Below the pieces are notes generated by a model. It did no database searches. It was given only the letters and a program-made list of their open reading frames with translations, and was not told the DNA's origin. Below are positions 1 to 64,000 of a DNA stretch of 64,000 nucleotides, one piece after another. Source of the DNA: Tateyamaria sp. syn59. GTDB lineage: Bacteria > Pseudomonadota > Alphaproteobacteria > Rhodobacterales > Rhodobacteraceae. Every line of letters begins with the position of its first letter. The first letter of the stretch is position 1. The position numbers were made by a program, and so were the translations under genes. The DNA lies in NCBI RefSeq assembly GCF_007995245.1, contig NZ_VCBA01000011.1, positions 1 to 64,000 of the forward strand. The letters run 5' to 3'.

Positions 1-881
1 ACATAGCTGAGAAGGGCAGCCTCGTCGCTGCAGCCCGCGAAAACGGCATGTCCACGACCACCGTGTCGGAACGGTTAGCGGCACTCGAGGCACACTACGG
101 CGTCGTGTTGTTTAATCGCACAACACGGTCCATCAGCTTAACCGAGGAAGGCCGCACGCTTCTGGACGGCGCCAAATCCGTTCTGAGCGAAGTTTCTGAC
201 CTCGACACGCGCATTCGCCACGGGGCCGAAACGCTCTCCGGGCCGATCCGCATCTCAGCTCCCGTTGATCTGGGGCGCTCCATCGTCTCGCAGGCTATAT
301 CGACGTTCACCGAAGAGAACCCAGCCGTTTCCATCGAACTGTCTTTATCCGACGGATACGTCGATCTGGTCGGTCGTGGATTCGATTTGGCTGTGCGCTT
401 TGGCAACGTCACTGACTCGACTTTACGTGTGCGGAGTCTCGGAAGGTTCCAACGCCTTGTTTGTGCCGCTCCCAGCTACTTGGAAAGGCATGGAACTCCC
501 GAATCCCCAAACGATCTCAGAGACCACAACTGCCTCGTCATGCGTTTCGGCGAGACCTTGGACAATGTCTGGCAGTTCCGCAGCGGTTCACAGCCACAAA
601 GCGTAACAGTCCGTGGAAGCCGCGTTGTAAATGACGGGTGGCTCACTCGGTCATGGGCACTTGCCGGACACGGGATCGTTTTGAAATCAGAGTTGGATGT
701 CGCGGAAGACATTCGCTCTGGAACCCTGGTGTCGCTACTTGAAGACTACTTACCTCCGCCAAATCCACTGCAAGTGATGTTCCCACCCGGGAGAGCACAG
801 CCGCGGCGGGTGACCGCATTTGCCGAACATCTTTTTGCCAACGTGCCTAACCAGCGAGGTGAAACTAAAGTTTTCTTTTAG
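1..881 (+). CDS. LysR-family transcriptional regulator, 5' end outside window
   Basis: DNA-binding regulator of the LysR family. The frame is already open at base 3, and the residues before the first ATG (base 48) continue the N-terminal helix-turn-helix (AEKGSLVAAARENGMSTTTVSERLAALE), so the real start lies upstream of the window and ATG 48 is internal. The rest is a normal LysR effector domain (SGPIRISAPVDLGRSIV onward) ending at TAG 879-881. The target genes cannot be told from here; the gene does not appear to be linked to the cluster that follows, because an eroded gene lies in between. Confidence 0.9.
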   Translation, partial: IAEKGSLVAAARENGMSTTTVSERLAALEAHYGVVLFNRTTRSISLTEEGRTLLDGAKSVLSEVSDLDTRIRHGAETLSGPIRISAPVDLGRSIVSQAISTFTEENPAVSIELSLSDGYVDLVGRGFDLAVRFGNVTDSTLRVRSLGRFQRLVCAAPSYLERHGTPESPNDLRDHNCLVMRFGETLDNVWQFRSGSQPQSVTVRGSRVVNDGWLTRSWALAGHGIVLKSELDVAEDIRSGTLVSLLEDYLPPPNPLQVMFPPGRAQPRRVTAFAEHLFANVPNQRGETKVFF

Positions 882-1308
882 GTATCAAGTTGCGCCTCTA
901 ACGCGATACAACGCTAAGCTGCCGTTCGAATTGAAAACAGCAACGGCAGCTAAGCCCGCGTCTGGATGGTCGGACCGGGCAGCAGCGAAAGCTCCGTTTC
1001 GGATCGGGAGGAAGCGGCGTCTATCAATGACCGCTCTGGTGATACGCACTGCGCCGCAGCAACACGCGTGCTGCGCTAGCGAACGAATGCTGCGCCAGCA
1101 AAGCCCGAAAATCCAAGGTCGGCAAAGTCCCGCGACTTGCTCGCCCAACAGCCGAGAGGCAATGTCGGCTTCGGGCTGGAAGGAGCCGTCGGGTCACGGC
1201 GCAGCGGATGCTTGTGGAGAGCTCAAATTGACTGATGCTGTGCAGGTGAGAAATGTCCGATCGCGACCCTCAGAAGAACTTGATGGACAGTGTGTACATC
1301 ATTGGCGC
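882..1308. other. non-coding spacer without recognisable gene
   Basis: About 430 bases between the LysR gene and the eroded acyltransferase. Short open frames exist on both strands, but none has a domain-like sequence, a convincing ribosome-binding site or family resemblance. The stretch has the look of decayed DNA at the edge of a variable region. No clear terminator or promoter was found. Confidence 0.5.
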
Positions 1309-1690
1309 TCAGAGGCCTGGGATCCGGAGCCAAGTGCCCCCTAGCGGGCGGATCTGCGCACCGCTGCCGATCTTGAACCGGGCCAGCCCTGGGGCGTTGT
1401 CCGTATCCACGGTCCCCAGATCGAGCCGTATCACGCCTCTTGCGCGGAAGGCTTCGGCCGCTTTCTTCAAAAGTGCGTTAGCGCACTGAGCATGAGCGAT
1501 AATCCGGTCATGCAGTTTTATACTCGGCTACATACCGCTCAACAGCACCGCACCGCACACCCTCGCTGTCCCGGTGGCAAGGCAATCTTCTAAAGTTTGT
1601 TGAGCGAGTATGCTGGTGGTCTTGCGGACTGCCTCTGTCCACTCCCGCAACTTAGACCGAGATTCAATGATCGCCTCCTTCGAAAGCCAG
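1309..1690 (-). pseudogene. eroded FemAB/GNAT-like acyltransferase, C-terminal remnant
   Basis: Read on the minus strand, bases 1527-1309 encode ANALLKKAAEAFRARG, then LDLGTVDTDNAPGLARFKIGSGA and RPLGGTWLRIPGL before a stop at 1309-1311. This is the characteristic end of Rhodobacteraceae FemAB-like N-acyltransferases. An in-frame stop at 1528-1530 separates it from an upstream piece (about 1690-1531, including LATGTARVCGAVLLSG) that resembles the preceding part of the same family, with a stretch missing between them. There is no usable start. I read it as a dead gene. Its upstream edge coincides with the start of the exporter gene on the opposite strand, suggesting that the peptide cluster was inserted into or next to it. 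Confidence 0.6.
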
Positions 1691-1692
1691 TC

Positions 1693-3825
1693 TTGAAAAC
1701 AAGGGTTCAATTTCAACGGGGGACATCCGACTGCGGTGTGGCATGTCTTGTCATGACCGCACAAATCCTCGGCGTTGAATATGACCTCGACGAAATTCAG
1801 CATCGTTTTTTCATTCCACCCAATGGAACCTCGCTCCTACACTTGGTGACCATCGCAGAGGGTCTCGGACTGTCCTGCCGCGCTGTGAAGGTCGATCACC
1901 GATCCTTGGACAAGGTTGACTTGCCGGCAATTCTGCATTGGGGCATGAACCATTACGTCGTGCTAGAGCGTATCAGCCGCGGCGCCTATCACATCCTTGA
2001 TCCCGCAAGTGGCCGTTTTGCGGTCAACAACTTGGAGTTGAAGGACAGGTACACCGGTGTCGCCGTCTCGGTATCTTTTGAGCGCGGCGCTGTGTCGCTC
2101 GATAGGATTGAAAGGCTGGGGATCATCGACGCCTTCAAGTTGGTGCCGAGCTGGAAACGTCGGCTTCTGGTGAGCGTCTGTGTGGGTGTTGTGCCGGCGT
2201 TGTCGGTCTTTGCATTCCCCATATTCCTGAGGATGGTCATGACCCACAGCGCTGTCGGGTTGAGCATGCAAGGCCTTATTTTGCTGACGGGGATTTTCAT
2301 CGCTGTGTCGTTGGCGTTTTTCTCCTTTGGCATGATCCGGTCCTACTTGATTGACGACCTATCCACCCGGATCGACGCACAGCTGGCACGCATGCTGCCG
2401 CGCGCGACACATGATATCTCCTACGAGCATTTCCTGAAGGTCTCGCGCAGCGGGGTTTTGGATGTCTTTTCCGATTTGCGCCAATTCCGAACAAACCTCT
2501 CTGCCGGTGCAGTTCAGATTGTAAGCAACGCGTCTGCTCTGCTGCTGCTGCTTGTGGGAGCGTTTTTCCTGAAGGTCTGGTTTGGCCTTGTCCTGTTGTG
2601 CTTTGCCGCTGTACATTTTTGGATCTCGCACGTGTCCCGTCTGTCGCGCGAGGAAGAACGTGAGCGGCTGCGTCGGTCGGAAAGCCGAGAAGCTATGATA
2701 TTGAACGAAAACTTCTCAAACTTTCAGACCTTGCGGCTGAACGCGGGTGAGACGCCGCGGTTGCGACTGTGGTGGGAACTCTATCGCGTCATCGGACAGC
2801 ACCGTATTCACGCTGACCTGCGCCTATCGGTCGAAAAGGCAACAATCGAGTTTTTGCGGGCTTTGTTGCGTGCTGCAGTTGTCATCGGCGCGGCTGTCCT
2901 GGTGATGAGCGGCACGGTTTCAATGGATCTGATGTTTGTGCTGGTGCTCGTAGCGATGTTGTTTTCTGCTTTCGTCACAAGCGTGATCGAGGATCTGGAG
3001 AAGCTCACCCTTGCCCGCGAGGCCCTGGCGCGCGCGAGCCTGATCTTGTCGGCCGAGCGCGATCCTATGCATCCCGGCGTGGTGCGCGCGGATCAAGAGA
3101 ACGATGATCCAGCAAGTGCGGCGCCTTTGATTTGGCCGTCCAGTCTAAACAAGACCGCTTTGCGGCTGTCTTCGTTGGCATACCGCTACGACCGAACATC
3201 CGACTATCTTTTTGAGGATCTCAGCGTTGAGGTGCGTCGCGGGGAAACTGTTTGCATTACGGGCTCGTCCGGAGTGGGCAAAACGACATTGCTGCGGCTG
3301 TGTGCGGGGCTGCAATTTCCAGAGAAAGGCCAGCTGTTCTGGTTTGGGCAGGATATGCGCCACATTCCGCGGCCGATGTTTGTCGAAACCGTTGGCTGCG
3401 TGTTGCAGGAAGACGGTACATTCTCCGGCACATTTGCTCAGAACATTGCGCTGTTTGACCCGGTGCTCGACGAGGCGCGCATGATCCAGGCGTGCGAAGA
3501 TGCTGTCTTGACCGATCTTTTGGAACGCCTGCCAATGGGTCTGTTTACCCCGCTGCACAGCAGTTCATTCCTCTCGACGGGAGAGAAGCACCGCCTAATG
3601 CTGGCCCGTGCGCTTTACCGCAACCCGGAGGTGCTTATCCTTGATGAAATGACCGGGAACCTGGATGCCGAGGTGGAAGATGTGTTGTTTCGGCGCCTAG
3701 CACGGCGGGGTGCGACACTCATCCTCACATCGCATCGCGAGCGAACGATTGGGCGAGCGGATCGCGTGGTCTCGTTGAGCCGCCGCCCGGGTGGCACTGC
3801 GGTCACAGCGCGCGCAACGTCATGA
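1693..3825 (+). CDS. C39 peptidase-containing ABC exporter (bacteriocin/RiPP exporter)
   Basis: Inner-membrane ABC transporter that cleaves double-glycine leaders and exports the core peptide. Numbered from TTG 1693: a C39 peptidase domain with oxyanion Gln8, catalytic Cys14 (in QRGTSDCGVACL), His87 (NHYVVL) and Asp103 (DPASG); a six-helix membrane domain at about 170-460; then an ATPase with Walker A GSSGVGKTTLL (about 523), signature LSTGE (about 627), Walker B VLILDEMTGNLD (about 648) and the switch His (about 680). Length (710 aa) fits the family. The open frame extends upstream to TTG 1597, but that extra segment is antisense to an eroded gene, and MKTRVQFQRG is a natural family N-terminus, so I prefer 1693. 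The next gene overlaps by ATGA. Its likely substrate is the peptide at 5536-5694. Confidence 0.93.
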   Translation: MKTRVQFQRGTSDCGVACLVMTAQILGVEYDLDEIQHRFFIPPNGTSLLHLVTIAEGLGLSCRAVKVDHRSLDKVDLPAILHWGMNHYVVLERISRGAYHILDPASGRFAVNNLELKDRYTGVAVSVSFERGAVSLDRIERLGIIDAFKLVPSWKRRLLVSVCVGVVPALSVFAFPIFLRMVMTHSAVGLSMQGLILLTGIFIAVSLAFFSFGMIRSYLIDDLSTRIDAQLARMLPRATHDISYEHFLKVSRSGVLDVFSDLRQFRTNLSAGAVQIVSNASALLLLLVGAFFLKVWFGLVLLCFAAVHFWISHVSRLSREEERERLRRSESREAMILNENFSNFQTLRLNAGETPRLRLWWELYRVIGQHRIHADLRLSVEKATIEFLRALLRAAVVIGAAVLVMSGTVSMDLMFVLVLVAMLFSAFVTSVIEDLEKLTLAREALARASLILSAERDPMHPGVVRADQENDDPASAAPLIWPSSLNKTALRLSSLAYRYDRTSDYLFEDLSVEVRRGETVCITGSSGVGKTTLLRLCAGLQFPEKGQLFWFGQDMRHIPRPMFVETVGCVLQEDGTFSGTFAQNIALFDPVLDEARMIQACEDAVLTDLLERLPMGLFTPLHSSSFLSTGEKHRLMLARALYRNPEVLILDEMTGNLDAEVEDVLFRRLARRGATLILTSHRERTIGRADRVVSLSRRPGGTAVTARATS

Positions 3826-4889
3826 TCTACCCCGTGGCGCCGCAGTTGATGGCAGACCTCGGTTTGATGCGGTTCCTCGTGCCGATGGAAGATGTCGATG
3901 GCGATGGGCGGTCACTACTGGAAGGCCGTTCAATCCTGAACCGACCGGCCCCAGGCGACTATCGGCAGTGCCGCTACCCGGGCAGCCGTCGGATGCATGC
4001 AAAGCCCATGAACGTCAAAGCGCTTTCGATTTACGTGTCGCAGCGCGACAGCGTCGACCACTGGATCTCTAGTATGTTGGGTGCGCAGCACATCAACCTC
4101 AGCGCCCCGCAGCGTTTTCTTTTCGCCAGCCACGCGGCCTACCATACACCGAAGCTATGGCTCTATGGACCTGAGGTGGGGCCGGTGCCCCCCGTCGTCG
4201 CAACGGCCGCGAAAATCTGTCACGGGGTTTATGAGTTGGCGTTGCATTGCGTGCGCCGGCACAGCGTCGCAGGCTTCGACCAAATGGATGCCGACGCGAT
4301 GATCCGCGATGCGGAAGCACATGACCGGTTGATCGGCCGCAATGAGGTCTGCGCCGGTCCACCTCCGATGATCCGCGAAACCCTGCGGCTCTTGCTTGGG
4401 GAGGTCCCAACCAAGTTTGCGGATGCGACGCCGGGGCCCGCGGATGTGGGGCGGGCGGTTTCCGTAATGCAGCTATATTGGCGGCTGGAGCGTCTCGCTA
4501 TCCTGAATACACTTGTTGGTCTGTCCACAAAGCGGGCCACGCTCGGGCGCGTGGTCACCTTTCCGAACGCGATCCGTGTCATTCAGGCAGTCCAGAGAAA
4601 TCAACCGCTGAGCACCAGTTTTGTGTCGGCCTATCAATGCGTCCCGCCAGCGGGCGCAGGCGATCTGGCGGCTGCAGACCGTCTGATGAAGCGGCATCGA
4701 GGTCTCTGGAGCCGGACGCCGGAAGAGATTGAGAACACGACTGCAAGTTCTTTGGAAAGCTTTTCAAAAGATATGGCCGATGTACTCGATATTTTACGTG
4801 AAACTGCGCGTGCATTTGGTGTGATTGAGCAGCGCGGACTTTGCTCGGCTCAACTGATCGAGTTCCTCTTTGGGAAGGTCAGGTCATGA
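3822..4889 (+). CDS. uncharacterised 355-aa protein of the peptide cluster
   Basis: I do not recognise this family. The gene overlaps the exporter stop by four bases (ATGA) and itself overlaps the following kinase gene by four bases, so the three are translationally coupled and probably act together. The product is soluble-looking, with no signal peptide or membrane helix. It has a Cys/His-bearing segment around residues 135-170 (ALHCVRRHSV, then DRLIGRNEVCAGPPPMI) and a helical C-terminal half (SFSKDMADVLDILRETARAF). A role in making or handling the exported peptide is inferred from position only. Confidence 0.75.
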   Translation: MIYPVAPQLMADLGLMRFLVPMEDVDGDGRSLLEGRSILNRPAPGDYRQCRYPGSRRMHAKPMNVKALSIYVSQRDSVDHWISSMLGAQHINLSAPQRFLFASHAAYHTPKLWLYGPEVGPVPPVVATAAKICHGVYELALHCVRRHSVAGFDQMDADAMIRDAEAHDRLIGRNEVCAGPPPMIRETLRLLLGEVPTKFADATPGPADVGRAVSVMQLYWRLERLAILNTLVGLSTKRATLGRVVTFPNAIRVIQAVQRNQPLSTSFVSAYQCVPPAGAGDLAAADRLMKRHRGLWSRTPEEIENTTASSLESFSKDMADVLDILRETARAFGVIEQRGLCSAQLIEFLFGKVRS

Positions 4890-5539
4890 TCATTGCTCTG
4901 AACGGTACCGTGAGCTGCGGAAAGAGCTATTTGGCGCAAGCGCTAAGCGATGCTATGCCCGCGGAGTTTCGGGGCGAGCCACCGATGAGCGATTGGCCAA
5001 ATGCGACACGGCTGCCCCAATCTCATCGCGATATTAAGGACCTGTTTCTGCGTTCCTGGCGTGTGAGCAATTTGCTTGAGGCGCAGGTTCTGTCCAAGCT
5101 CAAGGCAACAGTGATACTCGACAGTGTCTTCGATATACTTCACCACACGATCGTCACGCAAATTGAACCGGGCTTTTTCGGAAGCGGGCCTTATGCAAGT
5201 GTACTCGCAGACTGCGCTCGCCTGGACCATGAGCGTTTGCCGACCCCTGATGTTATCGTGAACGTAGTCGTATCTTGGGAAACCTGGCAAGACATGTGCA
5301 ACGCGCGGGGTTTGGATGACTTTTACCCCGATGCGCATCTGGCTAAGTTTTTTGCGCTTCAGGATGTTTTTCACGACGCCGCATGTCTGCGGGGTGAAGA
5401 GCTTGATATCCCGGTTTTGTGCTTTGAAAACAGGATAGCGGGTTCTGAGGACCTTTCCGAATTGGCAAAAACGCTGACGGTGCCCGGACTACGTAAATCC
5501 GGGCACCGCGGTACAAGTCGTGTGAATGTGCAGCTTTAG
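4886..5539 (+). CDS. P-loop kinase, deoxynucleoside/NMP-kinase-like
   Basis: A small (217 aa) P-loop phosphotransferase-like protein. The N-terminus MIIALNGTVSCGKSYLAQAL contains Walker A GTVSCGKS (residues 7-14). The strand VIVNVVVSWETWQDMCNARG in the C-terminal half resembles the substrate-release segment of deoxynucleoside and NMP kinases. ATG 4886 overlaps the stop of the preceding gene (ATGA); an in-frame start at 4841 would lie inside that gene and is less likely. The substrate cannot be read from sequence. With the NDK-like protein and the nucleotidyltransferases of this cluster it suggests nucleotide chemistry (inference). Its stop codon overlaps the convergent stop of the precursor gene. 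Confidence 0.78.
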   Translation: MIIALNGTVSCGKSYLAQALSDAMPAEFRGEPPMSDWPNATRLPQSHRDIKDLFLRSWRVSNLLEAQVLSKLKATVILDSVFDILHHTIVTQIEPGFFGSGPYASVLADCARLDHERLPTPDVIVNVVVSWETWQDMCNARGLDDFYPDAHLAKFFALQDVFHDAACLRGEELDIPVLCFENRIAGSEDLSELAKTLTVPGLRKSGHRGTSRVNVQL

Positions 5540-5694
5540 ACGGACCAACCGCCGCCGCCGCTGACGCTGGCGCTCATGCCGCGGCCACCGGACACCAGAA
5601 GCATCTCTTCCAGCGTCAGCTCGCGCACGTCCGCCTCGTCAAACTTTTCGACGAGATCCTTTTCGAGCTCGTTGCGTGCTTTTGCATCCTTCAT
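5536..5694 (-). CDS. candidate RiPP/bacteriocin precursor peptide with double-glycine leader
   Basis: A 52-residue peptide easily missed by gene finders. It starts at ATG 5694 after an excellent ribosome-binding site (AAGGAG, about 7 bases upstream). The charged leader (MKDAKARNELEKDL...) ends in ELTLEEMLLVSGG, matching the double-glycine consensus: Leu-12, Glu-8, Met-7, Val-4, Gly-2, Gly-1. Cleavage there would release the core RGMSASVSGGGGWSV: 15 residues, four Ser, one Trp, no Cys or Thr. It is the last gene of a minus-strand operon carrying the HlyD adaptor and modification enzymes, and it converges on the C39 exporter operon, the stops overlapping (TTAG). Leader type and context make it the natural exporter substrate. 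Which core residues are modified is unknown. Confidence 0.88.
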   Translation of the reverse strand: MKDAKARNELEKDLVEKFDEADVRELTLEEMLLVSGGRGMSASVSGGGGWSV

Positions 5695-5948
5695 CGGGGT
5701 CTCCTTTTGCTGTTGATGCCGTTATCGGCAGTGACAGTAAGATCCCGGTCGGCGTCATATTTCGCAACGAACTGGCAGCTGCGGCCTGCAGCTGTGCTTA
5801 AACCTGCACGTGTATCGGCGAAGCTTTGCTGATTCGTGTCCTGACCAATCGAAAACCGAATAAACGCACTGATTGTCGTTCCCATGCCGCGCAAACCGAC
5901 AGGCATGCTTTGGCTGCAAAAACGGATGCTGGCAGCAGTAGATTGCAT
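5691..5948 (-). CDS. small uncharacterised protein coupled to the precursor gene
   Basis: An 85-residue open frame that fills the gap between the HlyD stop and the precursor start. It begins 13 bases after the HlyD stop and its TGA overlaps the precursor ATG (ATGA), the arrangement of a translationally coupled gene. No family is recognised; there is no double-glycine motif, membrane helix or signal peptide. Two Cys are present (residues 11 and 57). It ends in a basic tail (SKRRPR), and the precursor's ribosome-binding site lies within its last codons. It could be an immunity or accessory protein, or a spurious frame in a leader region; spacing favours a real gene but the sequence does not prove it. 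Confidence 0.45.
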   Translation of the reverse strand: MQSTAASIRFCSQSMPVGLRGMGTTISAFIRFSIGQDTNQQSFADTRAGLSTAAGRSCQFVAKYDADRDLTVTADNGINSKRRPR

Positions 5949-5961
5949 CGCTTCGAAGCGT

Positions 5962-7182
5962 TCAAAGATTAAGCCAGCTGCGGATGCCTCTGGATGTATG
6001 TATGTGGCCCCTGAAACCGTCGTTCACGTTGAGCGAAGCGGATGCAAAGCGCGTTGTGATTTCGTCCGGAGCAAGCAGAAGAACCCGGTACATGTTCGTT
6101 TCCGGATCGTGCTGTATATCAATGACATGCGTCGGCAGCACCCGGGTGCGACCGCCCTCCTGAAACGATATGCTGGCCTTTGCACCCACCGCAATGTGAT
6201 TGGCCTTGTCGCGGTCGAGCGCCGTTTCGAGCACGGGATTTGCGCCCTCCGGCACCATGACGGCCAAAGCACCGCCCTCCAACACCAGGGTGTCCGCTTC
6301 TGGTATGAAACGGACAGTGGCATCGCGCGGCGCGCGCAGGGTGACGATGCTGTCCTGCGCCAGCTGTCGCATCTCCTCCGTCAACCCTTCAATCCGATCC
6401 CTGGTTTGCAGGACCTGCATGCGTATCCGGTGTATCTCACTTTGAAACTCGAGGCCGTCCTGAATGCGCGACGCGATGGACGATGACAGAGAAACCTGTT
6501 GGTCGAGTATATTCGCGCGTGCATTCAGCGCCTCTATCTCCGTTTCCATCATCGAGACCTCTGAGGTCATGCCACGGTTCGACAGCTCCGCTGATATCTC
6601 TGAGATTTCGTCAAAACGCTCGGCAATGGCGTTCTCGCGCGAAACGCGCTCTTCTTGCTGCTGAAACGCTGTCGTGATCTCGGCGCCAAAGTCGTCATGA
6701 ATGGCACTGACGCCTGTGAGGCGTGTTTCCTGCTCGGCAAGTGCCTCACGGGCCAGATCAATCTTTCGCTGCAGCGCCGAGAGCCGGGTGGTGACCTCGT
6801 CTTCGTTGGTGAAGGCATCTGTCTTGCGGGCCATGACGAGTTGATCTCCGGTCCCGACAGCTTGACCAGGCTCGAACAGCCTTTGCTCGACAATCACATC
6901 GGTTTGCGTCGTCAGCCTTATCGGAAGCGGAGAGGTTGACAGCTTGAACGTCGCGGGAAGAGCCAATTGGACATAAAATACCATCGCAATGCTTGCTGCG
7001 GTGACAGCGATCAGGATAGCGGCAATGCATAGATAAAATCGACGTCGGGTTTGCCGGGATTTCAGTTCGCTTCGCAGGTCGCTGAGGAGGAAGTTGGTCG
7101 AGGCATAAGGATCATAGTCTTTGCTGAAGATGCGTCGCGCCTGCGCGGGCCGAGAGACATTGGCTTTGTTCATACGCCACAT
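5962..7182 (-). CDS. HlyD-family membrane fusion protein (bacteriocin secretion accessory protein)
   Basis: Periplasmic adaptor that couples the C39 ABC exporter to an outer-membrane channel. From ATG 7182: a cytoplasmic N-terminus, one membrane helix at about 49-71 (FYLCIAAILIAVTAASIAMV), a short lipoyl/barrel segment (VIVEQRLFEPGQAVGTGDQL), a long coiled coil (about 125-265), then the second half of the lipoyl/barrel region (VTLRAPRDATVRF, about 280) and the C-terminal barrel. The start could also be ATG 7173; the open frame runs further upstream into the preceding gene. No TolC-like gene is present, so a general TolC is presumably used. It lies in the same operon as the precursor. Confidence 0.9.
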   Translation of the reverse strand: MWRMNKANVSRPAQARRIFSKDYDPYASTNFLLSDLRSELKSRQTRRRFYLCIAAILIAVTAASIAMVFYVQLALPATFKLSTSPLPIRLTTQTDVIVEQRLFEPGQAVGTGDQLVMARKTDAFTNEDEVTTRLSALQRKIDLAREALAEQETRLTGVSAIHDDFGAEITTAFQQQEERVSRENAIAERFDEISEISAELSNRGMTSEVSMMETEIEALNARANILDQQVSLSSSIASRIQDGLEFQSEIHRIRMQVLQTRDRIEGLTEEMRQLAQDSIVTLRAPRDATVRFIPEADTLVLEGGALAVMVPEGANPVLETALDRDKANHIAVGAKASISFQEGGRTRVLPTHVIDIQHDPETNMYRVLLLAPDEITTRFASASLNVNDGFRGHIHTSRGIRSWLNL

Positions 7183-7195
7183 GTGCCGCCCACGA

Positions 7196-8275
7196 TCAGG
7201 ATACCTGTTCCTGTAGCCGAAGTAGACCGCTGCGCGCGAGGCTACCATAGGCCTGTTCCAACTGTGCCGTCGTGACTTCTGGCGGCAGCTTTATCTGTCC
7301 GTTAGAACCCCTGAGCTTGGGTTGGCATGCCAGGCAAGCTGCTAGCTCCGACAGTTCGAACTGTCGGTCGACAGTTTTGCAGAAGTACCGATCGTTGATC
7401 TGCAGGATGAAAAGAGGACTTGATCTATTGTGACTCGGGACCTGCAACCCTGATACAGCATCTCCGTTGGAGAGGCTGACCATCTCGCGCCTACCAAAGA
7501 GGATGTCCCATTGTACGACCTGGTGGCAGGACCAGATTTCATGCACCCAATCCGTCCACTCCGGGGTGCCAAGAGCCTCTGGGCGCAGCAGAAGATTGCG
7601 GTAAGTGGCATAGTACTTTTCGGCCAGTTCGCTCTTGCGCCGCAGACGTTTGGGAAGCCACTTCGCCTTGCGGTAGGTGTCGCCTTTCTGGATCAAAAGG
7701 CACTCTAGCTCGGATCTAAACAGGCTTTGCAGCAGCTCAGTGATCAGGGCCGGTTCGCCATCCTCTAAAGCGCCGAGATAATCGAGAAAGAGCGACAGGG
7801 ACATGTCGCGTTGCCCATCGAACAAACGCTCTGCATAGGTTTGCCTGACTTCGTTGGTGATGAGCTCGTCGAATTGCTCGTTCCCATATAGGCGCTTTGA
7901 ATTCATGACGCTCTCCAGACTGATGGACTCCTGCGAGTGAACTGACAGATCGATCTTCTCGAGGTGCCTGATCAGGCGGGACCATTCCGACTTGCGCATC
8001 AAAAGCGCTTTGATGTTGCGCGCGGCGTGGTTATAGCTCTGGCGAACCGATGGCGTATTCATCGGGTAGCTAACGTCGTCCAGCACAACCCATGCATCCA
8101 AATTCGATGTGGTATTTGATAGTTCTGCTGCCGTTGACCCGGTGATGGCGCTAATCACCAGGCTTTCCGCGAACGTCTCCCTTGCCCAGCTCTGCACCGT
8201 GTTCTCGGCACCGGTAGAAACGGCCGGACTTGGGCGCGTAACAGCCACGGATTTGTCGGAGCCCCCAGCTGTCAT
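7196..8275 (-). CDS. nucleotidyltransferase-fold protein with degenerate active site and PqqD-like C-terminus
   Basis: Paralogue of the protein at 16264-17358. Residues 38-66 (ESLVISAITGSTAA..., then TSNLDAWVVLDD) align with that protein's GS...SDVD nucleotidyltransferase motif, but the first catalytic Asp is Asn58 while the second (Asp60) remains, so catalysis by the usual mechanism is unlikely. A shared middle block (LFRSELECLLIQKGDTYRKAKW) follows. Residues about 285-357 (YFCKTVDRQFELSELAACL, ending LARSGLLRLQEQ) resemble PqqD, the RiPP recognition element fold. I infer a leader-binding or regulatory pseudo-enzyme that may pair with its active paralogue. ATGA overlap with the ATP-grasp gene. 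Confidence 0.7.
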   Translation of the reverse strand: MTAGGSDKSVAVTRPSPAVSTGAENTVQSWARETFAESLVISAITGSTAAELSNTTSNLDAWVVLDDVSYPMNTPSVRQSYNHAARNIKALLMRKSEWSRLIRHLEKIDLSVHSQESISLESVMNSKRLYGNEQFDELITNEVRQTYAERLFDGQRDMSLSLFLDYLGALEDGEPALITELLQSLFRSELECLLIQKGDTYRKAKWLPKRLRRKSELAEKYYATYRNLLLRPEALGTPEWTDWVHEIWSCHQVVQWDILFGRREMVSLSNGDAVSGLQVPSHNRSSPLFILQINDRYFCKTVDRQFELSELAACLACQPKLRGSNGQIKLPPEVTTAQLEQAYGSLARSGLLRLQEQVS

Positions 8276-9519
8276 GCCGCGAGCTCCTCAACCGCGAGTT
8301 CAAAGGCCTCATGCACCTGCCGCATGCGTTGCGCTACTTCGCCAGGTGTCTCGCCTTCTATGAAAACCCAACCAGTACAGTTGAAAGATGAGGCTGGCAG
8401 GGGCTGCAGTACGTCACCCTGCTTGATCGGTAGGTGTACGCCGATGACGCCCTCCATCGCCATGAGGGCAGCTTCGGATGTGATGTGCCGAACGTAACCG
8501 GTACGATACGGCAATAGCAGATCGCCGACACAACTCTGACGGGTAAAGACTGGGGTCGGGCGCAGGCCAAGGTAAGTGTCCAGCGTTGCCCCTGCGATAT
8601 CGAACCCCAATGCAAGGCCATGATTTCGCGCAATTTCACACCCGGGATAGCGCAGGGCCAGCTCTCCGAAAGTCAGCCGGCTGCCGTCCGAAGAGATAAA
8701 GACCTCCATATGCAGATATCCGTGCGGCAGCTCAAATGCGTCTACCACGCGCTGGACCATCTCGCGCAGATCAGCAAACGGGATATGGCTGTGGTCTTTC
8801 CCAACACTTATGTTTGCATTGAGCGAACCCTGCGCCGCATCGACGGGCCGCGAAGGCATCAGCGAGGGAAAGACATGCAGCACCTCGCCCTCGGCTATGA
8901 GCGCACATAGTTCATATTCCTCATCCTGGATGAAGGCCTCAACCATCATGTCAAAGGGGCCCGCAGCGATTGAAACACTCTCCAGATCGTTCGCGCTTTT
9001 GAGGACCGTTGTGGACAAGGTTCCCCAGCCGTTCACAGGTTTTAGAACGATGGGAAATCCATGCAGGTGTACGAAGTTGTGGAGGTCACGCAGGGTCTTA
9101 ACATGTGCGAACGGTGCGGTGGCGAAGCCCGCGCGGTTCAGCCGCGCCTTCATCGTAGGTTTGTCGCGCAGCGCGCGCGCAACATCCGCAGGTAGCCCTC
9201 CGACGCCCACAGCATTCGCGAAAGCTTGCCAGAACTCCTGATCTGGCTCGGACATGCAACAGAAACTGTCGGGCTTGAGCCCTTTGGGCTTGCACCAGTC
9301 CTTGAACCGCGCTGCCTCGGCTCGAACACCTGCGGACAGGTCGATGGCAAAGACATCCATGTCGCGGGTTCGGTCCAGGTACTCGGGGTCGTGGATTTTG
9401 AGGTCCGGCCGTAGCAGGATGGGGCGTACATCTCTGCGAGTAAACAGTGCATCATTGAAAGAACACGGGCGATTTGATGTGCAGGGCCTGTCGTCGGGAA
9501 AAATGAGGTGTCGTTTCAT
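8272..9519 (-). CDS. ATP-grasp ligase (carboxylate-amine ligase type)
   Basis: ATP-grasp enzyme of 415 aa that should join a carboxylate to an amine through an acyl phosphate. Core motifs: DKPTMKARLNRAGF (about 119-132), HGFPIVLKPVNGWGT (Lys160 for ATP), MVEAFIQDEEYEL (191-203) and a C-terminal FTRQS...GYVRHI...VFIEGETP region like the L-amino acid ligase/carbamoyl-phosphate-synthase-like branch rather than the microviridin type. ATG 9519 (MKRHLIFPDD) with an upstream GAGG is chosen; a further 276 upstream bases are open but belong to the preceding gene. In this cluster it could couple an amino acid, perhaps the aminomutase product, to another unit (inference). Confidence 0.85.
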   Translation of the reverse strand: MKRHLIFPDDRPCTSNRPCSFNDALFTRRDVRPILLRPDLKIHDPEYLDRTRDMDVFAIDLSAGVRAEAARFKDWCKPKGLKPDSFCCMSEPDQEFWQAFANAVGVGGLPADVARALRDKPTMKARLNRAGFATAPFAHVKTLRDLHNFVHLHGFPIVLKPVNGWGTLSTTVLKSANDLESVSIAAGPFDMMVEAFIQDEEYELCALIAEGEVLHVFPSLMPSRPVDAAQGSLNANISVGKDHSHIPFADLREMVQRVVDAFELPHGYLHMEVFISSDGSRLTFGELALRYPGCEIARNHGLALGFDIAGATLDTYLGLRPTPVFTRQSCVGDLLLPYRTGYVRHITSEAALMAMEGVIGVHLPIKQGDVLQPLPASSFNCTGWVFIEGETPGEVAQRMRQVHEAFELAVEELAA

Positions 9520-9529
9520 CGTTGCAACC

Positions 9530-10789
9530 TCAAAAGCTGGTGTCTGTGAAAGGGGCCGGGGCGCCCATGAAACACGCGCTGAGCGCGCTCTCTGCGCCTG
9601 GTGTCTCGATCTTAATGCGCCCGCTTTGCACAAGATCCCAGGTTGAGAGGCCGCGTAGCACCAAGCTTGACAGCGTGCTGAGATCAAGCGCTGCGTCAGG
9701 GGCGTCGTCCGTGAGCTTTGCCGATGTTGTAGAGCCATCGGACATGATCTCAATCGTAAAGGGATCAAGGAATGCAACCGGGTCAACGACCGCAAGCCGC
9801 AGGGGTCTGTTTGTGCTTCCCAGAACGGCCTTCTGGAATAGGGCGACCGGATCTAGGATGCGAAGCCAGATGTGATCTTGAACGGACAGGGTTTCGAGTT
9901 TGCGACCGTTTTTTAACATCCATTTCAGTGCCGGGACGAGCGGTGCGTGTCCAATTCGGATACTTCCGACCAGGTCAACGCGAAAGAGAAACGACCAGAG
10001 TGTCGCCTCGCCTGCGATGTCAACGGCGGAGATATGTAAAAGCTCAAGTTCGCAATCGGGCATGCCCGCCGCTTCCCGCTGATGGACGCGGTAGATCGCA
10101 AACCCCTTCGGCGTGTCCTGACTGTCGCGTAACAGGCAATAAAAGGGGCGTGGCAAGCCGTTGCTGTCCGACAAAACATCCGGCGATTTGCCAGCCTCCA
10201 GACGTGCAATCAATCGGTGCCAGTATTTAGGGCCCCGTGCCACGCTGCCGGGTCGGTTTGAGCAGGCGCGGTGGAGATCGGCAAGCACAGCCTTGAGATT
10301 TTCGGCAGTTACCAAAGAAATCGCGCCGGTCGAGCCAATCTCTTCGCGAAAGTCCCGCGGATGTGGCGCGTGAACGCGGTGACTTGCGCTGAATGTTGCG
10401 ACACCGGAACCGTACCGCTCCCAAAGCGGCCAGTCCGAAGATGTCCAAGCGCAGGTCGGATTTCCGCGATCAAGGGCATCCTGCATGGTCTGCATCAGCA
10501 GGGTATGAATGACCCCCATGCGCGTATGCGTCGGCAAAACTGCCGCCTGCCCAACGGCGGCAATAGGGATACGGACGTTCTCAGACAGCGAGAGTTCAAG
10601 CGCGCGCGACCCGAGTGTGCCAACAACGCGTCCTTTGTCATATGCAGCTAGAGCAAGGCTCATATCGAAGGCCTCAGCTTGCTCTTCGATGAACTCTGGC
10701 GAGGCTGACTTCCCGGCCGCGGCGAACACGGTATTGACGTAATCCGCTACCTCGTTTTGCGCCACCGCCCGGAATTCCAGGTTCGACAT
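9530..10789 (-). CDS. Eis-like GNAT N-acetyltransferase
   Basis: A 419-residue protein with the two-GNAT-plus-sterol-carrier-like layout of Eis-family acetyltransferases. The acetyl-CoA loop is at about 79-101 (VGQAAVLPTHTRMGVIHTLL). The middle third (about 160-290) is the second GNAT-like domain, and the C-terminal third (about 310-400, VVDPVAFLDPFTIEIMSDG...) resembles the SCP2-like end domain of Eis. Eis proteins acetylate amines of diverse small molecules and peptides. In this operon (3 bases after the GT9-like gene, 10 before ATP-grasp) acetylation of the product or of an intermediate is a reasonable inference. Confidence 0.82.
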   Translation of the reverse strand: MSNLEFRAVAQNEVADYVNTVFAAAGKSASPEFIEEQAEAFDMSLALAAYDKGRVVGTLGSRALELSLSENVRIPIAAVGQAAVLPTHTRMGVIHTLLMQTMQDALDRGNPTCAWTSSDWPLWERYGSGVATFSASHRVHAPHPRDFREEIGSTGAISLVTAENLKAVLADLHRACSNRPGSVARGPKYWHRLIARLEAGKSPDVLSDSNGLPRPFYCLLRDSQDTPKGFAIYRVHQREAAGMPDCELELLHISAVDIAGEATLWSFLFRVDLVGSIRIGHAPLVPALKWMLKNGRKLETLSVQDHIWLRILDPVALFQKAVLGSTNRPLRLAVVDPVAFLDPFTIEIMSDGSTTSAKLTDDAPDAALDLSTLSSLVLRGLSTWDLVQSGRIKIETPGAESALSACFMGAPAPFTDTSF

Positions 10790-10792
10790 CGC

Positions 10793-11680
10793 TCAGGCGA
10801 CCTCCGGAGCGAAACGCGCTAAAATGATGTTGGCCGCTTGCTCCACAGCGCATGCCTGCCATCGGGTCCCGTCCTTGACCTTCTTCGGGCGCATGCAGAT
10901 CGAAAGGGCGTGCCAATCGGGATGCATGCGCAAAAGCGCCGACCGGTCTTCGTAGAGAACGAGGCTAGGCACGCGTTGAGATGCAGCGAAAAACGAGACG
11001 ATGCCTTCGGGCGTGATCAGAAAATCCAGTGTAGAAAGGAAAGTGAGAGCCTCTGTGAGCCCTTGCTGCCCGATCAGATTGATCACGTTGTCGGGCAGGT
11101 CTCGCAGAAGAGCGGCCTCGTCCTCATCAAAAGACTCTTCGGTGCCCATAAGCACGATTGTGATGTCAGTGCATGCTGCAAGACATTGGCCCAGCCTAAC
11201 GCACCAACCAACGTCCATGCGCCGTTGCGCTGCTTGCCGACTGCCACTGTTCATATTGATCCCGACGAGAAGACGACTTGGCCGCTCATCTTGCTTGGGC
11301 AGATTGAGTTGTGGGAACGGCTCGAATGTCAGAGTTGCGGGGTCATCCGGTTCATTCCCGCGCCCGGCGCCATCGTGAAAGATGTTGATATAGCGATCAG
11401 GCTGATTTTCCGCAAAGACACGCATTTCAGGTATCGTGTCGCGATGAACATAATCCGGATTGTAGTTGATCCCATTGAAAAGATTAGCAACTTCGCCAAT
11501 CTTGGTGTCCATACCAGCGTGTCGGCAGATGCGGCGCAGACGCACCGGCGCAGCTTGCGCCAGGCGGCTTAGTTTGCACATTGCGATAAAGCCATCACCG
11601 ATGGTGCCGCAGAAATAGAATTGCGTATCACGTTCCTGCTGCCCATCTGGGGCAGCGATGCTAAGGGCCGTTTCAGTCAT
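10793..11680 (-). CDS. glycosyltransferase family 9-like protein
   Basis: A 295-residue protein resembling heptosyltransferase-type GT-B enzymes: N-terminal FYFCGTIGDGFIAMCKLSRL; a C-terminal nucleotide-sugar-type domain with LLVGINMNSGSR, DITIVLMGTEESF, VINLIGQQGL and SFFAASQRVPSLVLYED. ATG 11680 lies in the last codons of the aminomutase gene and fits the operon overlap; a longer frame to 11725 exists but lies wholly inside that gene. Sugar donor and acceptor are unknown. It could decorate the peptide, or its fold may have been turned to another transfer. Usual catalytic residues cannot be confirmed by eye, so function is tentative. Confidence 0.65.
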   Translation of the reverse strand: MTETALSIAAPDGQQERDTQFYFCGTIGDGFIAMCKLSRLAQAAPVRLRRICRHAGMDTKIGEVANLFNGINYNPDYVHRDTIPEMRVFAENQPDRYINIFHDGAGRGNEPDDPATLTFEPFPQLNLPKQDERPSRLLVGINMNSGSRQAAQRRMDVGWCVRLGQCLAACTDITIVLMGTEESFDEDEAALLRDLPDNVINLIGQQGLTEALTFLSTLDFLITPEGIVSFFAASQRVPSLVLYEDRSALLRMHPDWHALSICMRPKKVKDGTRWQACAVEQAANIILARFAPEVA

Positions 11681-12839
11681 GTTGCGGCAGCACTTCAGCC
11701 TGCAGGGCCACATCGTCGAGCGCATTGATGGTCATGGTCTGGCCAGTGTGACTGCGCAGGATGATTTTCCCGTCTTTCTGCGTAACGTAGCTTTTCTCCA
11801 GTGGGATTTTTCCCAGCTTCGTCGTCACGATGTAGCGCGGTATGGCATAGCCACTGATGTGGCCGGTAAGCGCCTCCATAATTGCATTGCCCCGCTCGAT
11901 GTCCGTCATGAAATGGGACACACCTGAGACGTTGTCACAATGATAGAGATAGTAGGGCTTCACCCTGATCTCGAGCAGTCTGCAAAGCAGTGCGCGCATC
12001 GTCTCAACATCGTCATTGATCCCTTTCAGCAAAACCGTTTGGTTCTGAACCGGCACACCGGCGCGCAGCAAGCGATCGCATGCAGCAGCAGCTTCTGCTG
12101 TGATCTCGCTGGGATGGTTGAAGTGGGTGCTGAACCAAACCGGATGGTATCGCTCCAGCATTGCGCAAAAGTCGTCAGTGATCCGTTGCGGCAGCAAGAC
12201 AGGATACCGCGACCCGATGCGGATGATTTCAACGTGTGGTATGTCGCGCAAGCGGGCGAGAATTTGTTCGATGCGGCGGTCGTTGTATGTCAGTGGGTCA
12301 CCGCCGGTCAGCAACACATCACGGATTTCTGGGTGTGCTGCGATGTATTCAAAGTCAGCGTCGTAGCTGCTCCCTTCACCTTCGGCGAAGTAGGACTGCT
12401 GCTTTTCCGTTGTATGAAACTTTCGTGTGCAATGGCGACAGTAGACCGGGCAATTCTGTGTCACGAGCATGATGACGCGATCATGATACTTGTGCACAAC
12501 ACGATTGGTTTTTCGATATTGCATATCGCCGACTGGATCGACATCCGAATTGGCGTGCGTCATTAATTCTTGACGACTTGGGATGGCTTGAAGCCGAATT
12601 GGACAATTCGAATCATGCTTGTCCATAAGCGCTGCGTAATAGGGTGTTATTTGCCAGCGGAAACGATTTTCGGAATCTTTTATAACCTTTCGTTCATCTT
12701 CAGTGAGATCAACCCATTGCTCAAGTTCTTCGATTTTACGGATTGAATTGGAGAGTTGCCAGTGCCAATCAGACCATCTGTCTGATTCACAGATTTCGTT
12801 CCGACTCAATATGTTCATTTGGCCGCCATACACCTCCAT
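11673..12839 (-). CDS. radical SAM protein of the lysine 2,3-aminomutase (KamA) family
   Basis: PLP-dependent radical SAM aminomutase family. From ATG 12839: cluster motif Cys130-x3-Cys134-x2-Cys137 (CPVYCRHC), GGDPL at 179-183, the beta-barrel strand YYLYHCDNVSG (297-306), and a PLP-type Lys at 344 (LGKIPL). In clostridial lysine aminomutase two Asp residues bind the lysine side chain. The first is present (Asp302), but the second site (VVDAPGGGGK in the classical enzyme) is here the shorter IVTTKLGK, so both that Asp and the glycine loop are missing. Substrate may therefore differ from free lysine. ATG 12818 is an alternative start. First gene of the eight-gene minus operon ending with the precursor. 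Confidence 0.9.
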   Translation of the reverse strand: MEVYGGQMNILSRNEICESDRWSDWHWQLSNSIRKIEELEQWVDLTEDERKVIKDSENRFRWQITPYYAALMDKHDSNCPIRLQAIPSRQELMTHANSDVDPVGDMQYRKTNRVVHKYHDRVIMLVTQNCPVYCRHCTRKFHTTEKQQSYFAEGEGSSYDADFEYIAAHPEIRDVLLTGGDPLTYNDRRIEQILARLRDIPHVEIIRIGSRYPVLLPQRITDDFCAMLERYHPVWFSTHFNHPSEITAEAAAACDRLLRAGVPVQNQTVLLKGINDDVETMRALLCRLLEIRVKPYYLYHCDNVSGVSHFMTDIERGNAIMEALTGHISGYAIPRYIVTTKLGKIPLEKSYVTQKDGKIILRSHTGQTMTINALDDVALQAEVLPQHD

Positions 12840-13034
12840 CTTGGCTGATTTAATCGCATCCTTTTAGGTTAGCAAAGTAATGGAGCAGCGCAAGTTCTCG
12901 TCTAGGTGGTGGTGGCGTAATCTCGCGTCTGACCGGGCGAGAAATTGCCACTTGAGAAGTGGCGTGCCGGCGGCATTATCTTTCAAGCGCCTGTCTGAGG
13001 TGCGATATTTGTGCGTTTTTACTTCTTAAAATGT
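12840..13034. promoter_or_regulatory. spacer before the biosynthetic operon, with a perfect hairpin
   Basis: 195 bases between the DUF6165 gene and the aminomutase gene, both on the minus strand, and clearly more AT-rich than its surroundings. It contains a perfect inverted repeat GCCACTT-GAG-AAGTGGC at 12947-12963 with no T-run after it on either strand, so it looks more like an operator or RNA structure than a terminator. This is the only sizeable gap upstream of the eight-gene operon and the best place for its promoter. I could not pick out -35/-10 boxes with confidence, and no further double-glycine peptide frame was found here. Confidence 0.4.
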
Positions 13035-13436
13035 TCAACAATAAGACTTTTCTTCAATCAGCGGGGAGCCAAGTGCGAGGTTGATCTCTCGCTTGAGGCG
13101 GTAGCGTTCATCGTTCATCTGGTAGACGGATCGGGCTAATTTTATGAAGTCTGCCCCAAAGTCATGAGCGGCTTCATGTTCACGAATTCGATCTTCTATT
13201 TCCCACAAGTTTTCGTTGACGCTTTTGAGATCTCTTAAAAGAGAATCGATCAGTTTGATCTCCTCTTGCTGAAATATTTCATCTCTTGATCGGCGCAATG
13301 CCGCCAATTCATGGGCGGAATTATTCCGCTTTGAGGTTTCTTGGATGCGCTCCGACTTGATCTCAAGGATGGCTATCTTGTCAAATAGCTCCCCAAAGCT
13401 CACACTCACTTTTATGCTAGAGGGTAGATCAGACAT
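13035..13436 (-). CDS. DUF6165 family protein
   Basis: A 133-residue, mostly helical protein matching the DUF6165 pattern: IKVSVSFGELFDKIAILEIKSERI at the N-terminus, then coiled-coil-like helices and a C-terminal YRLKREINLALGSPLIEEKSY. Function unknown; relatives often sit in glycan or glycosyltransferase loci. ATG 13436 has a good AGGAG five bases upstream and is preferred to a longer start at 13478. It is transcribed away from the SHMT-like gene and upstream of the aminomutase operon. Codon use is AT-richer than in the flanking genes, which suggests separate acquisition. Confidence 0.8.
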   Translation of the reverse strand: MSDLPSSIKVSVSFGELFDKIAILEIKSERIQETSKRNNSAHELAALRRSRDEIFQQEEIKLIDSLLRDLKSVNENLWEIEDRIREHEAAHDFGADFIKLARSVYQMNDERYRLKREINLALGSPLIEEKSYC

Positions 13437-13466
13437 GAAACTCCTGCCTATGTGTGATTGGCGTCC

Positions 13467-14855
13467 ATGGTTCGCCAATTAAAGGTGCAAGAGACAGAAT
13501 TGGCTGTCAATAAGGCTGTTAATAATGCTGTCAGTGTGGCGGGCGTTGATCGGTCGAAAGCCGCTGATGCGTTTCAACAGGTAAGCGATGTTTTATTTGG
13601 TCACGAACAGTCGATGGCCAAAAGGATTAGCCTCGTCCCGAGCGAAAATACGCTGTCGGCCGCCGCGCGTCTCGCTTACCTTTCCGATGGATATAGCCGG
13701 TATTACTTCAATGCTGAGGAAGTGGGCGGCCAATGGGGCTTTGAGGCGGGCGAAGCCTTGGGGAGCGTGCAAGATAGCATTCTGATACCTGCGCTCAAAC
13801 GCGTGGGTGGCGCCAACTACGTCAATGTGGCAGCAGTCTCCGGTCTCACTTGCATGACGGCTGTATTCGCAGCTTTCGGTGGTGCACCGGGCGCGACCGT
13901 ATTTTCGGTTCCGTTGCGCGCAGGCGGGCACCCTGACACCCGCTATGTCGGTCACAAGTTTAGCTATCGGATGGAGCGATTGCCGGTGTTGGACTACGCT
14001 ACGGTCGATCACGAGAGGTTAGCTGATATGGTCAGCACGCTGCAACCTTCCATGATCTATGCCGACCAATCGACTGCGTTATTTGCGCTTGATATCGCTG
14101 CGCTGGTTCGCACGGTTCGGGCGTCTCAGAAGGTACCCTGTCATATCCATGTGGACAGCAGCCACCTCAACGGGCTGATTTGGGGGGGCGTTCTGCCAAA
14201 CCCGCTTGACGAGGGGGCGGATAGCTACGGTGGTTCGACGCACAAGACATTTGCGGGGCCGCACAAGGCTGTTGTCCTGATGCGAGAGAAGCAGGTGGCC
14301 AAACGACTTCTCGATGCGACAATGAACATCATCAGCCACCCGCACACGGCTTCAACCCTGGCGCTGACCTTGGCGCTGATCGAGTTCGAACATTGCGGCG
14401 GGCCGCAGTATGCACAGCAGGTCTGTTCAAATGCCAAGACGCTGGCGCGCGCTTTGCACCGGGCCGGGTTGCCCGTTCAGGGCGATGATCGTGACTATAC
14501 GGAGACACATCAGGTTTGGGTCGGCGCAATTGACAGCTATACCCACTTCGAGGCGTCCGCGCTCCTGTTCAAAGCGGGCATCGTGCTCAACCCCTATGCC
14601 TTGGTGCCCAGTTTGCGGGCGCCGGGTCTGAGGATGGGTGTCAATGAAGCCACCAAACTTGGCCTTGTTGAGAGCGATATGGAAGAGCTTGCAAGCATTG
14701 TGGCGGATGTTTTGCTACGCGATATGGATCCCGATAACGCAGCGAGGCAAGTCGCCGGGCTGAAGGCGCGCCGGTCAGAGCGCTGCGTTTTGCCGCCCGC
14801 GATGGTGCACGAAGCTTGGCGCAGGATGCTTGCATTACAGGGAATAGAGGCGTGA
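13467..14855 (+). CDS. serine hydroxymethyltransferase-like PLP enzyme
   Basis: Fold-type I PLP enzyme related to GlyA and threonine/serine transaldolases. From ATG 13467: RISLVPSENTLS (SHMT substrate loop, near residue 54), HVDSSHLNGLIWGG (PLP-contacting Asp and His, about 228-241) and THKTFAGPHK with PLP lysine Lys260. Length (462 aa) is somewhat above bacterial GlyA and it is clearly divergent, so it is unlikely to be the housekeeping enzyme. Making or consuming a beta-hydroxy amino acid for the peptide product is the natural guess. The start is uncertain: TTG 13458 and later GTG codons (for example 13536) are possible. First gene of a five-gene plus-strand operon. Confidence 0.85.
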   Translation: MVRQLKVQETELAVNKAVNNAVSVAGVDRSKAADAFQQVSDVLFGHEQSMAKRISLVPSENTLSAAARLAYLSDGYSRYYFNAEEVGGQWGFEAGEALGSVQDSILIPALKRVGGANYVNVAAVSGLTCMTAVFAAFGGAPGATVFSVPLRAGGHPDTRYVGHKFSYRMERLPVLDYATVDHERLADMVSTLQPSMIYADQSTALFALDIAALVRTVRASQKVPCHIHVDSSHLNGLIWGGVLPNPLDEGADSYGGSTHKTFAGPHKAVVLMREKQVAKRLLDATMNIISHPHTASTLALTLALIEFEHCGGPQYAQQVCSNAKTLARALHRAGLPVQGDDRDYTETHQVWVGAIDSYTHFEASALLFKAGIVLNPYALVPSLRAPGLRMGVNEATKLGLVESDMEELASIVADVLLRDMDPDNAARQVAGLKARRSERCVLPPAMVHEAWRRMLALQGIEA

Positions 14856-16267
14856 CGCAGCGTGCTCTTATCAACCGCACGATCCAGCGGATCGAGAGCG
14901 CTTTCGAACATATGGCATTCGACTTCTTTTCTGGCGTGCAGAACTTCGGAAATGGAGACGTATGGGGTGGCTACGGTGACATTACAACCAACCTGCACCA
15001 GACCTTTGCGTTCAAAGCACGCCACCCGGACGCACGAGTCCGTTTGATCGTCGTCGACTATGCGCGTGACAGGATGCAAGAATTGCGCAAGGCGCATGGC
15101 CAGGTTTCAAATACTGCTGATATCGTTTCGGCATTGGTGCCGGGCCTGGATCCTGACAAAAAAGACATAGACCAAATGGTCCATGGAGTTGCGTTTCAAT
15201 TCCCGTCGCAGTCTCTGTTGCCCGCACCTAAGTCCGTCGGACGCAAGCTAGCTGACTTGCGTGCACGGAATTTTGGCCTTGTCTTCTCAGACAACCAAGG
15301 GCGGCTGGCCAAGACCGTTGCGCTGGGTGGCGGTCTGAGTTTTGTGATCGACGAACCTGGACGCGATAGAGAGCTGACGAGAAGGCACAAGACCGACACA
15401 GTGTCCGGTCAGCACTGCTTGAATGCGGGTGCCTTCAACCTGGGACTTTACGTGCGCCCGGATGTGTGTACCCGGCCAAGCGGTATTGATGATGCGCTGG
15501 CGCGTGACGTGCGTGGGCAATCAGGCGGGCGATCAATTTGCTTTGTCTATCCTGGCCGAGAAAGCCAGTTGGATGTCTACTTTGATGTGGCCCAGCAGGT
15601 GGCAAAGCGGATGGGCCGTGACGTTGCAATTCTGACAATCGGTCGGGGTGCGGTTGAGCGTGCGGAACGGTGGCCTCAGGCGGTTCACGTCGCTCTACCG
15701 AAGGTGCCGCTACGCAGCATACAAACCCTTGTTTGGTTGAGCGATCTGCCACCGATTGTCACGGGTTGCATGACCCTCTGCAACGCTCTTGATACCGCAC
15801 AGCGAGGCCGCGGATATGTTTATTCTCGACCAAGCTGGAAGCAGTATGCCGCGCGCGACATGTGCGACTATTTTGCTGGCTTCTGGCCAGATGTTACGAA
15901 CCCGTCAGAACACAGGCAGGATATGAAGCGTCTGCGGCTTTGTAACTTTGCTGCGCAGAGTGATCTCAGAGAGCAAGACGCTATTCCAGAACTCGCCGAT
16001 GCCATGTGTGACAGTGCATACCAGCAACGGTTTGCCCAAGCGGTGACGCGGTCGGCATGTGATCTTTCCCTAATCAAGAATGTCGAGGTGCTGATGAAAT
16101 GGTTGGAACTGGCACCTCTATTGGAACTTGGTGACCGTTGGACTGGTGCGCGTGAAGAAGAGCTCTTTGCGATGGTGCGCCAGGCCGCAGATTTCCCCGA
16201 ATTTGCAGATAACGTGCTGTCGCATGTTGGAATAAGTGCGCCGTCAGCCACAGAGCCAAGTCTATGA
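14852..16267 (+). CDS. uncharacterised protein, possible GT-B-like glycosyltransferase
   Basis: A 471-residue protein starting at GTG 14852, which overlaps the SHMT stop (GTGA). The N-terminal half (NRTIQRIESAFEHMAFDFFSG...VWGGYGDITTNLHQTFAF) reads like the acceptor half of a GT-B enzyme. The second half has a Rossmann-type block (SICFVYPGRESQLDVYFDVA, DVAILTIGRGAVERA), then SDLPPIVTGCMTLCNALDTA, comparable to the sugar-nucleotide segment of GT-B transferases such as EarP or GT9. The assignment is by fold-like pattern only and the family is not firmly recognised. The next gene overlaps by ATGA. Confidence 0.5.
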   Translation: MTQRALINRTIQRIESAFEHMAFDFFSGVQNFGNGDVWGGYGDITTNLHQTFAFKARHPDARVRLIVVDYARDRMQELRKAHGQVSNTADIVSALVPGLDPDKKDIDQMVHGVAFQFPSQSLLPAPKSVGRKLADLRARNFGLVFSDNQGRLAKTVALGGGLSFVIDEPGRDRELTRRHKTDTVSGQHCLNAGAFNLGLYVRPDVCTRPSGIDDALARDVRGQSGGRSICFVYPGRESQLDVYFDVAQQVAKRMGRDVAILTIGRGAVERAERWPQAVHVALPKVPLRSIQTLVWLSDLPPIVTGCMTLCNALDTAQRGRGYVYSRPSWKQYAARDMCDYFAGFWPDVTNPSEHRQDMKRLRLCNFAAQSDLREQDAIPELADAMCDSAYQQRFAQAVTRSACDLSLIKNVEVLMKWLELAPLLELGDRWTGAREEELFAMVRQAADFPEFADNVLSHVGISAPSATEPSL

Positions 16268-17358
16268 CGACCGTAGGCACGCAGACCTGCACAGATGGTT
16301 CGGCGTCCAGTTTTCCGGCCGAAGAGCCATATGCGCAATTTGGTCAGGCAATCGTCACGGCGGCGAAGGAGCGCTACGGCGAGGCTCTGCGGGCTATTGC
16401 ATTGACTGGTTCACACGCCTGGGGCTTCGCGACGGATCGTTCTGATGTCGATCTGATCGCGCTGCTTGATGGTGCTGCGGTGCCCGCGGATCGGATCGGA
16501 CGCTATGACGTCATCGTTTCGCAGGGGCGCCACGCCGAAATCCTTATCGTTGATCAGGATTACACCGCCAAGCTGTCTGCGACGCTGAACGCCACGCGCA
16601 GGCTGGACGGTTCTTTCGATCAACTCGAATTGGTAGAGAAAATGCGCACTGCCATCGTTCTATATGGGCAGCAGTCATGGCACGCTTGTACAAGCCAGTT
16701 TGACTATGCCCGACTTGCACGGCTGCACTATGCCTATCATATGGCGTCGGCCGCCAGTTTTTTCGATGACTGCGTCGGCGCGTTTGATGCCCACCCTCTG
16801 ACAGCGATCAGCGCGGCACGGCTTTGCCTCTATCATCAGATGGAGGCGCTGCTTTGTCAGCGTGGCGATACCAACGGGCGTCGCAAGTGGATTTTCCGGC
16901 GACTTGAAGGTCACGACGTGCGGTCTGAGCTGGCCGAAGGATTTCTACGCTATCAGTTCCGCATGGAAGCCGTCACCGAAGACGAGATGAGGGCTTGGGC
17001 CGGGGGCATGCTCCGCTTTTCCCAGGCCCTTGGTCGCGAGGTGCTCGCGGAAGGAAGCTGTTGGCCTCCGGTGCAGCATGGACCCGATGAGGGTCAGCCG
17101 TTCATCACGCCAGACGCAGTTTTCCTCAGCCATCTCGGCAAGGTGATTCTGGTGAAAACTGCCGATCGCTCCTTTCAGCTCGACTTGCCGAGCATGGCAT
17201 TGCTGGCTCTATGTCATGAGCCCCGGTCAGAGGCGGCCCTTCTCGCCCAGGTTTCTGCTTTGCATCCTGACACTGATATTGTCTCGCGGCTGTTTCATCT
17301 GCGCGCGATAGGTCTGCTGCGAGAAGCCGAAACAGTCAAAGCACATCGCGAGCCATAG
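16264..17358 (+). CDS. nucleotidyltransferase with PqqD-like (RRE-type) C-terminal domain
   Basis: Pol-beta/MNT-type nucleotidyltransferase: ALRAIALTGSHAWG then RSDVDLIALLDG, giving Gly49-Ser50 and the metal-binding Asp61/Asp63; a third carboxylate may be in HAEILIVDQD (about residues 90-99). A helical middle domain (about 130-240) includes LYHQMEALLCQRGDTNGRRKW. The last about 75 residues (GKVILVKTADRSFQLDLPSMALLALC... ending HLRAIGLLREAE) resemble PqqD, the winged-helix fold that binds RiPP leaders. The enzyme probably transfers an NMP group; leader binding by its C-terminus would direct it to the precursor (inference). It is the catalytically intact partner of the protein at 7196-8275. Confidence 0.75.
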   Translation: MTTVGTQTCTDGSASSFPAEEPYAQFGQAIVTAAKERYGEALRAIALTGSHAWGFATDRSDVDLIALLDGAAVPADRIGRYDVIVSQGRHAEILIVDQDYTAKLSATLNATRRLDGSFDQLELVEKMRTAIVLYGQQSWHACTSQFDYARLARLHYAYHMASAASFFDDCVGAFDAHPLTAISAARLCLYHQMEALLCQRGDTNGRRKWIFRRLEGHDVRSELAEGFLRYQFRMEAVTEDEMRAWAGGMLRFSQALGREVLAEGSCWPPVQHGPDEGQPFITPDAVFLSHLGKVILVKTADRSFQLDLPSMALLALCHEPRSEAALLAQVSALHPDTDIVSRLFHLRAIGLLREAETVKAHREP

Positions 17359-17368
17359 GAGAGAGGTT

Positions 17369-18451
17369 TTGCAGCAGCCCTCCACTGCACCCACTGGCAG
17401 TATCACCCATCCAAAGGGATCAGATGGTGCAAAGGCCTGTGTTGACCGGGCGCGTTTTGCCGCCATCGGGCGGCAGCTTTTGGTCAACGACTTCGGAATT
17501 TCTGCCGACCGAGTTAGGAACGTGACGTTCGCCCTGTTCTTTCCAGAGGCCGCCGTATCCCGCAAGTTTGGCACGGCGCTTGAATACTTGGCATCACATG
17601 GCTTTCATCCAATCTATGGCGGGTCCATCGACATCTGTTTCGATACGGTTGCAACCATCCGCAGCCATGATGAACAGGCGCCAAAAGAACTCCCGCCGCT
17701 GCTGGTGCGGGTCATGCGCATGATCTTTGAACAGGGCGTGTCGCCGATGGTGATCATGCTCGAAAAACCAGGATGCAAAGACGCCTGTGCCTCAAGCCTG
17801 CTCAGCCGGAGCAAGGGGTCCGTGTTCAAGGGAGACCGCCGTCAAGATCATCTGCGCACCGTTCTGGGTAGCAAATGCGCAGCGTTCAAATTCCTTCATG
17901 CTCCCGATCATTCCGATGCGCTCATGTGGGAATTGGGTATCCTTCACTTGGCTCATCCTGACCTGCACAATCTGATGCGGCGCTATGACAGTCGAGATGA
18001 CGCGCTGCACCATATCGCCGAGACACTCACGACCCAGCCATTCAACCCTCTGACTCTGTCCCAGTCCGTCACCCGCACACGTGATGTCTTAAAACAAACG
18101 GAGCCAGGGACGCACGCGCTTGGCCAAGAACTGGACCGGCTGATTGCGGTCGGGCAGGGCGATTGGAGTGAGCTCATTGTCGGCCTCGAAGCTCTTGGTG
18201 GAAGTGTTCAGGTCGACCCTTGGGATGTAATCACGCTCGCCGCGCATTTTACGCAAGTCGATTGGAGTCGCGATTTATCTGAGCTGAAACATCAATACCG
18301 GGCAATGGCTGCACACGATCAGACCCAAGCACTTCGCCTGATCTATGACACGCTGCGCGACCGGGGGTTCCGGGGCGACTGGCCTCTTTTTTTAAACAGC
18401 TGTGCGGCGCTCGATGCACAAGAACAGAGCGGTGCGTGTGATCAAACCTGA
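17369..18451 (+). CDS. nucleoside diphosphate kinase-like domain protein
   Basis: A 360-residue protein starting at TTG 17369, preceded by AGGAG. Residues about 50-194 follow the NDK pattern: RVRNVTFALFFPEAAVSRKF in place of the usual KPDA strand (the Lys is lost), HGFHPIYGGSIDI, SPMVIMLE, and KFLHAPDHSDALMWELGIL, in which His177 occupies the place of the phospho-histidine in N-x-x-H-G-S-D. The C-terminal about 165 residues are unrecognised. It might be an altered phosphotransfer enzyme or a nucleotide-binding protein. It sits directly after the nucleotidyltransferase, which fits a nucleotide-related role. Confidence 0.55.
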   Translation: MQQPSTAPTGSITHPKGSDGAKACVDRARFAAIGRQLLVNDFGISADRVRNVTFALFFPEAAVSRKFGTALEYLASHGFHPIYGGSIDICFDTVATIRSHDEQAPKELPPLLVRVMRMIFEQGVSPMVIMLEKPGCKDACASSLLSRSKGSVFKGDRRQDHLRTVLGSKCAAFKFLHAPDHSDALMWELGILHLAHPDLHNLMRRYDSRDDALHHIAETLTTQPFNPLTLSQSVTRTRDVLKQTEPGTHALGQELDRLIAVGQGDWSELIVGLEALGGSVQVDPWDVITLAAHFTQVDWSRDLSELKHQYRAMAAHDQTQALRLIYDTLRDRGFRGDWPLFLNSCAALDAQEQSGACDQT

Positions 18452-19325
18452 TGTGACGGCTTTGACGCGCTCTCAGTTGGACCGGCTGCGCTGTTTCCTG
18501 GTGTCTCACGATGTTATTGCAGCGCTTCCATTCCTAAAACATCTGGATCGGATCGCATCGTCATCTGCGTCACCAGTCGACTGGTTTGTGTTGAACTCAC
18601 CCTCTGACCTTAAAGGTGTCATGGCGCGTCTACACCATGGGCATGTCGCCATACATACACTAGCGCCTGCCGCCGCTGAACAAATAATGGAGCAAGCGAG
18701 TTGGGCCACGTTCACCTCGCCAGCTAAGGGGCTGATCGGGGCTGCACCAGTTATCGACGCCTGCCTTGCAACATCCATGCTGCGCGACCAGTCCATAGCA
18801 CGACATGAACGCGAGCAGGCGTTTGCAATATCGCTCCAAGCGCATTGCGAGCGCGCTGGTTCCGGCGCGTTGTTGCGTGAAGCGTGCCTGGGAGATGTCC
18901 GTGGGCTTTGTTCCAACACACTCACGACATGGCTGAGCGATTTTGCGCATGAGACCGGTCATACCGGGCCGGATCCGGCTTTAAACGCAAATGTCGGGGA
19001 AATGGCAAAGGTACTTGTCGCTAGCAAGGATACTTTTGTTTTGTGGCACCGCGAACAGCCCGTCTCCATGTGCCGCTTTTGCGATTTCCGCCACGGTTTG
19101 GCACATGTCGGAGGCGTCTGGACACCGCCAGAGCATCGCGGTCGCGGGCATGCTACAACCCTTCTTAGGCAGGCTTTGCAGGTGGCGTATCAACGCGGCG
19201 CAAGGCAGGCGTGCTTGCGTACCGGTTCTGCAGAAGCAGCGCGTCTATACCAAAGAATCGGCTTTGAGCGGGTCGACGACTTTTGCGTGGTGACCTGGCG
19301 CCATCCCTATGCACCGATAAACTAG
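18414..19325 (+). CDS. GNAT-family N-acetyltransferase
   Basis: A 303-residue protein with a C-terminal GNAT domain: LAHVGGVWTPPEHRGRGHATTLLRQAL (acetyl-CoA binding loop) and RLYQRIGFERVDDFCVVTW. The N-terminal about 170 residues are specific to this protein and may bind the acceptor. It overlaps the preceding gene by about 38 bases if started at ATG 18414; GTG 18402, 18432 and 18438 are also possible. It is the last gene of the SHMT-like operon; its TAG overlaps the convergent stop of the APH-type kinase gene (CTAG). A second acetylation step or an immunity role by acetylating the product is possible. Confidence 0.82.
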   Translation: MHKNRAVRVIKPDVTALTRSQLDRLRCFLVSHDVIAALPFLKHLDRIASSSASPVDWFVLNSPSDLKGVMARLHHGHVAIHTLAPAAAEQIMEQASWATFTSPAKGLIGAAPVIDACLATSMLRDQSIARHEREQAFAISLQAHCERAGSGALLREACLGDVRGLCSNTLTTWLSDFAHETGHTGPDPALNANVGEMAKVLVASKDTFVLWHREQPVSMCRFCDFRHGLAHVGGVWTPPEHRGRGHATTLLRQALQVAYQRGARQACLRTGSAEAARLYQRIGFERVDDFCVVTWRHPYAPIN

Positions 19326-20218
19326 ACGTTCTGTGTATCCGCCACGTCCAGCACGCGGCGCAAACCGTTCCACGTACAAGGAGGCGCATCGTCGTCAGCA
19401 TTGAATGCCGCAAAGACTGCCCGCTGACCCAGAACAATCGGAAAGCATGTCGCAAGAAGCGCGCGATCTAAGCGTGCGCAAGTTTCGTTGTCGTGGGTCA
19501 TTGCGGCCTGCGCCAAAACGGCTTTCGGCTCCAGCGGTGTGGCGCTGCGCAAGAGATGATCTGCGCATAGCCCAGCTAAGTCCCACTCTCGCGGAGCCCG
19601 GATCGCATTGGTGAAGTCAATGAGCCACGGCGTGTCGTCACTGGAGCGCCAAACGATATTGGAACTGCCATAGTCGTTGTGACACAGGTGATGCGTGTCA
19701 TAGGGCCGCCATGGTTGTCCTTTCGCAAAGAGTTTGGTCAAACGTTTTAGCAAATCCTGTGGTACTGAGCCTAAACGCTCCAGGCACATTTTTGCATCTT
19801 GCCACAGCCAGTCATCTGATCGTGGCGTGCGAAAGTCAGCCGAGGCGATATGGATAGTGGCCATCAGTTTGACCACGCGCGGAAAGACCTCCGTTCCGTC
19901 AAGGGTTGGGCGGACCGGTCCCTCAATCCAGTCGTAAACCGTTGCGAGTGTTCCGTCCTGCTGCTTGATGAAACGCGAGCCGTCGCGGGTTGTCCGGTAC
20001 CGCGGCACAGGAAGCTTCGACGTGTAAAGATGCGACACAAAGGCCAACTCGGTTGATAGCTCACCAATGTCCGCGTCCGCCGGGTAGATCTTGATTGCGC
20101 TATCCACTACGGAGCCAACGGCCCGGATCACTTGGCAGCGTGTTGGCGACTGCTGCTCATGTAAATCCACGCGTCCAAGGTTAAAAACCCGCAGGACTTC
20201 ATCAAAGTCTTCGCGCAT
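19322..20218 (-). CDS. APH-type phosphotransferase
   Basis: Aminoglycoside phosphotransferase/choline kinase-like fold, 298 aa. ATP lysine Lys43 (AIKIYP), catalytic loop HLCHNDYGSSNIVW with Asp182 and Asn187, metal Asp201 in LIDFTNA. Such kinases phosphorylate hydroxyls on small molecules. It is the last gene of a minus-strand operon that begins with the leucyl-tRNA synthetase and follows the hydroxylase gene by 6 bases. It could phosphorylate a biosynthetic intermediate, or inactivate the product for self-protection. Not separable by sequence. Confidence 0.85.
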   Translation of the reverse strand: MREDFDEVLRVFNLGRVDLHEQQSPTRCQVIRAVGSVVDSAIKIYPADADIGELSTELAFVSHLYTSKLPVPRYRTTRDGSRFIKQQDGTLATVYDWIEGPVRPTLDGTEVFPRVVKLMATIHIASADFRTPRSDDWLWQDAKMCLERLGSVPQDLLKRLTKLFAKGQPWRPYDTHHLCHNDYGSSNIVWRSSDDTPWLIDFTNAIRAPREWDLAGLCADHLLRSATPLEPKAVLAQAAMTHDNETCARLDRALLATCFPIVLGQRAVFAAFNADDDAPPCTWNGLRRVLDVADTQNV

Positions 20219-20224
20219 CTCCCG

Positions 20225-20782
20225 CTATGCGGCTTGCGCCATCGCGGCATCTAGATGCTGCCTGACCCAGTCATTGACCACGCAGTCTATCACCAAATGA
20301 ACACGCGCAGCGTCACCATCGTTTCTGAGGCTGTGAGGGCGGAGCGTATCGACGTACCAAACCTCGCCTGGGCTTAACCTCAGACGCTCACCATCAACGA
20401 TGAATTCCACTTTGTCGTTGGTAATGATGGGAACGTGCAAGCGTATCTGGTCGGGTGTGTTTTCCGCCGCTTCATCCGTGTGCTCACCGATGGCGGCGCC
20501 AGGATGTAGAACCAATAGGCGCACTCTAAAGAGATCACATTGGAAGCTATCCATGACCTCTTTGAAGTACAGGGTGTCCGAAACAACAGGCGTGTCCTGA
20601 TAACTCACGCCACTGAACTCCATGGTTGTCGGATCGCCATCGTGAGAACGCAGTGCAATCCCGGACCAGTTCTTTCCTTTGCGTTCGATGACCGGCTGCC
20701 AAAGCGTATCTGAGACCCGGTTGAGGCTGTCCAACAGTTGGGTTTCAGAGAAATTCAGATTGAAACGTGCGGCGGCTGGCAT
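20225..20782 (-). CDS. aspartyl/asparaginyl beta-hydroxylase-like oxygenase
   Basis: Fe(II)/2-oxoglutarate oxygenase of the aspartyl/asparaginyl beta-hydroxylase family, 185 aa. Metal ligands GEHTDE (His101, Asp103) and RPHSLRN (His150), with Arg160 (AARVHLVID) in the 2-oxoglutarate position. Family members hydroxylate Asp/Asn or related side chains; the short cupin form is common in natural-product clusters. The core peptide has no Asp or Asn, so the substrate may be a free or tethered amino acid. Located 25 bases downstream of the leuS-like gene and 6 bases before the kinase gene. Confidence 0.86.
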   Translation of the reverse strand: MPAAARFNLNFSETQLLDSLNRVSDTLWQPVIERKGKNWSGIALRSHDGDPTTMEFSGVSYQDTPVVSDTLYFKEVMDSFQCDLFRVRLLVLHPGAAIGEHTDEAAENTPDQIRLHVPIITNDKVEFIVDGERLRLSPGEVWYVDTLRPHSLRNDGDAARVHLVIDCVVNDWVRQHLDAAMAQAA

Positions 20783-20807
20783 GTCGTAGAAAAATCCTCA
20801 AATCATG

Positions 20808-23342
20808 TCATCCTTTGACGACAAAGTTGACGAGTTTATCTCTGATAGGAATTTCCCGTAAAACGGTAACTTGGTCAAGCAAGGCCGCCACCTTCTCGTC
20901 AGATTTGACGACGTTCAGCAGATCTTCGCCAGCAAGGTTTGGTGCGGCCATAACCCGGGCGCGAATTTTCCCGTTAATTTGAATGGGATACTCCTTCAGC
21001 TCCGCATCAGCGGCATCCAGCGCATCCTCGGCGACGCTGGGCCAGGGCGCATAAGCGATGCTTGTCTCGTGTCCCAGTGCGCCCCAAAGCTCTTCGGCCA
21101 TGTGTGGCGCAAAGGGGGCTAGAACCAGGATGAACTGTTCGATCACGAACCGTGGACGCCGGGACATTGGTGTCAGGGTGTTGGTCATTTCCATCAGACG
21201 CGCAACGCAGGTGTTAAAGCGCAGTTCTTCAATGTCCGACGTGACCGCCGCGATCATTTTCTGAAGCTGACCGTTAAGAGCCGCATCGGGTGCCTCGTCT
21301 GTCAGGCGTGCCATGTCGACATTGTCGTCATCGTCATGGACAAGACGCCAGACACGATTGAGAAAGCGCCTCACACCCGCGATGCTGGCCGTGTCCCATG
21401 GCTTGGTCGCTTCGAGTGGCCCCATGAACATGGCATAGAGCCGAACGCTGTCAGCTCCGAATTCGCGCACGACGTCGTCTGGATTGACGACGTTGAACCG
21501 CGACTTGGACATCTTTTCGATCTTCTGAACCAGTTCCTTGCCGTCGGCATAGAACTTGCCGCTGCTTTCTTCCACTTTTTCGGGCTCATAAAAGCGTCCT
21601 TGCGCGTCGCGATAGGAATGCGCCAGGATCATTCCTTGGTTGAACAGCTTCTGGAATGGCTCGGCTGTGGAAACCAGCCCGAGATCATACAGCACCTTGT
21701 GCCAGAACCGTGCGTAAAGCAGGTGCAGCACCGCGTGCTCGGCCCCACCCACATAGAGATCAACTGGCATCCAATAGCGTTCTTTTTCTGTGTCTACGAA
21801 TGCTAGATCGTTGTTTGGATCGATAAACCGCAGATAGTACCAGCATGATCCGGCCCATTGTGGCATGGTATTCAGATCCCTGCGGCCGGGCTTCCCGGTT
21901 GTCGGGTCAGTTGTCTGAACCCAATCGGTGGCCCTCGCAAGTGGCGGTGCGCCGTCGGGGCCTGGTCCGTATTCCTCCAGCTTGGGCGGCAGCAGAGGCA
22001 GGTCCTGATCTGGAACCGTGGAATAAGAGCCATCCTCACCGTGTATGATCGGGATCGGCTCGCCCCAGTATCTCTGGCGCGAAAAGAGCCAATCGCGCAG
22101 GCGGTAGGTGACCTTTGCCTGCCCTGCTTTTTCGGTTTCAAGCCATTCGATGACCTGCGCCTTGGCTGCATCGACGTCCAGGCCGTCGAGAAAACTGGAA
22201 TTCACGAGTGTGCCATCGCCTGTCCAGGCCTCTGCCTGAACGTCGTGGCCTTCTTCTGGCGTGACGACCTCGATAATGGGCAGCTCGAACTTGCGGGCGA
22301 ACTCGTGGTCGCGCGTATCGTGGGCCGGGACGGCCATGACAGCGCCGGTGCCGTAGTCCATCGTGACATAGTCCGCGACCCAGATAGGGGTCTTTGCCCC
22401 GTTCACGGGGTTGATGGCGTACGCGCCTGTGAATGCCCCGGTCTTGTCGCGGTTCAACTCACTTCGTTCGAAGGACGATAGCTTGGCCGTCTCGCTTACA
22501 TAGGTCTGAACCGCTTCGCGCTGTTCGGGCCGAGTGATCGCATCAACAAGCGGATGTTCCGGCGCGAGAACGCAATATGTGGCGCCAAAGAGCGTATCGG
22601 GGCGAGTGGTGAACACCTTCACCTGCGCATCGCTGCCCTCGATTGCAAAGCTGATCTCGGCCCCGTGAGACTGTCCGATCCAGTTCCGCTGCATCGCCTT
22701 GATGCCGTCGGGCCAGTCGAGATCATCCAGATCATCCAGCAGCTTTTCGGCGTAGGCGGTTATCTTGAGCATCCACTGACGCATCAGGCGGCGCTCGACC
22801 GGATCGCCGGTTTCGATGTATTTGCCGTCCTTAACCTCTTCGTTGGAAAGAACGGTGCTTTGCGCCGGGCACCAGTTCACAGCGACCTCGGCTTGGTAGG
22901 CAAGATTGTTTTCAACCAGTTTGAGGAAGATCCACTGGGTCCATCTCACGAAGTCCGGAGATGTAGTTGCCAGTTCGCGTGACCAGTCATATGAAAAGCC
23001 AAGCCGCTGGATCTGCGCGCGGAAGGTGTCAGTGTTTTCCTTTGTTGTGATTGCTGGGTGAATCCCGGTCCGCATCGCATAGCGCTCAGCTGGCAGCCCA
23101 AAGCTGTCCCACCCCATGGGATGCAGCACGTTGAACCCTTTCATCCGCTTGTAGCGGCTTACGATATCCGTAGCTGTGTACCCTAGTGGGTGCCCCACAT
23201 GGAGACCAGCACCCGAAGGATAGGGAAACATATCCAGCACATAGTATTTCTGCTTGGTCTGATCGACCTCGGCACGAAATATGTCGTTTCTGGCCCAGAA
23301 GTCCTGCCATTTGGGTTCGATCTGTTCCGGTGCGTAGGGCAT
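20808..23342 (-). CDS. leuS: leucyl-tRNA synthetase, non-alphaproteobacterial type
   Basis: Complete class I leucyl-tRNA synthetase of 844 aa: HVGH signature His48-His51 (MFPYPSGAGLHVGHPLGY), editing domain with TTRPDT and VPAHDTRDHEFA, KMSKS at about 609. Housekeeping LeuRS of Rhodobacteraceae normally reads MFPYPSGRIHMGHVRNY at the signature. The GAGLHVGHP form here is typical of other phyla, so this is probably a second, transferred copy. It leads an operon with the hydroxylase and kinase of the peptide cluster. That is the pattern of target-duplication immunity, as known for agrocin 84 (AgnB2); supply of Leu-tRNA to the pathway is the alternative. Start ATG 23342 (MPYAPEQIEPKWQ) rather than the 51-codon upstream extension. 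Confidence 0.93.
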   Translation of the reverse strand: MPYAPEQIEPKWQDFWARNDIFRAEVDQTKQKYYVLDMFPYPSGAGLHVGHPLGYTATDIVSRYKRMKGFNVLHPMGWDSFGLPAERYAMRTGIHPAITTKENTDTFRAQIQRLGFSYDWSRELATTSPDFVRWTQWIFLKLVENNLAYQAEVAVNWCPAQSTVLSNEEVKDGKYIETGDPVERRLMRQWMLKITAYAEKLLDDLDDLDWPDGIKAMQRNWIGQSHGAEISFAIEGSDAQVKVFTTRPDTLFGATYCVLAPEHPLVDAITRPEQREAVQTYVSETAKLSSFERSELNRDKTGAFTGAYAINPVNGAKTPIWVADYVTMDYGTGAVMAVPAHDTRDHEFARKFELPIIEVVTPEEGHDVQAEAWTGDGTLVNSSFLDGLDVDAAKAQVIEWLETEKAGQAKVTYRLRDWLFSRQRYWGEPIPIIHGEDGSYSTVPDQDLPLLPPKLEEYGPGPDGAPPLARATDWVQTTDPTTGKPGRRDLNTMPQWAGSCWYYLRFIDPNNDLAFVDTEKERYWMPVDLYVGGAEHAVLHLLYARFWHKVLYDLGLVSTAEPFQKLFNQGMILAHSYRDAQGRFYEPEKVEESSGKFYADGKELVQKIEKMSKSRFNVVNPDDVVREFGADSVRLYAMFMGPLEATKPWDTASIAGVRRFLNRVWRLVHDDDDNVDMARLTDEAPDAALNGQLQKMIAAVTSDIEELRFNTCVARLMEMTNTLTPMSRRPRFVIEQFILVLAPFAPHMAEELWGALGHETSIAYAPWPSVAEDALDAADAELKEYPIQINGKIRARVMAAPNLAGEDLLNVVKSDEKVAALLDQVTVLREIPIRDKLVNFVVKG

Positions 23343-23644
23343 CCGTTGGTCTCCGGGTTGTTCTGTCTGAAGCCCAATACTGCCTGCTTGGTGCGAGTTC
23401 AACTGCGGCCCTGCACAGGCAGCACAGACCTTTGAGGGCACTGTTGAATTATCAAACCGAGACCAGAAAGTGTGAGAGATCTTGCTGCTACGCATCCGTT
23501 TTGTGAAGTTGTGTCGCGAAAGCGGTATCGTTGCGAAGCCGCTGTCCGCTGTCCGCTGACCGGTTCAGATGCGGCAGGCGTAGCACGCATAACAGCCCTT
23601 CGCCGCAAATGCGAAATCAGGCGACGGTCAGATCCACAAGATGC
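23343..23644. promoter_or_regulatory. leader region of the leuS-hydroxylase-kinase operon
   Basis: About 300 bases between the regulator stop and the leuS start. It must hold the promoter of the leuS operon, but I see no convincing -35/-10 pair, T-box or riboswitch. A short direct repeat (GCTGTCC twice, then GCTG, 23541-23558) is present. No gene of its own is supported. This is the right border of the peptide cluster as I draw it. Confidence 0.35.
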
Positions 23645-25501
23645 CTAAAGCCATTCGTTCTTCTTGATGGCGAAGGCTTTAATTCGCGAATAGACCGTTG
23701 TGGGGCGCATCTCCAACAATGCGGCTGCGCCCTGCGAACCCGACACCTTTCCGTTCGTGGCTTTCAAGGCCGAAACGAGATTGGCGCGTACCGAGAACTG
23801 AAGTTCCGCTTCGGTTCTAATCTGATCTACGTTCAAGGCAGGATCTGCGGTCACGCCCAAGGGCTCGACGTGTAGCTTTCTGCCTTTCGAAATGATCACG
23901 GCGCGCTCAATAACGTTCCGCATTTCCCTGACATTCCCTGGCCAAGCGTAGCTTTGTAGCTGCTGCATTGTGCGTTCAGTAATCGCGAGCAAAGGTCTAT
24001 TGAGCTTCTTACATGCCAGTTTGAGCAAGTGGGTTGCGAGCAATGGCACATCGTCCGGGCGTTTTCTGAGAGGTGTGCAGGCAATTGGAAACACGTTGAG
24101 GTGCATGTACAGCGCTTCCCGCAGTTTCGTCTCAGCGGACGCGCGGCCTTGCGAGACAGTTGTCGCTGCGATCACGCGGATGTCCAGGGCCCTCTCGCGT
24201 GTATCCCCGAGCCGGGTAACCGATTTGCTTTGCAGTGCATGTAGTAGTTTGCCCTGAATGTCGGGTGGTAACTCCTCGACCTCGTCCAGAAACAAGGTAC
24301 CGCCATGTGCAAGCTCAAGCTTACCGGGTTTGTCCTGTCTTGCCGCATGAGGTCCGCCGCGCACCTGGCCAAACAGCTCGGCTTCCACAGCTTCTGGAAT
24401 GACCGAACTGCAATTGAAATGGATCAAAGGCCGCTTGCGTCGCGAACTGCCTTGGTGGATCTCGCTCGCGATCAGAGATTTGCCGGTTCCGGGTTCACCC
24501 GAGATCAAAACGGTCGCCTCCGTTTCAGCGACCAAGTCAATGCGCGCCAAGATTTGTTCTGTGGCTGCCGAGGCACCTATGATCGCGTGATGCGCGCGTT
24601 CCGAGTTGATCTCTGCCTGCAGATACTCGTTTTCCTGCTCTAACCGATCTCGCAGATCAGCGACCTCCTGCATCGCATTCTTGAGCTTGATCTCGCTTTC
24701 TTTGCGTTCCGTGATGTCGCGGAAAATGACAACTGCTCCGGCCAGGATTTGGTGGTCGTAAATGGGGGTGGAGATGTATTCGACGCGCAGCGGTTTTCCG
24801 TCTTTGCGCCAGAACACTTCATCTTCGATACGATTGACCTGCTCATAGCGAAAGGACTTGTAGATCGGGCAGTCATAGTGGGGGTAAAACTCACCTGACA
24901 AGTGATGGTGATGGATGATCGAATGGATGTCCTTGCCAATCAGATCTTCACTGGTCCAACCCAACATTTCTTGCGCGGCACGGTTGACGAAGGTGGTTTT
25001 CCCTTCCGCGTTTAGGCCATATATGCCCTCTCCAGCGGCGTTCAGTATCAGCTGGTTGCGTCGCTCCAGTTCAGAAAAGAAGGCGTCAGCGCGGCGCCAT
25101 TCGTCAATGCCAGCGCTTTGCAGTTCCGCAATTTCTGTCTGACGCGCGCGCCGGTCCATAGCATCCAGATCAATGATCATCAGGAGGATATGACCGGGGG
25201 CGTCCTCCAATTTGTGGCCGCGCAATTCGCACCGCAGCGCCGCTCCGCTGCTGCGGCGAAACGTGATTTGGCGCGTCCACGCCTCTCTTCGTGTGTCAAC
25301 TTCATCGACGAACACCAGGAATTTCGCAATCTGGGTGTCCACAACTGTGCGAAACAAGGGCAAGCAATCACGCTCAAAGCCCAAGGTCTCGCAAGCGTGG
25401 TCATTGGCCTCTTGGATTGTGTCGGTGCGCGTGCACAGAACGAGTGCTGCTTCGGGCAAAGCTGCGACGCGGGAATCGGGTGGAGCGATCGTCTTTGACA
25501 T
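23645..25501 (-). CDS. PAS-AAA+-Fis transcriptional regulator lacking the GAFTGA motif
   Basis: A 618-residue enhancer-binding-type regulator. A PAS domain lies at about 150-265 (RNQLILNAAGEGIYGLNAEG ... VVIFRDITERK), a coiled linker to about 305, an AAA+ domain with Walker A SGEPGTGKS (about 335) and Walker B GTLFLDEVEELP (about 405), and a Fis-like helix-turn-helix at the C-terminus (GSQGAAALLEMRPTTVYSRIKAF). The sigma54-contact loop, normally ELFG...GAFTGA, reads ELFGQVRGGPHAARQD, so normal sigma54 activation is unlikely; TyrR is a known precedent for this loss. It is divergent from the cyanate operon and probably controls it through the inverted repeat at 25538-25566. Confidence 0.9.
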   Translation of the reverse strand: MSKTIAPPDSRVAALPEAALVLCTRTDTIQEANDHACETLGFERDCLPLFRTVVDTQIAKFLVFVDEVDTRREAWTRQITFRRSSGAALRCELRGHKLEDAPGHILLMIIDLDAMDRRARQTEIAELQSAGIDEWRRADAFFSELERRNQLILNAAGEGIYGLNAEGKTTFVNRAAQEMLGWTSEDLIGKDIHSIIHHHHLSGEFYPHYDCPIYKSFRYEQVNRIEDEVFWRKDGKPLRVEYISTPIYDHQILAGAVVIFRDITERKESEIKLKNAMQEVADLRDRLEQENEYLQAEINSERAHHAIIGASAATEQILARIDLVAETEATVLISGEPGTGKSLIASEIHQGSSRRKRPLIHFNCSSVIPEAVEAELFGQVRGGPHAARQDKPGKLELAHGGTLFLDEVEELPPDIQGKLLHALQSKSVTRLGDTRERALDIRVIAATTVSQGRASAETKLREALYMHLNVFPIACTPLRKRPDDVPLLATHLLKLACKKLNRPLLAITERTMQQLQSYAWPGNVREMRNVIERAVIISKGRKLHVEPLGVTADPALNVDQIRTEAELQFSVRANLVSALKATNGKVSGSQGAAALLEMRPTTVYSRIKAFAIKKNEWL

Positions 25502-25537
25502 CCCGGGTAGGTTAATCAGCGATTATCGATACGGGTA

Positions 25538-25566
25538 ACGATATTTCGTAAATTATGAAATATCGT
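25538..25566. promoter_or_regulatory. perfect inverted repeat, probable operator for the divergent regulator
   Basis: ACGATATTTC, nine bases, GAAATATCGT: perfect 10-bp arms in the 280-base gap between the regulator gene and the cyanate operon. The position, 37 bases from the regulator start, fits an autoregulatory operator that also governs the cyanate genes. No -24/-12 sigma54 promoter (GG and GC ten bases apart in a TGGCAC...TTGC context) was found in the gap, which agrees with the missing GAFTGA. Confidence 0.6.
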
Positions 25567-25784
25567 AATCTGTATTTACACGAATTCGCGGCTTATACAC
25601 TGTAAACATTATATGTTTTCAAAGCGCACGAATTTTGGGCGGGTGCTTTTTTCTGCCCGCAAACCCTTTCATCGTTGACGCAGTTTGGTGGTTCGGTCCT
25701 GGTACTTTCGTGTCGGATCAATACCACAGCTTAGCTTTGGCACTCTCCCGTCAAAGCCGATTGCAACAAATACGAGGGTGATTG

Positions 25785-27212
25785 ATGACGCACTTCAAAG
25801 ATCCGTTTAACCCGAACATCGACGTTTGGAATGAATGCGGCGAGGCCTCTGGTGAGCCTGCAAATCCGTATGTCGGCCTACCTGCTGAAGATGCAGAGAT
25901 CCTGCGCAAACGCGCCAAACAAGCGCTGAACCCTGAGGTCGGCATGACGCGAGCCTTGGAGAGTTCGGTCATGCAAGGGTTGTTCAAAACCGACCTGTCC
26001 CGTCGCGCCTTTTTGCGCAGCGCTGGTGTGACTGGCGCTCTGGCCGCGGTGGCCACCGTTTTCCCGCTGTCGTCACTGCAACTGATGGCGGAGGAAGCGA
26101 TCAAGAACCTCGAAAAGACCAAGCTGACGCTGGGTTTTGTCCCCATCACATGCGCAACGCCTATCATCGGCGGGCATGCCCTTGGCTTTTATGAACGATA
26201 CGGCCTTGACGTGGACATTGTGAAAACAGCCGGTTGGGCTGTATCGCGCGACAAATGTCTAAACGGCGAATATGATGGCTCGCACCTTCTGTTCCCGATG
26301 CCGATGGCGATGTCGTTGGGCATAGGCTCAACCGCGCAGCCTTGGAAGGTGGTGTCCAACGTGAACACCAACGGCCAGGCCATCGTGCTGGCCAACAAGC
26401 ACATCGACAACCAGGATCCGAAAAACTGGAAGGGCTTCAAGTTTGCGGTGCCGTTTGAATACTCGATGCACAATCTGCTGTTGCGGAACTACGTGGCAGA
26501 CGCAGGTCTTGACCCCGACCGCGACATTCAAATTCGCGTGGTGCCGCCGCCAGAAATGGTTGCCAACCTGCGCTCAGAGAATGTGGACGGATATCTTGCG
26601 CCGGATCCGTTCTGCCAGCGCGCGGTCTATGACCAGGTTGGCTTTATCCACAAGCTGACATTGGATCTGTGGAAGCAACACCCGTGCTGTGTGTTTGGCT
26701 TGTCTGAGAAGTTTATCACAGAAAACCCCAACACCACGATGGCGCTCACAACCTCGATCTTGGAGGCCACCGCCGCGGCGGAAACTGCGGACGGCAGGGT
26801 GGCATTTGCAGAATCCATGGCTCCGGCAAACTACCTCAACCAGCCCGTGGAAATTCTCAAGCAGATCCTCACTGGCGTGTTCCCAGATGGTCAGGGTAAC
26901 ATCAAGGCGGTGCCTGATCGGATTTCTTTCATGCCATTGCCGACGCAAACCATGGGCACATGGGTTCTGTCGCAACTGCGGCGCTGGAATTACATCGACA
27001 GCGATACGAACTACGCGACGCTGGCCGAGGACTTGGTTCTGACAACCACCACGCGCGAGACGATGCGCCAAATGATGAATGCAGACGTCAACCTGACGTT
27101 CTCGGACGCGGAGCAAGATGTTTTTGCCCCGGTGGAAATCCAAGGCCAAACATTCGCGCCAGAGGCTGCACAAGAGTTCATCGATGGCCAGCCCTTCAGC
27201 CGCACGATCTAA
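25785..27212 (+). CDS. NrtA/CmpA-like ABC transporter substrate-binding protein (cyanate/nitrate type)
   Basis: Periplasmic binding protein, 475 aa, of the nitrate/bicarbonate/cyanate uptake family (KLTLGFVPITCATPIIGGHALGFYERYGLDVDIVKTAGW; then WKGFKFAVPFEYSMHNLLLRNY). A Tat signal SRRAFLRSAGVTGALAAVATVF starts only at residue 72, after an unusually long N-terminal region (ending QGLFKTDL). First gene of an operon ending in cyanase, so cyanate is the likely ligand. Start ATG 25785. A terminator-like hairpin follows at once, which would raise the level of this gene over the permease genes. Confidence 0.88.
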   Translation: MTHFKDPFNPNIDVWNECGEASGEPANPYVGLPAEDAEILRKRAKQALNPEVGMTRALESSVMQGLFKTDLSRRAFLRSAGVTGALAAVATVFPLSSLQLMAEEAIKNLEKTKLTLGFVPITCATPIIGGHALGFYERYGLDVDIVKTAGWAVSRDKCLNGEYDGSHLLFPMPMAMSLGIGSTAQPWKVVSNVNTNGQAIVLANKHIDNQDPKNWKGFKFAVPFEYSMHNLLLRNYVADAGLDPDRDIQIRVVPPPEMVANLRSENVDGYLAPDPFCQRAVYDQVGFIHKLTLDLWKQHPCCVFGLSEKFITENPNTTMALTTSILEATAAAETADGRVAFAESMAPANYLNQPVEILKQILTGVFPDGQGNIKAVPDRISFMPLPTQTMGTWVLSQLRRWNYIDSDTNYATLAEDLVLTTTTRETMRQMMNADVNLTFSDAEQDVFAPVEIQGQTFAPEAAQEFIDGQPFSRTI

Positions 27213-27224
27213 GACACAATACGG

Positions 27225-27251
27225 AACGGGGCGGCCTGCCGCCCCGTTTTT
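27225..27251 (+). terminator. hairpin with T-run between binding-protein and permease genes
   Basis: AACGGGGCGGC, a tiny loop, GCCGCCCCG then TTTTT: a strong GC stem and U-run 13 bases after the binding-protein stop. It would act as a partial terminator or 3' stabiliser inside the operon, giving more binding protein than permease, as is common for ABC importers. Confidence 0.8.
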
Positions 27252-27275
27252 GGCACCCCTTTCCAGAGGCTTGGT

Positions 27276-28277
27276 ATGATCCGAAATTTCGACGCCCGCA
27301 GCGCATTGCTGTCCGTACTCATCTTGATTTCGGGCCTTGCGATCTGGCATTTCGCGACGCACGTCCCTGAAACCGGGCCGGTCGGGGTTGTCTTGTCTGC
27401 AGAGCAAACGGACACCCTGCTTGGAAACAACATGGCCGCGGAGGATATCGAGTTCTACGCTAGCCAGGGCGTTGCGTTTCCTCAGCTTGAGCAGATTGCT
27501 GCGCTCAATCTTTCTCGGGAAACGATCGAAATGGCTGGAGGCATTCGCGCGCTTGGCATCAGCGTGCCAGATGCAAACTCTGCGCCTGCGCCAGGCTCGC
27601 TCTTTCCATCTCCGGCTAAGATTGGCGTCGAACTTTGGGCAACGATCACCGACCCATTCTATGTCGCGGGTACCAACGATATGGGGTTCGGTATCCAGAT
27701 CGGGTACTCGCTGCTGCGCGTCATCATTGGATACACCCTGGCCGCAGCGGTAGCGATCCCGTTGGGCTTTTTGATCGGCATGTCGCCATTGGCCTATAAG
27801 GCGCTGGACCCGTATATTCAGGTTCTCAAGCCCATCTCACCACTCGCCTGGATGCCCATCGCTCTGTTCACGATCGGGGACAGCGAACTATCGTCAATCT
27901 TTGTGATCTTCATCTGTTCACTTTGGCCAATGCTCAGCAATACAGCGTTCGGCGTCGCCAGCGTTCGCTCTGATTGGGTCAACGTGGCCCGCACGCATGA
28001 ATTGGGGACGCTCCGCACCGCGCTCACCGTGATCTTGCCCGCTGCGGCGCCCACGATTGTCACCGGCATGCGGATTTCCATAGGGATTGCATGGCTGGTC
28101 ATCGTTGCTGCGGAGATGCTCGTTGGGGGCACGGGCATCGGCTACGTGGTCTGGAATGAATGGAATGGTTTGCGGCTCGACCGAATGATCGTTGCCATCC
28201 TGTTGATCGGCGTGATGGGCATGCTGCTTGACGCTGCCTTTGCCCGCCTGCAGCGCGCCGTGTCTTACGTAGAATAA
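27276..28277 (+). CDS. ABC transporter permease (NrtB/TauC-like), cyanate uptake
   Basis: Inner-membrane permease of the nitrate/sulfonate/cyanate type, 333 aa. An N-terminal helix and a periplasmic segment of about 100 residues ([20 protein letters not shown]...) precede the transport domain; the permease signature is near residue 230 ([30 protein letters not shown]). The family often lacks so long an N-terminal segment. Works with the binding protein upstream and the ATPase 11 bases downstream. Confidence 0.88.
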
Positions 28278-28288
28278 GGAGAAGCGAG

Positions 28289-29203
28289 ATGGCCAAACCA
28301 TTTCTGTCAATCGAGCGGCTAACACAGCAATTCCCAGACGGTGCAGGCGGAACGCTCACCGTTTTTGAAAACGCGAGCTTTGGTGTCGAGAAAGGCGAAT
28401 TCGTCTGCATCCTCGGCCATTCCGGATGTGGCAAGTCGACGATCATGAACATTCTTGCCGGGCTGGCGGAGCCGACATCTGGCGTGGTCAAGATGGATGG
28501 CATGCATGTGTCGGGTCCATCGCTGGACCGTGGTGTGGTGTTCCAGAACTATTCGCTTCTGCCATGGCTTTCCGCTTTGAAGAACGTGACATTCGGGGTT
28601 AGCGCCCGCCACAAGGGTTGGTCCAAGGCAAAAGTCGAAGAGCATGCGCGCGCCTATCTGGCCATGGTCGGGCTAGAGGGGGATGTGGTGCATCGCAAAC
28701 CCTCGCAGCTGTCCGGTGGGATGCGCCAACGCGTCTCCATCGCACGCGCGTTCGCCAACCAACCGAAACTGCTGTTGCTGGATGAGCCCTTTGGTGCGCT
28801 CGACGCTCTGACGCGTGGGACAATCCAGGACGAACTGATCAAAGTTTGGAGCCAAACTGAGCAAACTGTTTTCATGATCACCCACGACATTGACGAAGCG
28901 ATCCTGCTCGCTGATCGTATATTGCTCATGACCAACGGTCCTTTGGCGCGCGTGGCCGAGTCCGTCGACATCACCATCCCGCGCCCCCGCAATCGAACCG
29001 AGATTGTCGAGCATCCAAACTACTATGCCATCCGCAATCATCTGGTTCAGTTTCTTGGCCAGCGCTCCAAAGATCTGGCTGGTCACGGCTCGGACGGACA
29101 GGACCAACGGCCCGAGACTGTGCATATCGACAAAGCGGCCCACGCGGAGGCCGATGTGGACATCGAACCTGAAGGTGCGCACTTACGGGCGGTGAACGAC
29201 TGA
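28289..29203 (+). CDS. ABC transporter ATP-binding protein (NrtD-like), cyanate uptake
   Basis: ATPase of the same importer, 304 aa. Walker [14 protein letters not shown] (about residue 46), Q-loop [11 protein letters not shown], signature [14 protein letters not shown], Walker [13 protein letters not shown], switch THDIDEA. The C-terminal about 40 residues are acidic and His-rich and not part of the ATPase core. AAGGAG ribosome-binding site; the stop overlaps the next gene (ATGG/TGATGG junction). Confidence 0.9.
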
Positions 29204-29685
29204 TGGCTGCACTGGATTTGACCCCAAGAGCGCCCGTGCCGCCGTTTTCCTACGAAGACGCGGTCAAAAAAGTGCGCATGGCTGAAGATGCATGGAACAC
29301 GCGCGACCCAGCCAAGGTTGCACAGGCCTATACGCCTGATACCCGCTGGCGCAATCGGTCAGAGTTTCTAAACGGCCGCGACGAGGTCGAGGCGTTTCTC
29401 ACGCGCAAATGGGCCGCCGAGACCGGCTACCGCCTGATCAAGGAAATCTGGGCGCATTCAGAAAACCGGATCGCAGTGCGTTTTTGTTACGAATGGCATG
29501 ACGAGACCGGCCAATGGTTCCGCGCCCATGGCAACGAAAACTGGGAATTCAGCGAAACGGGTCACATGGCTGTGCGCCACGCATCCATCAACGACGTGCC
29601 AATCGCTGAGACGGACCGCAAATTTCACTGGCCGCAAGGGGTGCGGCCTTCCGATCATCCCGGGCTCAGCGAACTCGGCTTGTAA
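29203..29685 (+). CDS. DUF1348 (NTF2-like) protein
   Basis: A 160-residue SnoaL/NTF2-fold protein of the DUF1348 family: [75 protein letters not shown]. Function unproven. It lies between the cyanate importer and cyanase, so a role linked to cyanate or its precursors (for example isonitriles or nitriles) is possible but only inferred. Confidence 0.88.
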
Positions 29686-29717
29686 AACACAACTCGTCCT
29701 TGAGGAGGGACAAAAAC

Positions 29718-30188
29718 ATGAAAGACACATTTGAGGTGCCCAGCATGATGACCAAAGAAGACGTGACCATGATGATCCTGTCCGCCAAAAAACAGGCGGG
29801 CCTAACATGGGAAGGCATCGCAGAGAAAATCGACATGTCTCCGGTTTGGACGCATTCGGCCTGTATGGGCATGAACGGGTTTCCAAAAGAGAAGGCCGAG
29901 GCCCTGGTGACCGCCTTGTCCCTGCCGCAAGAAGCTGTCAGCGTTCTGGAAGAACCGCCTACAAAGGTGTGGGAACAGTCGGTTCCAACAGACCCTTGCA
30001 TCTATCGCTTCTACGAGATTGTCGGCGTCTATGGCCCAACGCTCAAAGCCCTGATCGAAGAAAAGTTCGGCACGGGCATCATGTCTGCCATCGACTTTGA
30101 CATGTCGGTGACGAAAATCCCCTATGAAAAAGGGGATCGTGTAAAGGTTGAGATGACTGGTAAGTTCTTGGCCTACAATTCTTGGTAG
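29718..30188 (+). CDS. cynS: cyanase (cyanate hydratase)
   Basis: Cyanase converts cyanate and bicarbonate to CO2 and carbamate, which gives ammonia. 156 aa, the usual length. Catalytic Arg97, Glu100 and Ser123 (in IYRFYEIVGVYG and GTGIMSAIDFDMS) match Arg96, Glu99 and Ser122 of the E. coli enzyme. ATG 29718 follows the ribosome-binding site GAGGAGGG and is preferred to a start 18 bases upstream. Last gene of the cyanate uptake operon. Confidence 0.96.
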   Translation: MKDTFEVPSMMTKEDVTMMILSAKKQAGLTWEGIAEKIDMSPVWTHSACMGMNGFPKEKAEALVTALSLPQEAVSVLEEPPTKVWEQSVPTDPCIYRFYEIVGVYGPTLKALIEEKFGTGIMSAIDFDMSVTKIPYEKGDRVKVEMTGKFLAYNSW

Positions 30189-30309
30189 TAGAGTTGGTTT
30201 GAGGCGGGATCGCTAAAGGCCGCACTTTGGCTTTGAAATTGCGTGTGCAAAACAGGCAAGTGATGGATCCTCGGTGAAACCGTCATTTTTTGAAGTGCGC
30301 CGAAACGTG

Positions 30310-30672
30310 AACTCTGCGCTTGTTGCCGCTATCTGAGAAACTCGCCATCAAAAGCGTCTCGCGTCGTCGGCAGGCTAGTGGTGAGCATTTCAAACTCGCC
30401 ACTGACGCCACCCGGAACAGCACAGCGCGACCCGGTTTCGAGGTCTCCTTTGTGCGCCATGCCGGGTTCGCGAAATGAACCTGAGTGCCGATCAGGCCAA
30501 GTAGAACACGCAAGGGTTTGAAGTCTACCACTGTCTCGATGTCGGCGCGCGAAAGATCGCCCAAAGTGGCAATCCTATCGTCCCGGATGCAGGTATCCGT
30601 TTCGCCAACATCGTCTTGGTTGGCCACGATTCCGTTTCGAAAGATCACATCGCGCTTTGCCACGTAAATCAA
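30310..30672 (-). pseudogene. dihydroorotase/dihydropyrimidinase-like fragment, frameshifted
   Basis: Read from 30672 downward: VIFRNGIVANQDDVGETD, IRDDRIATLGDL, LIGTQVHFANP, the N-terminal part of an amidohydrolase of the dihydroorotase type (GxxDxHVH region altered to GTQVHF). After about 70 residues the family match jumps frame to DLETGSRAVL and then GGVSGEFEMLTTSLPTTRDAFDGEFLR followed by a stop. Only about 120 codons remain of a protein that is usually 430-450 aa. A dead fragment. Confidence 0.7.
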
Positions 30673-30855
30673 CCTCTTGCCGGTTCTTTTGGACTACCGT
30701 GCCGGTCTGCAATCTGTCTGCAGTACTCTAAGGGAAAGCAGCGCAACGGAAGCTCGAACGCGCCTTGTCGAACCTTGCAATTTAGCGAAGACACTCCACC
30801 TAAATTTGAACGCAATGAGCAGTCTGTGAGTGCTGCGCAAAAGAGGATTGAAAAC

Positions 30856-31170
30856 ATGCCCCTGATGAGCTCTCCGATTGACGGCTCTCCGATGAGAGAA
30901 ATCGAACGCTACGGCGTCAAGATCGACATCTGTCCGACCTCGGGCGGCATCTGGCTGGATAAAGGCGAGCTTGAGAAGATCATCATGATGATCCGCGAAG
31001 AGGGTCTTCGAGAAGGCGGTGGCCATGAGGCTCGGGCGTCGGATGCGTATCACGATGATGCCTATCACGAAGAGGACGCCTACCCCACACGTCGTAAGTC
31101 GCATGGACAACGCCCGCGCCGCCGGAAGCGGGAGAGCATTTTCGAAAACATCATGGACATCTTTGAGTGA
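30856..31170 (+). CDS. small zf-TFIIB-like protein
   Basis: 104 residues: PLMSSPIDGSPMREIERYGVKIDICPTSGGIWLDKGELEKIIMMI is the TFIIB-type zinc-ribbon pattern, but three of the usual four Cys are replaced (only the Cys of ICPTSGG remains), as in other Roseobacter members. A His/Asp-rich stretch and a basic tail (RRKSHGQRPRRRKRE) follow. ATG 30856 with AGAGG upstream; the longer upstream frame runs into the pseudogene. Function unknown. Confidence 0.8.
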   Translation: MPLMSSPIDGSPMREIERYGVKIDICPTSGGIWLDKGELEKIIMMIREEGLREGGGHEARASDAYHDDAYHEEDAYPTRRKSHGQRPRRRKRESIFENIMDIFE

Positions 31171-31276
31171 CCGGTTTGGTATGGTCACCAGACATGTACG
31201 ATAGCGACGCAGGATTGCGCCAAGCATCGCACGTTATTGCAGTTTCTCGCGGGATTTGATCATGGATCAGCGAGGA

Positions 31277-31495
31277 TCATTTTGATTTCGAATGTGTCAC
31301 TGGTGGCATGGGGCCAAATCCTGAGCCAGCCCACAGGTCGCAGCGCTCCAGTCGATTGAGCGTCAGCCAAAGGCCACAAACGGGACCATGAGTTGCGAGG
31401 GCTTCGATGGCATAGACAAAGGGGCTTGGCTGAAAGCGGCATGAGTGACCAGGCCAAGGTGACAGGATCAACCGATGACCACCGCGAACTCGCAC
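31277..31495 (-). pseudogene. degenerate yidD-like gene
   Basis: The minus-strand frame reads LILSPWPGHSCRFQPSPFVYAIEALATHGPVCGLWLTLNRLERC, a clear match to YidD (membrane-protein insertion efficiency factor), whose core is SPxxGxxCRFxPTCSxYAxEAL...RxxxCHPWGxxGxDPVP. The second Cys motif (CSxY) is changed to PFVY, and CHPWG to CDLWA. There is no good start or neighbouring rnpA/yidC. Probably a decayed copy; the intact gene would be elsewhere. Confidence 0.6.
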
Positions 31496-31673
31496 TCTTC
31501 AATATGGCAATCACTGCGCGCTTAGTGCACGTCGCTGCGATAGCGAAACCTCGAGATCTATGGATGGGAGAGGTGCAGCACAAAGTCGACACTACCTAAA
31601 GTATAATCAACCTCTGTTTCACAACAGAAGACACCGGTGCGAAGTGAAGGCTCTCTGTTCAAACATCCCTTCG

Positions 31674-32504
31674 TCAACCCAATTCCAGGCTAGAGACTGC
31701 AAAACAGGTGTGCTTAGGCGCATCGAAACCCCCTCGATACATGCGCGCAGTTTTAAAGCTGGGTTGCCATCCGAGGGTCCGGCAAAGTTCCTGAAGTTCG
31801 ATTGACGTATCGGGGACATCCATACTGATTGGCCCGGCGAAACCTGCAGACGCGTGCACAACCAGTTTCCGAGCAACAGCCGCGTTTTCGGCGACTAGGG
31901 GGCCGATTTTCGCGCCGGTCTGGCAAGCGCGTATCGTGCAAAAGCCAACCACAGCACCTTGATCTCGCATAACGAACGTCGTTCTATTTGACGTGCCTGT
32001 TAGCCAAGGATGCAGGTATTCAGGTTTCGAAACACCCGACGCCGCCGCTTCCATTTGGACCAAGGCCGTTATGTCCGCCGGATCAAAGGTCTCAATGACC
32101 GGCTGCGGCTGCCCGCTGATCTGTCCGGTAAACCGCGTTGTTCCACCGGCATAGGTAAAGCCGGAGGCGCGATAGTTGTCTTGCTGCGCTTCGACACCAT
32201 CAAGGCCTATGGTTCTGCTGCGCGCGTGTCGCAAGGCGTGCGCCCAAAGCCCGAGCCCAATTCCACGCCCGCGAAAGTCTGGACGCACAATGTACAGCCC
32301 CAAAAAGGCGAAATCGGGCGTATGGTTCACGACCGAGATGGACGCAATCGGTTCGGCATTCTGGTCGACAGCGACGAAGAAACCCTGCGGATCAGCAGCA
32401 TAAAACGCTTCTGCATCGTCCACACCTGGGTTCCAACCTTCGTCAGCGGCCCATGACAGAGCGACCGACACTTCGCTTAAAGATGCAGTCCGATAGTCAA
32501 TCAT
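31674..32504 (-). CDS. GNAT-family N-acetyltransferase (two-domain)
   Basis: 276 residues. N-terminal GNAT domain with PDFAFLGLYIVRPDFRGRGIGLGLWAHAL (acetyl-CoA loop at about 68-96); the second half (about 140-276) is the GNAT-associated domain seen in YitH-type proteins. Acceptor unknown. Its ATG overlaps the stop of the upstream GntR gene (ATGA), so the two form an operon. Confidence 0.88.
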   Translation of the reverse strand: MIDYRTASLSEVSVALSWAADEGWNPGVDDAEAFYAADPQGFFVAVDQNAEPIASISVVNHTPDFAFLGLYIVRPDFRGRGIGLGLWAHALRHARSRTIGLDGVEAQQDNYRASGFTYAGGTTRFTGQISGQPQPVIETFDPADITALVQMEAAASGVSKPEYLHPWLTGTSNRTTFVMRDQGAVVGFCTIRACQTGAKIGPLVAENAAVARKLVVHASAGFAGPISMDVPDTSIELQELCRTLGWQPSFKTARMYRGGFDAPKHTCFAVSSLELG

Positions 32505-33190
32505 TTCTTGAGCGCATCTCTAAGGGAAACAGGTCCGGTTGGGCTGTCGCGCAGATCTAACTGCATCAAGAGATCCAGAAGATGCCCCTTCATGATCTCT
32601 TCGGCATTGTCTGCATCCCCGTCACGCAACGCGTTTACGAGGCTACTGTGCGATGAGCTGTCACACAGCGCATTTCGGCGACGCCAATAAAGCGCAATCA
32701 CCAGCGCCGAACGGGCCACGAGTTGCTTTAGAAGGGTTTCGATCAAATGGTGGTCGGCAATTCGAGCGATCTGGACATGGAAATCGCCCGACAGTTTGAG
32801 GGCCGGTCCAACTTCTTCTCGATCAATGGCGTCCTGTTCTGCTTTCATATGTGCTTCGAGGAAGGCAATGTCGTGAGGTGTTGCGCGCAAAGCGGCGGCG
32901 CGGGCCATAGCCGGTTCGATCAAAGACCGAGTTTCAAACACCTCGCGCGCCTCTTTCAGCGATGGCTTGGCAACAAACGCGCCTTTGTTGCGCAGGATCG
33001 TGACCAATCCCTTGTGTTCTAACGAGTGCAGCGCCTGGCGGACAATTGTGCGGCTTACCTGAAAGATATCGCAAACCTCATCCTCGCGGAGTTTTGCGCC
33101 GGGTTGCAGCCGGTGTTCGTGAATGGCCTCCGTCAATTGGGCAGCGATTTCGGCTGCCGTTGCAGGTTTTGCTTTTAGAATGACCGACAC
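32501..33190 (-). CDS. GntR-family regulator with FCD domain
   Basis: 229 residues from GTG 33190, which follows AGGAGGTG at good spacing; the longer frame (33247) lacks a site. The N-terminal winged helix (LREDEVCDIFQVSRTIVRQALHSLEHKGLVTI) is followed by an all-helical FCD ligand domain. Divergent from the polyamine-type importer at 33414, which it probably represses through the site at 33261-33272. Confidence 0.9.
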   Translation of the reverse strand: MSVILKAKPATAAEIAAQLTEAIHEHRLQPGAKLREDEVCDIFQVSRTIVRQALHSLEHKGLVTILRNKGAFVAKPSLKEAREVFETRSLIEPAMARAAALRATPHDIAFLEAHMKAEQDAIDREEVGPALKLSGDFHVQIARIADHHLIETLLKQLVARSALVIALYWRRRNALCDSSSHSSLVNALRDGDADNAEEIMKGHLLDLLMQLDLRDSPTGPVSLRDALKK

Positions 33191-33260
33191 ATGGCACCTC
33201 CTGCCGTGACGCTGCCCTGTGCTCGGGTTGCACGCAATGCTGCGCACGATGCTGCGTCAG

Positions 33261-33272
33261 ATCGTATACAAT
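33261..33272. promoter_or_regulatory. near-palindrome ATCGTATACAAT, probable GntR operator
   Basis: A 12-base near-perfect palindrome (ATTGTATACAAT with one mismatch) in the 223-base gap between the divergent GntR gene and the importer. TTGTATACAA-type sites are known for FCD-type GntR regulators. A second TATAC half-site (TTTATACAG, 33285-33293) lies downstream. Confidence 0.55.
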
Positions 33273-33413
33273 ATCCGCTCAATTTTTATACAGCATCGGT
33301 CTGCCCTGACAAAGTTTAGGCGTTCCGCTCGCGTTGTTGCGCTCGAAAATCCGATTCACCTTGGTGCGGCCGCACGAGATGTCGCAGCGTCAGGGCACAC
33401 ATGCGGGGATGCG

Positions 33414-34397
33414 ATGCGCCAAAAACTGGACCTTGAACTCGTCAGCCTGACAAAACGGTATGGCGGGACGATTGCGGTTGATGCGATCAGCTATCATTTC
33501 TACGCGGGCACCTATGCGTGTCTTCTCGGTCCGTCCGGTTGCGGAAAATCATCCACGCTGCGGATGATCGCGGGGCATGAAACGGTCTCGGACGGGGCGG
33601 TCACGCTGGGTGGCCGCGACATTTCGCAATTGCCGCCCGCCAAGCGTGGGACGGCGATGATGTTTCAGAACTATGCGCTGTTTCCGCATCTTACGGTGCG
33701 CGACAACGTTGCTTTCAGTCTTAGAATGCAAGGCGTCGATCCGGCGACGCGTCATGCGCGAGCCGGTGAGATGCTCGAGCTTGTGGATATGACATCCCTC
33801 GCAGACCGGCTCCCGGCGCAATTGTCCGGCGGTCAACAGCAGCGTGCGGCTTTGGCGCGGGCTCTGATCACAAAACCGGATGTTCTTTTGCTGGACGAAC
33901 CTTTGTCCGCGCTCGATCCGTTTTTGCGCATCCGCATGCGCGCTGAGTTGAAGAAGCTGCAGCGCGAACTGGGGATCACCTTTGTGCACGTCACGCACGG
34001 CCAGGACGAAGCATTGGCACTGGCTGATGAGATCGTGGTGATGAACGACGCCAGGATTGAACAGGCAGGCCGCACACGCGCGGTCTTTGAGGCACCCAAA
34101 ACCGCCTTTGTTGCCCGTTTTCTGGGGTCTCACAACGTTGTCTCAATACCAGAGGGGTTGGTTGCGGTGCGCTCGGATGCGCTTGAGATCACGTCGGTCG
34201 ATGGGGCCAAGTTGCCGGGCACAATCACCAATATTGAATATCAAGGCACGCATGTCGCGCTGACCGCCGCTGTCCCCGGCGCGCAAGAGGTCACGGCGCT
34301 TCTGTCTGACAAGGATTTCTTCGGCAACCCGAGGGAGTTGGGCGAGGCCATTGGCCTCGACTGGGAGGCTGAGGCTGCACATGCCCTGGCTGGATAA
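33414..34397 (+). CDS. ABC transporter ATP-binding protein, PotA type
   Basis: ATPase of a spermidine/putrescine/opine-type importer, 327 aa from ATG 33414 (GGGGA upstream). Walker A GPSGCGKSSTLRM, Q-loop MFQNYALFPHL, signature LSGGQQQRAALARA, Walker B VLLLDEPLSALDP, switch HVTHGQDEALA; a short C-terminal TOBE-like domain (LPGTITNIEYQGTHVALTA). The open frame extends upstream through the regulatory gap and is not used. Confidence 0.92.
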   Translation: MRQKLDLELVSLTKRYGGTIAVDAISYHFYAGTYACLLGPSGCGKSSTLRMIAGHETVSDGAVTLGGRDISQLPPAKRGTAMMFQNYALFPHLTVRDNVAFSLRMQGVDPATRHARAGEMLELVDMTSLADRLPAQLSGGQQQRAALARALITKPDVLLLDEPLSALDPFLRIRMRAELKKLQRELGITFVHVTHGQDEALALADEIVVMNDARIEQAGRTRAVFEAPKTAFVARFLGSHNVVSIPEGLVAVRSDALEITSVDGAKLPGTITNIEYQGTHVALTAAVPGAQEVTALLSDKDFFGNPRELGEAIGLDWEAEAAHALAG

Positions 34398-34424
34398 CGA
34401 CGTATTCAACAGAGAGGACAAATA

Positions 34425-35699
34425 ATGACGACGATCTCAAAAGTACGCTATTCGCGTCGGTCCATGCTGAAGGCAGGTGGCGCGGCGGTGGCGGCCGCCG
34501 CGCTTCCGGCTCCAATGGTATGGGGACAAGAGACAAAAAACATCACCTTGCGCCAGTTTGGCACCGGGGTGTCGAACCTCAATGAAGTGGCTGAAAAGGT
34601 CAAGGAGGACTTGGGCTTTACCTTGGAAATGACAGCGCTCGATTCCGACAGTGTGACGCAGCGCGCGGCCACGCAGCCCGACAGTTTCGACATTGCCGAT
34701 ATCGAGTATTGGATCTGCAAGAAGGTCTGGCCCACGGGCAACCTGCAGGCCATGGATACCTCAAAGATTGCCAACTACGACAAGATCGTCGGCATTTTCC
34801 GTGACGGCAAATTAACCCCGGAAAGCGTGATCGCGCAGGGCACGGCACCGCACACGGTCGGATTTACAACCGGTGCTGACGGGACCACGTTCGTGGACGA
34901 GGAATCCGGGTGGATGACCCTCATTCCGACCATCTACAACGCCGACACTCTGGGCATCCGCCCCGATCTGATTGGCCGTCCGATCAACAACTGGTCCGAG
35001 CTTTTGAACCCGGAGTTCAAGGGCAAGGCGTCGATCCTCGACATCTCGTCCATTGGGATCATGGACATGGCGATGGTGGTCGAGTCGATGGGCGAATACA
35101 CCTATCCCGACAAGGGCAACATGACCAAGGAAGAGATCGACCTGACGCTCGGCATCTTTACCGAGGCCAAGAAGAATGGTCAGTTCCGCGCCTTCTGGAA
35201 GTCCTTCGACGAAAGCGTGAACCTGATGGCCTCTGGCGAGGTGGTCATCCAGTCGATGTGGTCGCCCGCCATCACAGCTGTGCGGTCGCAAGGCATTCCA
35301 TGCGTGTATCAGCCGCTCGAAGAAGGCTATCGCTCGTGGGGCGGCGGCATTGGTCTATCCGCTTCGCTGTCGGGCATGGAACTGGATGCGGCCTACGAAT
35401 ACATCAACTGGTATCTCAGCGGATGGGTCGGCGGCTTCCTGATGCGCCAAGGCTATTACTCTGCTGTGCCGGAGACATCCAAGAACTTTATGTCCGAAGA
35501 CGAATGGGGCTTCTGGTTCGAAGGCAAAGAAGCCGCAGGCGACATCACCAACCCGTTCGGCGATGTGATGGAAAAAGCGGGCGCCGTGCGCGACGGCGGA
35601 TCTTTCTACGATCGCATGGGCGCTGTGGCCTGCTGGAACGCCGTCATGGACGAGAACCAGTACATGGTCCGCAAATGGAACGAGTTCATCGCGGCCTAA
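34425..35699 (+). CDS. ABC transporter substrate-binding protein, PotD type, Tat-exported
   Basis: 424 residues with a Tat signal (YSRRSMLKAGGAAVAAAALP) and an extracellular solute-binding fold of the polyamine/opine group (FTTGADGTTF, GWMTLIPTIYNADTLGI, GGGIGLSASLSG). Ligand not readable. With the racemase at the operon end, an amino-acid or hydantoin-related ligand is as likely as a polyamine. Confidence 0.9.
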   Translation: MTTISKVRYSRRSMLKAGGAAVAAAALPAPMVWGQETKNITLRQFGTGVSNLNEVAEKVKEDLGFTLEMTALDSDSVTQRAATQPDSFDIADIEYWICKKVWPTGNLQAMDTSKIANYDKIVGIFRDGKLTPESVIAQGTAPHTVGFTTGADGTTFVDEESGWMTLIPTIYNADTLGIRPDLIGRPINNWSELLNPEFKGKASILDISSIGIMDMAMVVESMGEYTYPDKGNMTKEEIDLTLGIFTEAKKNGQFRAFWKSFDESVNLMASGEVVIQSMWSPAITAVRSQGIPCVYQPLEEGYRSWGGGIGLSASLSGMELDAAYEYINWYLSGWVGGFLMRQGYYSAVPETSKNFMSEDEWGFWFEGKEAAGDITNPFGDVMEKAGAVRDGGSFYDRMGAVACWNAVMDENQYMVRKWNEFIAA

Positions 35700-35708
35700 G
35701 CGATGCCA

Positions 35709-35732
35709 GCCGGAGGGTTTTGGCCCTCCGGC
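35709..35732 (+). other. stem-loop after the binding-protein gene
   Basis: GCCGGAGGG-TTTTGG-CCCTCCGGC, a perfect 9-bp stem 9 bases after the stop codon, without a T-run. It probably protects the 3' end of the binding-protein message and sets its higher level relative to the permeases. Confidence 0.7.
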
Positions 35733-35764
35733 ACCACTTCAAGACAAAACCATTCGGGGTAAGC

Positions 35765-36616
35765 GTGCGGAACACTTCGGTCATTGGCTGGCTTTTGGCG
35801 TCACCCTTGTCGCTGGTATTGCTCGTTTTCCTTGTCGCTCCGATCACCATGATCGTCGTCGTCAGCTTTTGGGGCGCGACTGAATGGTCGATCTATCCGG
35901 CCTTCCAGTTTGACAATTACGCGTTCCTTTTGACCTCGGACGTGACCTATCGGGTCTTTCTGAACACCTTAAAATATGCCGCGATTACATGGGTCTGCAC
36001 GTTGTTGATTGGCTTTACGGTTGCCTACTACTTGGCGTTCCATATCCGAAGTCTGACTTGGCAGATCGCGCTGTTCCTCCTCTGCACAATCCCGTTTCTG
36101 ACCTCAAACATCATTCGCATGATCTCTTGGATTCCCTTTCTGGGGCGAAACGGGATTGCCAATTCCACACTGATCTCCATGGGGGTGATCGACGAGCCTT
36201 TGGAATGGCTGCTGTTCAGCGACTTCAGCGTCGTGCTCGCTTTTGTCCATCTTTACACGCTGTTCATGGTGGTGCCGATCTTCAACACGATGATGCGGAT
36301 CGACAAATCGCTGATTGAGGCTGCGGCTGATGCGGGTGCCACAGGCTGGCAAACGCTATGGCACGTCATTGTTCCGCTGACCAAACCGGGCATCATGATC
36401 GGCACGATCTTTGTGGTTGCGCTGGTCATGGGAGATTTCATCACCGTGCGGTTCATGTCGGGCAGCCAGTCCGCCAACATGGGGCGGCTGATCCAGAACG
36501 ACATTGCACTGCTGCAATATCCCTCTGCCTCTGCAACCGCCGTGATCCTGTTGATCACCGTCCTCCTGCTGATCGGAACGCTTTTGCGCTTCGTAGACAT
36601 TCGCAAGGAGTTGTGA
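35765..36616 (+). CDS. ABC transporter permease, PotB type
   Basis: 283 residues, six membrane helices; starts at GTG 35765 (GGGG upstream) because the open frame before it overlaps the binding-protein gene. Permease signature near EAAADAGATGWQTLWHVIVPLTKPGI (about residue 180). Partner of the next permease, which starts two bases after the stop. Confidence 0.88.
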   Translation: MRNTSVIGWLLASPLSLVLLVFLVAPITMIVVVSFWGATEWSIYPAFQFDNYAFLLTSDVTYRVFLNTLKYAAITWVCTLLIGFTVAYYLAFHIRSLTWQIALFLLCTIPFLTSNIIRMISWIPFLGRNGIANSTLISMGVIDEPLEWLLFSDFSVVLAFVHLYTLFMVVPIFNTMMRIDKSLIEAAADAGATGWQTLWHVIVPLTKPGIMIGTIFVVALVMGDFITVRFMSGSQSANMGRLIQNDIALLQYPSASATAVILLITVLLLIGTLLRFVDIRKEL

Positions 36617-36618
36617 CG

Positions 36619-37458
36619 ATGGAGCCGCGCCCAAAGTCCTTTTACGTCCTCAGCGCCTTCTTTGTGCTGTTTCTGGTCTTTCTGTATGGCCCCACGCTGA
36701 CCATCGGCATCCTGTCGTTCCAGGGCCCGGGCGGCGGTTTGACGTTCCCGATGCGGGGTGTGTCCCTGCATTGGTTCCGTGATCTGTTCGAACAACAAGC
36801 TGTTGGCGATATCTGGGGCTCTTTTCGACGGTCATTTGTTCTGGGGCTTATGGTGATGGTGACCACTGTCGTGGTCTCGGTCATGGGCGGTCTGGCCTTT
36901 CGCAAGCGTTTCGCAGGGGCGACGGTGCTGTTTTACCTGATCATCACGTCGCTGGTGATCCCATCAATTCTGATCTCGCTCGGCGTCGGGCTGATCTGGT
37001 CGCAATCCGGTCTGCCGGTGCATTGGTCCAGTTCTGGCTTTGGCGCGCAACTGACCTGGACGCTTCCGTTTGGTCTGCTGATTATGTTTGCGGTCTTCAA
37101 CCGGTTTGATCGGTCCTACGAAGAAGCCGCCCGCGATCTCGGAGCCAGCCCTTGGCAAGTCATCCGTCACGTGGTCTTGCCCATCATCGCCCCTTCGCTG
37201 ATTGGCGTCGCGCTCTTTGGTTTCACGCTCAGTTACGACGAATTCGCACGGACATTGCTGACTTCTGGCAGCCACAACACATTACCGCTCGAAGTTTTCG
37301 GAATGACCACAAACGTGACCACTCCGGTTTTGTTCGCCTTGGGCACACTCACCACTGTTTTTTCACTGCTGGTGATAGGGATTTTCCTACTGGTGGTCTG
37401 GTTCATGAACCGCCGCCGGACCCGTCATGGGTCTGACGCCGGGCAAGGCTTGGTCTGA
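36619..37458 (+). CDS. ABC transporter permease, PotC type
   Basis: 279 residues from ATG 36619, about six membrane helices, signature YEEAARDLGASPWQVIRHVVLPIIAPSLIG. Second permease of the importer. The upstream open frame is a shadow of the preceding permease. Its stop overlaps the racemase ATG by one base (TGATG). Confidence 0.9.
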   Translation: MEPRPKSFYVLSAFFVLFLVFLYGPTLTIGILSFQGPGGGLTFPMRGVSLHWFRDLFEQQAVGDIWGSFRRSFVLGLMVMVTTVVVSVMGGLAFRKRFAGATVLFYLIITSLVIPSILISLGVGLIWSQSGLPVHWSSSGFGAQLTWTLPFGLLIMFAVFNRFDRSYEEAARDLGASPWQVIRHVVLPIIAPSLIGVALFGFTLSYDEFARTLLTSGSHNTLPLEVFGMTTNVTTPVLFALGTLTTVFSLLVIGIFLLVVWFMNRRRTRHGSDAGQGLV

Positions 37459-38099
37459 TGGCCGTGGTCATCATCAACCCAAACAGCACAGCCTCAATGA
37501 CCGCGGCGATGTTGGCGCAAGCCCGTCGGTCGGCGCCCGAGATCGACTTCGAAGGTTGGACCTCGGACAAAGGCCCGCCTGCCATTCAGGGCCCGACGGA
37601 TGGCGAAGCTGCGACGTCGCCGCTTTTGGATCTTGTCGACAAGGCATCACAGTCTGGCGCGGATGGAATTGTCATAGGCTGCTTTGATGACACCGCCCTC
37701 ACTGAGGCGGTCGCGCGCGCAAGTTGTCCGGTCATCGGGATCGGCCAAGCCGCTTATCACTACGCCGCGCTCAGAAACTGGCGCTTTAGCATTGTCACTA
37801 CGCTTTCCGTGTCCGTTCCGGTGCTTGAGGCGAACATCCAGCGCATTGGCCTGAGCCAATACCTGTCCAAGGTCCGCGCCTCGGACGTGCCGGTTTTGGA
37901 ACTGGATGCAAACCCGGACAAGGCGGGAGAGATCATCACATCCGAAGCGCTGCACGCCCAAACCCACGATGATATCTCCGCCGTTGTTCTGGGGTGTGCA
38001 GGGATGGTCGAGGTTCTTCACCAAGTCGAAACAGCACTTTCGGTGAAAACCATCGATCCGGTTAGCTGCGCCGCACGGTGTTGGAAGTGGCTCGTCTAG
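37458..38099 (+). CDS. Asp/Glu/hydantoin racemase-family protein
   Basis: 213 residues with INPNSTASMTAAML at the N-terminus and two catalytic-type Cys: GIVIGCFDDT (Cys73) and VVLGCAGM (about 175). This is the Asp/Glu racemase fold of hydantoin racemases and related deaminases. Being last in the importer operon, it may invert or process the imported substrate. Confidence 0.88.
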   Translation: MAVVIINPNSTASMTAAMLAQARRSAPEIDFEGWTSDKGPPAIQGPTDGEAATSPLLDLVDKASQSGADGIVIGCFDDTALTEAVARASCPVIGIGQAAYHYAALRNWRFSIVTTLSVSVPVLEANIQRIGLSQYLSKVRASDVPVLELDANPDKAGEIITSEALHAQTHDDISAVVLGCAGMVEVLHQVETALSVKTIDPVSCAARCWKWLV

Positions 38100-38525
38100 T
38101 GCGTCAATCCAATGGATTAAGTCCGGCCTTCCGTTGCCATTCACGCATCTAGCAACACTGGATCACATGAGCGCGCGGCAGATCTCAGGGACATCGCACC
38201 AAAGCGCAAATGGTGAGCCGGTCTGGCTATCGCTCCTATCGAGCCTCCAAAATCGTTCTAAGATGGCCTGCCGTGACGGATTACATTGTGGTATCACTCG
38301 GTGGTGGCTTATCGAATGGGACCGAGTTTCCTTCGATTCCCTATACGAAGACGATGCCGTTTTGAAACGCGATTGCCGCTCGGAATTGCAGACGCGATCT
38401 CTGACGAACAGCTCCTACTACACTGAAGATCTTTTTTGGATCTTTCTGCAGGTCCGTTACGGATGAAGCTCAAACGGGTGGTATTTTGTAGAGTGACCTT
38501 AGGCGCGTTGATGTTTTCCGTAAGG
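38100..38525. other. spacer without recognisable gene
   Basis: About 425 bases between the convergent racemase and LysR genes. A 110-codon open frame is present on the plus strand but shows no family resemblance, no good ribosome-binding site and an odd composition. A weak AAGATC...GATCTT stem lies near 38425-38444. Nothing else is supported. Confidence 0.5.
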
Positions 38526-39437
38526 TCAGGTCGGTTCGGTTAATTGCATTCTTACCGTGTGCAGCCGCAGATGCCGGATGAACGCCCGCGCGATGGCCGG
38601 AGTGGGCTTATGGTCGGATGTGACGAAGTAAGTCCTATACTCGATAGGCGATTCAAACCTCTTGAACACAACCTCATCCGATCGGTACTGCACGACGGGG
38701 AAGGGATTGATCACGGTGACGCCGAGACCGGTTTGCGCAAGGTCCACCGCTGCAAAAGATGTTGAGGCTTCGGCAACGATCCGTGGCACGCTTCGGCTGT
38801 TTGTCAGAACTTTTTCCAATTGCGCGCGCCGTGAGTGCCGTCGGCTCAGCGCGATCAGGGGCTGGTTGTGCAGATGTTTGGGATGAACAATTTCGAGTTG
38901 CGCCAGCTCGTGGTCCTTGGGCATCGCGCACGCGGCTTCGGATCGCCGATACGGCGTCAGCTTTACACCTTCGCGCGTCAAATCAACGCCCGTTATGCCC
39001 AAATCGGATCGGTCTTCCTGCACGCGCCTGATCACATCCTCGGACGCATTGACTTCGAGGCTGACAAAGAAGTGCGGGTTTGCATGCAAAAAGGTTGCAA
39101 TGTGACCAACCAGAAATCGATGGGCATATGTCGGTGGTGCCGTCAGGCGCAGGGCTTCCTGGGTGGGCTCTATAGGGCCGTCGATGCGGTCCAGCGCTTC
39201 AAACAGTGGGTCCAGCCTGCGGTTCAATTGGGTTGCTTCGAATGTCGGGCGCAAACGCCCACCATCCCGCTCAAACAGGATCCGACCGAGCCGCGCCTCA
39301 AGTGACGAGATGGACCGGCTGATTGCCGACTGAGAGAGACCAAGCCGCAGGGCTGCTTTCGACGTCGTGCCGCTTTCCATAAGCGCGCGCAGCGCCTCGT
39401 ATTCCGGTAAACTGTGCCAGGTTCGCCCCGCCATCAA
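38526..39437 (-). CDS. LysR-family transcriptional regulator
   Basis: 303 residues, N-terminal winged helix (TTSKAALRLGLSQSAISRSISSLEARLG) and a LysR effector domain. Divergent from the dipeptidase gene, hence the likely regulator of the peptide-uptake island; its binding site is probably the dyad at 39471-39503. Confidence 0.92.
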   Translation of the reverse strand: MMAGRTWHSLPEYEALRALMESGTTSKAALRLGLSQSAISRSISSLEARLGRILFERDGGRLRPTFEATQLNRRLDPLFEALDRIDGPIEPTQEALRLTAPPTYAHRFLVGHIATFLHANPHFFVSLEVNASEDVIRRVQEDRSDLGITGVDLTREGVKLTPYRRSEAACAMPKDHELAQLEIVHPKHLHNQPLIALSRRHSRRAQLEKVLTNSRSVPRIVAEASTSFAAVDLAQTGLGVTVINPFPVVQYRSDEVVFKRFESPIEYRTYFVTSDHKPTPAIARAFIRHLRLHTVRMQLTEPT

Positions 39438-39470
39438 AGCCCCTGCAATAATGTCATCGCTCTATGAAGT

Positions 39471-39503
39471 ATTATCATATACATAAATGTATCCGATGAG
39501 AAT
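39471..39503. promoter_or_regulatory. AT-rich dyad between LysR and dipeptidase genes
   Basis: ATTATCAT, then ATACATAAATGTAT, then ATGAGAAT: an inner perfect repeat (ATACAT-AA-ATGTAT, 39479-39492) flanked by an outer, nearly symmetric pair. It is the kind of site LysR proteins bind, placed between the divergent genes. Confidence 0.5.
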
Positions 39504-39550
39504 TTATGTCGTAAGCTTGCCCGGCTGCTATCCATGCCGAGACGACACCC

Positions 39551-40612
39551 ATGGGGTCCCCAACCCAACCAGCCATTTTCGACGGTCATAACGATGTCCT
39601 GCTGAAGCTGTTCAGGGCCGGTCAGGCATCAGTTACTTATCATTTTATGAACGGGGGTGACGGCGCCATCACCTTGTCCTCCGCCAAGGAGGGAGGCTTC
39701 GGCGGAGGATTTTTCGCCGTGTTCGTGCCCTCGCCGATGGATGCGGACGAAAAGTTCGAGGAGATGACCAAGGACGCTTACGATTTGCCATTGCCTGACC
39801 CAATCGCTTGGGAGGATGCGTTTCCGGTCGTGATGTCACAGGCGGCAATCCTGTTCGAACTGCAAGAACTGGGCGCCTTAAAAGTCTGTCGCACGGTCGC
39901 CGAACTTCGAGACTGCCTGTCCGCTGGAACAATCGCGGCGATCTTTCACATCGAAGGCGCGGAAGCGATTGATCCGGATCTAAACACGCTTGATGTTTTG
40001 TACCAGGCTGGGCTGCGCTCTCTTGGACCGGTCTGGAGCCGCCCAACGATCTTCGGCCACGGTGTCCCGTTCCGCTACCCGAGCACGCCGGACATAGGCC
40101 ACGGGTTGACGGATCATGGTTTGCGATTGGTCAAAAGGTGCAACGACCTGGGCATTATGGTCGATCTATCCCATCTGAACGAAGCGGGCTTTTGGGATGT
40201 GGCCCGGCATTCGAGCAAACCGCTCGTCGCGACTCATTCAAACGTACATGCCCTCTGTCCGCATGCGCGCAACCTGACCGACAGACAGCTTTCCGCAATT
40301 GCGGAAAGTGGTGGTATGGTGGGATTGAACTTCGCCGTAGCGTTCCTGCGCACAGACGGAAAAATGCTGCCTGACGTCCCGCTCGAGCAGATGATCCGCC
40401 ACTTGGACCATCTGATTGAAACAGTGGGCGAGGACTGTGTCGGCTTCGGATCAGACTACGACGGCGCGATTGTGCCCGAAGCGCTTACATCCAGTGCCGG
40501 ATTGCCGAAATTGCGGGCAACCATGCGTCGACACGGCTACGACGACGCATTGATGACCAAACTCTGCCATGGGAACTGGCTTAGAGTGCTTGAGGAAACC
40601 TGGGGAGCATAA
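39551..40612 (+). CDS. membrane dipeptidase (M19 family)
   Basis: Zinc dipeptidase of the renal dipeptidase family, 353 aa. Metal-site motifs FDGHNDVLLKL (His-x-Asp at the N-terminus), FHIEGAEAIDPDL, LVATHSNVHAL and GFGSDYDGA. Such enzymes cleave dipeptides, including D-residue forms. Upstream of a dipeptide-type importer, it fits a peptide-scavenging role. No signal peptide is visible, so it probably acts in the cytoplasm. Confidence 0.93.
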   Translation: MGSPTQPAIFDGHNDVLLKLFRAGQASVTYHFMNGGDGAITLSSAKEGGFGGGFFAVFVPSPMDADEKFEEMTKDAYDLPLPDPIAWEDAFPVVMSQAAILFELQELGALKVCRTVAELRDCLSAGTIAAIFHIEGAEAIDPDLNTLDVLYQAGLRSLGPVWSRPTIFGHGVPFRYPSTPDIGHGLTDHGLRLVKRCNDLGIMVDLSHLNEAGFWDVARHSSKPLVATHSNVHALCPHARNLTDRQLSAIAESGGMVGLNFAVAFLRTDGKMLPDVPLEQMIRHLDHLIETVGEDCVGFGSDYDGAIVPEALTSSAGLPKLRATMRRHGYDDALMTKLCHGNWLRVLEETWGA

Positions 40613-40661
40613 CCCGGGCGCAATAACCACAAAAGATTATGACAACAGAGGAACAGATCAC

Positions 40662-42257
40662 ATGAACACATTTGCACGATTGCTTTCGGGGGCCGCGATT
40701 GGACTTGCGGTGAGCGTGACGTCTTTCGCTGCCGTGGCTGAAACACCGGCAAACATGCTGGTCATCGCACACCGGATAGACGACATCACAACAATTGATC
40801 CGGCCGAAAGCTTTGAATTTGCAGGGTCCGATATCAGCCGCAACGTCTATGGCCGACTGGTGAGCCTCGATCCAAATGATCTTGCCGCCGGATACAAGCC
40901 CGACCTCGCCACCAGCTGGGAGGTGTCGGAAGACGGCAAGACCATCACATTTACCATGCGCGAGGGTGTGACGTTCCATTCCGGCAACCCGGTGACCGCA
41001 GAGGACGCAGCATTTTCATTGCAACGTGCGGTCATCCTGAACAAGACGCCCGCATTTATTCTGACCCAGTTCGGCTTTACCGCAGAAAACGCGACCGAGA
41101 CGATCCGCGCCGAAGGCAACAAGCTGATGATCACGACGGACAAGCGCTATGCGACGTCTTTTGTGCTGAACTGCCTGACGGCGACCATCGGCGCCATCGT
41201 GGACAAGGAAACCGTCATGGCCAACGAGGTCGATGGCGATATGGGCAACGAGTGGCTCAAGACCAACTCGGCCGGGTCCGGCCCGTACAAGCTGGACAGC
41301 TGGAAGCCCAATGAAAGCGTCACGATGTCGTCGAACCCCGACTACTACGGTGGTGCACCGGCCATGGAGCGTGTGATTGTGCGCCATGTCCTTGAAAGCG
41401 CGTCGCAGCGGCTGCTTCTGGAGCGTGGCGATATTGATATCGCCCGCAACCTGAACCCCGAAGATATCGCGGGTGCAGCGCAAGCAGACGGTGTGACGAT
41501 CGAAGATGAGCTTAAAGGCCGTCTGATGTATATCGCTTTGAACCAAAAGCATCCCGAGCTTTCGAAGCCTGAGGTGCGGCAGGCGTTCAAGTACCTGATC
41601 GATTATGAGGGCATGCGCGACAGCTTCCTCAAAGGCCAGTATACCATCCACCAGAACTTCCTGCCGGCGACCTATCTGGGTGCGTCCGAGGAAAATCCGT
41701 TCTCGTACAACATTGAAAAGGCGAAGGAGTTGCTTGCCGCTGCAGGCGTGGAGGATCTGGAGATCGAAATCGGCGTGCGCGAGGCACAGGAGCGGATCGA
41801 GATCGGTCAGAGTTTCCAGAATGCAGCAGCGCAAGCCGGGATCACTGTGAACATAACGGTTGGTACCGCCAAGCAGATTCTGGCGCGGTACAGGGCGCGT
41901 GAGCTTGATGTTTACCTCGGCGCCTGGGGGCCGGACTACCCAGATCCGCAGACCAATGCGGGCACGTTTGCCTACAACCCCGACAACTCGGACGAGGCCA
42001 ACGCCACCGGCCTGCTCGCATGGCGCAACAGCTGGGACACCGGTGGGCTGACGGAAAAGGTGGATGCGGCGGTGGTCGAGAATGACCGCGATATGCGCAT
42101 TCAGATGTATAAGGACATTCAGGCCGAGTTTCGTGAAACATCGCCCTTCGTCATCATGTTTCAGCAGATCGAACAGTCTGCCCTGCGTGACAACGTGACC
42201 AACTGGTCCACGGGCCAGGCCGTGACCTCCGCCGCCTATTGGCAGGTCACCAAGTAA
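40662..42257 (+). CDS. ABC peptide transporter substrate-binding protein (DppA-like)
   Basis: 531 residues from ATG 40662, with a Sec signal (SGAAIGLAVSVTSFAAVAET). SBP_bac_5 family: LVIAHRIDDITTIDPAESFEF, VTFHSGNPVTAEDAAFSLQRA, GSGPYKLDSWKPNESVTM. Binding protein of the following permease/ATPase genes; related to the second binding protein at 45843. Confidence 0.93.
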   Translation: MNTFARLLSGAAIGLAVSVTSFAAVAETPANMLVIAHRIDDITTIDPAESFEFAGSDISRNVYGRLVSLDPNDLAAGYKPDLATSWEVSEDGKTITFTMREGVTFHSGNPVTAEDAAFSLQRAVILNKTPAFILTQFGFTAENATETIRAEGNKLMITTDKRYATSFVLNCLTATIGAIVDKETVMANEVDGDMGNEWLKTNSAGSGPYKLDSWKPNESVTMSSNPDYYGGAPAMERVIVRHVLESASQRLLLERGDIDIARNLNPEDIAGAAQADGVTIEDELKGRLMYIALNQKHPELSKPEVRQAFKYLIDYEGMRDSFLKGQYTIHQNFLPATYLGASEENPFSYNIEKAKELLAAAGVEDLEIEIGVREAQERIEIGQSFQNAAAQAGITVNITVGTAKQILARYRARELDVYLGAWGPDYPDPQTNAGTFAYNPDNSDEANATGLLAWRNSWDTGGLTEKVDAAVVENDRDMRIQMYKDIQAEFRETSPFVIMFQQIEQSALRDNVTNWSTGQAVTSAAYWQVTK

Positions 42258-43316
42258 ATGGCCCTCGCCGAGGACAGTGGGAAGGGGCGCGTTCGTGCGT
42301 CCCTTCCTCCATGGATCAAAACGACCATCTTAACCATCGGCTCGATCGCGATGACGATGCTGGGCCTTTTGTTCGTGACGTTCATCATCGGTCGCGTGAT
42401 GCCGATTGATCCGGTTCTCGCCATCGTGGGTGAGCGGGCGTCGCAGTCCACCTATGATGCTGTGTTTCTCGAACTGGGGCTCGACAAGCCGCTGATCGTG
42501 CAATTCGGATACTACATCTGGGATGTGCTGCACTTGGATTTCGGTACGTCTCTTTTGAACGCAAGACCCGTATCCGAGGACATCGCCCGCGTCTTCCCCG
42601 CTACGCTTGAGCTTGCCACCTTGGGTATCATCATCGGGATCGTGATCGGTGTGCCATTGGGCGTCGTTGCTGCCGCGCGCAAGGGATCATGGATTGATCA
42701 GGTTGCCCGCGTACTGGCCCTTGTTGGCTATTCGATGCCCATCTTCTGGTTGGGCCTGATGGGCCTTCTCATCTTCTACGGTATTCTTGGCTGGGTGGGC
42801 GGCCCCGGACGTGTGGGGATCTTTTACGTTGACGTCGTCCCAAGCGTGACGGGTCTGATCCTTGTTGACGCAGCTTTGGACGGCAACTGGGACGTCTTCA
42901 AGAACGCCTTCAGCCACATCATCCTGCCCGCGTCCCTGCTGGGATATTTCTCGCTCGCGTATATCAGCCGCATGACCCGCTCGTTCATGCTGGAGCAGTT
43001 GAGCGCCGAGTACATCACAACCGCGCGGGTCAAGGGCATGTCCGAGTGGGACGTGATCTGGAAACACGCGTTCAAGAACACTCGCGTGCAGCTGATCACG
43101 GTCATCGCGCTAAGCTATGCCAACCTGCTCGAAGGATCGGTGCTGACCGAAATCATTTTTTCTTGGCCGGGTATCGGCAGTTACATCACCACGGCACTGC
43201 TGAGCGCTGACATGAACGCGGTTCTTGGTGGCACCGTCGTCGTCGGGCTGATTTTCATCCTGCTCAATATCCTGTCTGACCTGCTTTACAGGGTCTTTGA
43301 TCCGAGGGCGAAGTGA
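42258..43316 (+). CDS. ABC peptide transporter permease (DppB-like)
   Basis: 352 residues, six membrane helices; the DppB signature YITTARVKGMSEWDVIWKHAFKNT is in the last third. It begins at the base after the preceding stop. A long periplasmic loop between helices 4 and 5 (about 170-215) is typical of the family. Confidence 0.92.
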   Translation: MALAEDSGKGRVRASLPPWIKTTILTIGSIAMTMLGLLFVTFIIGRVMPIDPVLAIVGERASQSTYDAVFLELGLDKPLIVQFGYYIWDVLHLDFGTSLLNARPVSEDIARVFPATLELATLGIIIGIVIGVPLGVVAAARKGSWIDQVARVLALVGYSMPIFWLGLMGLLIFYGILGWVGGPGRVGIFYVDVVPSVTGLILVDAALDGNWDVFKNAFSHIILPASLLGYFSLAYISRMTRSFMLEQLSAEYITTARVKGMSEWDVIWKHAFKNTRVQLITVIALSYANLLEGSVLTEIIFSWPGIGSYITTALLSADMNAVLGGTVVVGLIFILLNILSDLLYRVFDPRAK

Positions 43317-44224
43317 TGGCGGACATGACCCTTCGGCAGTGGCTGCTGACCGACACGCCCACATCGCGTCGCCATGCAAAGCTGTCGGCGCTGTATCAGG
43401 GCTGGCTTGCGTTTCGGTCGAACACGATGGCGATGATCGGCCTTGGGATCCTGCTGTTGCTTGTGTTCATCGCCGCAGCCGCACCACTTTTGGCGCCGCA
43501 TGATCCATTCGTGCAGAACCTTGGCAACCGGCTGGCGCCCTTGGGGTCAGAAGGGCATCTTCTGGGGACGGACAGTTTGGGCCGCGATATCCTGTCTCGC
43601 CTGATCTACGGTGCGCGTATCACGCTTTACATCGTGGCGCTTGTGGCGCTCATCGCACCGGTGGTGGGTCTTTTGGTCGGTACGGTCTCTGGCTATGTCG
43701 GCGGTTGGGTTGATATCGTCCTGATGCGGATCACCGATATCTTCCTTGCCTTTCCGCGCCTTGTGCTGGCTTTGGCCTTCGTTGCTGCACTGGGCGCCGG
43801 GATTGAAAACGCGGTCATCGCCATTTCACTCACCGCTTGGCCACCCTATGCTCGGATTGCGCGGGCGGAAACGCTGACGATCCGGTCGTCTGACTATATT
43901 GCGGCGATCAAGCTGCAGGGGGCAGGTGGCCTGCGGATCATCACGAAACACATTTGGCCACTTTGCATTTCATCCCTGATCGTGCGCGTGACGCTGGATA
44001 TGGCTGGGATCATTCTGGCTGCTGCGGGTCTTGGGTTTCTCGGCCTTGGCGCCCAACCGCCGAGCCCGGAATGGGGTGCCATGATCTCGGAAGGGCGGCG
44101 CTTCATCCTTGACCATTGGTGGGTTGCAACGATGCCGGGGCTGGCAATCTTTACCGTGTCTCTGGCCTTTAACCTGTTGGGTGATGGCCTGCGCGACGTG
44201 CTTGATCCGAAGGCAGGCGAATGA
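43316..44224 (+). CDS. ABC peptide transporter permease (DppC-like)
   Basis: 302 residues, DppC/OppC type with GTDSLGRDILSRLIYGARITL and YIAAIKLQGAGGLRIITKHIWP. ATG 43316 overlaps the DppB stop by one base (TGATG). Confidence 0.92.
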   Translation: MADMTLRQWLLTDTPTSRRHAKLSALYQGWLAFRSNTMAMIGLGILLLLVFIAAAAPLLAPHDPFVQNLGNRLAPLGSEGHLLGTDSLGRDILSRLIYGARITLYIVALVALIAPVVGLLVGTVSGYVGGWVDIVLMRITDIFLAFPRLVLALAFVAALGAGIENAVIAISLTAWPPYARIARAETLTIRSSDYIAAIKLQGAGGLRIITKHIWPLCISSLIVRVTLDMAGIILAAAGLGFLGLGAQPPSPEWGAMISEGRRFILDHWWVATMPGLAIFTVSLAFNLLGDGLRDVLDPKAGE

Positions 44225-45081
44225 TGGATCCCCTTTTGGATATCGAAAACCTTTGGGTGCGTTTCCCGACCCGTCAGGGTGTCTTTGATGCCGTGCGCGG
44301 CGTGTCTTTTACGCTTGGGCGCGAACGGCTTGGCATCGTGGGCGAAAGCGGATCGGGCAAGTCAATGACCGGGCGGGCCATCCTGCGTCTTATCCGTCCG
44401 CCGGGTCGTGTCGAGGCTGAACATATCAAGCTGGACGGCGTGGACCTGTTGCAAAAGTCCGAAAAGGAGATGCGCGACGTCCGGGGTGAGCGCATTTCAA
44501 TGGTCATGCAGGATCCGAAGTTCTCGCTGAACCCGGTGATGACTATCGGCGACCAGATCATCGAAGCTTACCGGCTGCACAACAATGCATCGAAATCCGA
44601 GGCACGGTCAAAGGCGCTCGAGATGCTCGGGGCCGTGTCGATCCGCGATCCTGAACGGGTCATGCGCGCCTATCCGCACGAGATGTCAGGCGGTATGGGA
44701 CAGCGCATCATGATCGCAATGATGCTGATCCCAAACCCGCAGATTCTGATCGCGGACGAGCCGACCTCGGCGCTTGACGTGTCTGTCCAGCGGCAAGTGC
44801 TCGATATCATGGATAGGCTGGTCAAGGAGCGTGGCATGGGTCTGATCTTTATCAGCCATGACCTCAACCTTGTTGCCGATTTCTGCGACCGGGTTCTGAT
44901 TATGTATGCAGGCCGGATTGTCGAGGTGTGTGATGCGGACAAGCTGCATGATGCACAGCACCCCTATACACGCGGACTGTTGAACTCGTTGCCGCGGCTC
45001 GACACGCCGCGCGACCGTCTGGATGTGCTCGAACGCGATCCTGCCTGGTCGGATGCGTCAAGTGTGAGTGGGCGTATATGA
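44221..45081 (+). CDS. ABC peptide transporter ATP-binding protein (DppD-like)
   Basis: 286 residues: Walker A GESGSGKSMTG, Q-loop VMQDPKFSLNPV, signature MSGGMGQRIMIAM, Walker B ILIADEPTSALD, and the DppD C-terminal region HPYTRGLLNSLPRLD. Overlaps its neighbours by four bases on both sides. Confidence 0.93.
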   Translation: MMDPLLDIENLWVRFPTRQGVFDAVRGVSFTLGRERLGIVGESGSGKSMTGRAILRLIRPPGRVEAEHIKLDGVDLLQKSEKEMRDVRGERISMVMQDPKFSLNPVMTIGDQIIEAYRLHNNASKSEARSKALEMLGAVSIRDPERVMRAYPHEMSGGMGQRIMIAMMLIPNPQILIADEPTSALDVSVQRQVLDIMDRLVKERGMGLIFISHDLNLVADFCDRVLIMYAGRIVEVCDADKLHDAQHPYTRGLLNSLPRLDTPRDRLDVLERDPAWSDASSVSGRI

Positions 45082-45818
45082 GCATGTTGAACATCGAAGG
45101 TCTGAACGTCTGGTTCGGCCGCGACAGGGACCGTGTTGACGCGGTCAAAGGCGCATCTTTTGATGTGGGGACCGGAGAAAGCTTTGGCCTCGTCGGAGAA
45201 AGCGGGTCAGGGAAGTCGACGATCCTGCGGGCGATCACCGGCCTCGCGCCAACATGGTCGGGTCGGATCACCGTGGATGGCCGTGCCGTCGAAAAGGCGC
45301 GCCCGCGTGCCTTTTACAAGCAGGTTCAGATGGTGTTTCAGGACCCTTATGCATCGCTTCACCCGCGCCATTCCGTCGATGCCGTTCTGGCCGAGACGCT
45401 GAAACTGCATGGGTTCACAGATATCGACGCACGTGTCGCAAAGCTGCTGGACGATGTGGGTCTGGGACAAAAGTTCCGCTTTCGCTATCCGCACCAGCTG
45501 TCAGGCGGGCAGCGACAGCGCGTGGCCATCGCCCGCGCGCTCGCGCCGGAGCCGCAACTCCTGTTGCTGGACGAGCCGACGTCTGCACTGGATGTTTCCG
45601 TGCAGGCGGAAATCCTCAACCTGCTCGCCGATCTGCGGCAGGGACACGGTCTGACCTTTCTGATGGTCTCGCATGACTTAAGTGTGGTGGGTCACATGTG
45701 CGACCGTCTCGCGGTGATGAAGGACGGCGAGATTGTCGAGGTTATGGACGTCGCAGCCCTGCGCGCCATGAAAGCGACCCATCCTTATTCGCAGCACTTG
45801 CTTCAGGCGTCGGTCTGA
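45078..45818 (+). CDS. ABC peptide transporter ATP-binding protein (DppF-like)
   Basis: 246 residues: Walker A GESGSGKSTILRAI, signature LSGGQRQRVAIARA, Walker B LLLLDEPTSALD, HPYSQHLLQA at the end. Shorter than OppF/DppF (about 320) because the C-terminal extension is absent. Second ATPase of the importer. Confidence 0.92.
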   Translation: MSMLNIEGLNVWFGRDRDRVDAVKGASFDVGTGESFGLVGESGSGKSTILRAITGLAPTWSGRITVDGRAVEKARPRAFYKQVQMVFQDPYASLHPRHSVDAVLAETLKLHGFTDIDARVAKLLDDVGLGQKFRFRYPHQLSGGQRQRVAIARALAPEPQLLLLDEPTSALDVSVQAEILNLLADLRQGHGLTFLMVSHDLSVVGHMCDRLAVMKDGEIVEVMDVAALRAMKATHPYSQHLLQASV

Positions 45819-45842
45819 CGCGCAACTCAACAGGGGGAATTC

Positions 45843-47435
45843 ATGTATCATTGCAGAAATCGTCTTTTCGCGGGCGTCACCGCCGGAGTTCTGGCTGTCA
45901 TGCCGCTTTATGCTCAGACACCGGACAACATGCTGGTTGTCGCGCAGAACATCGACGACATCGTAACCATTGATCCAGCGTCTGCCTACGAATTCAGTTC
46001 GGGTGAGTATGTCGCCAACACCTATGACACTCTGGTGCGTTACGACGCGATGGACACGACTGTGCTGGCGCCTGCCTTGGCGACTGACTGGCAGATCGAC
46101 GCGGAAAACAAGACGGTCACCTTCACCTTGCGCGACGACGTGACGTTTCACTCTGGTAACCCGCTGAGGGGTGAAGATGTCGTTGGCTCTTGGAAGCGGG
46201 TGGTGTCCCTCGACAAGGCGCCCGCGTTCATCCTGACACAGCTCGGCTGGACTCCTGACAACATCGAAGAAATGGTCACCGCCGAGGGCAATACCGTAAC
46301 CGTGCGATATGAGGGCGATTTCGCGCCATCTTTTGTCCTGAACGTGCTTGCCGCGCGCCCAGCATCGGTCGTGGACATGGAAATCGTGATGGCCAACGAA
46401 GTCGACGGCGATTTGGGTCACGCATGGATAAACCGGAATTCGGCCGGCACCGGGCCGTTCAGCCTTGGCAGTTACCGTCCTGCAGACATTCTGACGCTTG
46501 ATGCAAACCCGGACTACTATCAGGGCGGCCCTGCGATGGACCGCGTTGTGATCCAGCACAATCCCGAAGGGGCCACGCAGCGCCTGCAGCTGGAAGCGGG
46601 TGATATTGATATCGCCAAGAACCTTGATCCGGGCCAAGTTGCCGGGCTGGAGGGGATCGACGGTGTGCGGGTCGAAACGTATCCGCAGGCCGCCGTGCAC
46701 TGGGTGTCTTTCAACCAGAAAACCGAAAGCCTGACAGATCCGGCCGTTTGGGAAGCTGCGCGCTACCTGGTGGACTATGAGGGTATGGCCGACGGTATGC
46801 TCAAGGGCCAGATGAAGGTGCACCAGGCGTTCTGGCCGGACGGTTTTCCCGGTGCTCTGACCGACACGCCGTTTGGCTTCGATCCAGAAAAGGCGAAGCA
46901 GATACTCGCGGACGCCGGGGTGGAGACTCCCATCAACGTGACGATGGATGTCATTTCCGCCCCAACCTTCGTCGAGATGGCACAGGCCCTGCAAGCGTCC
47001 TTTGCCCAGGGTGGGATTAACCTTGAGATCGTGCCGGGCACTGGGGCGCAGGTCATCACAAAGTACCGCGCCCGCACGCATGAGGCGATGATGCTGTACT
47101 GGGGCCCGGACTTCATGGATCCGCATTCAAACGCCAAAGCGTTTGCGTTCAATGCCGACAATTCGGATGACAAATATGCGTCAACCACAACCTGGCGGAA
47201 CGCGTGGATGCCGCCCGCAGAGTTGAACGAGAAAACCATGGCCGCGCTGGCCGAGCAAGACGCTGATACGCGACTGGAGATGTATCTTGAACTGCAGCGC
47301 GCAACTCAAGCTGAAGCCCCGTTTGTCATCATGTTCCAAGCGATCAAGCAGGTCGCGATGCGCAACAATGTCCAGGGGTTCGTGAACGGCGCCACCTCGG
47401 ATTACGTGTTCTATCGTCTGGTTGAAAAGGAATGA
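45843..47435 (+). CDS. second ABC peptide-binding protein (DppA-like)
   Basis: 530 residues, Sec signal (MYHCRNRLFAGVTAGVLAVM...YAQ). Strongly related to the protein at 40662 (LVVAQNIDDIVTIDPASAYEF and VTFHSGNPLRGEDVVGSWKRV in the same places). Two binding proteins with one set of permease and ATPase genes suggests a tandem duplication that widened ligand range. GGGGG ribosome-binding site. Confidence 0.92.
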   Translation: MYHCRNRLFAGVTAGVLAVMPLYAQTPDNMLVVAQNIDDIVTIDPASAYEFSSGEYVANTYDTLVRYDAMDTTVLAPALATDWQIDAENKTVTFTLRDDVTFHSGNPLRGEDVVGSWKRVVSLDKAPAFILTQLGWTPDNIEEMVTAEGNTVTVRYEGDFAPSFVLNVLAARPASVVDMEIVMANEVDGDLGHAWINRNSAGTGPFSLGSYRPADILTLDANPDYYQGGPAMDRVVIQHNPEGATQRLQLEAGDIDIAKNLDPGQVAGLEGIDGVRVETYPQAAVHWVSFNQKTESLTDPAVWEAARYLVDYEGMADGMLKGQMKVHQAFWPDGFPGALTDTPFGFDPEKAKQILADAGVETPINVTMDVISAPTFVEMAQALQASFAQGGINLEIVPGTGAQVITKYRARTHEAMMLYWGPDFMDPHSNAKAFAFNADNSDDKYASTTTWRNAWMPPAELNEKTMAALAEQDADTRLEMYLELQRATQAEAPFVIMFQAIKQVAMRNNVQGFVNGATSDYVFYRLVEKE

Positions 47436-47896
47436 TCGACGGATCGTCCTTCGATGATTTCTTTGCCGATTTGCACAGAGATGTCGGGGGACGATTGTTT
47501 ACGATCACGGTTCTTGATCCAGAGGCGGGTCTTGCAACGCGTGTTTATACGTCGGACGCAGAGGCGTATCCGGCCTCCGGAACCAAACCGATGTCGCAGG
47601 GCGCATGGACAGACAAGGTCATCGGTCGCGGCGAAACGTTTGTCGCGAATACAGTGGCAGAGTTTGCAGTATTTTTCGGGGATCATGCCCTGATCGAAAG
47701 CCTTGGGTGTCAATCCGCGCTGAACATTCCCGTTTCGCACGGCGATCAGGTGATCGGGACGGTGAACGTGCTGGATCAGGAACACCACTTCACGCCGGAC
47801 CGCGTCGTGCACTGCCAAGCCATCATTGCCGAACGGCATGATGAACTGGTCGCCGCCCTGCGCAGCTTCGCTCCTGAGGCTCGGCAGGTGCGTTAG
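47432..47896 (+). CDS. GAF-domain protein
   Basis: 154 residues forming one GAF domain: LFTITVLDPEAGLATRVYTSD, SQGAWTDKVIGRGETFVANT, SLGCQSALNIPVSHGDQVIGTVNVLD. It may bind a small ligand. Overlaps the binding-protein stop (ATGA), so it is co-translated with the importer; an intracellular sensor or accessory is possible. Confidence 0.85.
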   Translation: MIDGSSFDDFFADLHRDVGGRLFTITVLDPEAGLATRVYTSDAEAYPASGTKPMSQGAWTDKVIGRGETFVANTVAEFAVFFGDHALIESLGCQSALNIPVSHGDQVIGTVNVLDQEHHFTPDRVVHCQAIIAERHDELVAALRSFAPEARQVR

Positions 47897-48003
47897 CGCG
47901 TCGCGGGGTCAACATAGGGCCGCCGTCCCTCTGGTGGTTTCAGTCTTGGCGTGGTGATGTGCCAGCATGAAAAACACATGTCTGCACCGCAAGGATGGCT
48001 GCC

Positions 48004-49122
48004 ATGCCCGGACCGCTTGACGGGTTGAAGGTGGTCGAAATGGCCGGTCTCGGTCCTGTGCCCCTTGCGGGGCAATTGCTCTGCGACTTGGGTGCGGACG
48101 TCACTGTTATCGACCGGGCGTCGGCACCGCTGAATCTACACGATGTCAATCGACGGGGCAAACGGTCCATTGCCCTGAACCTCAAGTCGGGCGCAGGCGT
48201 TGCGGTCGTCCGTGATCTGATCGGTCGGGCCGACATTTTGATCGAAGGCTTTCGGCCCGGTGTCATGGAACGACTGGGATTGGCGCCATCCGACCTGCCT
48301 GACGCACTGATTTATGGCCGGATGACAGGCTGGGGGCAGGAGGGGCCGTTGGCCCATACTGCTGGTCACGATCTGACATATCTGGCGCAAACCGGTGTCT
48401 TGAGTTTGCTGGCAACCGCTGACGCGCCGCCAAAGCCGCCGCTCAACCTTATCGCCGACTACGGCGGCGGCAGCATGTTCCTGATCTTCGGTATTCTGTC
48501 TGCTGTGATTGCGCGCGGACGCACTGGCAAGGGGCAGGTTGTAGATGCGGCGATGATAGATGGTGTCCCTGCGATGATGGGTCTTTTGCACGGCTTCATG
48601 GCAAGCGGGTTTTGGTCGAATGAGCCCGGTACAAACTGGCTGGACGGTGGAGCGCCGTTCTATCGCTGTTACCGGTGCGCTGACGGGGCAGACATCGCCG
48701 TTGCAGCGCTTGAGCCTCAGTTTTATGCCGCGTTACTTGATGGTTTGGGCTTGGACGCGGCGGGACTGCCTGATCAGAACGACCGCCGGCAATGGATGAC
48801 AATGGCGCGAATGTTCGAAGATTTTTTTGCCAGCCGTACAAGAGATGAATGGGTCGAAAAATTTGCCGGCACCGATGCTTGCGTTGCGCCGGTCTTGTCG
48901 ATGGCGGAGGCGCAACGTGATCCCCATCTCGCCACGCGTGGCACCTATGTTGCGCCGGACGGTGTCGTACAGGCGGCGCCTGCGCCCCGTTTCAGCCAGT
49001 CTAGCCCGCGTAAACCTACGCCGCCAACGGCGCCCGGGGCGGATGCGCACGCGCTGCTGGTCGAACTTGGCTACGACGATGTGCGCATTGATGACCTTCG
49101 GCGTCAGGGGCACCTGACATGA
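48004..49122 (+). CDS. CaiB/BaiF-family CoA-transferase or alpha-methylacyl-CoA racemase
   Basis: 372 residues from ATG 48004 (PGPLDGLKVVEMAGLGPVPLAGQLLCDLGADVTVIDR). The family acts on acyl-CoA esters, either transferring CoA or racemising alpha-methyl groups; the MAGLGPVP N-terminus and PAMMGLLHGFM region favour the racemase branch. An in-frame ATG at 47995 is less consistent with family starts. Overlaps the monooxygenase gene by four bases. Confidence 0.88.
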   Translation: MPGPLDGLKVVEMAGLGPVPLAGQLLCDLGADVTVIDRASAPLNLHDVNRRGKRSIALNLKSGAGVAVVRDLIGRADILIEGFRPGVMERLGLAPSDLPDALIYGRMTGWGQEGPLAHTAGHDLTYLAQTGVLSLLATADAPPKPPLNLIADYGGGSMFLIFGILSAVIARGRTGKGQVVDAAMIDGVPAMMGLLHGFMASGFWSNEPGTNWLDGGAPFYRCYRCADGADIAVAALEPQFYAALLDGLGLDAAGLPDQNDRRQWMTMARMFEDFFASRTRDEWVEKFAGTDACVAPVLSMAEAQRDPHLATRGTYVAPDGVVQAAPAPRFSQSSPRKPTPPTAPGADAHALLVELGYDDVRIDDLRRQGHLT

Positions 49123-50294
49123 AGGCGCTGATTGTCGGTGGCGGTATTGGCGGTCTGTCTGCTGCAATTGCACTGCATCTGCGCGGCTGGACAGTCCGGG
49201 TTTTTGAACAGGCGCCTGCATTGGCCGAAGTTGGCGCTGGGTTGCAGATATCTCCCAACGGCTGGCGGGTCCTCGACGCTCTGGGTGTGGCTGACCATCT
49301 TGCACCGGCGGTGTTTGAACCCGACGCGATTGAGATGCGACTGGGTCTCACTGGCCGTCAGGTGTTTCGCCTGCCGATGAAGGGATACGCGGTCACGAGG
49401 TGGGGGGCACCTTACCTTCATATTCACCGCGCGGACTTGGTCGATGCGTTGACCGTACGCCTAGTGGCGCTCGCGCCTGGGGCGGTTCAGACCGGGCGCT
49501 CCGTTTCTGGCTATGCCCCGTCGGGTATGGTGCAATTTGACGATGGCGAAACGGAGGAGGCCGACCTCGTCGTGGGTGCCGATGGGCTGCATTCGGCGAT
49601 CCGCCGCCAGATGCTTGGCCCTCAATCGCCTCGCTATACCGGCAACGTGGCGTGGCGTGCGGTCGTGCCGCTTTCTGATCTGGACAACCCACCGCCACCC
49701 ACCGCTTGCGTCTGGGCGGGTAACAAGCGCCACGCGGTCACCACGCGGTTGCGCGCGGGCACGATGGCCAATTTCGTCGGTATGATCGAACAGGACGAGC
49801 CTGCACCCGAAGGTTGGCGCATCGAGGGCAACCGTGACGACGCGCTCGCCGCATTTTCCGGCTGGGATCCCGCGATTGTCGGGCTCATTGAACGCGCCCC
49901 GGTCTTGAACCGTTGGGCGCTCTTTGACCGCGCGCCATTGCCGCGCTGGAATGATGGCCGGGTTGCACTGTTGGGCGATGCCGCCCACCCGATGCTGCCG
50001 TCAATGGCGCAAGGCGCCGTTCAAGCCCTCGAAGATGCCTGGACCCTCGCGGCGACGCTGGATGGCACGAACGATATCGAAGCCGCATTAGGGCGCTACT
50101 ACGACCAGCGCATCGACCGCACCGCACGCATTCAGGCGGGATCGGCGGCGAATGCGCGGATGTTCCACAAAGCGTCGGTTGTAGGGCGTTTTGGGTTCTA
50201 TGGACCTATGGCGCTGGGCGCGCGTCTGTTTCCCAACCTCATTCACGCGCGACAGGACTGGGTGTACCGCCATGATGTCACGGCATTGGCCTAG
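49119..50294 (+). CDS. FAD-dependent monooxygenase (salicylate hydroxylase-like)
   Basis: 391 residues, class A flavin hydroxylase: GGGIGGLSAAIAL (FAD), VVGADGLHSAIRRQML (DG motif), RVALLGDAAHPMLPSMAQGA (GD motif). Hydroxylates an aromatic ring with NAD(P)H and oxygen; substrate unknown. Its stop overlaps that of the convergent AraC gene (CTAG). Confidence 0.9.
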   Translation: MKALIVGGGIGGLSAAIALHLRGWTVRVFEQAPALAEVGAGLQISPNGWRVLDALGVADHLAPAVFEPDAIEMRLGLTGRQVFRLPMKGYAVTRWGAPYLHIHRADLVDALTVRLVALAPGAVQTGRSVSGYAPSGMVQFDDGETEEADLVVGADGLHSAIRRQMLGPQSPRYTGNVAWRAVVPLSDLDNPPPPTACVWAGNKRHAVTTRLRAGTMANFVGMIEQDEPAPEGWRIEGNRDDALAAFSGWDPAIVGLIERAPVLNRWALFDRAPLPRWNDGRVALLGDAAHPMLPSMAQGAVQALEDAWTLAATLDGTNDIEAALGRYYDQRIDRTARIQAGSAANARMFHKASVVGRFGFYGPMALGARLFPNLIHARQDWVYRHDVTALA

Positions 50295-51322
50295 CCGCTC
50301 CTACTGTCCCTTACCGCTTGCGGCGTTTGACCGGTCCACGCGTTGAATGCCCTGTAAAACGAGTTTGGGTCGCGATAGGCGAGCAGGTAACTGATCTCTG
50401 CCACGTTCAGATCGGTGGATGTCAGGTATTCCCGCGCCAGATCGGCGCGCGTGCTATCCAGAACGGCCTGAAACCGCGTGCCTTCATCCCTCAAATGGCG
50501 TTGCAGACTGCGCGTGCTCAGGCGCATCCGTCTTGCGGCCGCCTCGATCGTGGCCTCGCCAGCCGGTAGCATTTCGGCAAGTGTCGCGCGCAGCCGGGCC
50601 GACATCACCTGCTCATCCGTCTGCAGGCGCATTTGTCGTTTGAAACTGGGTTCCAATTGCGCCCACTGCGCGGAGTCTGCAGACAAAAGCCTACGCTCGG
50701 CATCCTCGGATGACAGCACCAGCTTTGCCGGACCGCCGATCTGGATCTGGACCCCGAGATAGTCTTCGAGTGCATCGTGGCATGGCAGGCGTTCTGGCAG
50801 AGAAGCATCAAAGGGCACCATGTGGTCTCCGGTGCATGCGCGAATGGCTTCGGTGAGAAACACCAATTCGGTTGCACCAAATGACGATGGGAGCGGAAGA
50901 CTTGGCTGATTTGAGGTCTTAGTGATCTCAAGCGCCTGTGCCTCCGTTCGCTTCAGGCCCAGATACAGCGGACCCGTCAGTGGCTTGAACAGCGAAAGCC
51001 TTTCAAGTCCCACAGCGACATTAGGGCTGCAGGTGAAAGCAAAAAAGGCGGGGTTGAACGGCCCCCTTGCATACGCTTGTCCAAGGACAAGTGGCGTGTC
51101 GCTGCGATCTGCCTCTGCCATGATCGCGTTCCATCCGGCAAAGTAGTCCGCCGCGTTTACTCCGCGCCCCTCGTTCTGCAGGAAGTCAGTGGGAAACCGC
51201 ATCCGCCGCATCACCGCTGTCGGATCAACATGCAGCAGGCCGCATAGCTGTTCAGTCGTCCTGCCGATTTTGTAGTACGTGTCGTGCGCCGGTGCCATGC
51301 GCGCACTGTGACGTGCGCGCAC
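50291..51322 (-). CDS. AraC-family regulator with N-terminal ligand domain
   Basis: 343 residues; ATG 51298 (MAPAHDTYYKIG) is an alternative start. N-terminal arabinose-binding-type AraC domain (about 20-210) and a C-terminal double helix-turn-helix (IEAAARRMRLSTRSLQRHLRDEGTRF, then VAEISYLLAYRDPNSFYRAFNAWTGQTP). Target genes unclear; the convergent hydroxylase/racemase operon is nearest. Confidence 0.9.
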   Translation of the reverse strand: MRARHSARMAPAHDTYYKIGRTTEQLCGLLHVDPTAVMRRMRFPTDFLQNEGRGVNAADYFAGWNAIMAEADRSDTPLVLGQAYARGPFNPAFFAFTCSPNVAVGLERLSLFKPLTGPLYLGLKRTEAQALEITKTSNQPSLPLPSSFGATELVFLTEAIRACTGDHMVPFDASLPERLPCHDALEDYLGVQIQIGGPAKLVLSSEDAERRLLSADSAQWAQLEPSFKRQMRLQTDEQVMSARLRATLAEMLPAGEATIEAAARRMRLSTRSLQRHLRDEGTRFQAVLDSTRADLAREYLTSTDLNVAEISYLLAYRDPNSFYRAFNAWTGQTPQAVRDSRSG

Positions 51323-51376
51323 CTGTAACGCCAGCGCCTTGGCGCGATCTGCAGGTCTGTTGGCGCGCTTTGCGCG

Positions 51377-53329
51377 TTAGCCCTTGTTCATCCGATTTTC
51401 GATCAGGTCGTCGACAACAGATGGATCAGCAAGCGTGGACGTATCACCAAGGGCGCCAAAATCATCCTCGGCGATCTTGCGCAGGATGCGGCGCATGATC
51501 TTACCGGACCGGGTCTTGGGCAGGCCGGGGGCCCACTGGATCAGATCGGGTGACGCGATGGGGCCAATCTCGGTCCGGACCCAGGTGCGCAGTTCCTTGC
51601 GCAACTCTTCGTTGGGCTCTTCGCCGTTCATCAGGGTCACATAGCAATAGATGCCCTGGCCTTTGATGTCGTGCGGGTAGCCGACCACTGCGGCCTCGGC
51701 CACCTTGGAGTGAGCGACAAGTGCACTCTCGACCTCCGCCGTTCCCATGCGGTGGCCCGATACGTTGATGACGTCATCGACGCGACCTGTGATCCAGTAA
51801 TCGCCGTCGGCGTCCCTGCGGCAGCCATCGCCGGTAAAGTAGTATCCCTTGTAGTCGGAGAAATAGGTTTTCTCGAACCGCTCATGATCGCCCCAAACGG
51901 TGCGCATCTGGCCGGGCCAGCTGTCGGCAATGACAAGCACGCCCTCGACCCCGTTGCCCTCTATGACATCGCCCGAGGCAGGCTCTAGCACGAGAGGTTT
52001 GATCCCGAAAAACGGCTTCATCGCAGCGCCCGGCTTGGTCGCATGTGCGCCGGGCAGGGGGGTCATCAGGTGCCCGCCGGTTTCGGTCTGCCACCAGGTG
52101 TCGACGATGGGGCAGCGCCCGCCGCCGACGACGTCGTTGTACCAGTTCCATGCCTCTGGGTTGATCGGCTCGCCGACGGTACCCAGTACCTTAATGCTGC
52201 TCAGATCGCAGCCGGTGACTGGGTCGTTGCCATGCGCCATGAGCGCGCGGATCGCCGTCGGGGCGGTGTAGAACTGCGCCACCTTGTGCTTTTCGCAAAC
52301 CTGCCAAAACCGCGACGCGTCCGGGTAGGTCGGTACGCCCTCGAACATCAGGGTCGTGGCCCCATTCGCAAGGGGGCCGTAGACGATATAGCTGTGCCCG
52401 GTGACCCACCCCACGTCGGCGGTGCACCAGTAGATGTCACCGTCCTTGTAATCGAACGTGATCTCGTGGGTAAGTGAGGCGTAAACGAGGTAGCCGCCGG
52501 TTGTGTGAACGACGCCCTTGGGTTGGCCCGTTGAGCCCGATGTATACAGGATGAACAGCGGATCTTCGGCCCCCATCTCCTCGGCCGGGCAGTCGTCGGA
52601 CGCTTTTGCCGCCTCTTCATGGAGCCAGAAATCGAGACCGTTGCGCCAAGCGATCTGCTGGCCCGTCCGTTTGACAACCAGACATTTGGTGTCGTCGATC
52701 ACGTTGATCAGCGCCTGGTTCACGTTGTCCTTCAGGTTCGTGACACGGCCCCCGCGCGGTGCGCCGTCTGCGGTGATCACGACCTTGGCGTCGCAACCCG
52801 ACACACGGGCCGCCAGCGCATCGGGCGAGAAGCCGGCAAACACGATGGAGTGGATGGCCCCAATCCGTGCGCAGGCCAGCATTGCATAGGCGGCTTCGGG
52901 GATCATGGGCAGGTAGATGACAACCCGGTCGCCCTTGCCCACGCCCAGGTCCTTGAGCACGTTGGCCATCTTGCACGTCTCGGCATGCAACTCACGATAC
53001 GTGATGTGCTTGGCCTCATCCTCCGGGCTGTCAGGTTCCCAGATGATCGCAGTCTGATCGCCACGGGTTGCAAGGTGCCTGTCGATACAGTTGGCCGAGA
53101 CGTTCAAAGTCCCGTCGCCATACCAGTTGATCGCCACGTTGCCGAAGTCATAGCTGACGTCTTTGACGGTGCTGAAGGGTTTCATCCAGTCGATGCGTTT
53201 ACCGTGTTCGCCCCAGAAGCCCTCGGGATCGGCGATGGATGCGGCATACATCTCTTCGTATTTGGCGGCGTCTACATGGGCATTTGCGGCCAATTCTGGT
53301 TGTGGCGCGTAAGTCTTTGTATCCGACAT
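51377..53329 (-). CDS. acs: acetyl-CoA synthetase
   Basis: AMP-forming acetyl-CoA synthetase, 650 aa, the normal length. ATG 53329 follows GGAGGAA. Motifs: [21 protein letters not shown] (P-loop), [48 protein letters not shown], and the acylatable Lys in [11 protein letters not shown]. Converts acetate, ATP and CoA to acetyl-CoA. Divergent from the TRAP operon. Confidence 0.96.
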
Positions 53330-53609
53330 GGTTCCTCCCGGTCGTGTGTTCCTGTGATCGGAGCCGCACAAACCGCGCACCCCGCCAAACGCGTGGCGGG
53401 TCTCCTCCCTCTTGTTTGTGATAATACGCAACACGGCGCAGAAGGAAATAAATGAGACGTTGGTTGTAGATGCGGTCTTGATCTGAGGTCTTTCTCGCCC
53501 CCGCGCATAACAGCGGCACTTTGTCTGCGCGCCTCTTGGCAGCGCCGCATCGCCACGTTAGCCTCCCCATCAAGCGGGCCGATACGCCCCGCATCAAGGG
53601 AGAGATATC
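53330..53609. promoter_or_regulatory. divergent control region between acs and the TRAP operon
   Basis: 280 bases that must hold promoters for both acs and the TRAP/catabolic operon. No clear operator palindrome or -35/-10 was recognised. An ATG at 53610 is preceded by GGGAGAG, a good ribosome-binding site. Confidence 0.4.
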
Positions 53610-54626
53610 ATGAACAAGATCGCAGTCGGCGGCATCGCCGCCGCCATTTCCTGCACATTCGCGCTCGAAGCAGCCGCGACAGAGTGGAATGTGTCCGTTT
53701 GGGGCAAACGTCGCGCCTTCACGGAACACATCGAAAAGCTGGCCGAACTGGTTTCGGAAAAGACAGGCGGCGAATTCACCATGAACATCAGCTATGGTGG
53801 CCTGTCGAAAAACCGCGAGAACCTGGATGGCATTTCCATCGGTGCCTTCGAGATGGCACAATTCTGCGCCGGGTATCACCGCGACAAGAACCGCGTGATT
53901 ACCGTGCTGGAGCTGCCTTTCCTGGGTGTTGAGAACCTGGAACAGGAAGTCGCTGTCGCCTCGGCCGTGTACCAGCACCCGGCTGCGGTTGAGGAAATGG
54001 AGCAGTGGAATGCACGGCTGCTCATGACGTCGCCCATGCCGCAATACAACATCGTGGGCACGGGTGAGCCAAAAACGACACTGGCCGATTTCGAAGGGAT
54101 GCGCGTACGCGCGACCGGTGGCCTCGGCAAGGCGTTTGAGAGCGTAGGCGGTGTGCCAACGTCCGTCACCGCGACCGAGGCGTATCAGGCCATGGAATCC
54201 GGTGTGGTCGACACCGTTGCCTTTGCACAGCATGCGCACTTGTCCTTCGGCACGATCAACCAGGCGGATTGGTGGACAGCAAACCTGAACCCCGGCACAG
54301 TGAATTGTCCTGTTGTTGTCAACATCGACGCCTATGACAGCCTGTCGGATGACCACAAGGCTGCGCTGGAAAGCTCGATCCCCGAGGCCATTGATCACTA
54401 CCTGGCCAACTACGCCGAACTGCTCGAGCGCTGGGACAGCGTGCTGGAAGAGAAGGGCGTTCAAAAGGTCGAGATTGCGCCCGAAGTGATCGAAGAGTTC
54501 CGCGCGGTTGCAGCAGATCCAGCGCGTGACGCCTGGATCGCTGATATGGAAGCGCAGGGCTTGCCCGGTCAGGAACTTTACGATCTCGTTGTGGAGACCC
54601 TCGCCGACGCCAAGGGCGGCAGCTAA
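53610..54626 (+). CDS. TRAP transporter substrate-binding protein (DctP)
   Basis: 338 residues with a Sec signal (ISCTFALEAAATEW). DctP fold: VRATGGLGKAFESVGGVPTSVTATEAYQAMESGVVDT, with the conserved Arg of VRATGG for the ligand carboxylate. Periplasmic binding protein for an organic acid; first gene of the operon. Confidence 0.93.
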   Translation: MNKIAVGGIAAAISCTFALEAAATEWNVSVWGKRRAFTEHIEKLAELVSEKTGGEFTMNISYGGLSKNRENLDGISIGAFEMAQFCAGYHRDKNRVITVLELPFLGVENLEQEVAVASAVYQHPAAVEEMEQWNARLLMTSPMPQYNIVGTGEPKTTLADFEGMRVRATGGLGKAFESVGGVPTSVTATEAYQAMESGVVDTVAFAQHAHLSFGTINQADWWTANLNPGTVNCPVVVNIDAYDSLSDDHKAALESSIPEAIDHYLANYAELLERWDSVLEEKGVQKVEIAPEVIEEFRAVAADPARDAWIADMEAQGLPGQELYDLVVETLADAKGGS

Positions 54627-54631
54627 GTAAG

Positions 54632-54663
54632 TTGCCCGGCACGTCGTGAGGCCTGCCGGGCAA
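54632..54663 (+). other. stem-loop after the TRAP binding-protein gene
   Basis: TTGCCCGGCA, 12 bases, TGCCGGGCAA: perfect 10-bp stem five bases after the DctP stop, followed by AACAAAC rather than T. It probably stabilises the dctP message or trims read-through into the membrane genes. Confidence 0.72.
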
Positions 54664-54691
54664 AACAAACAACCTCATCAAGGGGGCGGGC

Positions 54692-55321
54692 ATGGCAGGT
54701 GCATCTACAGTGCTGGAGGATTCCAGCCTTCTTAGTCGTTTGGACAGGGCCCTGCTGCCCGTCGAACGCGTGATGGCTCTGCTCAGCGGTCTGGCCGCCT
54801 TTTCCCTTATGTTTCTCGCGGCTTACTCCGTGTCCGCGCGCGAGTTCTTTGAAAAGCCGTTGTTGGGATATGTGGATTACATCGAAGCGTTGATGCCGCT
54901 GATTGCCATCATGGGTGTGTCCTATGTTCAGCGCGGTGGCAGCCATATTCGGATGGACATCATCATTGGGGCCATGCGCGGCCGTTTGTTGTGGCTTGTG
55001 GAATTGTTCATGGTGCTGCTGATCCTTGTCCTGATGATTGCGCTCATCTGGGGATCATGGGCGCATTTTGACCGTTCCTTTGATTGCGCGCGGCCACTTT
55101 GTAGCCGGGACAGTTCCATCGACATCTCGATGCCGCTCTGGCCGTCAAAGCTGCTGGTCCCTATCGCCTTTGCGGTGTTGTGCGCGCGGCTCGTCTTGCA
55201 GTCCGTGGGCTACGCGCGGGCGTTTTGGCTGAACCTCGATCGCCCCGTCGCCGTGCCACTGATCCAGAGCGTGGCGGCACAAGCCAAGGCCGAGGCTGAG
55301 GCGTTGGAAGGGGCGGACTGA
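54692..55321 (+). CDS. TRAP transporter small permease (DctQ)
   Basis: 209 residues with four membrane helices (ALLSGLAAFSLMFLAAYSV, IEALMPLIAIMGVSYV, LVELFMVLLILVLMIALIWG, SKLLVPIAFAVLCARLVLQ). GGSHIRMDI is the family-type segment. ATG 55321 of the large permease overlaps its stop by one base. Confidence 0.92.
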   Translation: MAGASTVLEDSSLLSRLDRALLPVERVMALLSGLAAFSLMFLAAYSVSAREFFEKPLLGYVDYIEALMPLIAIMGVSYVQRGGSHIRMDIIIGAMRGRLLWLVELFMVLLILVLMIALIWGSWAHFDRSFDCARPLCSRDSSIDISMPLWPSKLLVPIAFAVLCARLVLQSVGYARAFWLNLDRPVAVPLIQSVAAQAKAEAEALEGAD

Positions 55322-56718
55322 TGGACCCGATCACAATCGGCCTGTGGACGACAGGGGGCATGCTCTGCCTTGTTTTTCTGGGGATGCGCGTTGCTTTTGC
55401 GGCAGGGCTTGCGGGTTTTGTCGGGCTTGTCTGGTTGCGCTGGAACGGGTTCGACTATGCGCCCGAACGGTTGGGCAAGGCTGTTGAAATCAGTGTGAAG
55501 ATCGCGGGGCAGGTGCCGCATTCCAAAGTTTCGGCACACGCCCTATCCCTGATCCCGACCTTCATCTTGATCGGGTACCTTGCCTATTACGCCAAGCTGA
55601 CGACCGCGCTGTTCGACGCGGCCAAGAAGTGGATCGCATGGGTGCCGGGCGGTCTGGCCGTATCAACCGTGTTTTCGACGGCCGGTTTTGCCGCAGTATC
55701 CGGCGCGTCCGTCGCCACGGCGGCCGTGTTCGCGCGTATCGCCATCCCCGAGATGCTCAAGATCGGGTATAACAAGCAATTTGCCGCGGGCGTCGTGGCC
55801 GCAGGCGGAACGCTTGCGTCGCTGATCCCGCCGTCGGCGATCCTTGTTATCTATGCCATCATCGTCGAACAGGATGTCGGCAAACTGCTGCTGGCGGGCT
55901 TTATCCCCGGTGCGTTCTCCGCCTTTGTTTACGCCGTTCTGATCATCGGCATCGCCGTCATCTTCAAGACTGTCGGCCCGCCGGTCGGCGGTTTTACCTG
56001 GCGCGAACGCCTCGTGGCTCTGCCGCCCGCGTTGCCCATCGTGGCCGTGGTCGTGATCATCATCTTTTTTGTTTACAACCCGTTCGGCGATGCCTGGGGC
56101 ACACCAACCGAAGGCGGTGCAGTGGGCGCGTTCATCGTATTTCTCATGGCGCTCTATCGCGGCATGCGCCTGTCTGAGCTGAAGGACGCGCTGATCGAAA
56201 CCGCTAAGCTGACCGTGATGATCTTCACCATCATCTGGGGCGTGTTGATCTATGTCCGGTTCCTCGGCTTCGCCGACCTGCCGGGCGCTTTCAGTGATTG
56301 GATCACCTCTCTGACTGTCTCGCCGATGCTGATCTTGATTTGCATCCTGCTGGCCTATGCCGTGCTTGGCATGTTCATGGACGCCATCGGTATGCTGCTG
56401 TTGACGCTTCCGGTGGTTTATCCGGCGGTCATGGCCCTCAACGGCGGCGAATTCGTGAGCGCAGAGGACAGCGCCTTTGGGATGTCCGGCCCCATGTGCG
56501 CAATCTGGTTTGGAATCCTGGTCGTCAAGATGGCGGAGTTCTGTCTGATCACACCTCCAATCGGGCTCAACTGTTTTGTCGTGGCGGGCGTACGCGATGA
56601 CCTGAATGTTCAGGACGTGTTCAAAGGCGTCACCCCGTTCTTCATCGCAGACGCGATCACCATCGCGCTTCTTGTAGCATTCCCGGCCATCGTGCTTTGG
56701 TTGCCGTCATTGGCGTGA
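55321..56718 (+). CDS. TRAP transporter large permease (DctM)
   Basis: 465 residues, about 12 membrane segments: HALSLIPTFILIGYLAYY, STAGFAAVSGASVATAAVFARIAIPEM, AAGGTLASLIPPSAILVIYAII, FGILVVKMAEFCLITPPIGLNCFVVAG. The ion-coupled transport subunit of the same TRAP system. Confidence 0.94.
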   Translation: MDPITIGLWTTGGMLCLVFLGMRVAFAAGLAGFVGLVWLRWNGFDYAPERLGKAVEISVKIAGQVPHSKVSAHALSLIPTFILIGYLAYYAKLTTALFDAAKKWIAWVPGGLAVSTVFSTAGFAAVSGASVATAAVFARIAIPEMLKIGYNKQFAAGVVAAGGTLASLIPPSAILVIYAIIVEQDVGKLLLAGFIPGAFSAFVYAVLIIGIAVIFKTVGPPVGGFTWRERLVALPPALPIVAVVVIIIFFVYNPFGDAWGTPTEGGAVGAFIVFLMALYRGMRLSELKDALIETAKLTVMIFTIIWGVLIYVRFLGFADLPGAFSDWITSLTVSPMLILICILLAYAVLGMFMDAIGMLLLTLPVVYPAVMALNGGEFVSAEDSAFGMSGPMCAIWFGILVVKMAEFCLITPPIGLNCFVVAGVRDDLNVQDVFKGVTPFFIADAITIALLVAFPAIVLWLPSLA

Positions 56719-56737
56719 GCGACGGACGGAGGCCGCG

Positions 56738-57973
56738 ATGCCCGACAAGACGATCCTGGTGGTCGGCACCTATGACACCAAGAACGACGAACTGAATTAC
56801 ATGGTCGAGCGCATCCGCGCGCAAGGCGGCGGCGCGCTGACAATGGACATCTCCGTTCTCGGCGATCCGGTGCAGCCGACGGATATCTCGAAACACGATG
56901 TGGCAGAGGCAGCGGGCAGCTCGATCCAAGCCGCCATTGACAGTGACGACGAAAACACCGCGATGCAGATCATGGCGCGGGGCGCCAGTGCCCTGGCGCA
57001 ACGGCTTTTGAACGAACGGCGCTTTGACGGCATTGTCATTCTGGGCGGCACGATGGGAACTGATGCGGCGCTCGACATCTGCCAGGCATTGCCGCTGGGT
57101 GTGCCCAAATACGTTGTTTCAACCGTTTCCTTTTCGCCGCTGATCGAGCCGCAGCGCCTGTCTGCTGACATCCAGATGATCCTCTGGGCGGGCGGTCTGT
57201 ATGGTCTCAACGCGGTCTGCAAGGCGTCCTTGTCCCAGGCCGCAGGCGCTGTGCTGGGCGCCGCTCGGGCGGTTGAGCCACCAAATCTGACAAAACCTCT
57301 GGTCGGAATGACGTCGCTGGGGTCCTCCTGCCTGACCTATATGAAGGCCCTGAAGCCTGCGCTGGAAGAGCGCGGTTTTGAGGTTGCGATCTTTCACGCG
57401 ACCGGCATGGGCGGGATGGCCTTTGAAAGCATCGCGCGCGATGGCGGGTTTGTCTGCGTGATGGACTTTGCGCTGTCCGAACTCGGCAATCTTCTTGCCG
57501 GGTCTGTTGTCAATGCAGGTACGGATCGGATGCTGAACGCAGGGCGGGCGGGTATTCCGCAGATCGTGGCGCCGGGATGCCTCGACCTAATCGACTTCGC
57601 GGGTTGGCAGGATATACCCGACCGGTTCCAGGACCGCCCTTTTCATGCCCATAACCGGCTCGTGAAATGCTCCGGCTACAATGCGGATGAGCGTCGGGAA
57701 ACGGCGCGCGAATTGGCTCAAAGGCTCAAGCAGTCAGAGGCGCCCGTTCACGTGATCCTGCCAAACCAAGGGATCGAGGAGTGGGATCGCCCCGGCGGTC
57801 CTGCGCATGACGCGCCCGCTCTTGCAGCGTTTTGCGATGAGATGCGCACGCAAATGACAGACCCGATAAAATTCACTGAACTGGATTGCCATATCAACGA
57901 CGCAGCCTTTGTCGAGGCGGCGCTGATCATCTTTGACAGTTGGGTATCCGATGGGACAATACGGACTGTTTGA
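56738..57973 (+). CDS. Tm-1-like ATP-binding domain protein (UPF0261)
   Basis: 411 residues of the UPF0261/Tm-1 family: ILVVGTYDTKNDELNYM, FDGIVILGGTMGTDAALD, VGMTSLGSSCLTYMKALKPALEERGFEVAIFHATGMGGMAFE. Function in bacteria is unsettled; family members often accompany TRAP or catabolic genes. GGAGG-like site 8 bases before ATG. Confidence 0.9.
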   Translation: MPDKTILVVGTYDTKNDELNYMVERIRAQGGGALTMDISVLGDPVQPTDISKHDVAEAAGSSIQAAIDSDDENTAMQIMARGASALAQRLLNERRFDGIVILGGTMGTDAALDICQALPLGVPKYVVSTVSFSPLIEPQRLSADIQMILWAGGLYGLNAVCKASLSQAAGAVLGAARAVEPPNLTKPLVGMTSLGSSCLTYMKALKPALEERGFEVAIFHATGMGGMAFESIARDGGFVCVMDFALSELGNLLAGSVVNAGTDRMLNAGRAGIPQIVAPGCLDLIDFAGWQDIPDRFQDRPFHAHNRLVKCSGYNADERRETARELAQRLKQSEAPVHVILPNQGIEEWDRPGGPAHDAPALAAFCDEMRTQMTDPIKFTELDCHINDAAFVEAALIIFDSWVSDGTIRTV

Positions 57974-58088
57974 ACCTGGCACGCTGCACACGGTTCCGCG
58001 TTGTTAGTTACAAAAGCAACTGATACCCGGCTTTGAAACTCGAACGGCCGCGCGGGCAATGCCAAGCGCTGCAAGCAAGGATGAACCC

Positions 58089-59039
58089 ATGGCCAAGGCT
58101 TTCGCGTCCCAAGGGGACATGACGGAAAAGACCATCACCTTTGACGAGATCGGCGAGGGATTGTGGGCGTTCACCGCCGAAGGGGATCCCAATTCCGGCG
58201 TCATAATCGGCGATGAAAGCGTGATGATTGTCGAGGCGCAGGCGACCCCCCGTCTGGCTGAAAAGGTGATCGAGAAGGTGCGGTCTGTCACGGACAAGCC
58301 GATTACGCATCTGGTGCTGACCCATTACCATGCGGTGCGGGTGCTGGGAGCGTCGGCCTATGGCGCGGATCAGATCATCATGTCGGACATGGCCCGAGGT
58401 ATGGTGGCGGAGCGCGGACAGGAGGATTGGGACAGTGAATTCCAACGCTTCCCGCGTCTCTTCGAAGGGTATGAGAGCATTCCGGGACTGACCTGGCCGA
58501 CGACGACATTTTCGGACGCGATGACCGTTTACCTGGGAAATCGCCGCGTCGATGTCAAACATCTGGGTCGCGCCCATACGGCGGGGGATGCTGTCATTCA
58601 CGTGCCTGATCAGAACGTGATGTTTACCGGTGACATCGTTGAATACCACTCGGCCTGCTATTGCGGTGACGGGTACTTCGGGGATTGGGGCGGCACGCTG
58701 GACGCGATCAAAGCCTATGAGGTTGATGCCATCGCGCCAGGTCGTGGAGATGCGCTTGTCGGGTCCGAGATGGTGAACAAGGCCATCGAAAGCACACGAG
58801 ACTTTGTGGATAGCACGTACCGCCCGGCAGCACGTGTTGCGGCACGGAACGGCTCGTTGAAAGAGGCTTGGGACGCGGTGCGCGCCGAGTGTGACCCCAA
58901 GTTCAGCGACTATGCCATCTACGAACACTGCCTGCCGTTCAACGTCGCCCGCGCTTACGACGAGGCCCGCGGCATTGCCCATCCACGCATCTGGACGGAC
59001 AAGCGAGATATCGAAATGTGGGAGGCCTTGCAGGGATAG
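58089..59039 (+). CDS. MBL-fold protein with altered metal motif
   Basis: 316 residues from ATG 58089 (AAGGA upstream). Metallo-beta-lactamase fold, but the His-x-His-x-Asp-His motif reads LTHYHAVRVLG: His79 and His81 are kept, Asp83 and His84 are Val and Arg. The later ligands (GRAHTAGDAV; FTGDIV) are present, so one metal site is incomplete. In a catabolic operon it may be a hydrolase or decarboxylase-like enzyme of a special subfamily. Confidence 0.88.
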   Translation: MAKAFASQGDMTEKTITFDEIGEGLWAFTAEGDPNSGVIIGDESVMIVEAQATPRLAEKVIEKVRSVTDKPITHLVLTHYHAVRVLGASAYGADQIIMSDMARGMVAERGQEDWDSEFQRFPRLFEGYESIPGLTWPTTTFSDAMTVYLGNRRVDVKHLGRAHTAGDAVIHVPDQNVMFTGDIVEYHSACYCGDGYFGDWGGTLDAIKAYEVDAIAPGRGDALVGSEMVNKAIESTRDFVDSTYRPAARVAARNGSLKEAWDAVRAECDPKFSDYAIYEHCLPFNVARAYDEARGIAHPRIWTDKRDIEMWEALQG

Positions 59040-59042
59040 GTC

Positions 59043-60680
59043 ATGGTCGATGTGCGGTATGACATAGCGTTCCAACTCTATCCATACGCTCCCGTCTCTG
59101 CGCAGACCATGCCTGCGCAGCGGCACCCGGTTATCGTTGTCGGTGGTGGGCCCATCGGGATGGCCCTTGCTTTGGATCTTGGGCGCAAGGGCACTCCGGT
59201 ACTGGTTCTCGATGACCATGACGGTGTGGGGCAGGGCAGCCGCGCTATCTGTTTTGCCAAGCGGACCTTGGAGATTGCCAATCGGCTTGGCGCAGGCAAA
59301 CGTATGATCGACAAGGGCGTGGTCTGGAATGTGGGCAAAGTCTTTCATGGCGACACCCGCGTGTTCCAATTCAACCTGCAACCTGAGGGCGGGCACCGCT
59401 GCCCGGCCTTCATCAACCTGCAGCAACCCTACTTCGAAAAATTCCTGGTGGATGAGATTCGGGTGGCGCAAGGCGAGGGCGCGCCGATTGAAATCCGTGG
59501 GCGCAATGCAGTCACGGCAATGGATCAGCGGGAAGACCATGTGCTCTTGGATGTCGATACACCCGACGGCCCCTATCAGATCGAGGCGGAGTGGCTGATC
59601 GCCTGTGATGGCGCGCGCAGCCCGATCCGCGACATGATGGGGCTGAGCTTTGATGGCCGCGTGTTCGAAGACAATTTCCTGATCGCCGACGTGAAGATGA
59701 CTGCAGATTTCCCGACGGAGCGGTGGTTCTGGTTCGAGCCGCCGTTCAAGGACGCGGGCCAGTCCGCGCTGCTGCACAAGCAACCGGACGATATCTGGCG
59801 CATCGACTTTCAGCTAGGTTGGGACATCGACCGGGAGAAAGAGCTGAAAGAGGAAAACATCCGCGCCCGCGTCGATGCGATGTTGGGTGAGGGCGCGGAC
59901 TACGAACTTGAATGGACGTCGATCTACACATTTCAATGCCGTCGGATGCGCGAATTCCGCCATGACCGCGTGATCTTTGCGGGCGACAGCGCACACCAGG
60001 TGTCGCCCTTTGGTGCGCGCGGGGCCAATTCTGGTGTCCAGGATGCCGACAATCTGGCCTGGAAGCTGGACCTCGTCCTGCGTGGCCTCGCAGCCGATGC
60101 CCTGCTCGACACCTATTCCGAGGAACGCGCTTACGGAGCGGATGAAAACATCCTGAATTCGACCCGCGCCACTGACTTCCTCACGCCAAAAAGCGAGATC
60201 AGTAAGGTTTTCCGCGATGCGATCCTTGATCTTGCCAAGGCGCACAAGTTCGCGCGGCCAATGGTCAATTCGGGGCGCCTGTCCATCCCTTGCGTCTATG
60301 ACGGATTGTCATTGAACGGGCCGGATCACCTTGATGGGCCCGATCGAACACGGGTTGGCGCACCCTGCGCAGACGCGCCTTTGCAAGACGGGTTCTTGCT
60401 GGACAACCTCAGCGGCGCGTTCACCGTTCTGGCCATAGATACCGATGCGCCAGCGTTAACGGAGGTCGACGGCATCGCAATCACAACGCTCGTGCTTGCC
60501 ACCGAAAAAGACGATCCAACGGGCGCATTGCGCGAACGGTATCTCGGCGATGCGCCTTCGGCCATATATCTCATTCGGCCGGACCAGCACGTCGCCGCGC
60601 GCTGGGTCACCGCGGACGCCCCAGCGATCGCAGATGCACTGCGGACAGCCATTGGACGGGGGTGCGCGCATGACACTTAA
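59043..60680 (+). CDS. FAD-dependent aromatic hydroxylase (PheA/TfdB-MhpA type)
   Basis: 545 residues: VIVVGGGPIGMALALDLGRKG (FAD), WLIACDGARSPIRDMMG, VIFAGDSAHQVSPFGARGANSGVQDADNLAWKL (the GD motif), and a C-terminal thioredoxin-like domain. Flavin monooxygenase of the phenol/3-(3-hydroxyphenyl)propionate hydroxylase group. An upstream ATG gives about 28 residues before the FAD strand. Overlaps the DUF2783 gene by 11 bases. Confidence 0.9.
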   Translation: MVDVRYDIAFQLYPYAPVSAQTMPAQRHPVIVVGGGPIGMALALDLGRKGTPVLVLDDHDGVGQGSRAICFAKRTLEIANRLGAGKRMIDKGVVWNVGKVFHGDTRVFQFNLQPEGGHRCPAFINLQQPYFEKFLVDEIRVAQGEGAPIEIRGRNAVTAMDQREDHVLLDVDTPDGPYQIEAEWLIACDGARSPIRDMMGLSFDGRVFEDNFLIADVKMTADFPTERWFWFEPPFKDAGQSALLHKQPDDIWRIDFQLGWDIDREKELKEENIRARVDAMLGEGADYELEWTSIYTFQCRRMREFRHDRVIFAGDSAHQVSPFGARGANSGVQDADNLAWKLDLVLRGLAADALLDTYSEERAYGADENILNSTRATDFLTPKSEISKVFRDAILDLAKAHKFARPMVNSGRLSIPCVYDGLSLNGPDHLDGPDRTRVGAPCADAPLQDGFLLDNLSGAFTVLAIDTDAPALTEVDGIAITTLVLATEKDDPTGALRERYLGDAPSAIYLIRPDQHVAARWVTADAPAIADALRTAIGRGCAHDT

Positions 60681-60858
60681 CCTCGACCCCAACATTCCAG
60701 ATCCGGACGGTTTTTATGATGAACTGCTGGCCGTGCACAAAGGCCTGAGCAAAGCAGAAAGTGACGCGCTCAACGCGCGTCTGCTGCTGATCCTGGCCAA
60801 TCACATCGGTGATCGGTTCATCTTGTCCGAAGCGCTCGCTGCCGCACGCAGACAGTAA
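60670..60858 (+). CDS. DUF2783 protein
   Basis: 62 residues (TLNLDPNIPDPDGFYDELL, ANHIGDRFILSEALAAAR) matching DUF2783, a small family found beside flavin hydroxylases of this type. ATG 60670 lies inside the end of the hydroxylase gene. Probably an accessory of that enzyme. Confidence 0.85.
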   Translation: MTLNLDPNIPDPDGFYDELLAVHKGLSKAESDALNARLLLILANHIGDRFILSEALAAARRQ

Positions 60859-60981
60859 AGGGCTGGCGTCCTTTTGCTACTGCAATGACGTCATGCCCGT
60901 CTTGCATTTGATCTTCGCCGCTCAGTCGCGCGTGTACAGTAGTTGCGAATGAAAGTGCTGCGGCCAGCGTGACAGTATGTC

Positions 60982-62655
60982 CTAAACGGCAGGGAGCGAG
61001 ATAACCCCGGCAGCAATGATGGCAACTAGGATCGCAAGCACAGCGATAGCGCTGTAGGCGGAGTAATCCGGTCCGGACCATTTCCAAAACGACCACTCAG
61101 GTAGCCCATCGAACCACTGTATTTGGGTGACGCGGGGTGCCGCGCGCATATGCTTGCGCGCGCCAATTCGAAAAAGCGCAAGGACCTCTCCTGCAGGAAC
61201 TTCGCGGGTTTCGATCCCGAAGGTCCTAACCAGCAGCAGGATGCCCAAGGTGAGCCCAAGCGCAATCAGGATTGGCGTTGCATTGGACAGCGCGTCTACC
61301 GGAAGTTCTGGAGCTGCGAAGGGCGCCAGCCATATGCCACCCATGGCCAACCCCGTCATCGTGCCCCACGGTGCGCATACCCAGGCCGACGGACGCGCTG
61401 TGTGTCCAGTGCCTGCCGCCATGAGCCACAGGAAACGCAACATCAAAAGTGCTGTGCCGACGCTGCTGATGAAAAGCGCGGGGTCGAGCGCGCCGCCCCA
61501 TAGCCCGGTGGGATCAAGCATCGCGTCCTTCAGCGCCGATTTCGCAACGGTGCCGCTGGTCCAGGGCGCGGCCGCAAGGGTCACTGCCGGAAGCGCCAGA
61601 AGCGCGATCGCGATCCCGCGTGTGACTCCTCGGCTGAGGCTTCCGATGGCTGGAACGCCCAGAAACAGCGCAGCTTTGGCAAAGGCGTGGTGCGCGGCAA
61701 ACAGTGCCAATGCCGGTGCAACCGCGTCCCAGGTTTCGGGCCGCGCGAGGCCAGTTCCGAGCGCCATTGCGACGAGGCCCATCTGAGCGACTGTTGAGTA
61801 AGCCAGAACAGCCTTGGGATTGTTTTGCGTAACCCCGATCAACGCAGCAAGCACAACAGACACGCCGCCGAGGACGATGACCACGATACCGGCGTCGGGC
61901 ATTTGCATCATGCCTAGTGGAAGTATGACAAGCGCACCGAACAGCCCGGCCTTTACCATGGCGCCACTCAGAACGGCACTGGCGGGCGCCGGGGCCGCCG
62001 CATGGGCAACCGGCAACCATATGTGCAGCGGCACAACCCCGAGTTTTATGCCGAACCCGATCGCGAGAAGGATCATGGAAAGGCCGCCGAGTTCCGTCTG
62101 CTGGACATCGGCCAGCAGCAACGAACCGGCGGTATAAGACGCGAGCGTCAGGCCCGAGAAAAGTGCCAACTCGCCGACAATTGCGAAGGTGATATAGCAC
62201 CGTCCTGCAAAGCTGGCGAATGGGCTGCGGTCATGAGCGACGAGGCCCCAGGAGGCGAGGCTCATCATTGAAAAGAACGTGTAGAAAGACACGATGTCGC
62301 CCGCGAGGATCAACCCGAAATTGCCCGCCATTGCCAAAAGGAAAAGGACGCAGAAACGGCTGCGTTGTACATCCGAATGCAGAGAGACGGCCGCGCACCA
62401 GGCCGCCGTTGTCCAGAGCAGGCTGGTGAACAGCAGGAACCCGGCGCGCAGCGTGTCCCACTCAAGCTGGGTTCCCAGAAGCAAGGCCGGGATCTCTTGC
62501 GCATGCTCGGATGCGCCGGACAGTGCCAGAACGAGCGCGGGCAGCGGGGCCAACACCGTCGCGTAAGGCAGTGCCTGGCGCGATAGGGGAAGCATCGCAA
62601 GCAGCGCGACCAAAACTGGAATTGCGGGTGCGGACAACAGCGGAAGCGAGGTCAT
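60982..62655 (-). CDS. proton-conducting membrane subunit (complex I/Mrp-type, second)
   Basis: 557 residues, about 14 membrane helices, PF00361-like: LLAIGFGIKLGVVPLHIWLPVAHAAAPAPASAVLSGAMVKAG with the conserved Lys and His of the proton path. ATG 62655 overlaps the stop of the upstream subunit (ATGA); the longer frame to 62775 is inside that gene. Member of a multi-subunit proton or Na+/H+ translocating complex; most of its genes lie outside the window. Confidence 0.88.
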   Translation of the reverse strand: MTSLPLLSAPAIPVLVALLAMLPLSRQALPYATVLAPLPALVLALSGASEHAQEIPALLLGTQLEWDTLRAGFLLFTSLLWTTAAWCAAVSLHSDVQRSRFCVLFLLAMAGNFGLILAGDIVSFYTFFSMMSLASWGLVAHDRSPFASFAGRCYITFAIVGELALFSGLTLASYTAGSLLLADVQQTELGGLSMILLAIGFGIKLGVVPLHIWLPVAHAAAPAPASAVLSGAMVKAGLFGALVILPLGMMQMPDAGIVVIVLGGVSVVLAALIGVTQNNPKAVLAYSTVAQMGLVAMALGTGLARPETWDAVAPALALFAAHHAFAKAALFLGVPAIGSLSRGVTRGIAIALLALPAVTLAAAPWTSGTVAKSALKDAMLDPTGLWGGALDPALFISSVGTALLMLRFLWLMAAGTGHTARPSAWVCAPWGTMTGLAMGGIWLAPFAAPELPVDALSNATPILIALGLTLGILLLVRTFGIETREVPAGEVLALFRIGARKHMRAAPRVTQIQWFDGLPEWSFWKWSGPDYSAYSAIAVLAILVAIIAAGVISLPAV

Positions 62656-64000
62656 TGATACTCCAGTGAAACGATAAAGTGTGTCCAGCTGAGCGGACTG
62701 AACGGCGCATTGGCAAAGATGCCCGCGCAGATGACCAGCATTGCCGTCGCAGCAGGTGGCGCCAGCAGCATCCAACCAATCGGGCGCACGGGGTCAGCTG
62801 TTTGGTCACTCACCGGCAGGAACCAGGCCCGATAGAGGATTGGCAGGAAGTACGCGGCGTTGAGCGCGCTGGAGCCGAGCAGAATCAGAATGACCCAAGG
62901 CTGTCCGGCATCAAGGGCTCCGGCGCCCAGATACCATTTGCTGACAAACCCGGCCAATGGCGGTACGCCGATCATCCCGAGAGCGGCAATGGTGAAGAAC
63001 GCCATACTGACCGGCATCAGCTTGCCCAGCCCGTTCATCTGGCTGATCTTTTTAATGCCGTAGCCTTCAGCGAAATTGCCTGCACACAGAAACAAGGTGA
63101 TTTTCATAATCCCTTGGTGGATCAAGTGCACCAACCCGCCAGTGGCCGCGACGGGTGAGATCAGCGCCACACCCAGCGCGATGTAAGACACCTGGCTCAC
63201 GGTCGAAAAGGCGAGGCGCGACTTCAGATCGTCCTGTGTTAGGGCTCGAAACGAGCCATACAGGATCGTGGCGGCAGCGGCGGCGGCAAGCGGCAGAGCC
63301 AGGTTGAGCGACTGTGTCGCTTCGACGCCGTAGACGTCGTAGACAATCCGCATGATGCCGAACGCGCCTGCCTTGACGACAGCGACTGCGTGCAAAAGTG
63401 CGCTCACCGGGGCGGGCGCCACCATCGAAACCGGTAACCAGGTATGAAACGGGACGAGTGCCGCCTTGACCCCGACGCCTGCAATCAGCAAGGCAAAGAT
63501 GACCTTGAGAGTGGCCGCATGGGTCTCTGGCAGCACGCCCAAAACGCCTTGCGGTGTAAAGACAAAGGCGCCCGTCAGGGTATGAAGCCAGACAACGCCA
63601 AGTGTCAGGGCAATCCCACCCCCGAGCGTGTAGGCAAGATAAATCCGGCCCGCGCGTAGCGCATCTGCCGTGCCGCGGTGCACGACCAGAGGATAGGTGG
63701 CCAGCGTCAGAACCTCGAAGAAAATCAGGAACGTAAACAAGTTTCCGGACATGGCGATCCCAACCGTCGCGGCCACGCACAAGCTGAAAAAGCCAAAGAA
63801 CCGACTGCGGTGCTGCCCGGCCTCTAGATAGCCGATGGCATAGATCGTGGTTAGCAGCCACAAAAGCGCCGACAGCGCCAGAAACAGGACCGACAGCGCA
63901 TCAATGCGCAGGATGAAGTCCAGTCCAGGTAGAACGGTCAGCTGCGCCGCGAACGTCTGGCCGTTGATCACCCCGTAGGTCAGCCATACAACCAGCGCCA
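62652..64000 (-). CDS. proton-conducting membrane subunit (NuoM/MrpD-like), 5' end outside window
   Basis: The frame is open to the window edge (ALVVWLTYGVINGQTF reads upstream of the first GTG, 63971), so the start is beyond 64000. At least 449 residues; LLIAGVGVKAALVPFHTWLPVSMVAPAPVSALLHAVAVVKAG is the proton-channel signature. Paired with the next gene by ATGA overlap; both are probably part of one antiporter- or complex I-like operon. Confidence 0.9.
   Translation of the reverse strand, partial: ALVVWLTYGVINGQTFAAQLTVLPGLDFILRIDALSVLFLALSALLWLLTTIYAIGYLEAGQHRSRFFGFFSLCVAATVGIAMSGNLFTFLIFFEVLTLATYPLVVHRGTADALRAGRIYLAYTLGGGIALTLGVVWLHTLTGAFVFTPQGVLGVLPETHAATLKVIFALLIAGVGVKAALVPFHTWLPVSMVAPAPVSALLHAVAVVKAGAFGIMRIVYDVYGVEATQSLNLALPLAAAAAATILYGSFRALTQDDLKSRLAFSTVSQVSYIALGVALISPVAATGGLVHLIHQGIMKITLFLCAGNFAEGYGIKKISQMNGLGKLMPVSMAFFTIAALGMIGVPPLAGFVSKWYLGAGALDAGQPWVILILLGSSALNAAYFLPILYRAWFLPVSDQTADPVRPIGWMLLAPPAATAMLVICAGIFANAPFSPLSWTHFIVSLEYQ

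Follow-up and report, generated by a model that had tools for sequence, protein, structure and literature searches.

A RiPP-like gene cluster of Tateyamaria sp. syn59 harbors the only intact leucyl-tRNA synthetase found in the genome

Positions 1693-23342 of the window analyzed here, i.e. the 64,000-nucleotide stretch at the start of contig NZ_VCBA01000011.1 (GCF_007995245.1), harbor 20 tightly packed open reading frames (ORFs), among them one double-glycine peptide, an intact C39 exporter, an HlyD-like protein and a leucyl-tRNA synthetase (LeuRS) of a foreign accessory clade. No further LeuRS match and no further intact LeuRS was found in the genome, while the native leuS gene has decayed; the essential function is now carried by the cluster enzyme. 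The probable product of the cluster is a modified antibiotic peptide, which it would also export. On balance, we lean towards a leader-guided, exported ribosomal peptide that inhibits LeuRS in its mature or processed form and against which the cluster LeuRS confers immunity. Such a logic of peptide plus LeuRS immunity is best read, by analogy, as agrocin-84- or microcin-C-like. It is doubtful that the cluster further represents a new RiPP class, namely a leader-guided, nucleotidylated, beta-arginine-bearing Trojan-horse LeuRS inhibitor; the cluster would then be bound to its host, because the immunity LeuRS is now the only one of the cell.

Cluster organization

All genes named in the initial annotation are present in the given order and on the given strands, and the tight packing described there is borne out. 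With the ORF starts used here, twelve of the 19 adjacent pairs share 4 to 53 bases and six are separated by gaps of 3 to 25 bases, the single 195-base gap being located after the aminomutase gene. Overlaps of 15 to 53 bases derive from the longest possible ORFs and may become smaller if the starts lie later. Certainty is lowest for the small ORFs. The leuS gene is the first of the minus-strand operon leuS-hydroxylase-APH, 25 bases upstream of the hydroxylase gene, which is followed by the APH gene after a further 6 bases. Tail-to-tail overlaps of 4 bases are found between the GNAT gene and APH, the last gene of this operon, as well as between the kinase-like and precursor genes; the DUF6165 and SHMT-like genes are divergent. 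The left edge of the cluster is near the contig end, and since the window starts at base 1 of the contig, the left border cannot be placed. GC composition depicts no clear island boundary, and tRNA genes were not found in the window.

Precursor peptide and exporter

The features of a RiPP locus are represented by a precursor gene with leader and core and by a dedicated leader peptidase/exporter. The precursor of 52 amino acids (5536-5694, minus strand; leader end ELTLEEMLLVSGG, core RGMSASVSGGGGWSV) is preceded by a good ribosome-binding site, AAAGGAG, and its core is free of leucine. With strict or relaxed patterns that we take to describe double-glycine leaders, it is the only match among 638 ORFs of 30-110 amino acids in the window, where 0.025 (strict) or 0.1 (relaxed) matches per window are expected by chance from 40 order-2 Markov shuffles. 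A possible small ORF of 85 amino acids (5691-5948, minus strand; Pfam match below the cut-off), backed solely by its ATGA overlap with the precursor gene, may be just leader RNA.

The C39-peptidase ABC exporter of the bacteriocin type (1693-3825, plus strand; possible start at 1597) scores above the cut-offs for PF03412 (5e-31), of which it is the sole match in the genome, and for ABC_tran and ABC_membrane. Q..DCG..C, H and DPASG, which presumably form the C39 active site, are all present. The best 25 of 192 NCBIfam models all score below their cut-offs, the first being TIGR03796 (NHLM; 302.6 bits, cut-off 853). An HlyD-like protein (5962-7248, minus strand), with TIGR01843 (5e-8) and PF13437 (0.0057) both below cut-off, is the likely periplasmic adaptor. 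Judging from its family, the exporter would cleave after the double glycine and export the product together with HlyD.

Nucleotidyltransferase pair

One nucleotidyltransferase paralogue (16264-17358, plus strand; PF01909 0.003, below cut-off) displays GS..DVD, which we take to be the nucleotidyltransferase motif, whereas in the other (7196-8275, minus strand; 22% identity, E 9e-13) GS..NLD is found instead and the first catalytic Asp is lost. Residues 263-364 of the former possibly constitute a C-terminal PqqD-like (RRE) domain, as they weakly match an alignment of 19 PqqD sequences in hhalign (P 1.7e-4, probability 49; 19 of 30 loci were used, the rest being incomplete, weak or near-copies). 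The probability is 33 with the paralogue added, 20 with the window cut slightly differently and 2.2 for the paralogue alone, compared to 5.9 for the best unrelated window among 115 controls. The AF2 model (pLDDT 49, two-row alignment) is too poor for a fold search. Leader-binding domains of this kind occur on a modifying enzyme in half of the prokaryotic RiPP classes, according to the available part of PMC10036551. The precursor would be modified while its leader is still attached, with the nucleotidyltransferase adding a nucleotidyl group via the possible PqqD-like domain and with the inactive paralogue as partner.

Further enzymes

The arginine 2,3-aminomutase (11673-12839, minus strand) reaches 619 bits for TIGR04468 (cut-off 600), in contrast to 402-403 bits for the glutamate and lysine models (cut-offs 650 and 525), and would provide beta-arginine. 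Against one SPASM model it scores 20.7 bits (cut-off 395), and other radical SAM models are also weak and far below cut-off. As initially annotated, no LanB/C, YcaO, ThiF or SPASM-type enzyme is assigned to any cluster protein among the matches listed, which include none of the LanB/C, YcaO or SPASM enzymes of lanthipeptide, thiopeptide, LAP or SPASM RiPPs; that statement needs qualifying insofar as the aminomutase belongs to the radical SAM enzymes.

The ATP-grasp L-amino-acid ligase-like enzyme (8272-9519, minus strand; ATG at 9519, searched as 8272-9516 or as the longer ORF to 9795) matches PF18603 LAL_C2 (7e-10) and PF02222 above cut-off, its best solved structure being the L-amino acid ligase 4wd3 (1e-20). 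It is 41% identical to an ATP-grasp protein near the aminomutase of Streptomyces pyxinae, where both types of genes lie together, separated by a DegT-like gene and followed by an MFS-like gene (the latter two names are our reading). This pairing suggests that the ligase may join beta-arginine to an amine.

The SHMT-superfamily, transaldolase-like PLP enzyme (13458-14855, plus strand; PF00464 4e-22) scores 185 bits with the SHMT model versus 179 bits with the fluorothreonine transaldolase model, both below cut-offs; in the PDB, the 'threonine aldolase' 7k34 ranks third behind two SHMTs. The Asp/Asn-hydroxylase-like (2OG) enzyme (20225-20782, minus strand; PF05118 1e-16, above cut-off) is closest in the PDB to L-proline cis-4-hydroxylase (4p7w, 4e-7). 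Together with the APH-type kinase (19322-20218, minus strand; PF01636 5e-14, above cut-off) and a weakly matching P-loop kinase-like protein of CPT/dNK type (4886-5539, plus strand; PF07931 0.011 and PF01712 0.02, below cut-offs), these enzymes may build or decorate the remainder of the product. The GNAT acetyltransferase (18402-19325, plus strand; PF00583 5e-12, above cut-off) and the APH enzyme could offer additional detoxification.

Upstream of the ATP-grasp gene lie genes for an Eis-like GNAT acetyltransferase (9530-10789, minus strand; PF17668, PF13527 and PF13530 above cut-off) and a weakly GT9-like protein (10793-11725, minus strand; PF01075 0.013, below cut-off). The DUF6165 protein (13035-13478, minus strand) matches PF19662 (1.6e-8, above cut-off). 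The NDK-like protein (17369-18451, plus strand) has no Pfam match, and is 24.8% identical to a Streptomyces plasmid protein annotated as nucleoside-diphosphate kinase and 27-31% to an NDK-like protein in genome G212. Two plus-strand proteins belong to no recognized family: for that encoded at 14816-16267, formerly read as GT-like, no family model passes its cut-off, and neither a convincing relative of solved structure nor a plasmid match was found; that at 3822-4889 has no match in Pfam, NCBIfam, PADLOC or plasmids, its AF2 model (pLDDT 40.5, single sequence) being too poor for a fold search.

Cluster LeuRS and native leuS

The cluster LeuRS (20808-23342, minus strand; TIGR00396 1073 bits, above cut-off) was listed in the initial annotation, where its meaning was missed: it is no ordinary housekeeping gene that lies nearby by chance. 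All 19 congeners contain one LeuRS each. The cluster enzyme shares 36-38% identity with every one of the 18 congener enzymes compared, 17 of which are 80-94% identical to that of the congener G001. In a LeuRS tree built without AgnB2 it groups with accessory LeuRSs encoded on Rhizobiaceae plasmids and in one other alphaproteobacterium (support 100/99).

At the native site synteny is retained (DUF3576 / leuS / lptE-holA) and leuS is a remnant spread over three frames, with blocks corresponding to residues 1-121, 234-260, 269-441, 468-494, 504-525 and 776-852; for residues 526-775, which include KMSKS (623), no sequence was found in it. Each block displays 67-77% DNA identity, compared to 82% and 84% for the flanking genes. 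A housekeeping leuS in its normal place is thereby ruled out, as the native site is elsewhere and decayed, and so is an arrangement like that of strain K84, in which a second LeuRS accompanies the native one, given the single LeuRS match in the genome.

Bit scores also rule out an AgnB2 orthologue: the cluster LeuRS reaches 771 bits with Thermus thermophilus LeuRS (1h3n) and 602 bits with AgnB2 (5ah5). It retains KMSKS instead of KQSKS, the mark of AgnB2; with this motif and its greater proximity to 1h3n, resistance cannot be read from the LeuRS sequence. The combination of a foreign cluster LeuRS and a decayed host copy suggests that LeuRS is the target of the antibiotic, and the host would owe its immunity to translation on the cluster's own enzyme.

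Comparison with known systems

A resistant LeuRS as immunity factor is established for agrocin 84 of Agrobacterium radiobacter K84, where, in the available text of PMC5059758, the extra-lineage enzyme AgnB2 is part of the antibiotic gene set; a foreign LeuRS is likewise found inside the gene set described here. AgnB2 is, however, not a close relative of the cluster LeuRS and is a second, non-essential LeuRS in K84 (PMC5059758, available part), whereas the native leuS of Tateyamaria is a remnant. Furthermore, a peptide precursor and a C39 exporter distinguish the Tateyamaria cluster from that of agrocin 84. Microcin C is an established example of a RiPP with an aminoacyl-tRNA synthetase as its lethal target, and shares with the cluster a ribosomal peptide, nucleotidyltransferase and acetyltransferase genes and, putatively, the type of target (PMC7136475, as far as its available text goes). 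In contrast to microcin C, no MccB/ThiF-type enzyme is seen among the cluster proteins (Pfam, and the NCBIfam matches listed), the precursor comprises 52 residues with a double-glycine leader instead of the bare, leaderless heptapeptide MccA, and a presumably resistant synthetase takes the place of MccF.

The cluster has the precursor, C39 ABC exporter and HlyD-like protein in common with double-glycine microcins and NHLP-type RiPPs, from which it is set apart by the low NCBIfam scores of its exporter and, to our knowledge, by its modifying enzymes. An arginine 2,3-aminomutase is part of pathways of the blasticidin type, with which the TIGR04468 match agrees; unlike there, no cytosine-nucleoside genes were recognized in the cluster, and an ATP-grasp ligase gene is nearby, as in S. 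pyxinae.

Occurrence in other genomes

A conserved block in other genomes, which was to define the cluster limits, was not found in genome, plasmid and viral-contig searches. With the block absent from a second genome, its borders and the membership of LeuRS draw no support from conservation. For the initial reading, a RiPP-like cluster whose enzyme set is unfamiliar, support comes from the precursor, the C39 exporter and the possible PqqD-like domain, not from recurrence. No match to a known cluster contradicts its claim that no described RiPP class combines these enzymes; in the literature covered, mostly outside subscription journals, no RiPP class with this enzyme set appeared. The titles and abstract openings retrieved for LeuRS with RiPPs concerned unrelated work, and a search for BlsG and arginine, with thin coverage of subscription journals, returned nothing.

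The aminomutase is absent from all 19 congeners. A scan of genome contigs yielded 67 aminomutase loci, nine at 56-64% (S. pyxinae, a cyanobacterial 3-kb contig and seven Xenorhabdus) and 58 at 41-49%. Only one locus (L059) has a specific cluster gene as well; nine others have generic ABC, SHMT or LeuRS matches, and the remainder share no cluster gene. For two cluster-specific proteins the only matches were weak and out of context, one protein matching in 2 of 393 and the other in 1 of 397 further genomes. Against plasmids, four of five cluster-specific proteins had no match and the NDK-like protein one of about 25%, while the SHMT-like protein matched 196 records, all below 60%; the annotated surroundings of the NDK match and of one SHMT match (an NRPS region) on Streptomyces plasmids are unlike the cluster. 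Two of three cluster proteins had no match in viral contigs, the aminomutase one of 46%.

Alternative interpretations

The favored LeuRS inhibitor has to be weighed against the weak RRE match, the leucine-free core and the same-clade LeuRSs elsewhere without the cluster. The last point bears on the possibility, which we consider unlikely, that leuS is an unrelated environmental-resistance or neutral passenger in a real RiPP-like cluster, acquired separately and displacing the native gene. Same-clade enzymes without the cluster are located on Rhizobiaceae plasmids and in genome G786, where the enzyme is the sole LeuRS found, its congener G515 having another type; displacement of a native LeuRS is thus possible without a neighboring cluster. 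In addition, no second cluster carrying leuS was found. Stand-alone copies would, however, be easily read as resistance to a LeuRS inhibitor, and leuS heads an operon with two biosynthetic-type enzymes inside the packed block. Albomycin targets an aminoacyl-tRNA synthetase. Together with agrocin 84 (PMC5059758, available part) it exemplifies synthetase inhibitors that are not ribosomal peptides (for albomycin, the available part of PMC9032320), which lends some weight to an equally improbable reading, a small-molecule nucleoside or amino-acid antibiotic with the double-glycine peptide as separate bacteriocin or chance ORF. A nucleoside-type antibiotic would be in keeping with aminomutase, ATP-grasp, SHMT-like and NDK-like enzymes, kinases and GNATs, as well as with the proposed beta-arginine, transaldolase product and nucleotidyl and phosphoryl steps, and G212 groups NDK-, nucleotidyltransferase-, kinase- and MFS-like genes with no aminomutase match. 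Yet the block contains the precursor along with a dedicated C39 exporter and HlyD, the leader motif of the precursor exceeds chance expectation, and the nucleotidyltransferase possibly carries a PqqD-like domain. That two or more unrelated neighbors adjoin, with a bacteriocin locus at 1693-8275 and a separate metabolite locus at 8272-23342, is very improbable: while five operons alternate in strand and no recurrence links them, each half contains one nucleotidyltransferase paralogue and a 4-base overlap crosses the proposed boundary.

If the LeuRS-inhibitor reading holds, the genome would reveal the target of a natural product, here a peptide-type LeuRS inhibitor, ahead of the product itself, and a single enzyme assay could test it. 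A self-immunity gene would have replaced an essential housekeeping gene, so that a cell losing the cluster could no longer translate, and the related LeuRSs on Rhizobiaceae plasmids would be natural resistance genes against such compounds.

In PADLOC searches with 10 of the 20 cluster proteins, the nucleotidyltransferases (1e-7 to 4e-3) and the exporter (best mad3, 6e-24) match defence models; these matches are read as shared domains, and a defence system was rejected.

Replacement of the native leuS by the cluster gene

A search for LeuRS in 37 genomes yielded a single enzyme in the source genome, namely the product of the cluster leuS (20808-23342, minus strand), and one apiece in 19 congeners. 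Eighteen of these 19 congener loci were compared: 17 enzymes are 80–94% identical to that of congener G001, the reference for the native type, while all 18 share 36–38% identity with the cluster enzyme. In three congeners the native leuS was found between a DUF3576-like gene and lptE-holA, names taken from sequence and from an annotated Sphingomonas counterpart. The source genome carries holA (94% identical) on contig C5, where gene order on either flank matches that of the congeners, but the leuS slot in between holds a remnant of ~1.4 kb instead of 2.56 kb, consisting of separate blocks in three frames, with 7 to 15 stops per forward frame. Residues 122-233 and 526-775 (G001 protein numbering) are without match, and thus the KMSKS motif at position 623 is absent. 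The remaining blocks are 67–77% identical to G001 at the DNA level, whereas the two neighbouring genes reach 82% and 84%. Since the native leuS is a remnant and no other LeuRS was found in the assembly (4.57 Mb, 56 contigs, completeness 100; window corresponding to positions 1-64000 of contig C11), the cell, judging from the sequence, depends on the cluster LeuRS, unless another one sits in an assembly gap.

Origin of the accessory LeuRS

Among the best 20 of 264 PLSDB records, the cluster LeuRS matches LeuRS genes on Rhizobiaceae plasmids best (58–64%), with Rhizobium anhuiense T24, Agrobacterium tumefaciens G3/79, Sinorhizobium B11 and R. leguminosarum TP16 as hosts; a partial LeuRS gene on the Ti plasmid pTiCA74_95 is also among these 20 records. 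R. anhuiense T24 is known as the trifolitoxin producer. Among the matches listed from 384 other genomes of the class, the closest enzyme is that of G786 (69%), followed by those of G479 (63%, partial protein) and G511 (60%). A tree built from 26 LeuRS places the cluster enzyme together with the four plasmid enzymes and that of G786 (support 100/99); this accessory group is nested in a larger one with Bacillota enzymes, separate from the native alphaproteobacterial LeuRS.

The accessory type is the sole LeuRS of G786, whereas its congener G515 has a different type. As the two genomes differ in this respect and relatives sit on Rhizobiaceae plasmids, the sequences indicate that the clade is mobile among alphaproteobacteria and able to take the place of the native gene, which is compatible with a resistance gene. 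The plasmid-borne LeuRS (L130-L134; 58–65% to the cluster enzyme) are regarded as candidate resistance genes against LeuRS inhibitors. However, displacement can also occur without the cluster nearby and therefore does not by itself prove a link between leuS and the cluster. A tblastn comparison of four plasmid LeuRS loci revealed no cluster gene besides leuS, except for a generic ABC match. The G786 gene (G786:C1:879290-881824; L139, L168, L169) lies near ABC and fatty-acid-type genes, as named by reading.

Precursor peptide and cluster organization

The 20 ORFs at 1693-23342 are arranged in packed operons, where 12 of the 19 neighbouring pairs overlap, six are spaced by ≤25 bases and a single gap of 195 bases follows the aminomutase gene. 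The precursor ORF (5536-5694) encodes 52 amino acids with a double-glycine leader, and is provided with a ribosome-binding site; its predicted core is RGMSASVSGGGGWSV. Among the 638 small ORFs in the window no other has the leader motif; shuffled windows predict 0.025 such ORFs for the strict and 0.1 for the relaxed pattern. The C39-domain exporter (1693-3825) is the sole PF03412 match in the genome, and the minus-strand genes upstream of the precursor include one for a HlyD-like protein, which scores below the cut-off of its model.

Cluster enzymes

The protein encoded at 11673-12839 is assigned as arginine 2,3-aminomutase by a curated model (619 bits, cut-off 600) and stays under the cut-offs of both the lysine and the glutamate aminomutase models. 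The ATP-grasp protein is similar to L-amino-acid ligases, with an LAL_C2 domain and PDB entry 4wd3, the arginine-selective RizA, as structural match. The closest aminomutase found (64% identity) is that of Streptomyces pyxinae, where the gene order is aminomutase, DegT-like, ATP-grasp (41% to that of the cluster) and MFS-like, the DegT and MFS genes being named by reading. The pairing of aminomutase and ATP-grasp protein in these two cases suggests beta-arginine as substrate of the ligase. The S. pyxinae cluster (L059:7457-15052) additionally encodes a radical-SAM-like protein. Aminomutases with 56–59% identity are present in Xenorhabdus (L061-L067); at the two loci read, L061 and L066, a ruvB-like gene precedes the aminomutase, followed by aminotransferase-like and very large NRPS-like genes, again named from sequence.

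The two nucleotidyltransferase paralogues (16264-17358, plus strand, and 7196-8275, minus strand) belong to different operons and are 22% identical; the GS..DVD motif is kept in the former, active copy and lost in the latter. The C-terminal segment 263-364 of the active paralogue aligns with PqqD proteins over 62 columns (P 1.7e-4, probability 49), the probability being 33 with the degenerate paralogue added and 2.2 for the latter alone. Among 115 control windows of 100 residues cut from cluster proteins, the top one is residues 251-350 of the active nucleotidyltransferase itself (probability 20), and the best unrelated one reaches 5.9. This suggests, short of proof, a candidate leader-binding domain. 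For the SHMT-superfamily enzyme, the SHMT model and that of fluorothreonine transaldolase give nearly the same score, both short of their cut-offs; a transaldolase role seems likely. NDK-like, P-loop, APH, two GNAT, hydroxylase and further proteins of unknown family complete the set.

Proposed mechanism

The cluster product would inhibit LeuRS, with the foreign LeuRS providing self-immunity. Self-immunity is the simplest account, because a foreign leuS opens an operon inside a biosynthetic cluster and the native gene is lost. The peptide may carry a nucleotidyl group, beta-arginine and a hydroxylated amino acid. There are two precedents: the agrocin 84 producer has AgnB2 as a second, non-essential LeuRS (PMC5059758), and microcin C is a RiPP targeting an aminoacyl-tRNA synthetase (PMC7136475). 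The logic is alike in both, but the ThiF/MccB enzyme of microcin C was not found in the cluster and the cluster LeuRS is not AgnB2-like, which sets the cluster apart from either system.

Surroundings and recurrence

The left flank runs into the contig start; on the right side there is no abrupt change in GC content. The first 24.5 kb of the window gave no megablast match in PLSDB; for 39500-64000, to the right of the cluster, the longest plasmid matches are from Ruegeria and Yoonia (75–76% identity, 9–11% of the query), which suggests a host from the family of these two genera. Adjoining the cluster on the right, 23645-29203 encodes a sigma-54 PAS regulator and a nitrate-type ABC transporter, the latter named from reading. 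This region has counterparts in congeners at about 72% DNA identity, with long matches in 8 of 18 genomes searched (71–73%).

No other genome with the whole block was found in searches covering a small part of existing genomes, the scan of all genome contigs using the aminomutase as sole query. Matches to the nucleotidyltransferase (2 of 393 other genomes) and to the NDK-like protein (1 of 397) are weak and out of cluster context. In G212, from the same family, a small cluster on contig C14 (L175:287-7683) comprises MFS-, nucleotidyltransferase-, P-loop kinase-, formyltransferase-, class III aminotransferase-, NDK- and amidohydrolase-like genes by reading, and possibly makes a nucleotide-type metabolite. 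In G328 (contig C21, L136:9620-17133) a weak relative of the 16264-17358 protein is encoded near genes read as MFS-like and alanine-racemase-like.
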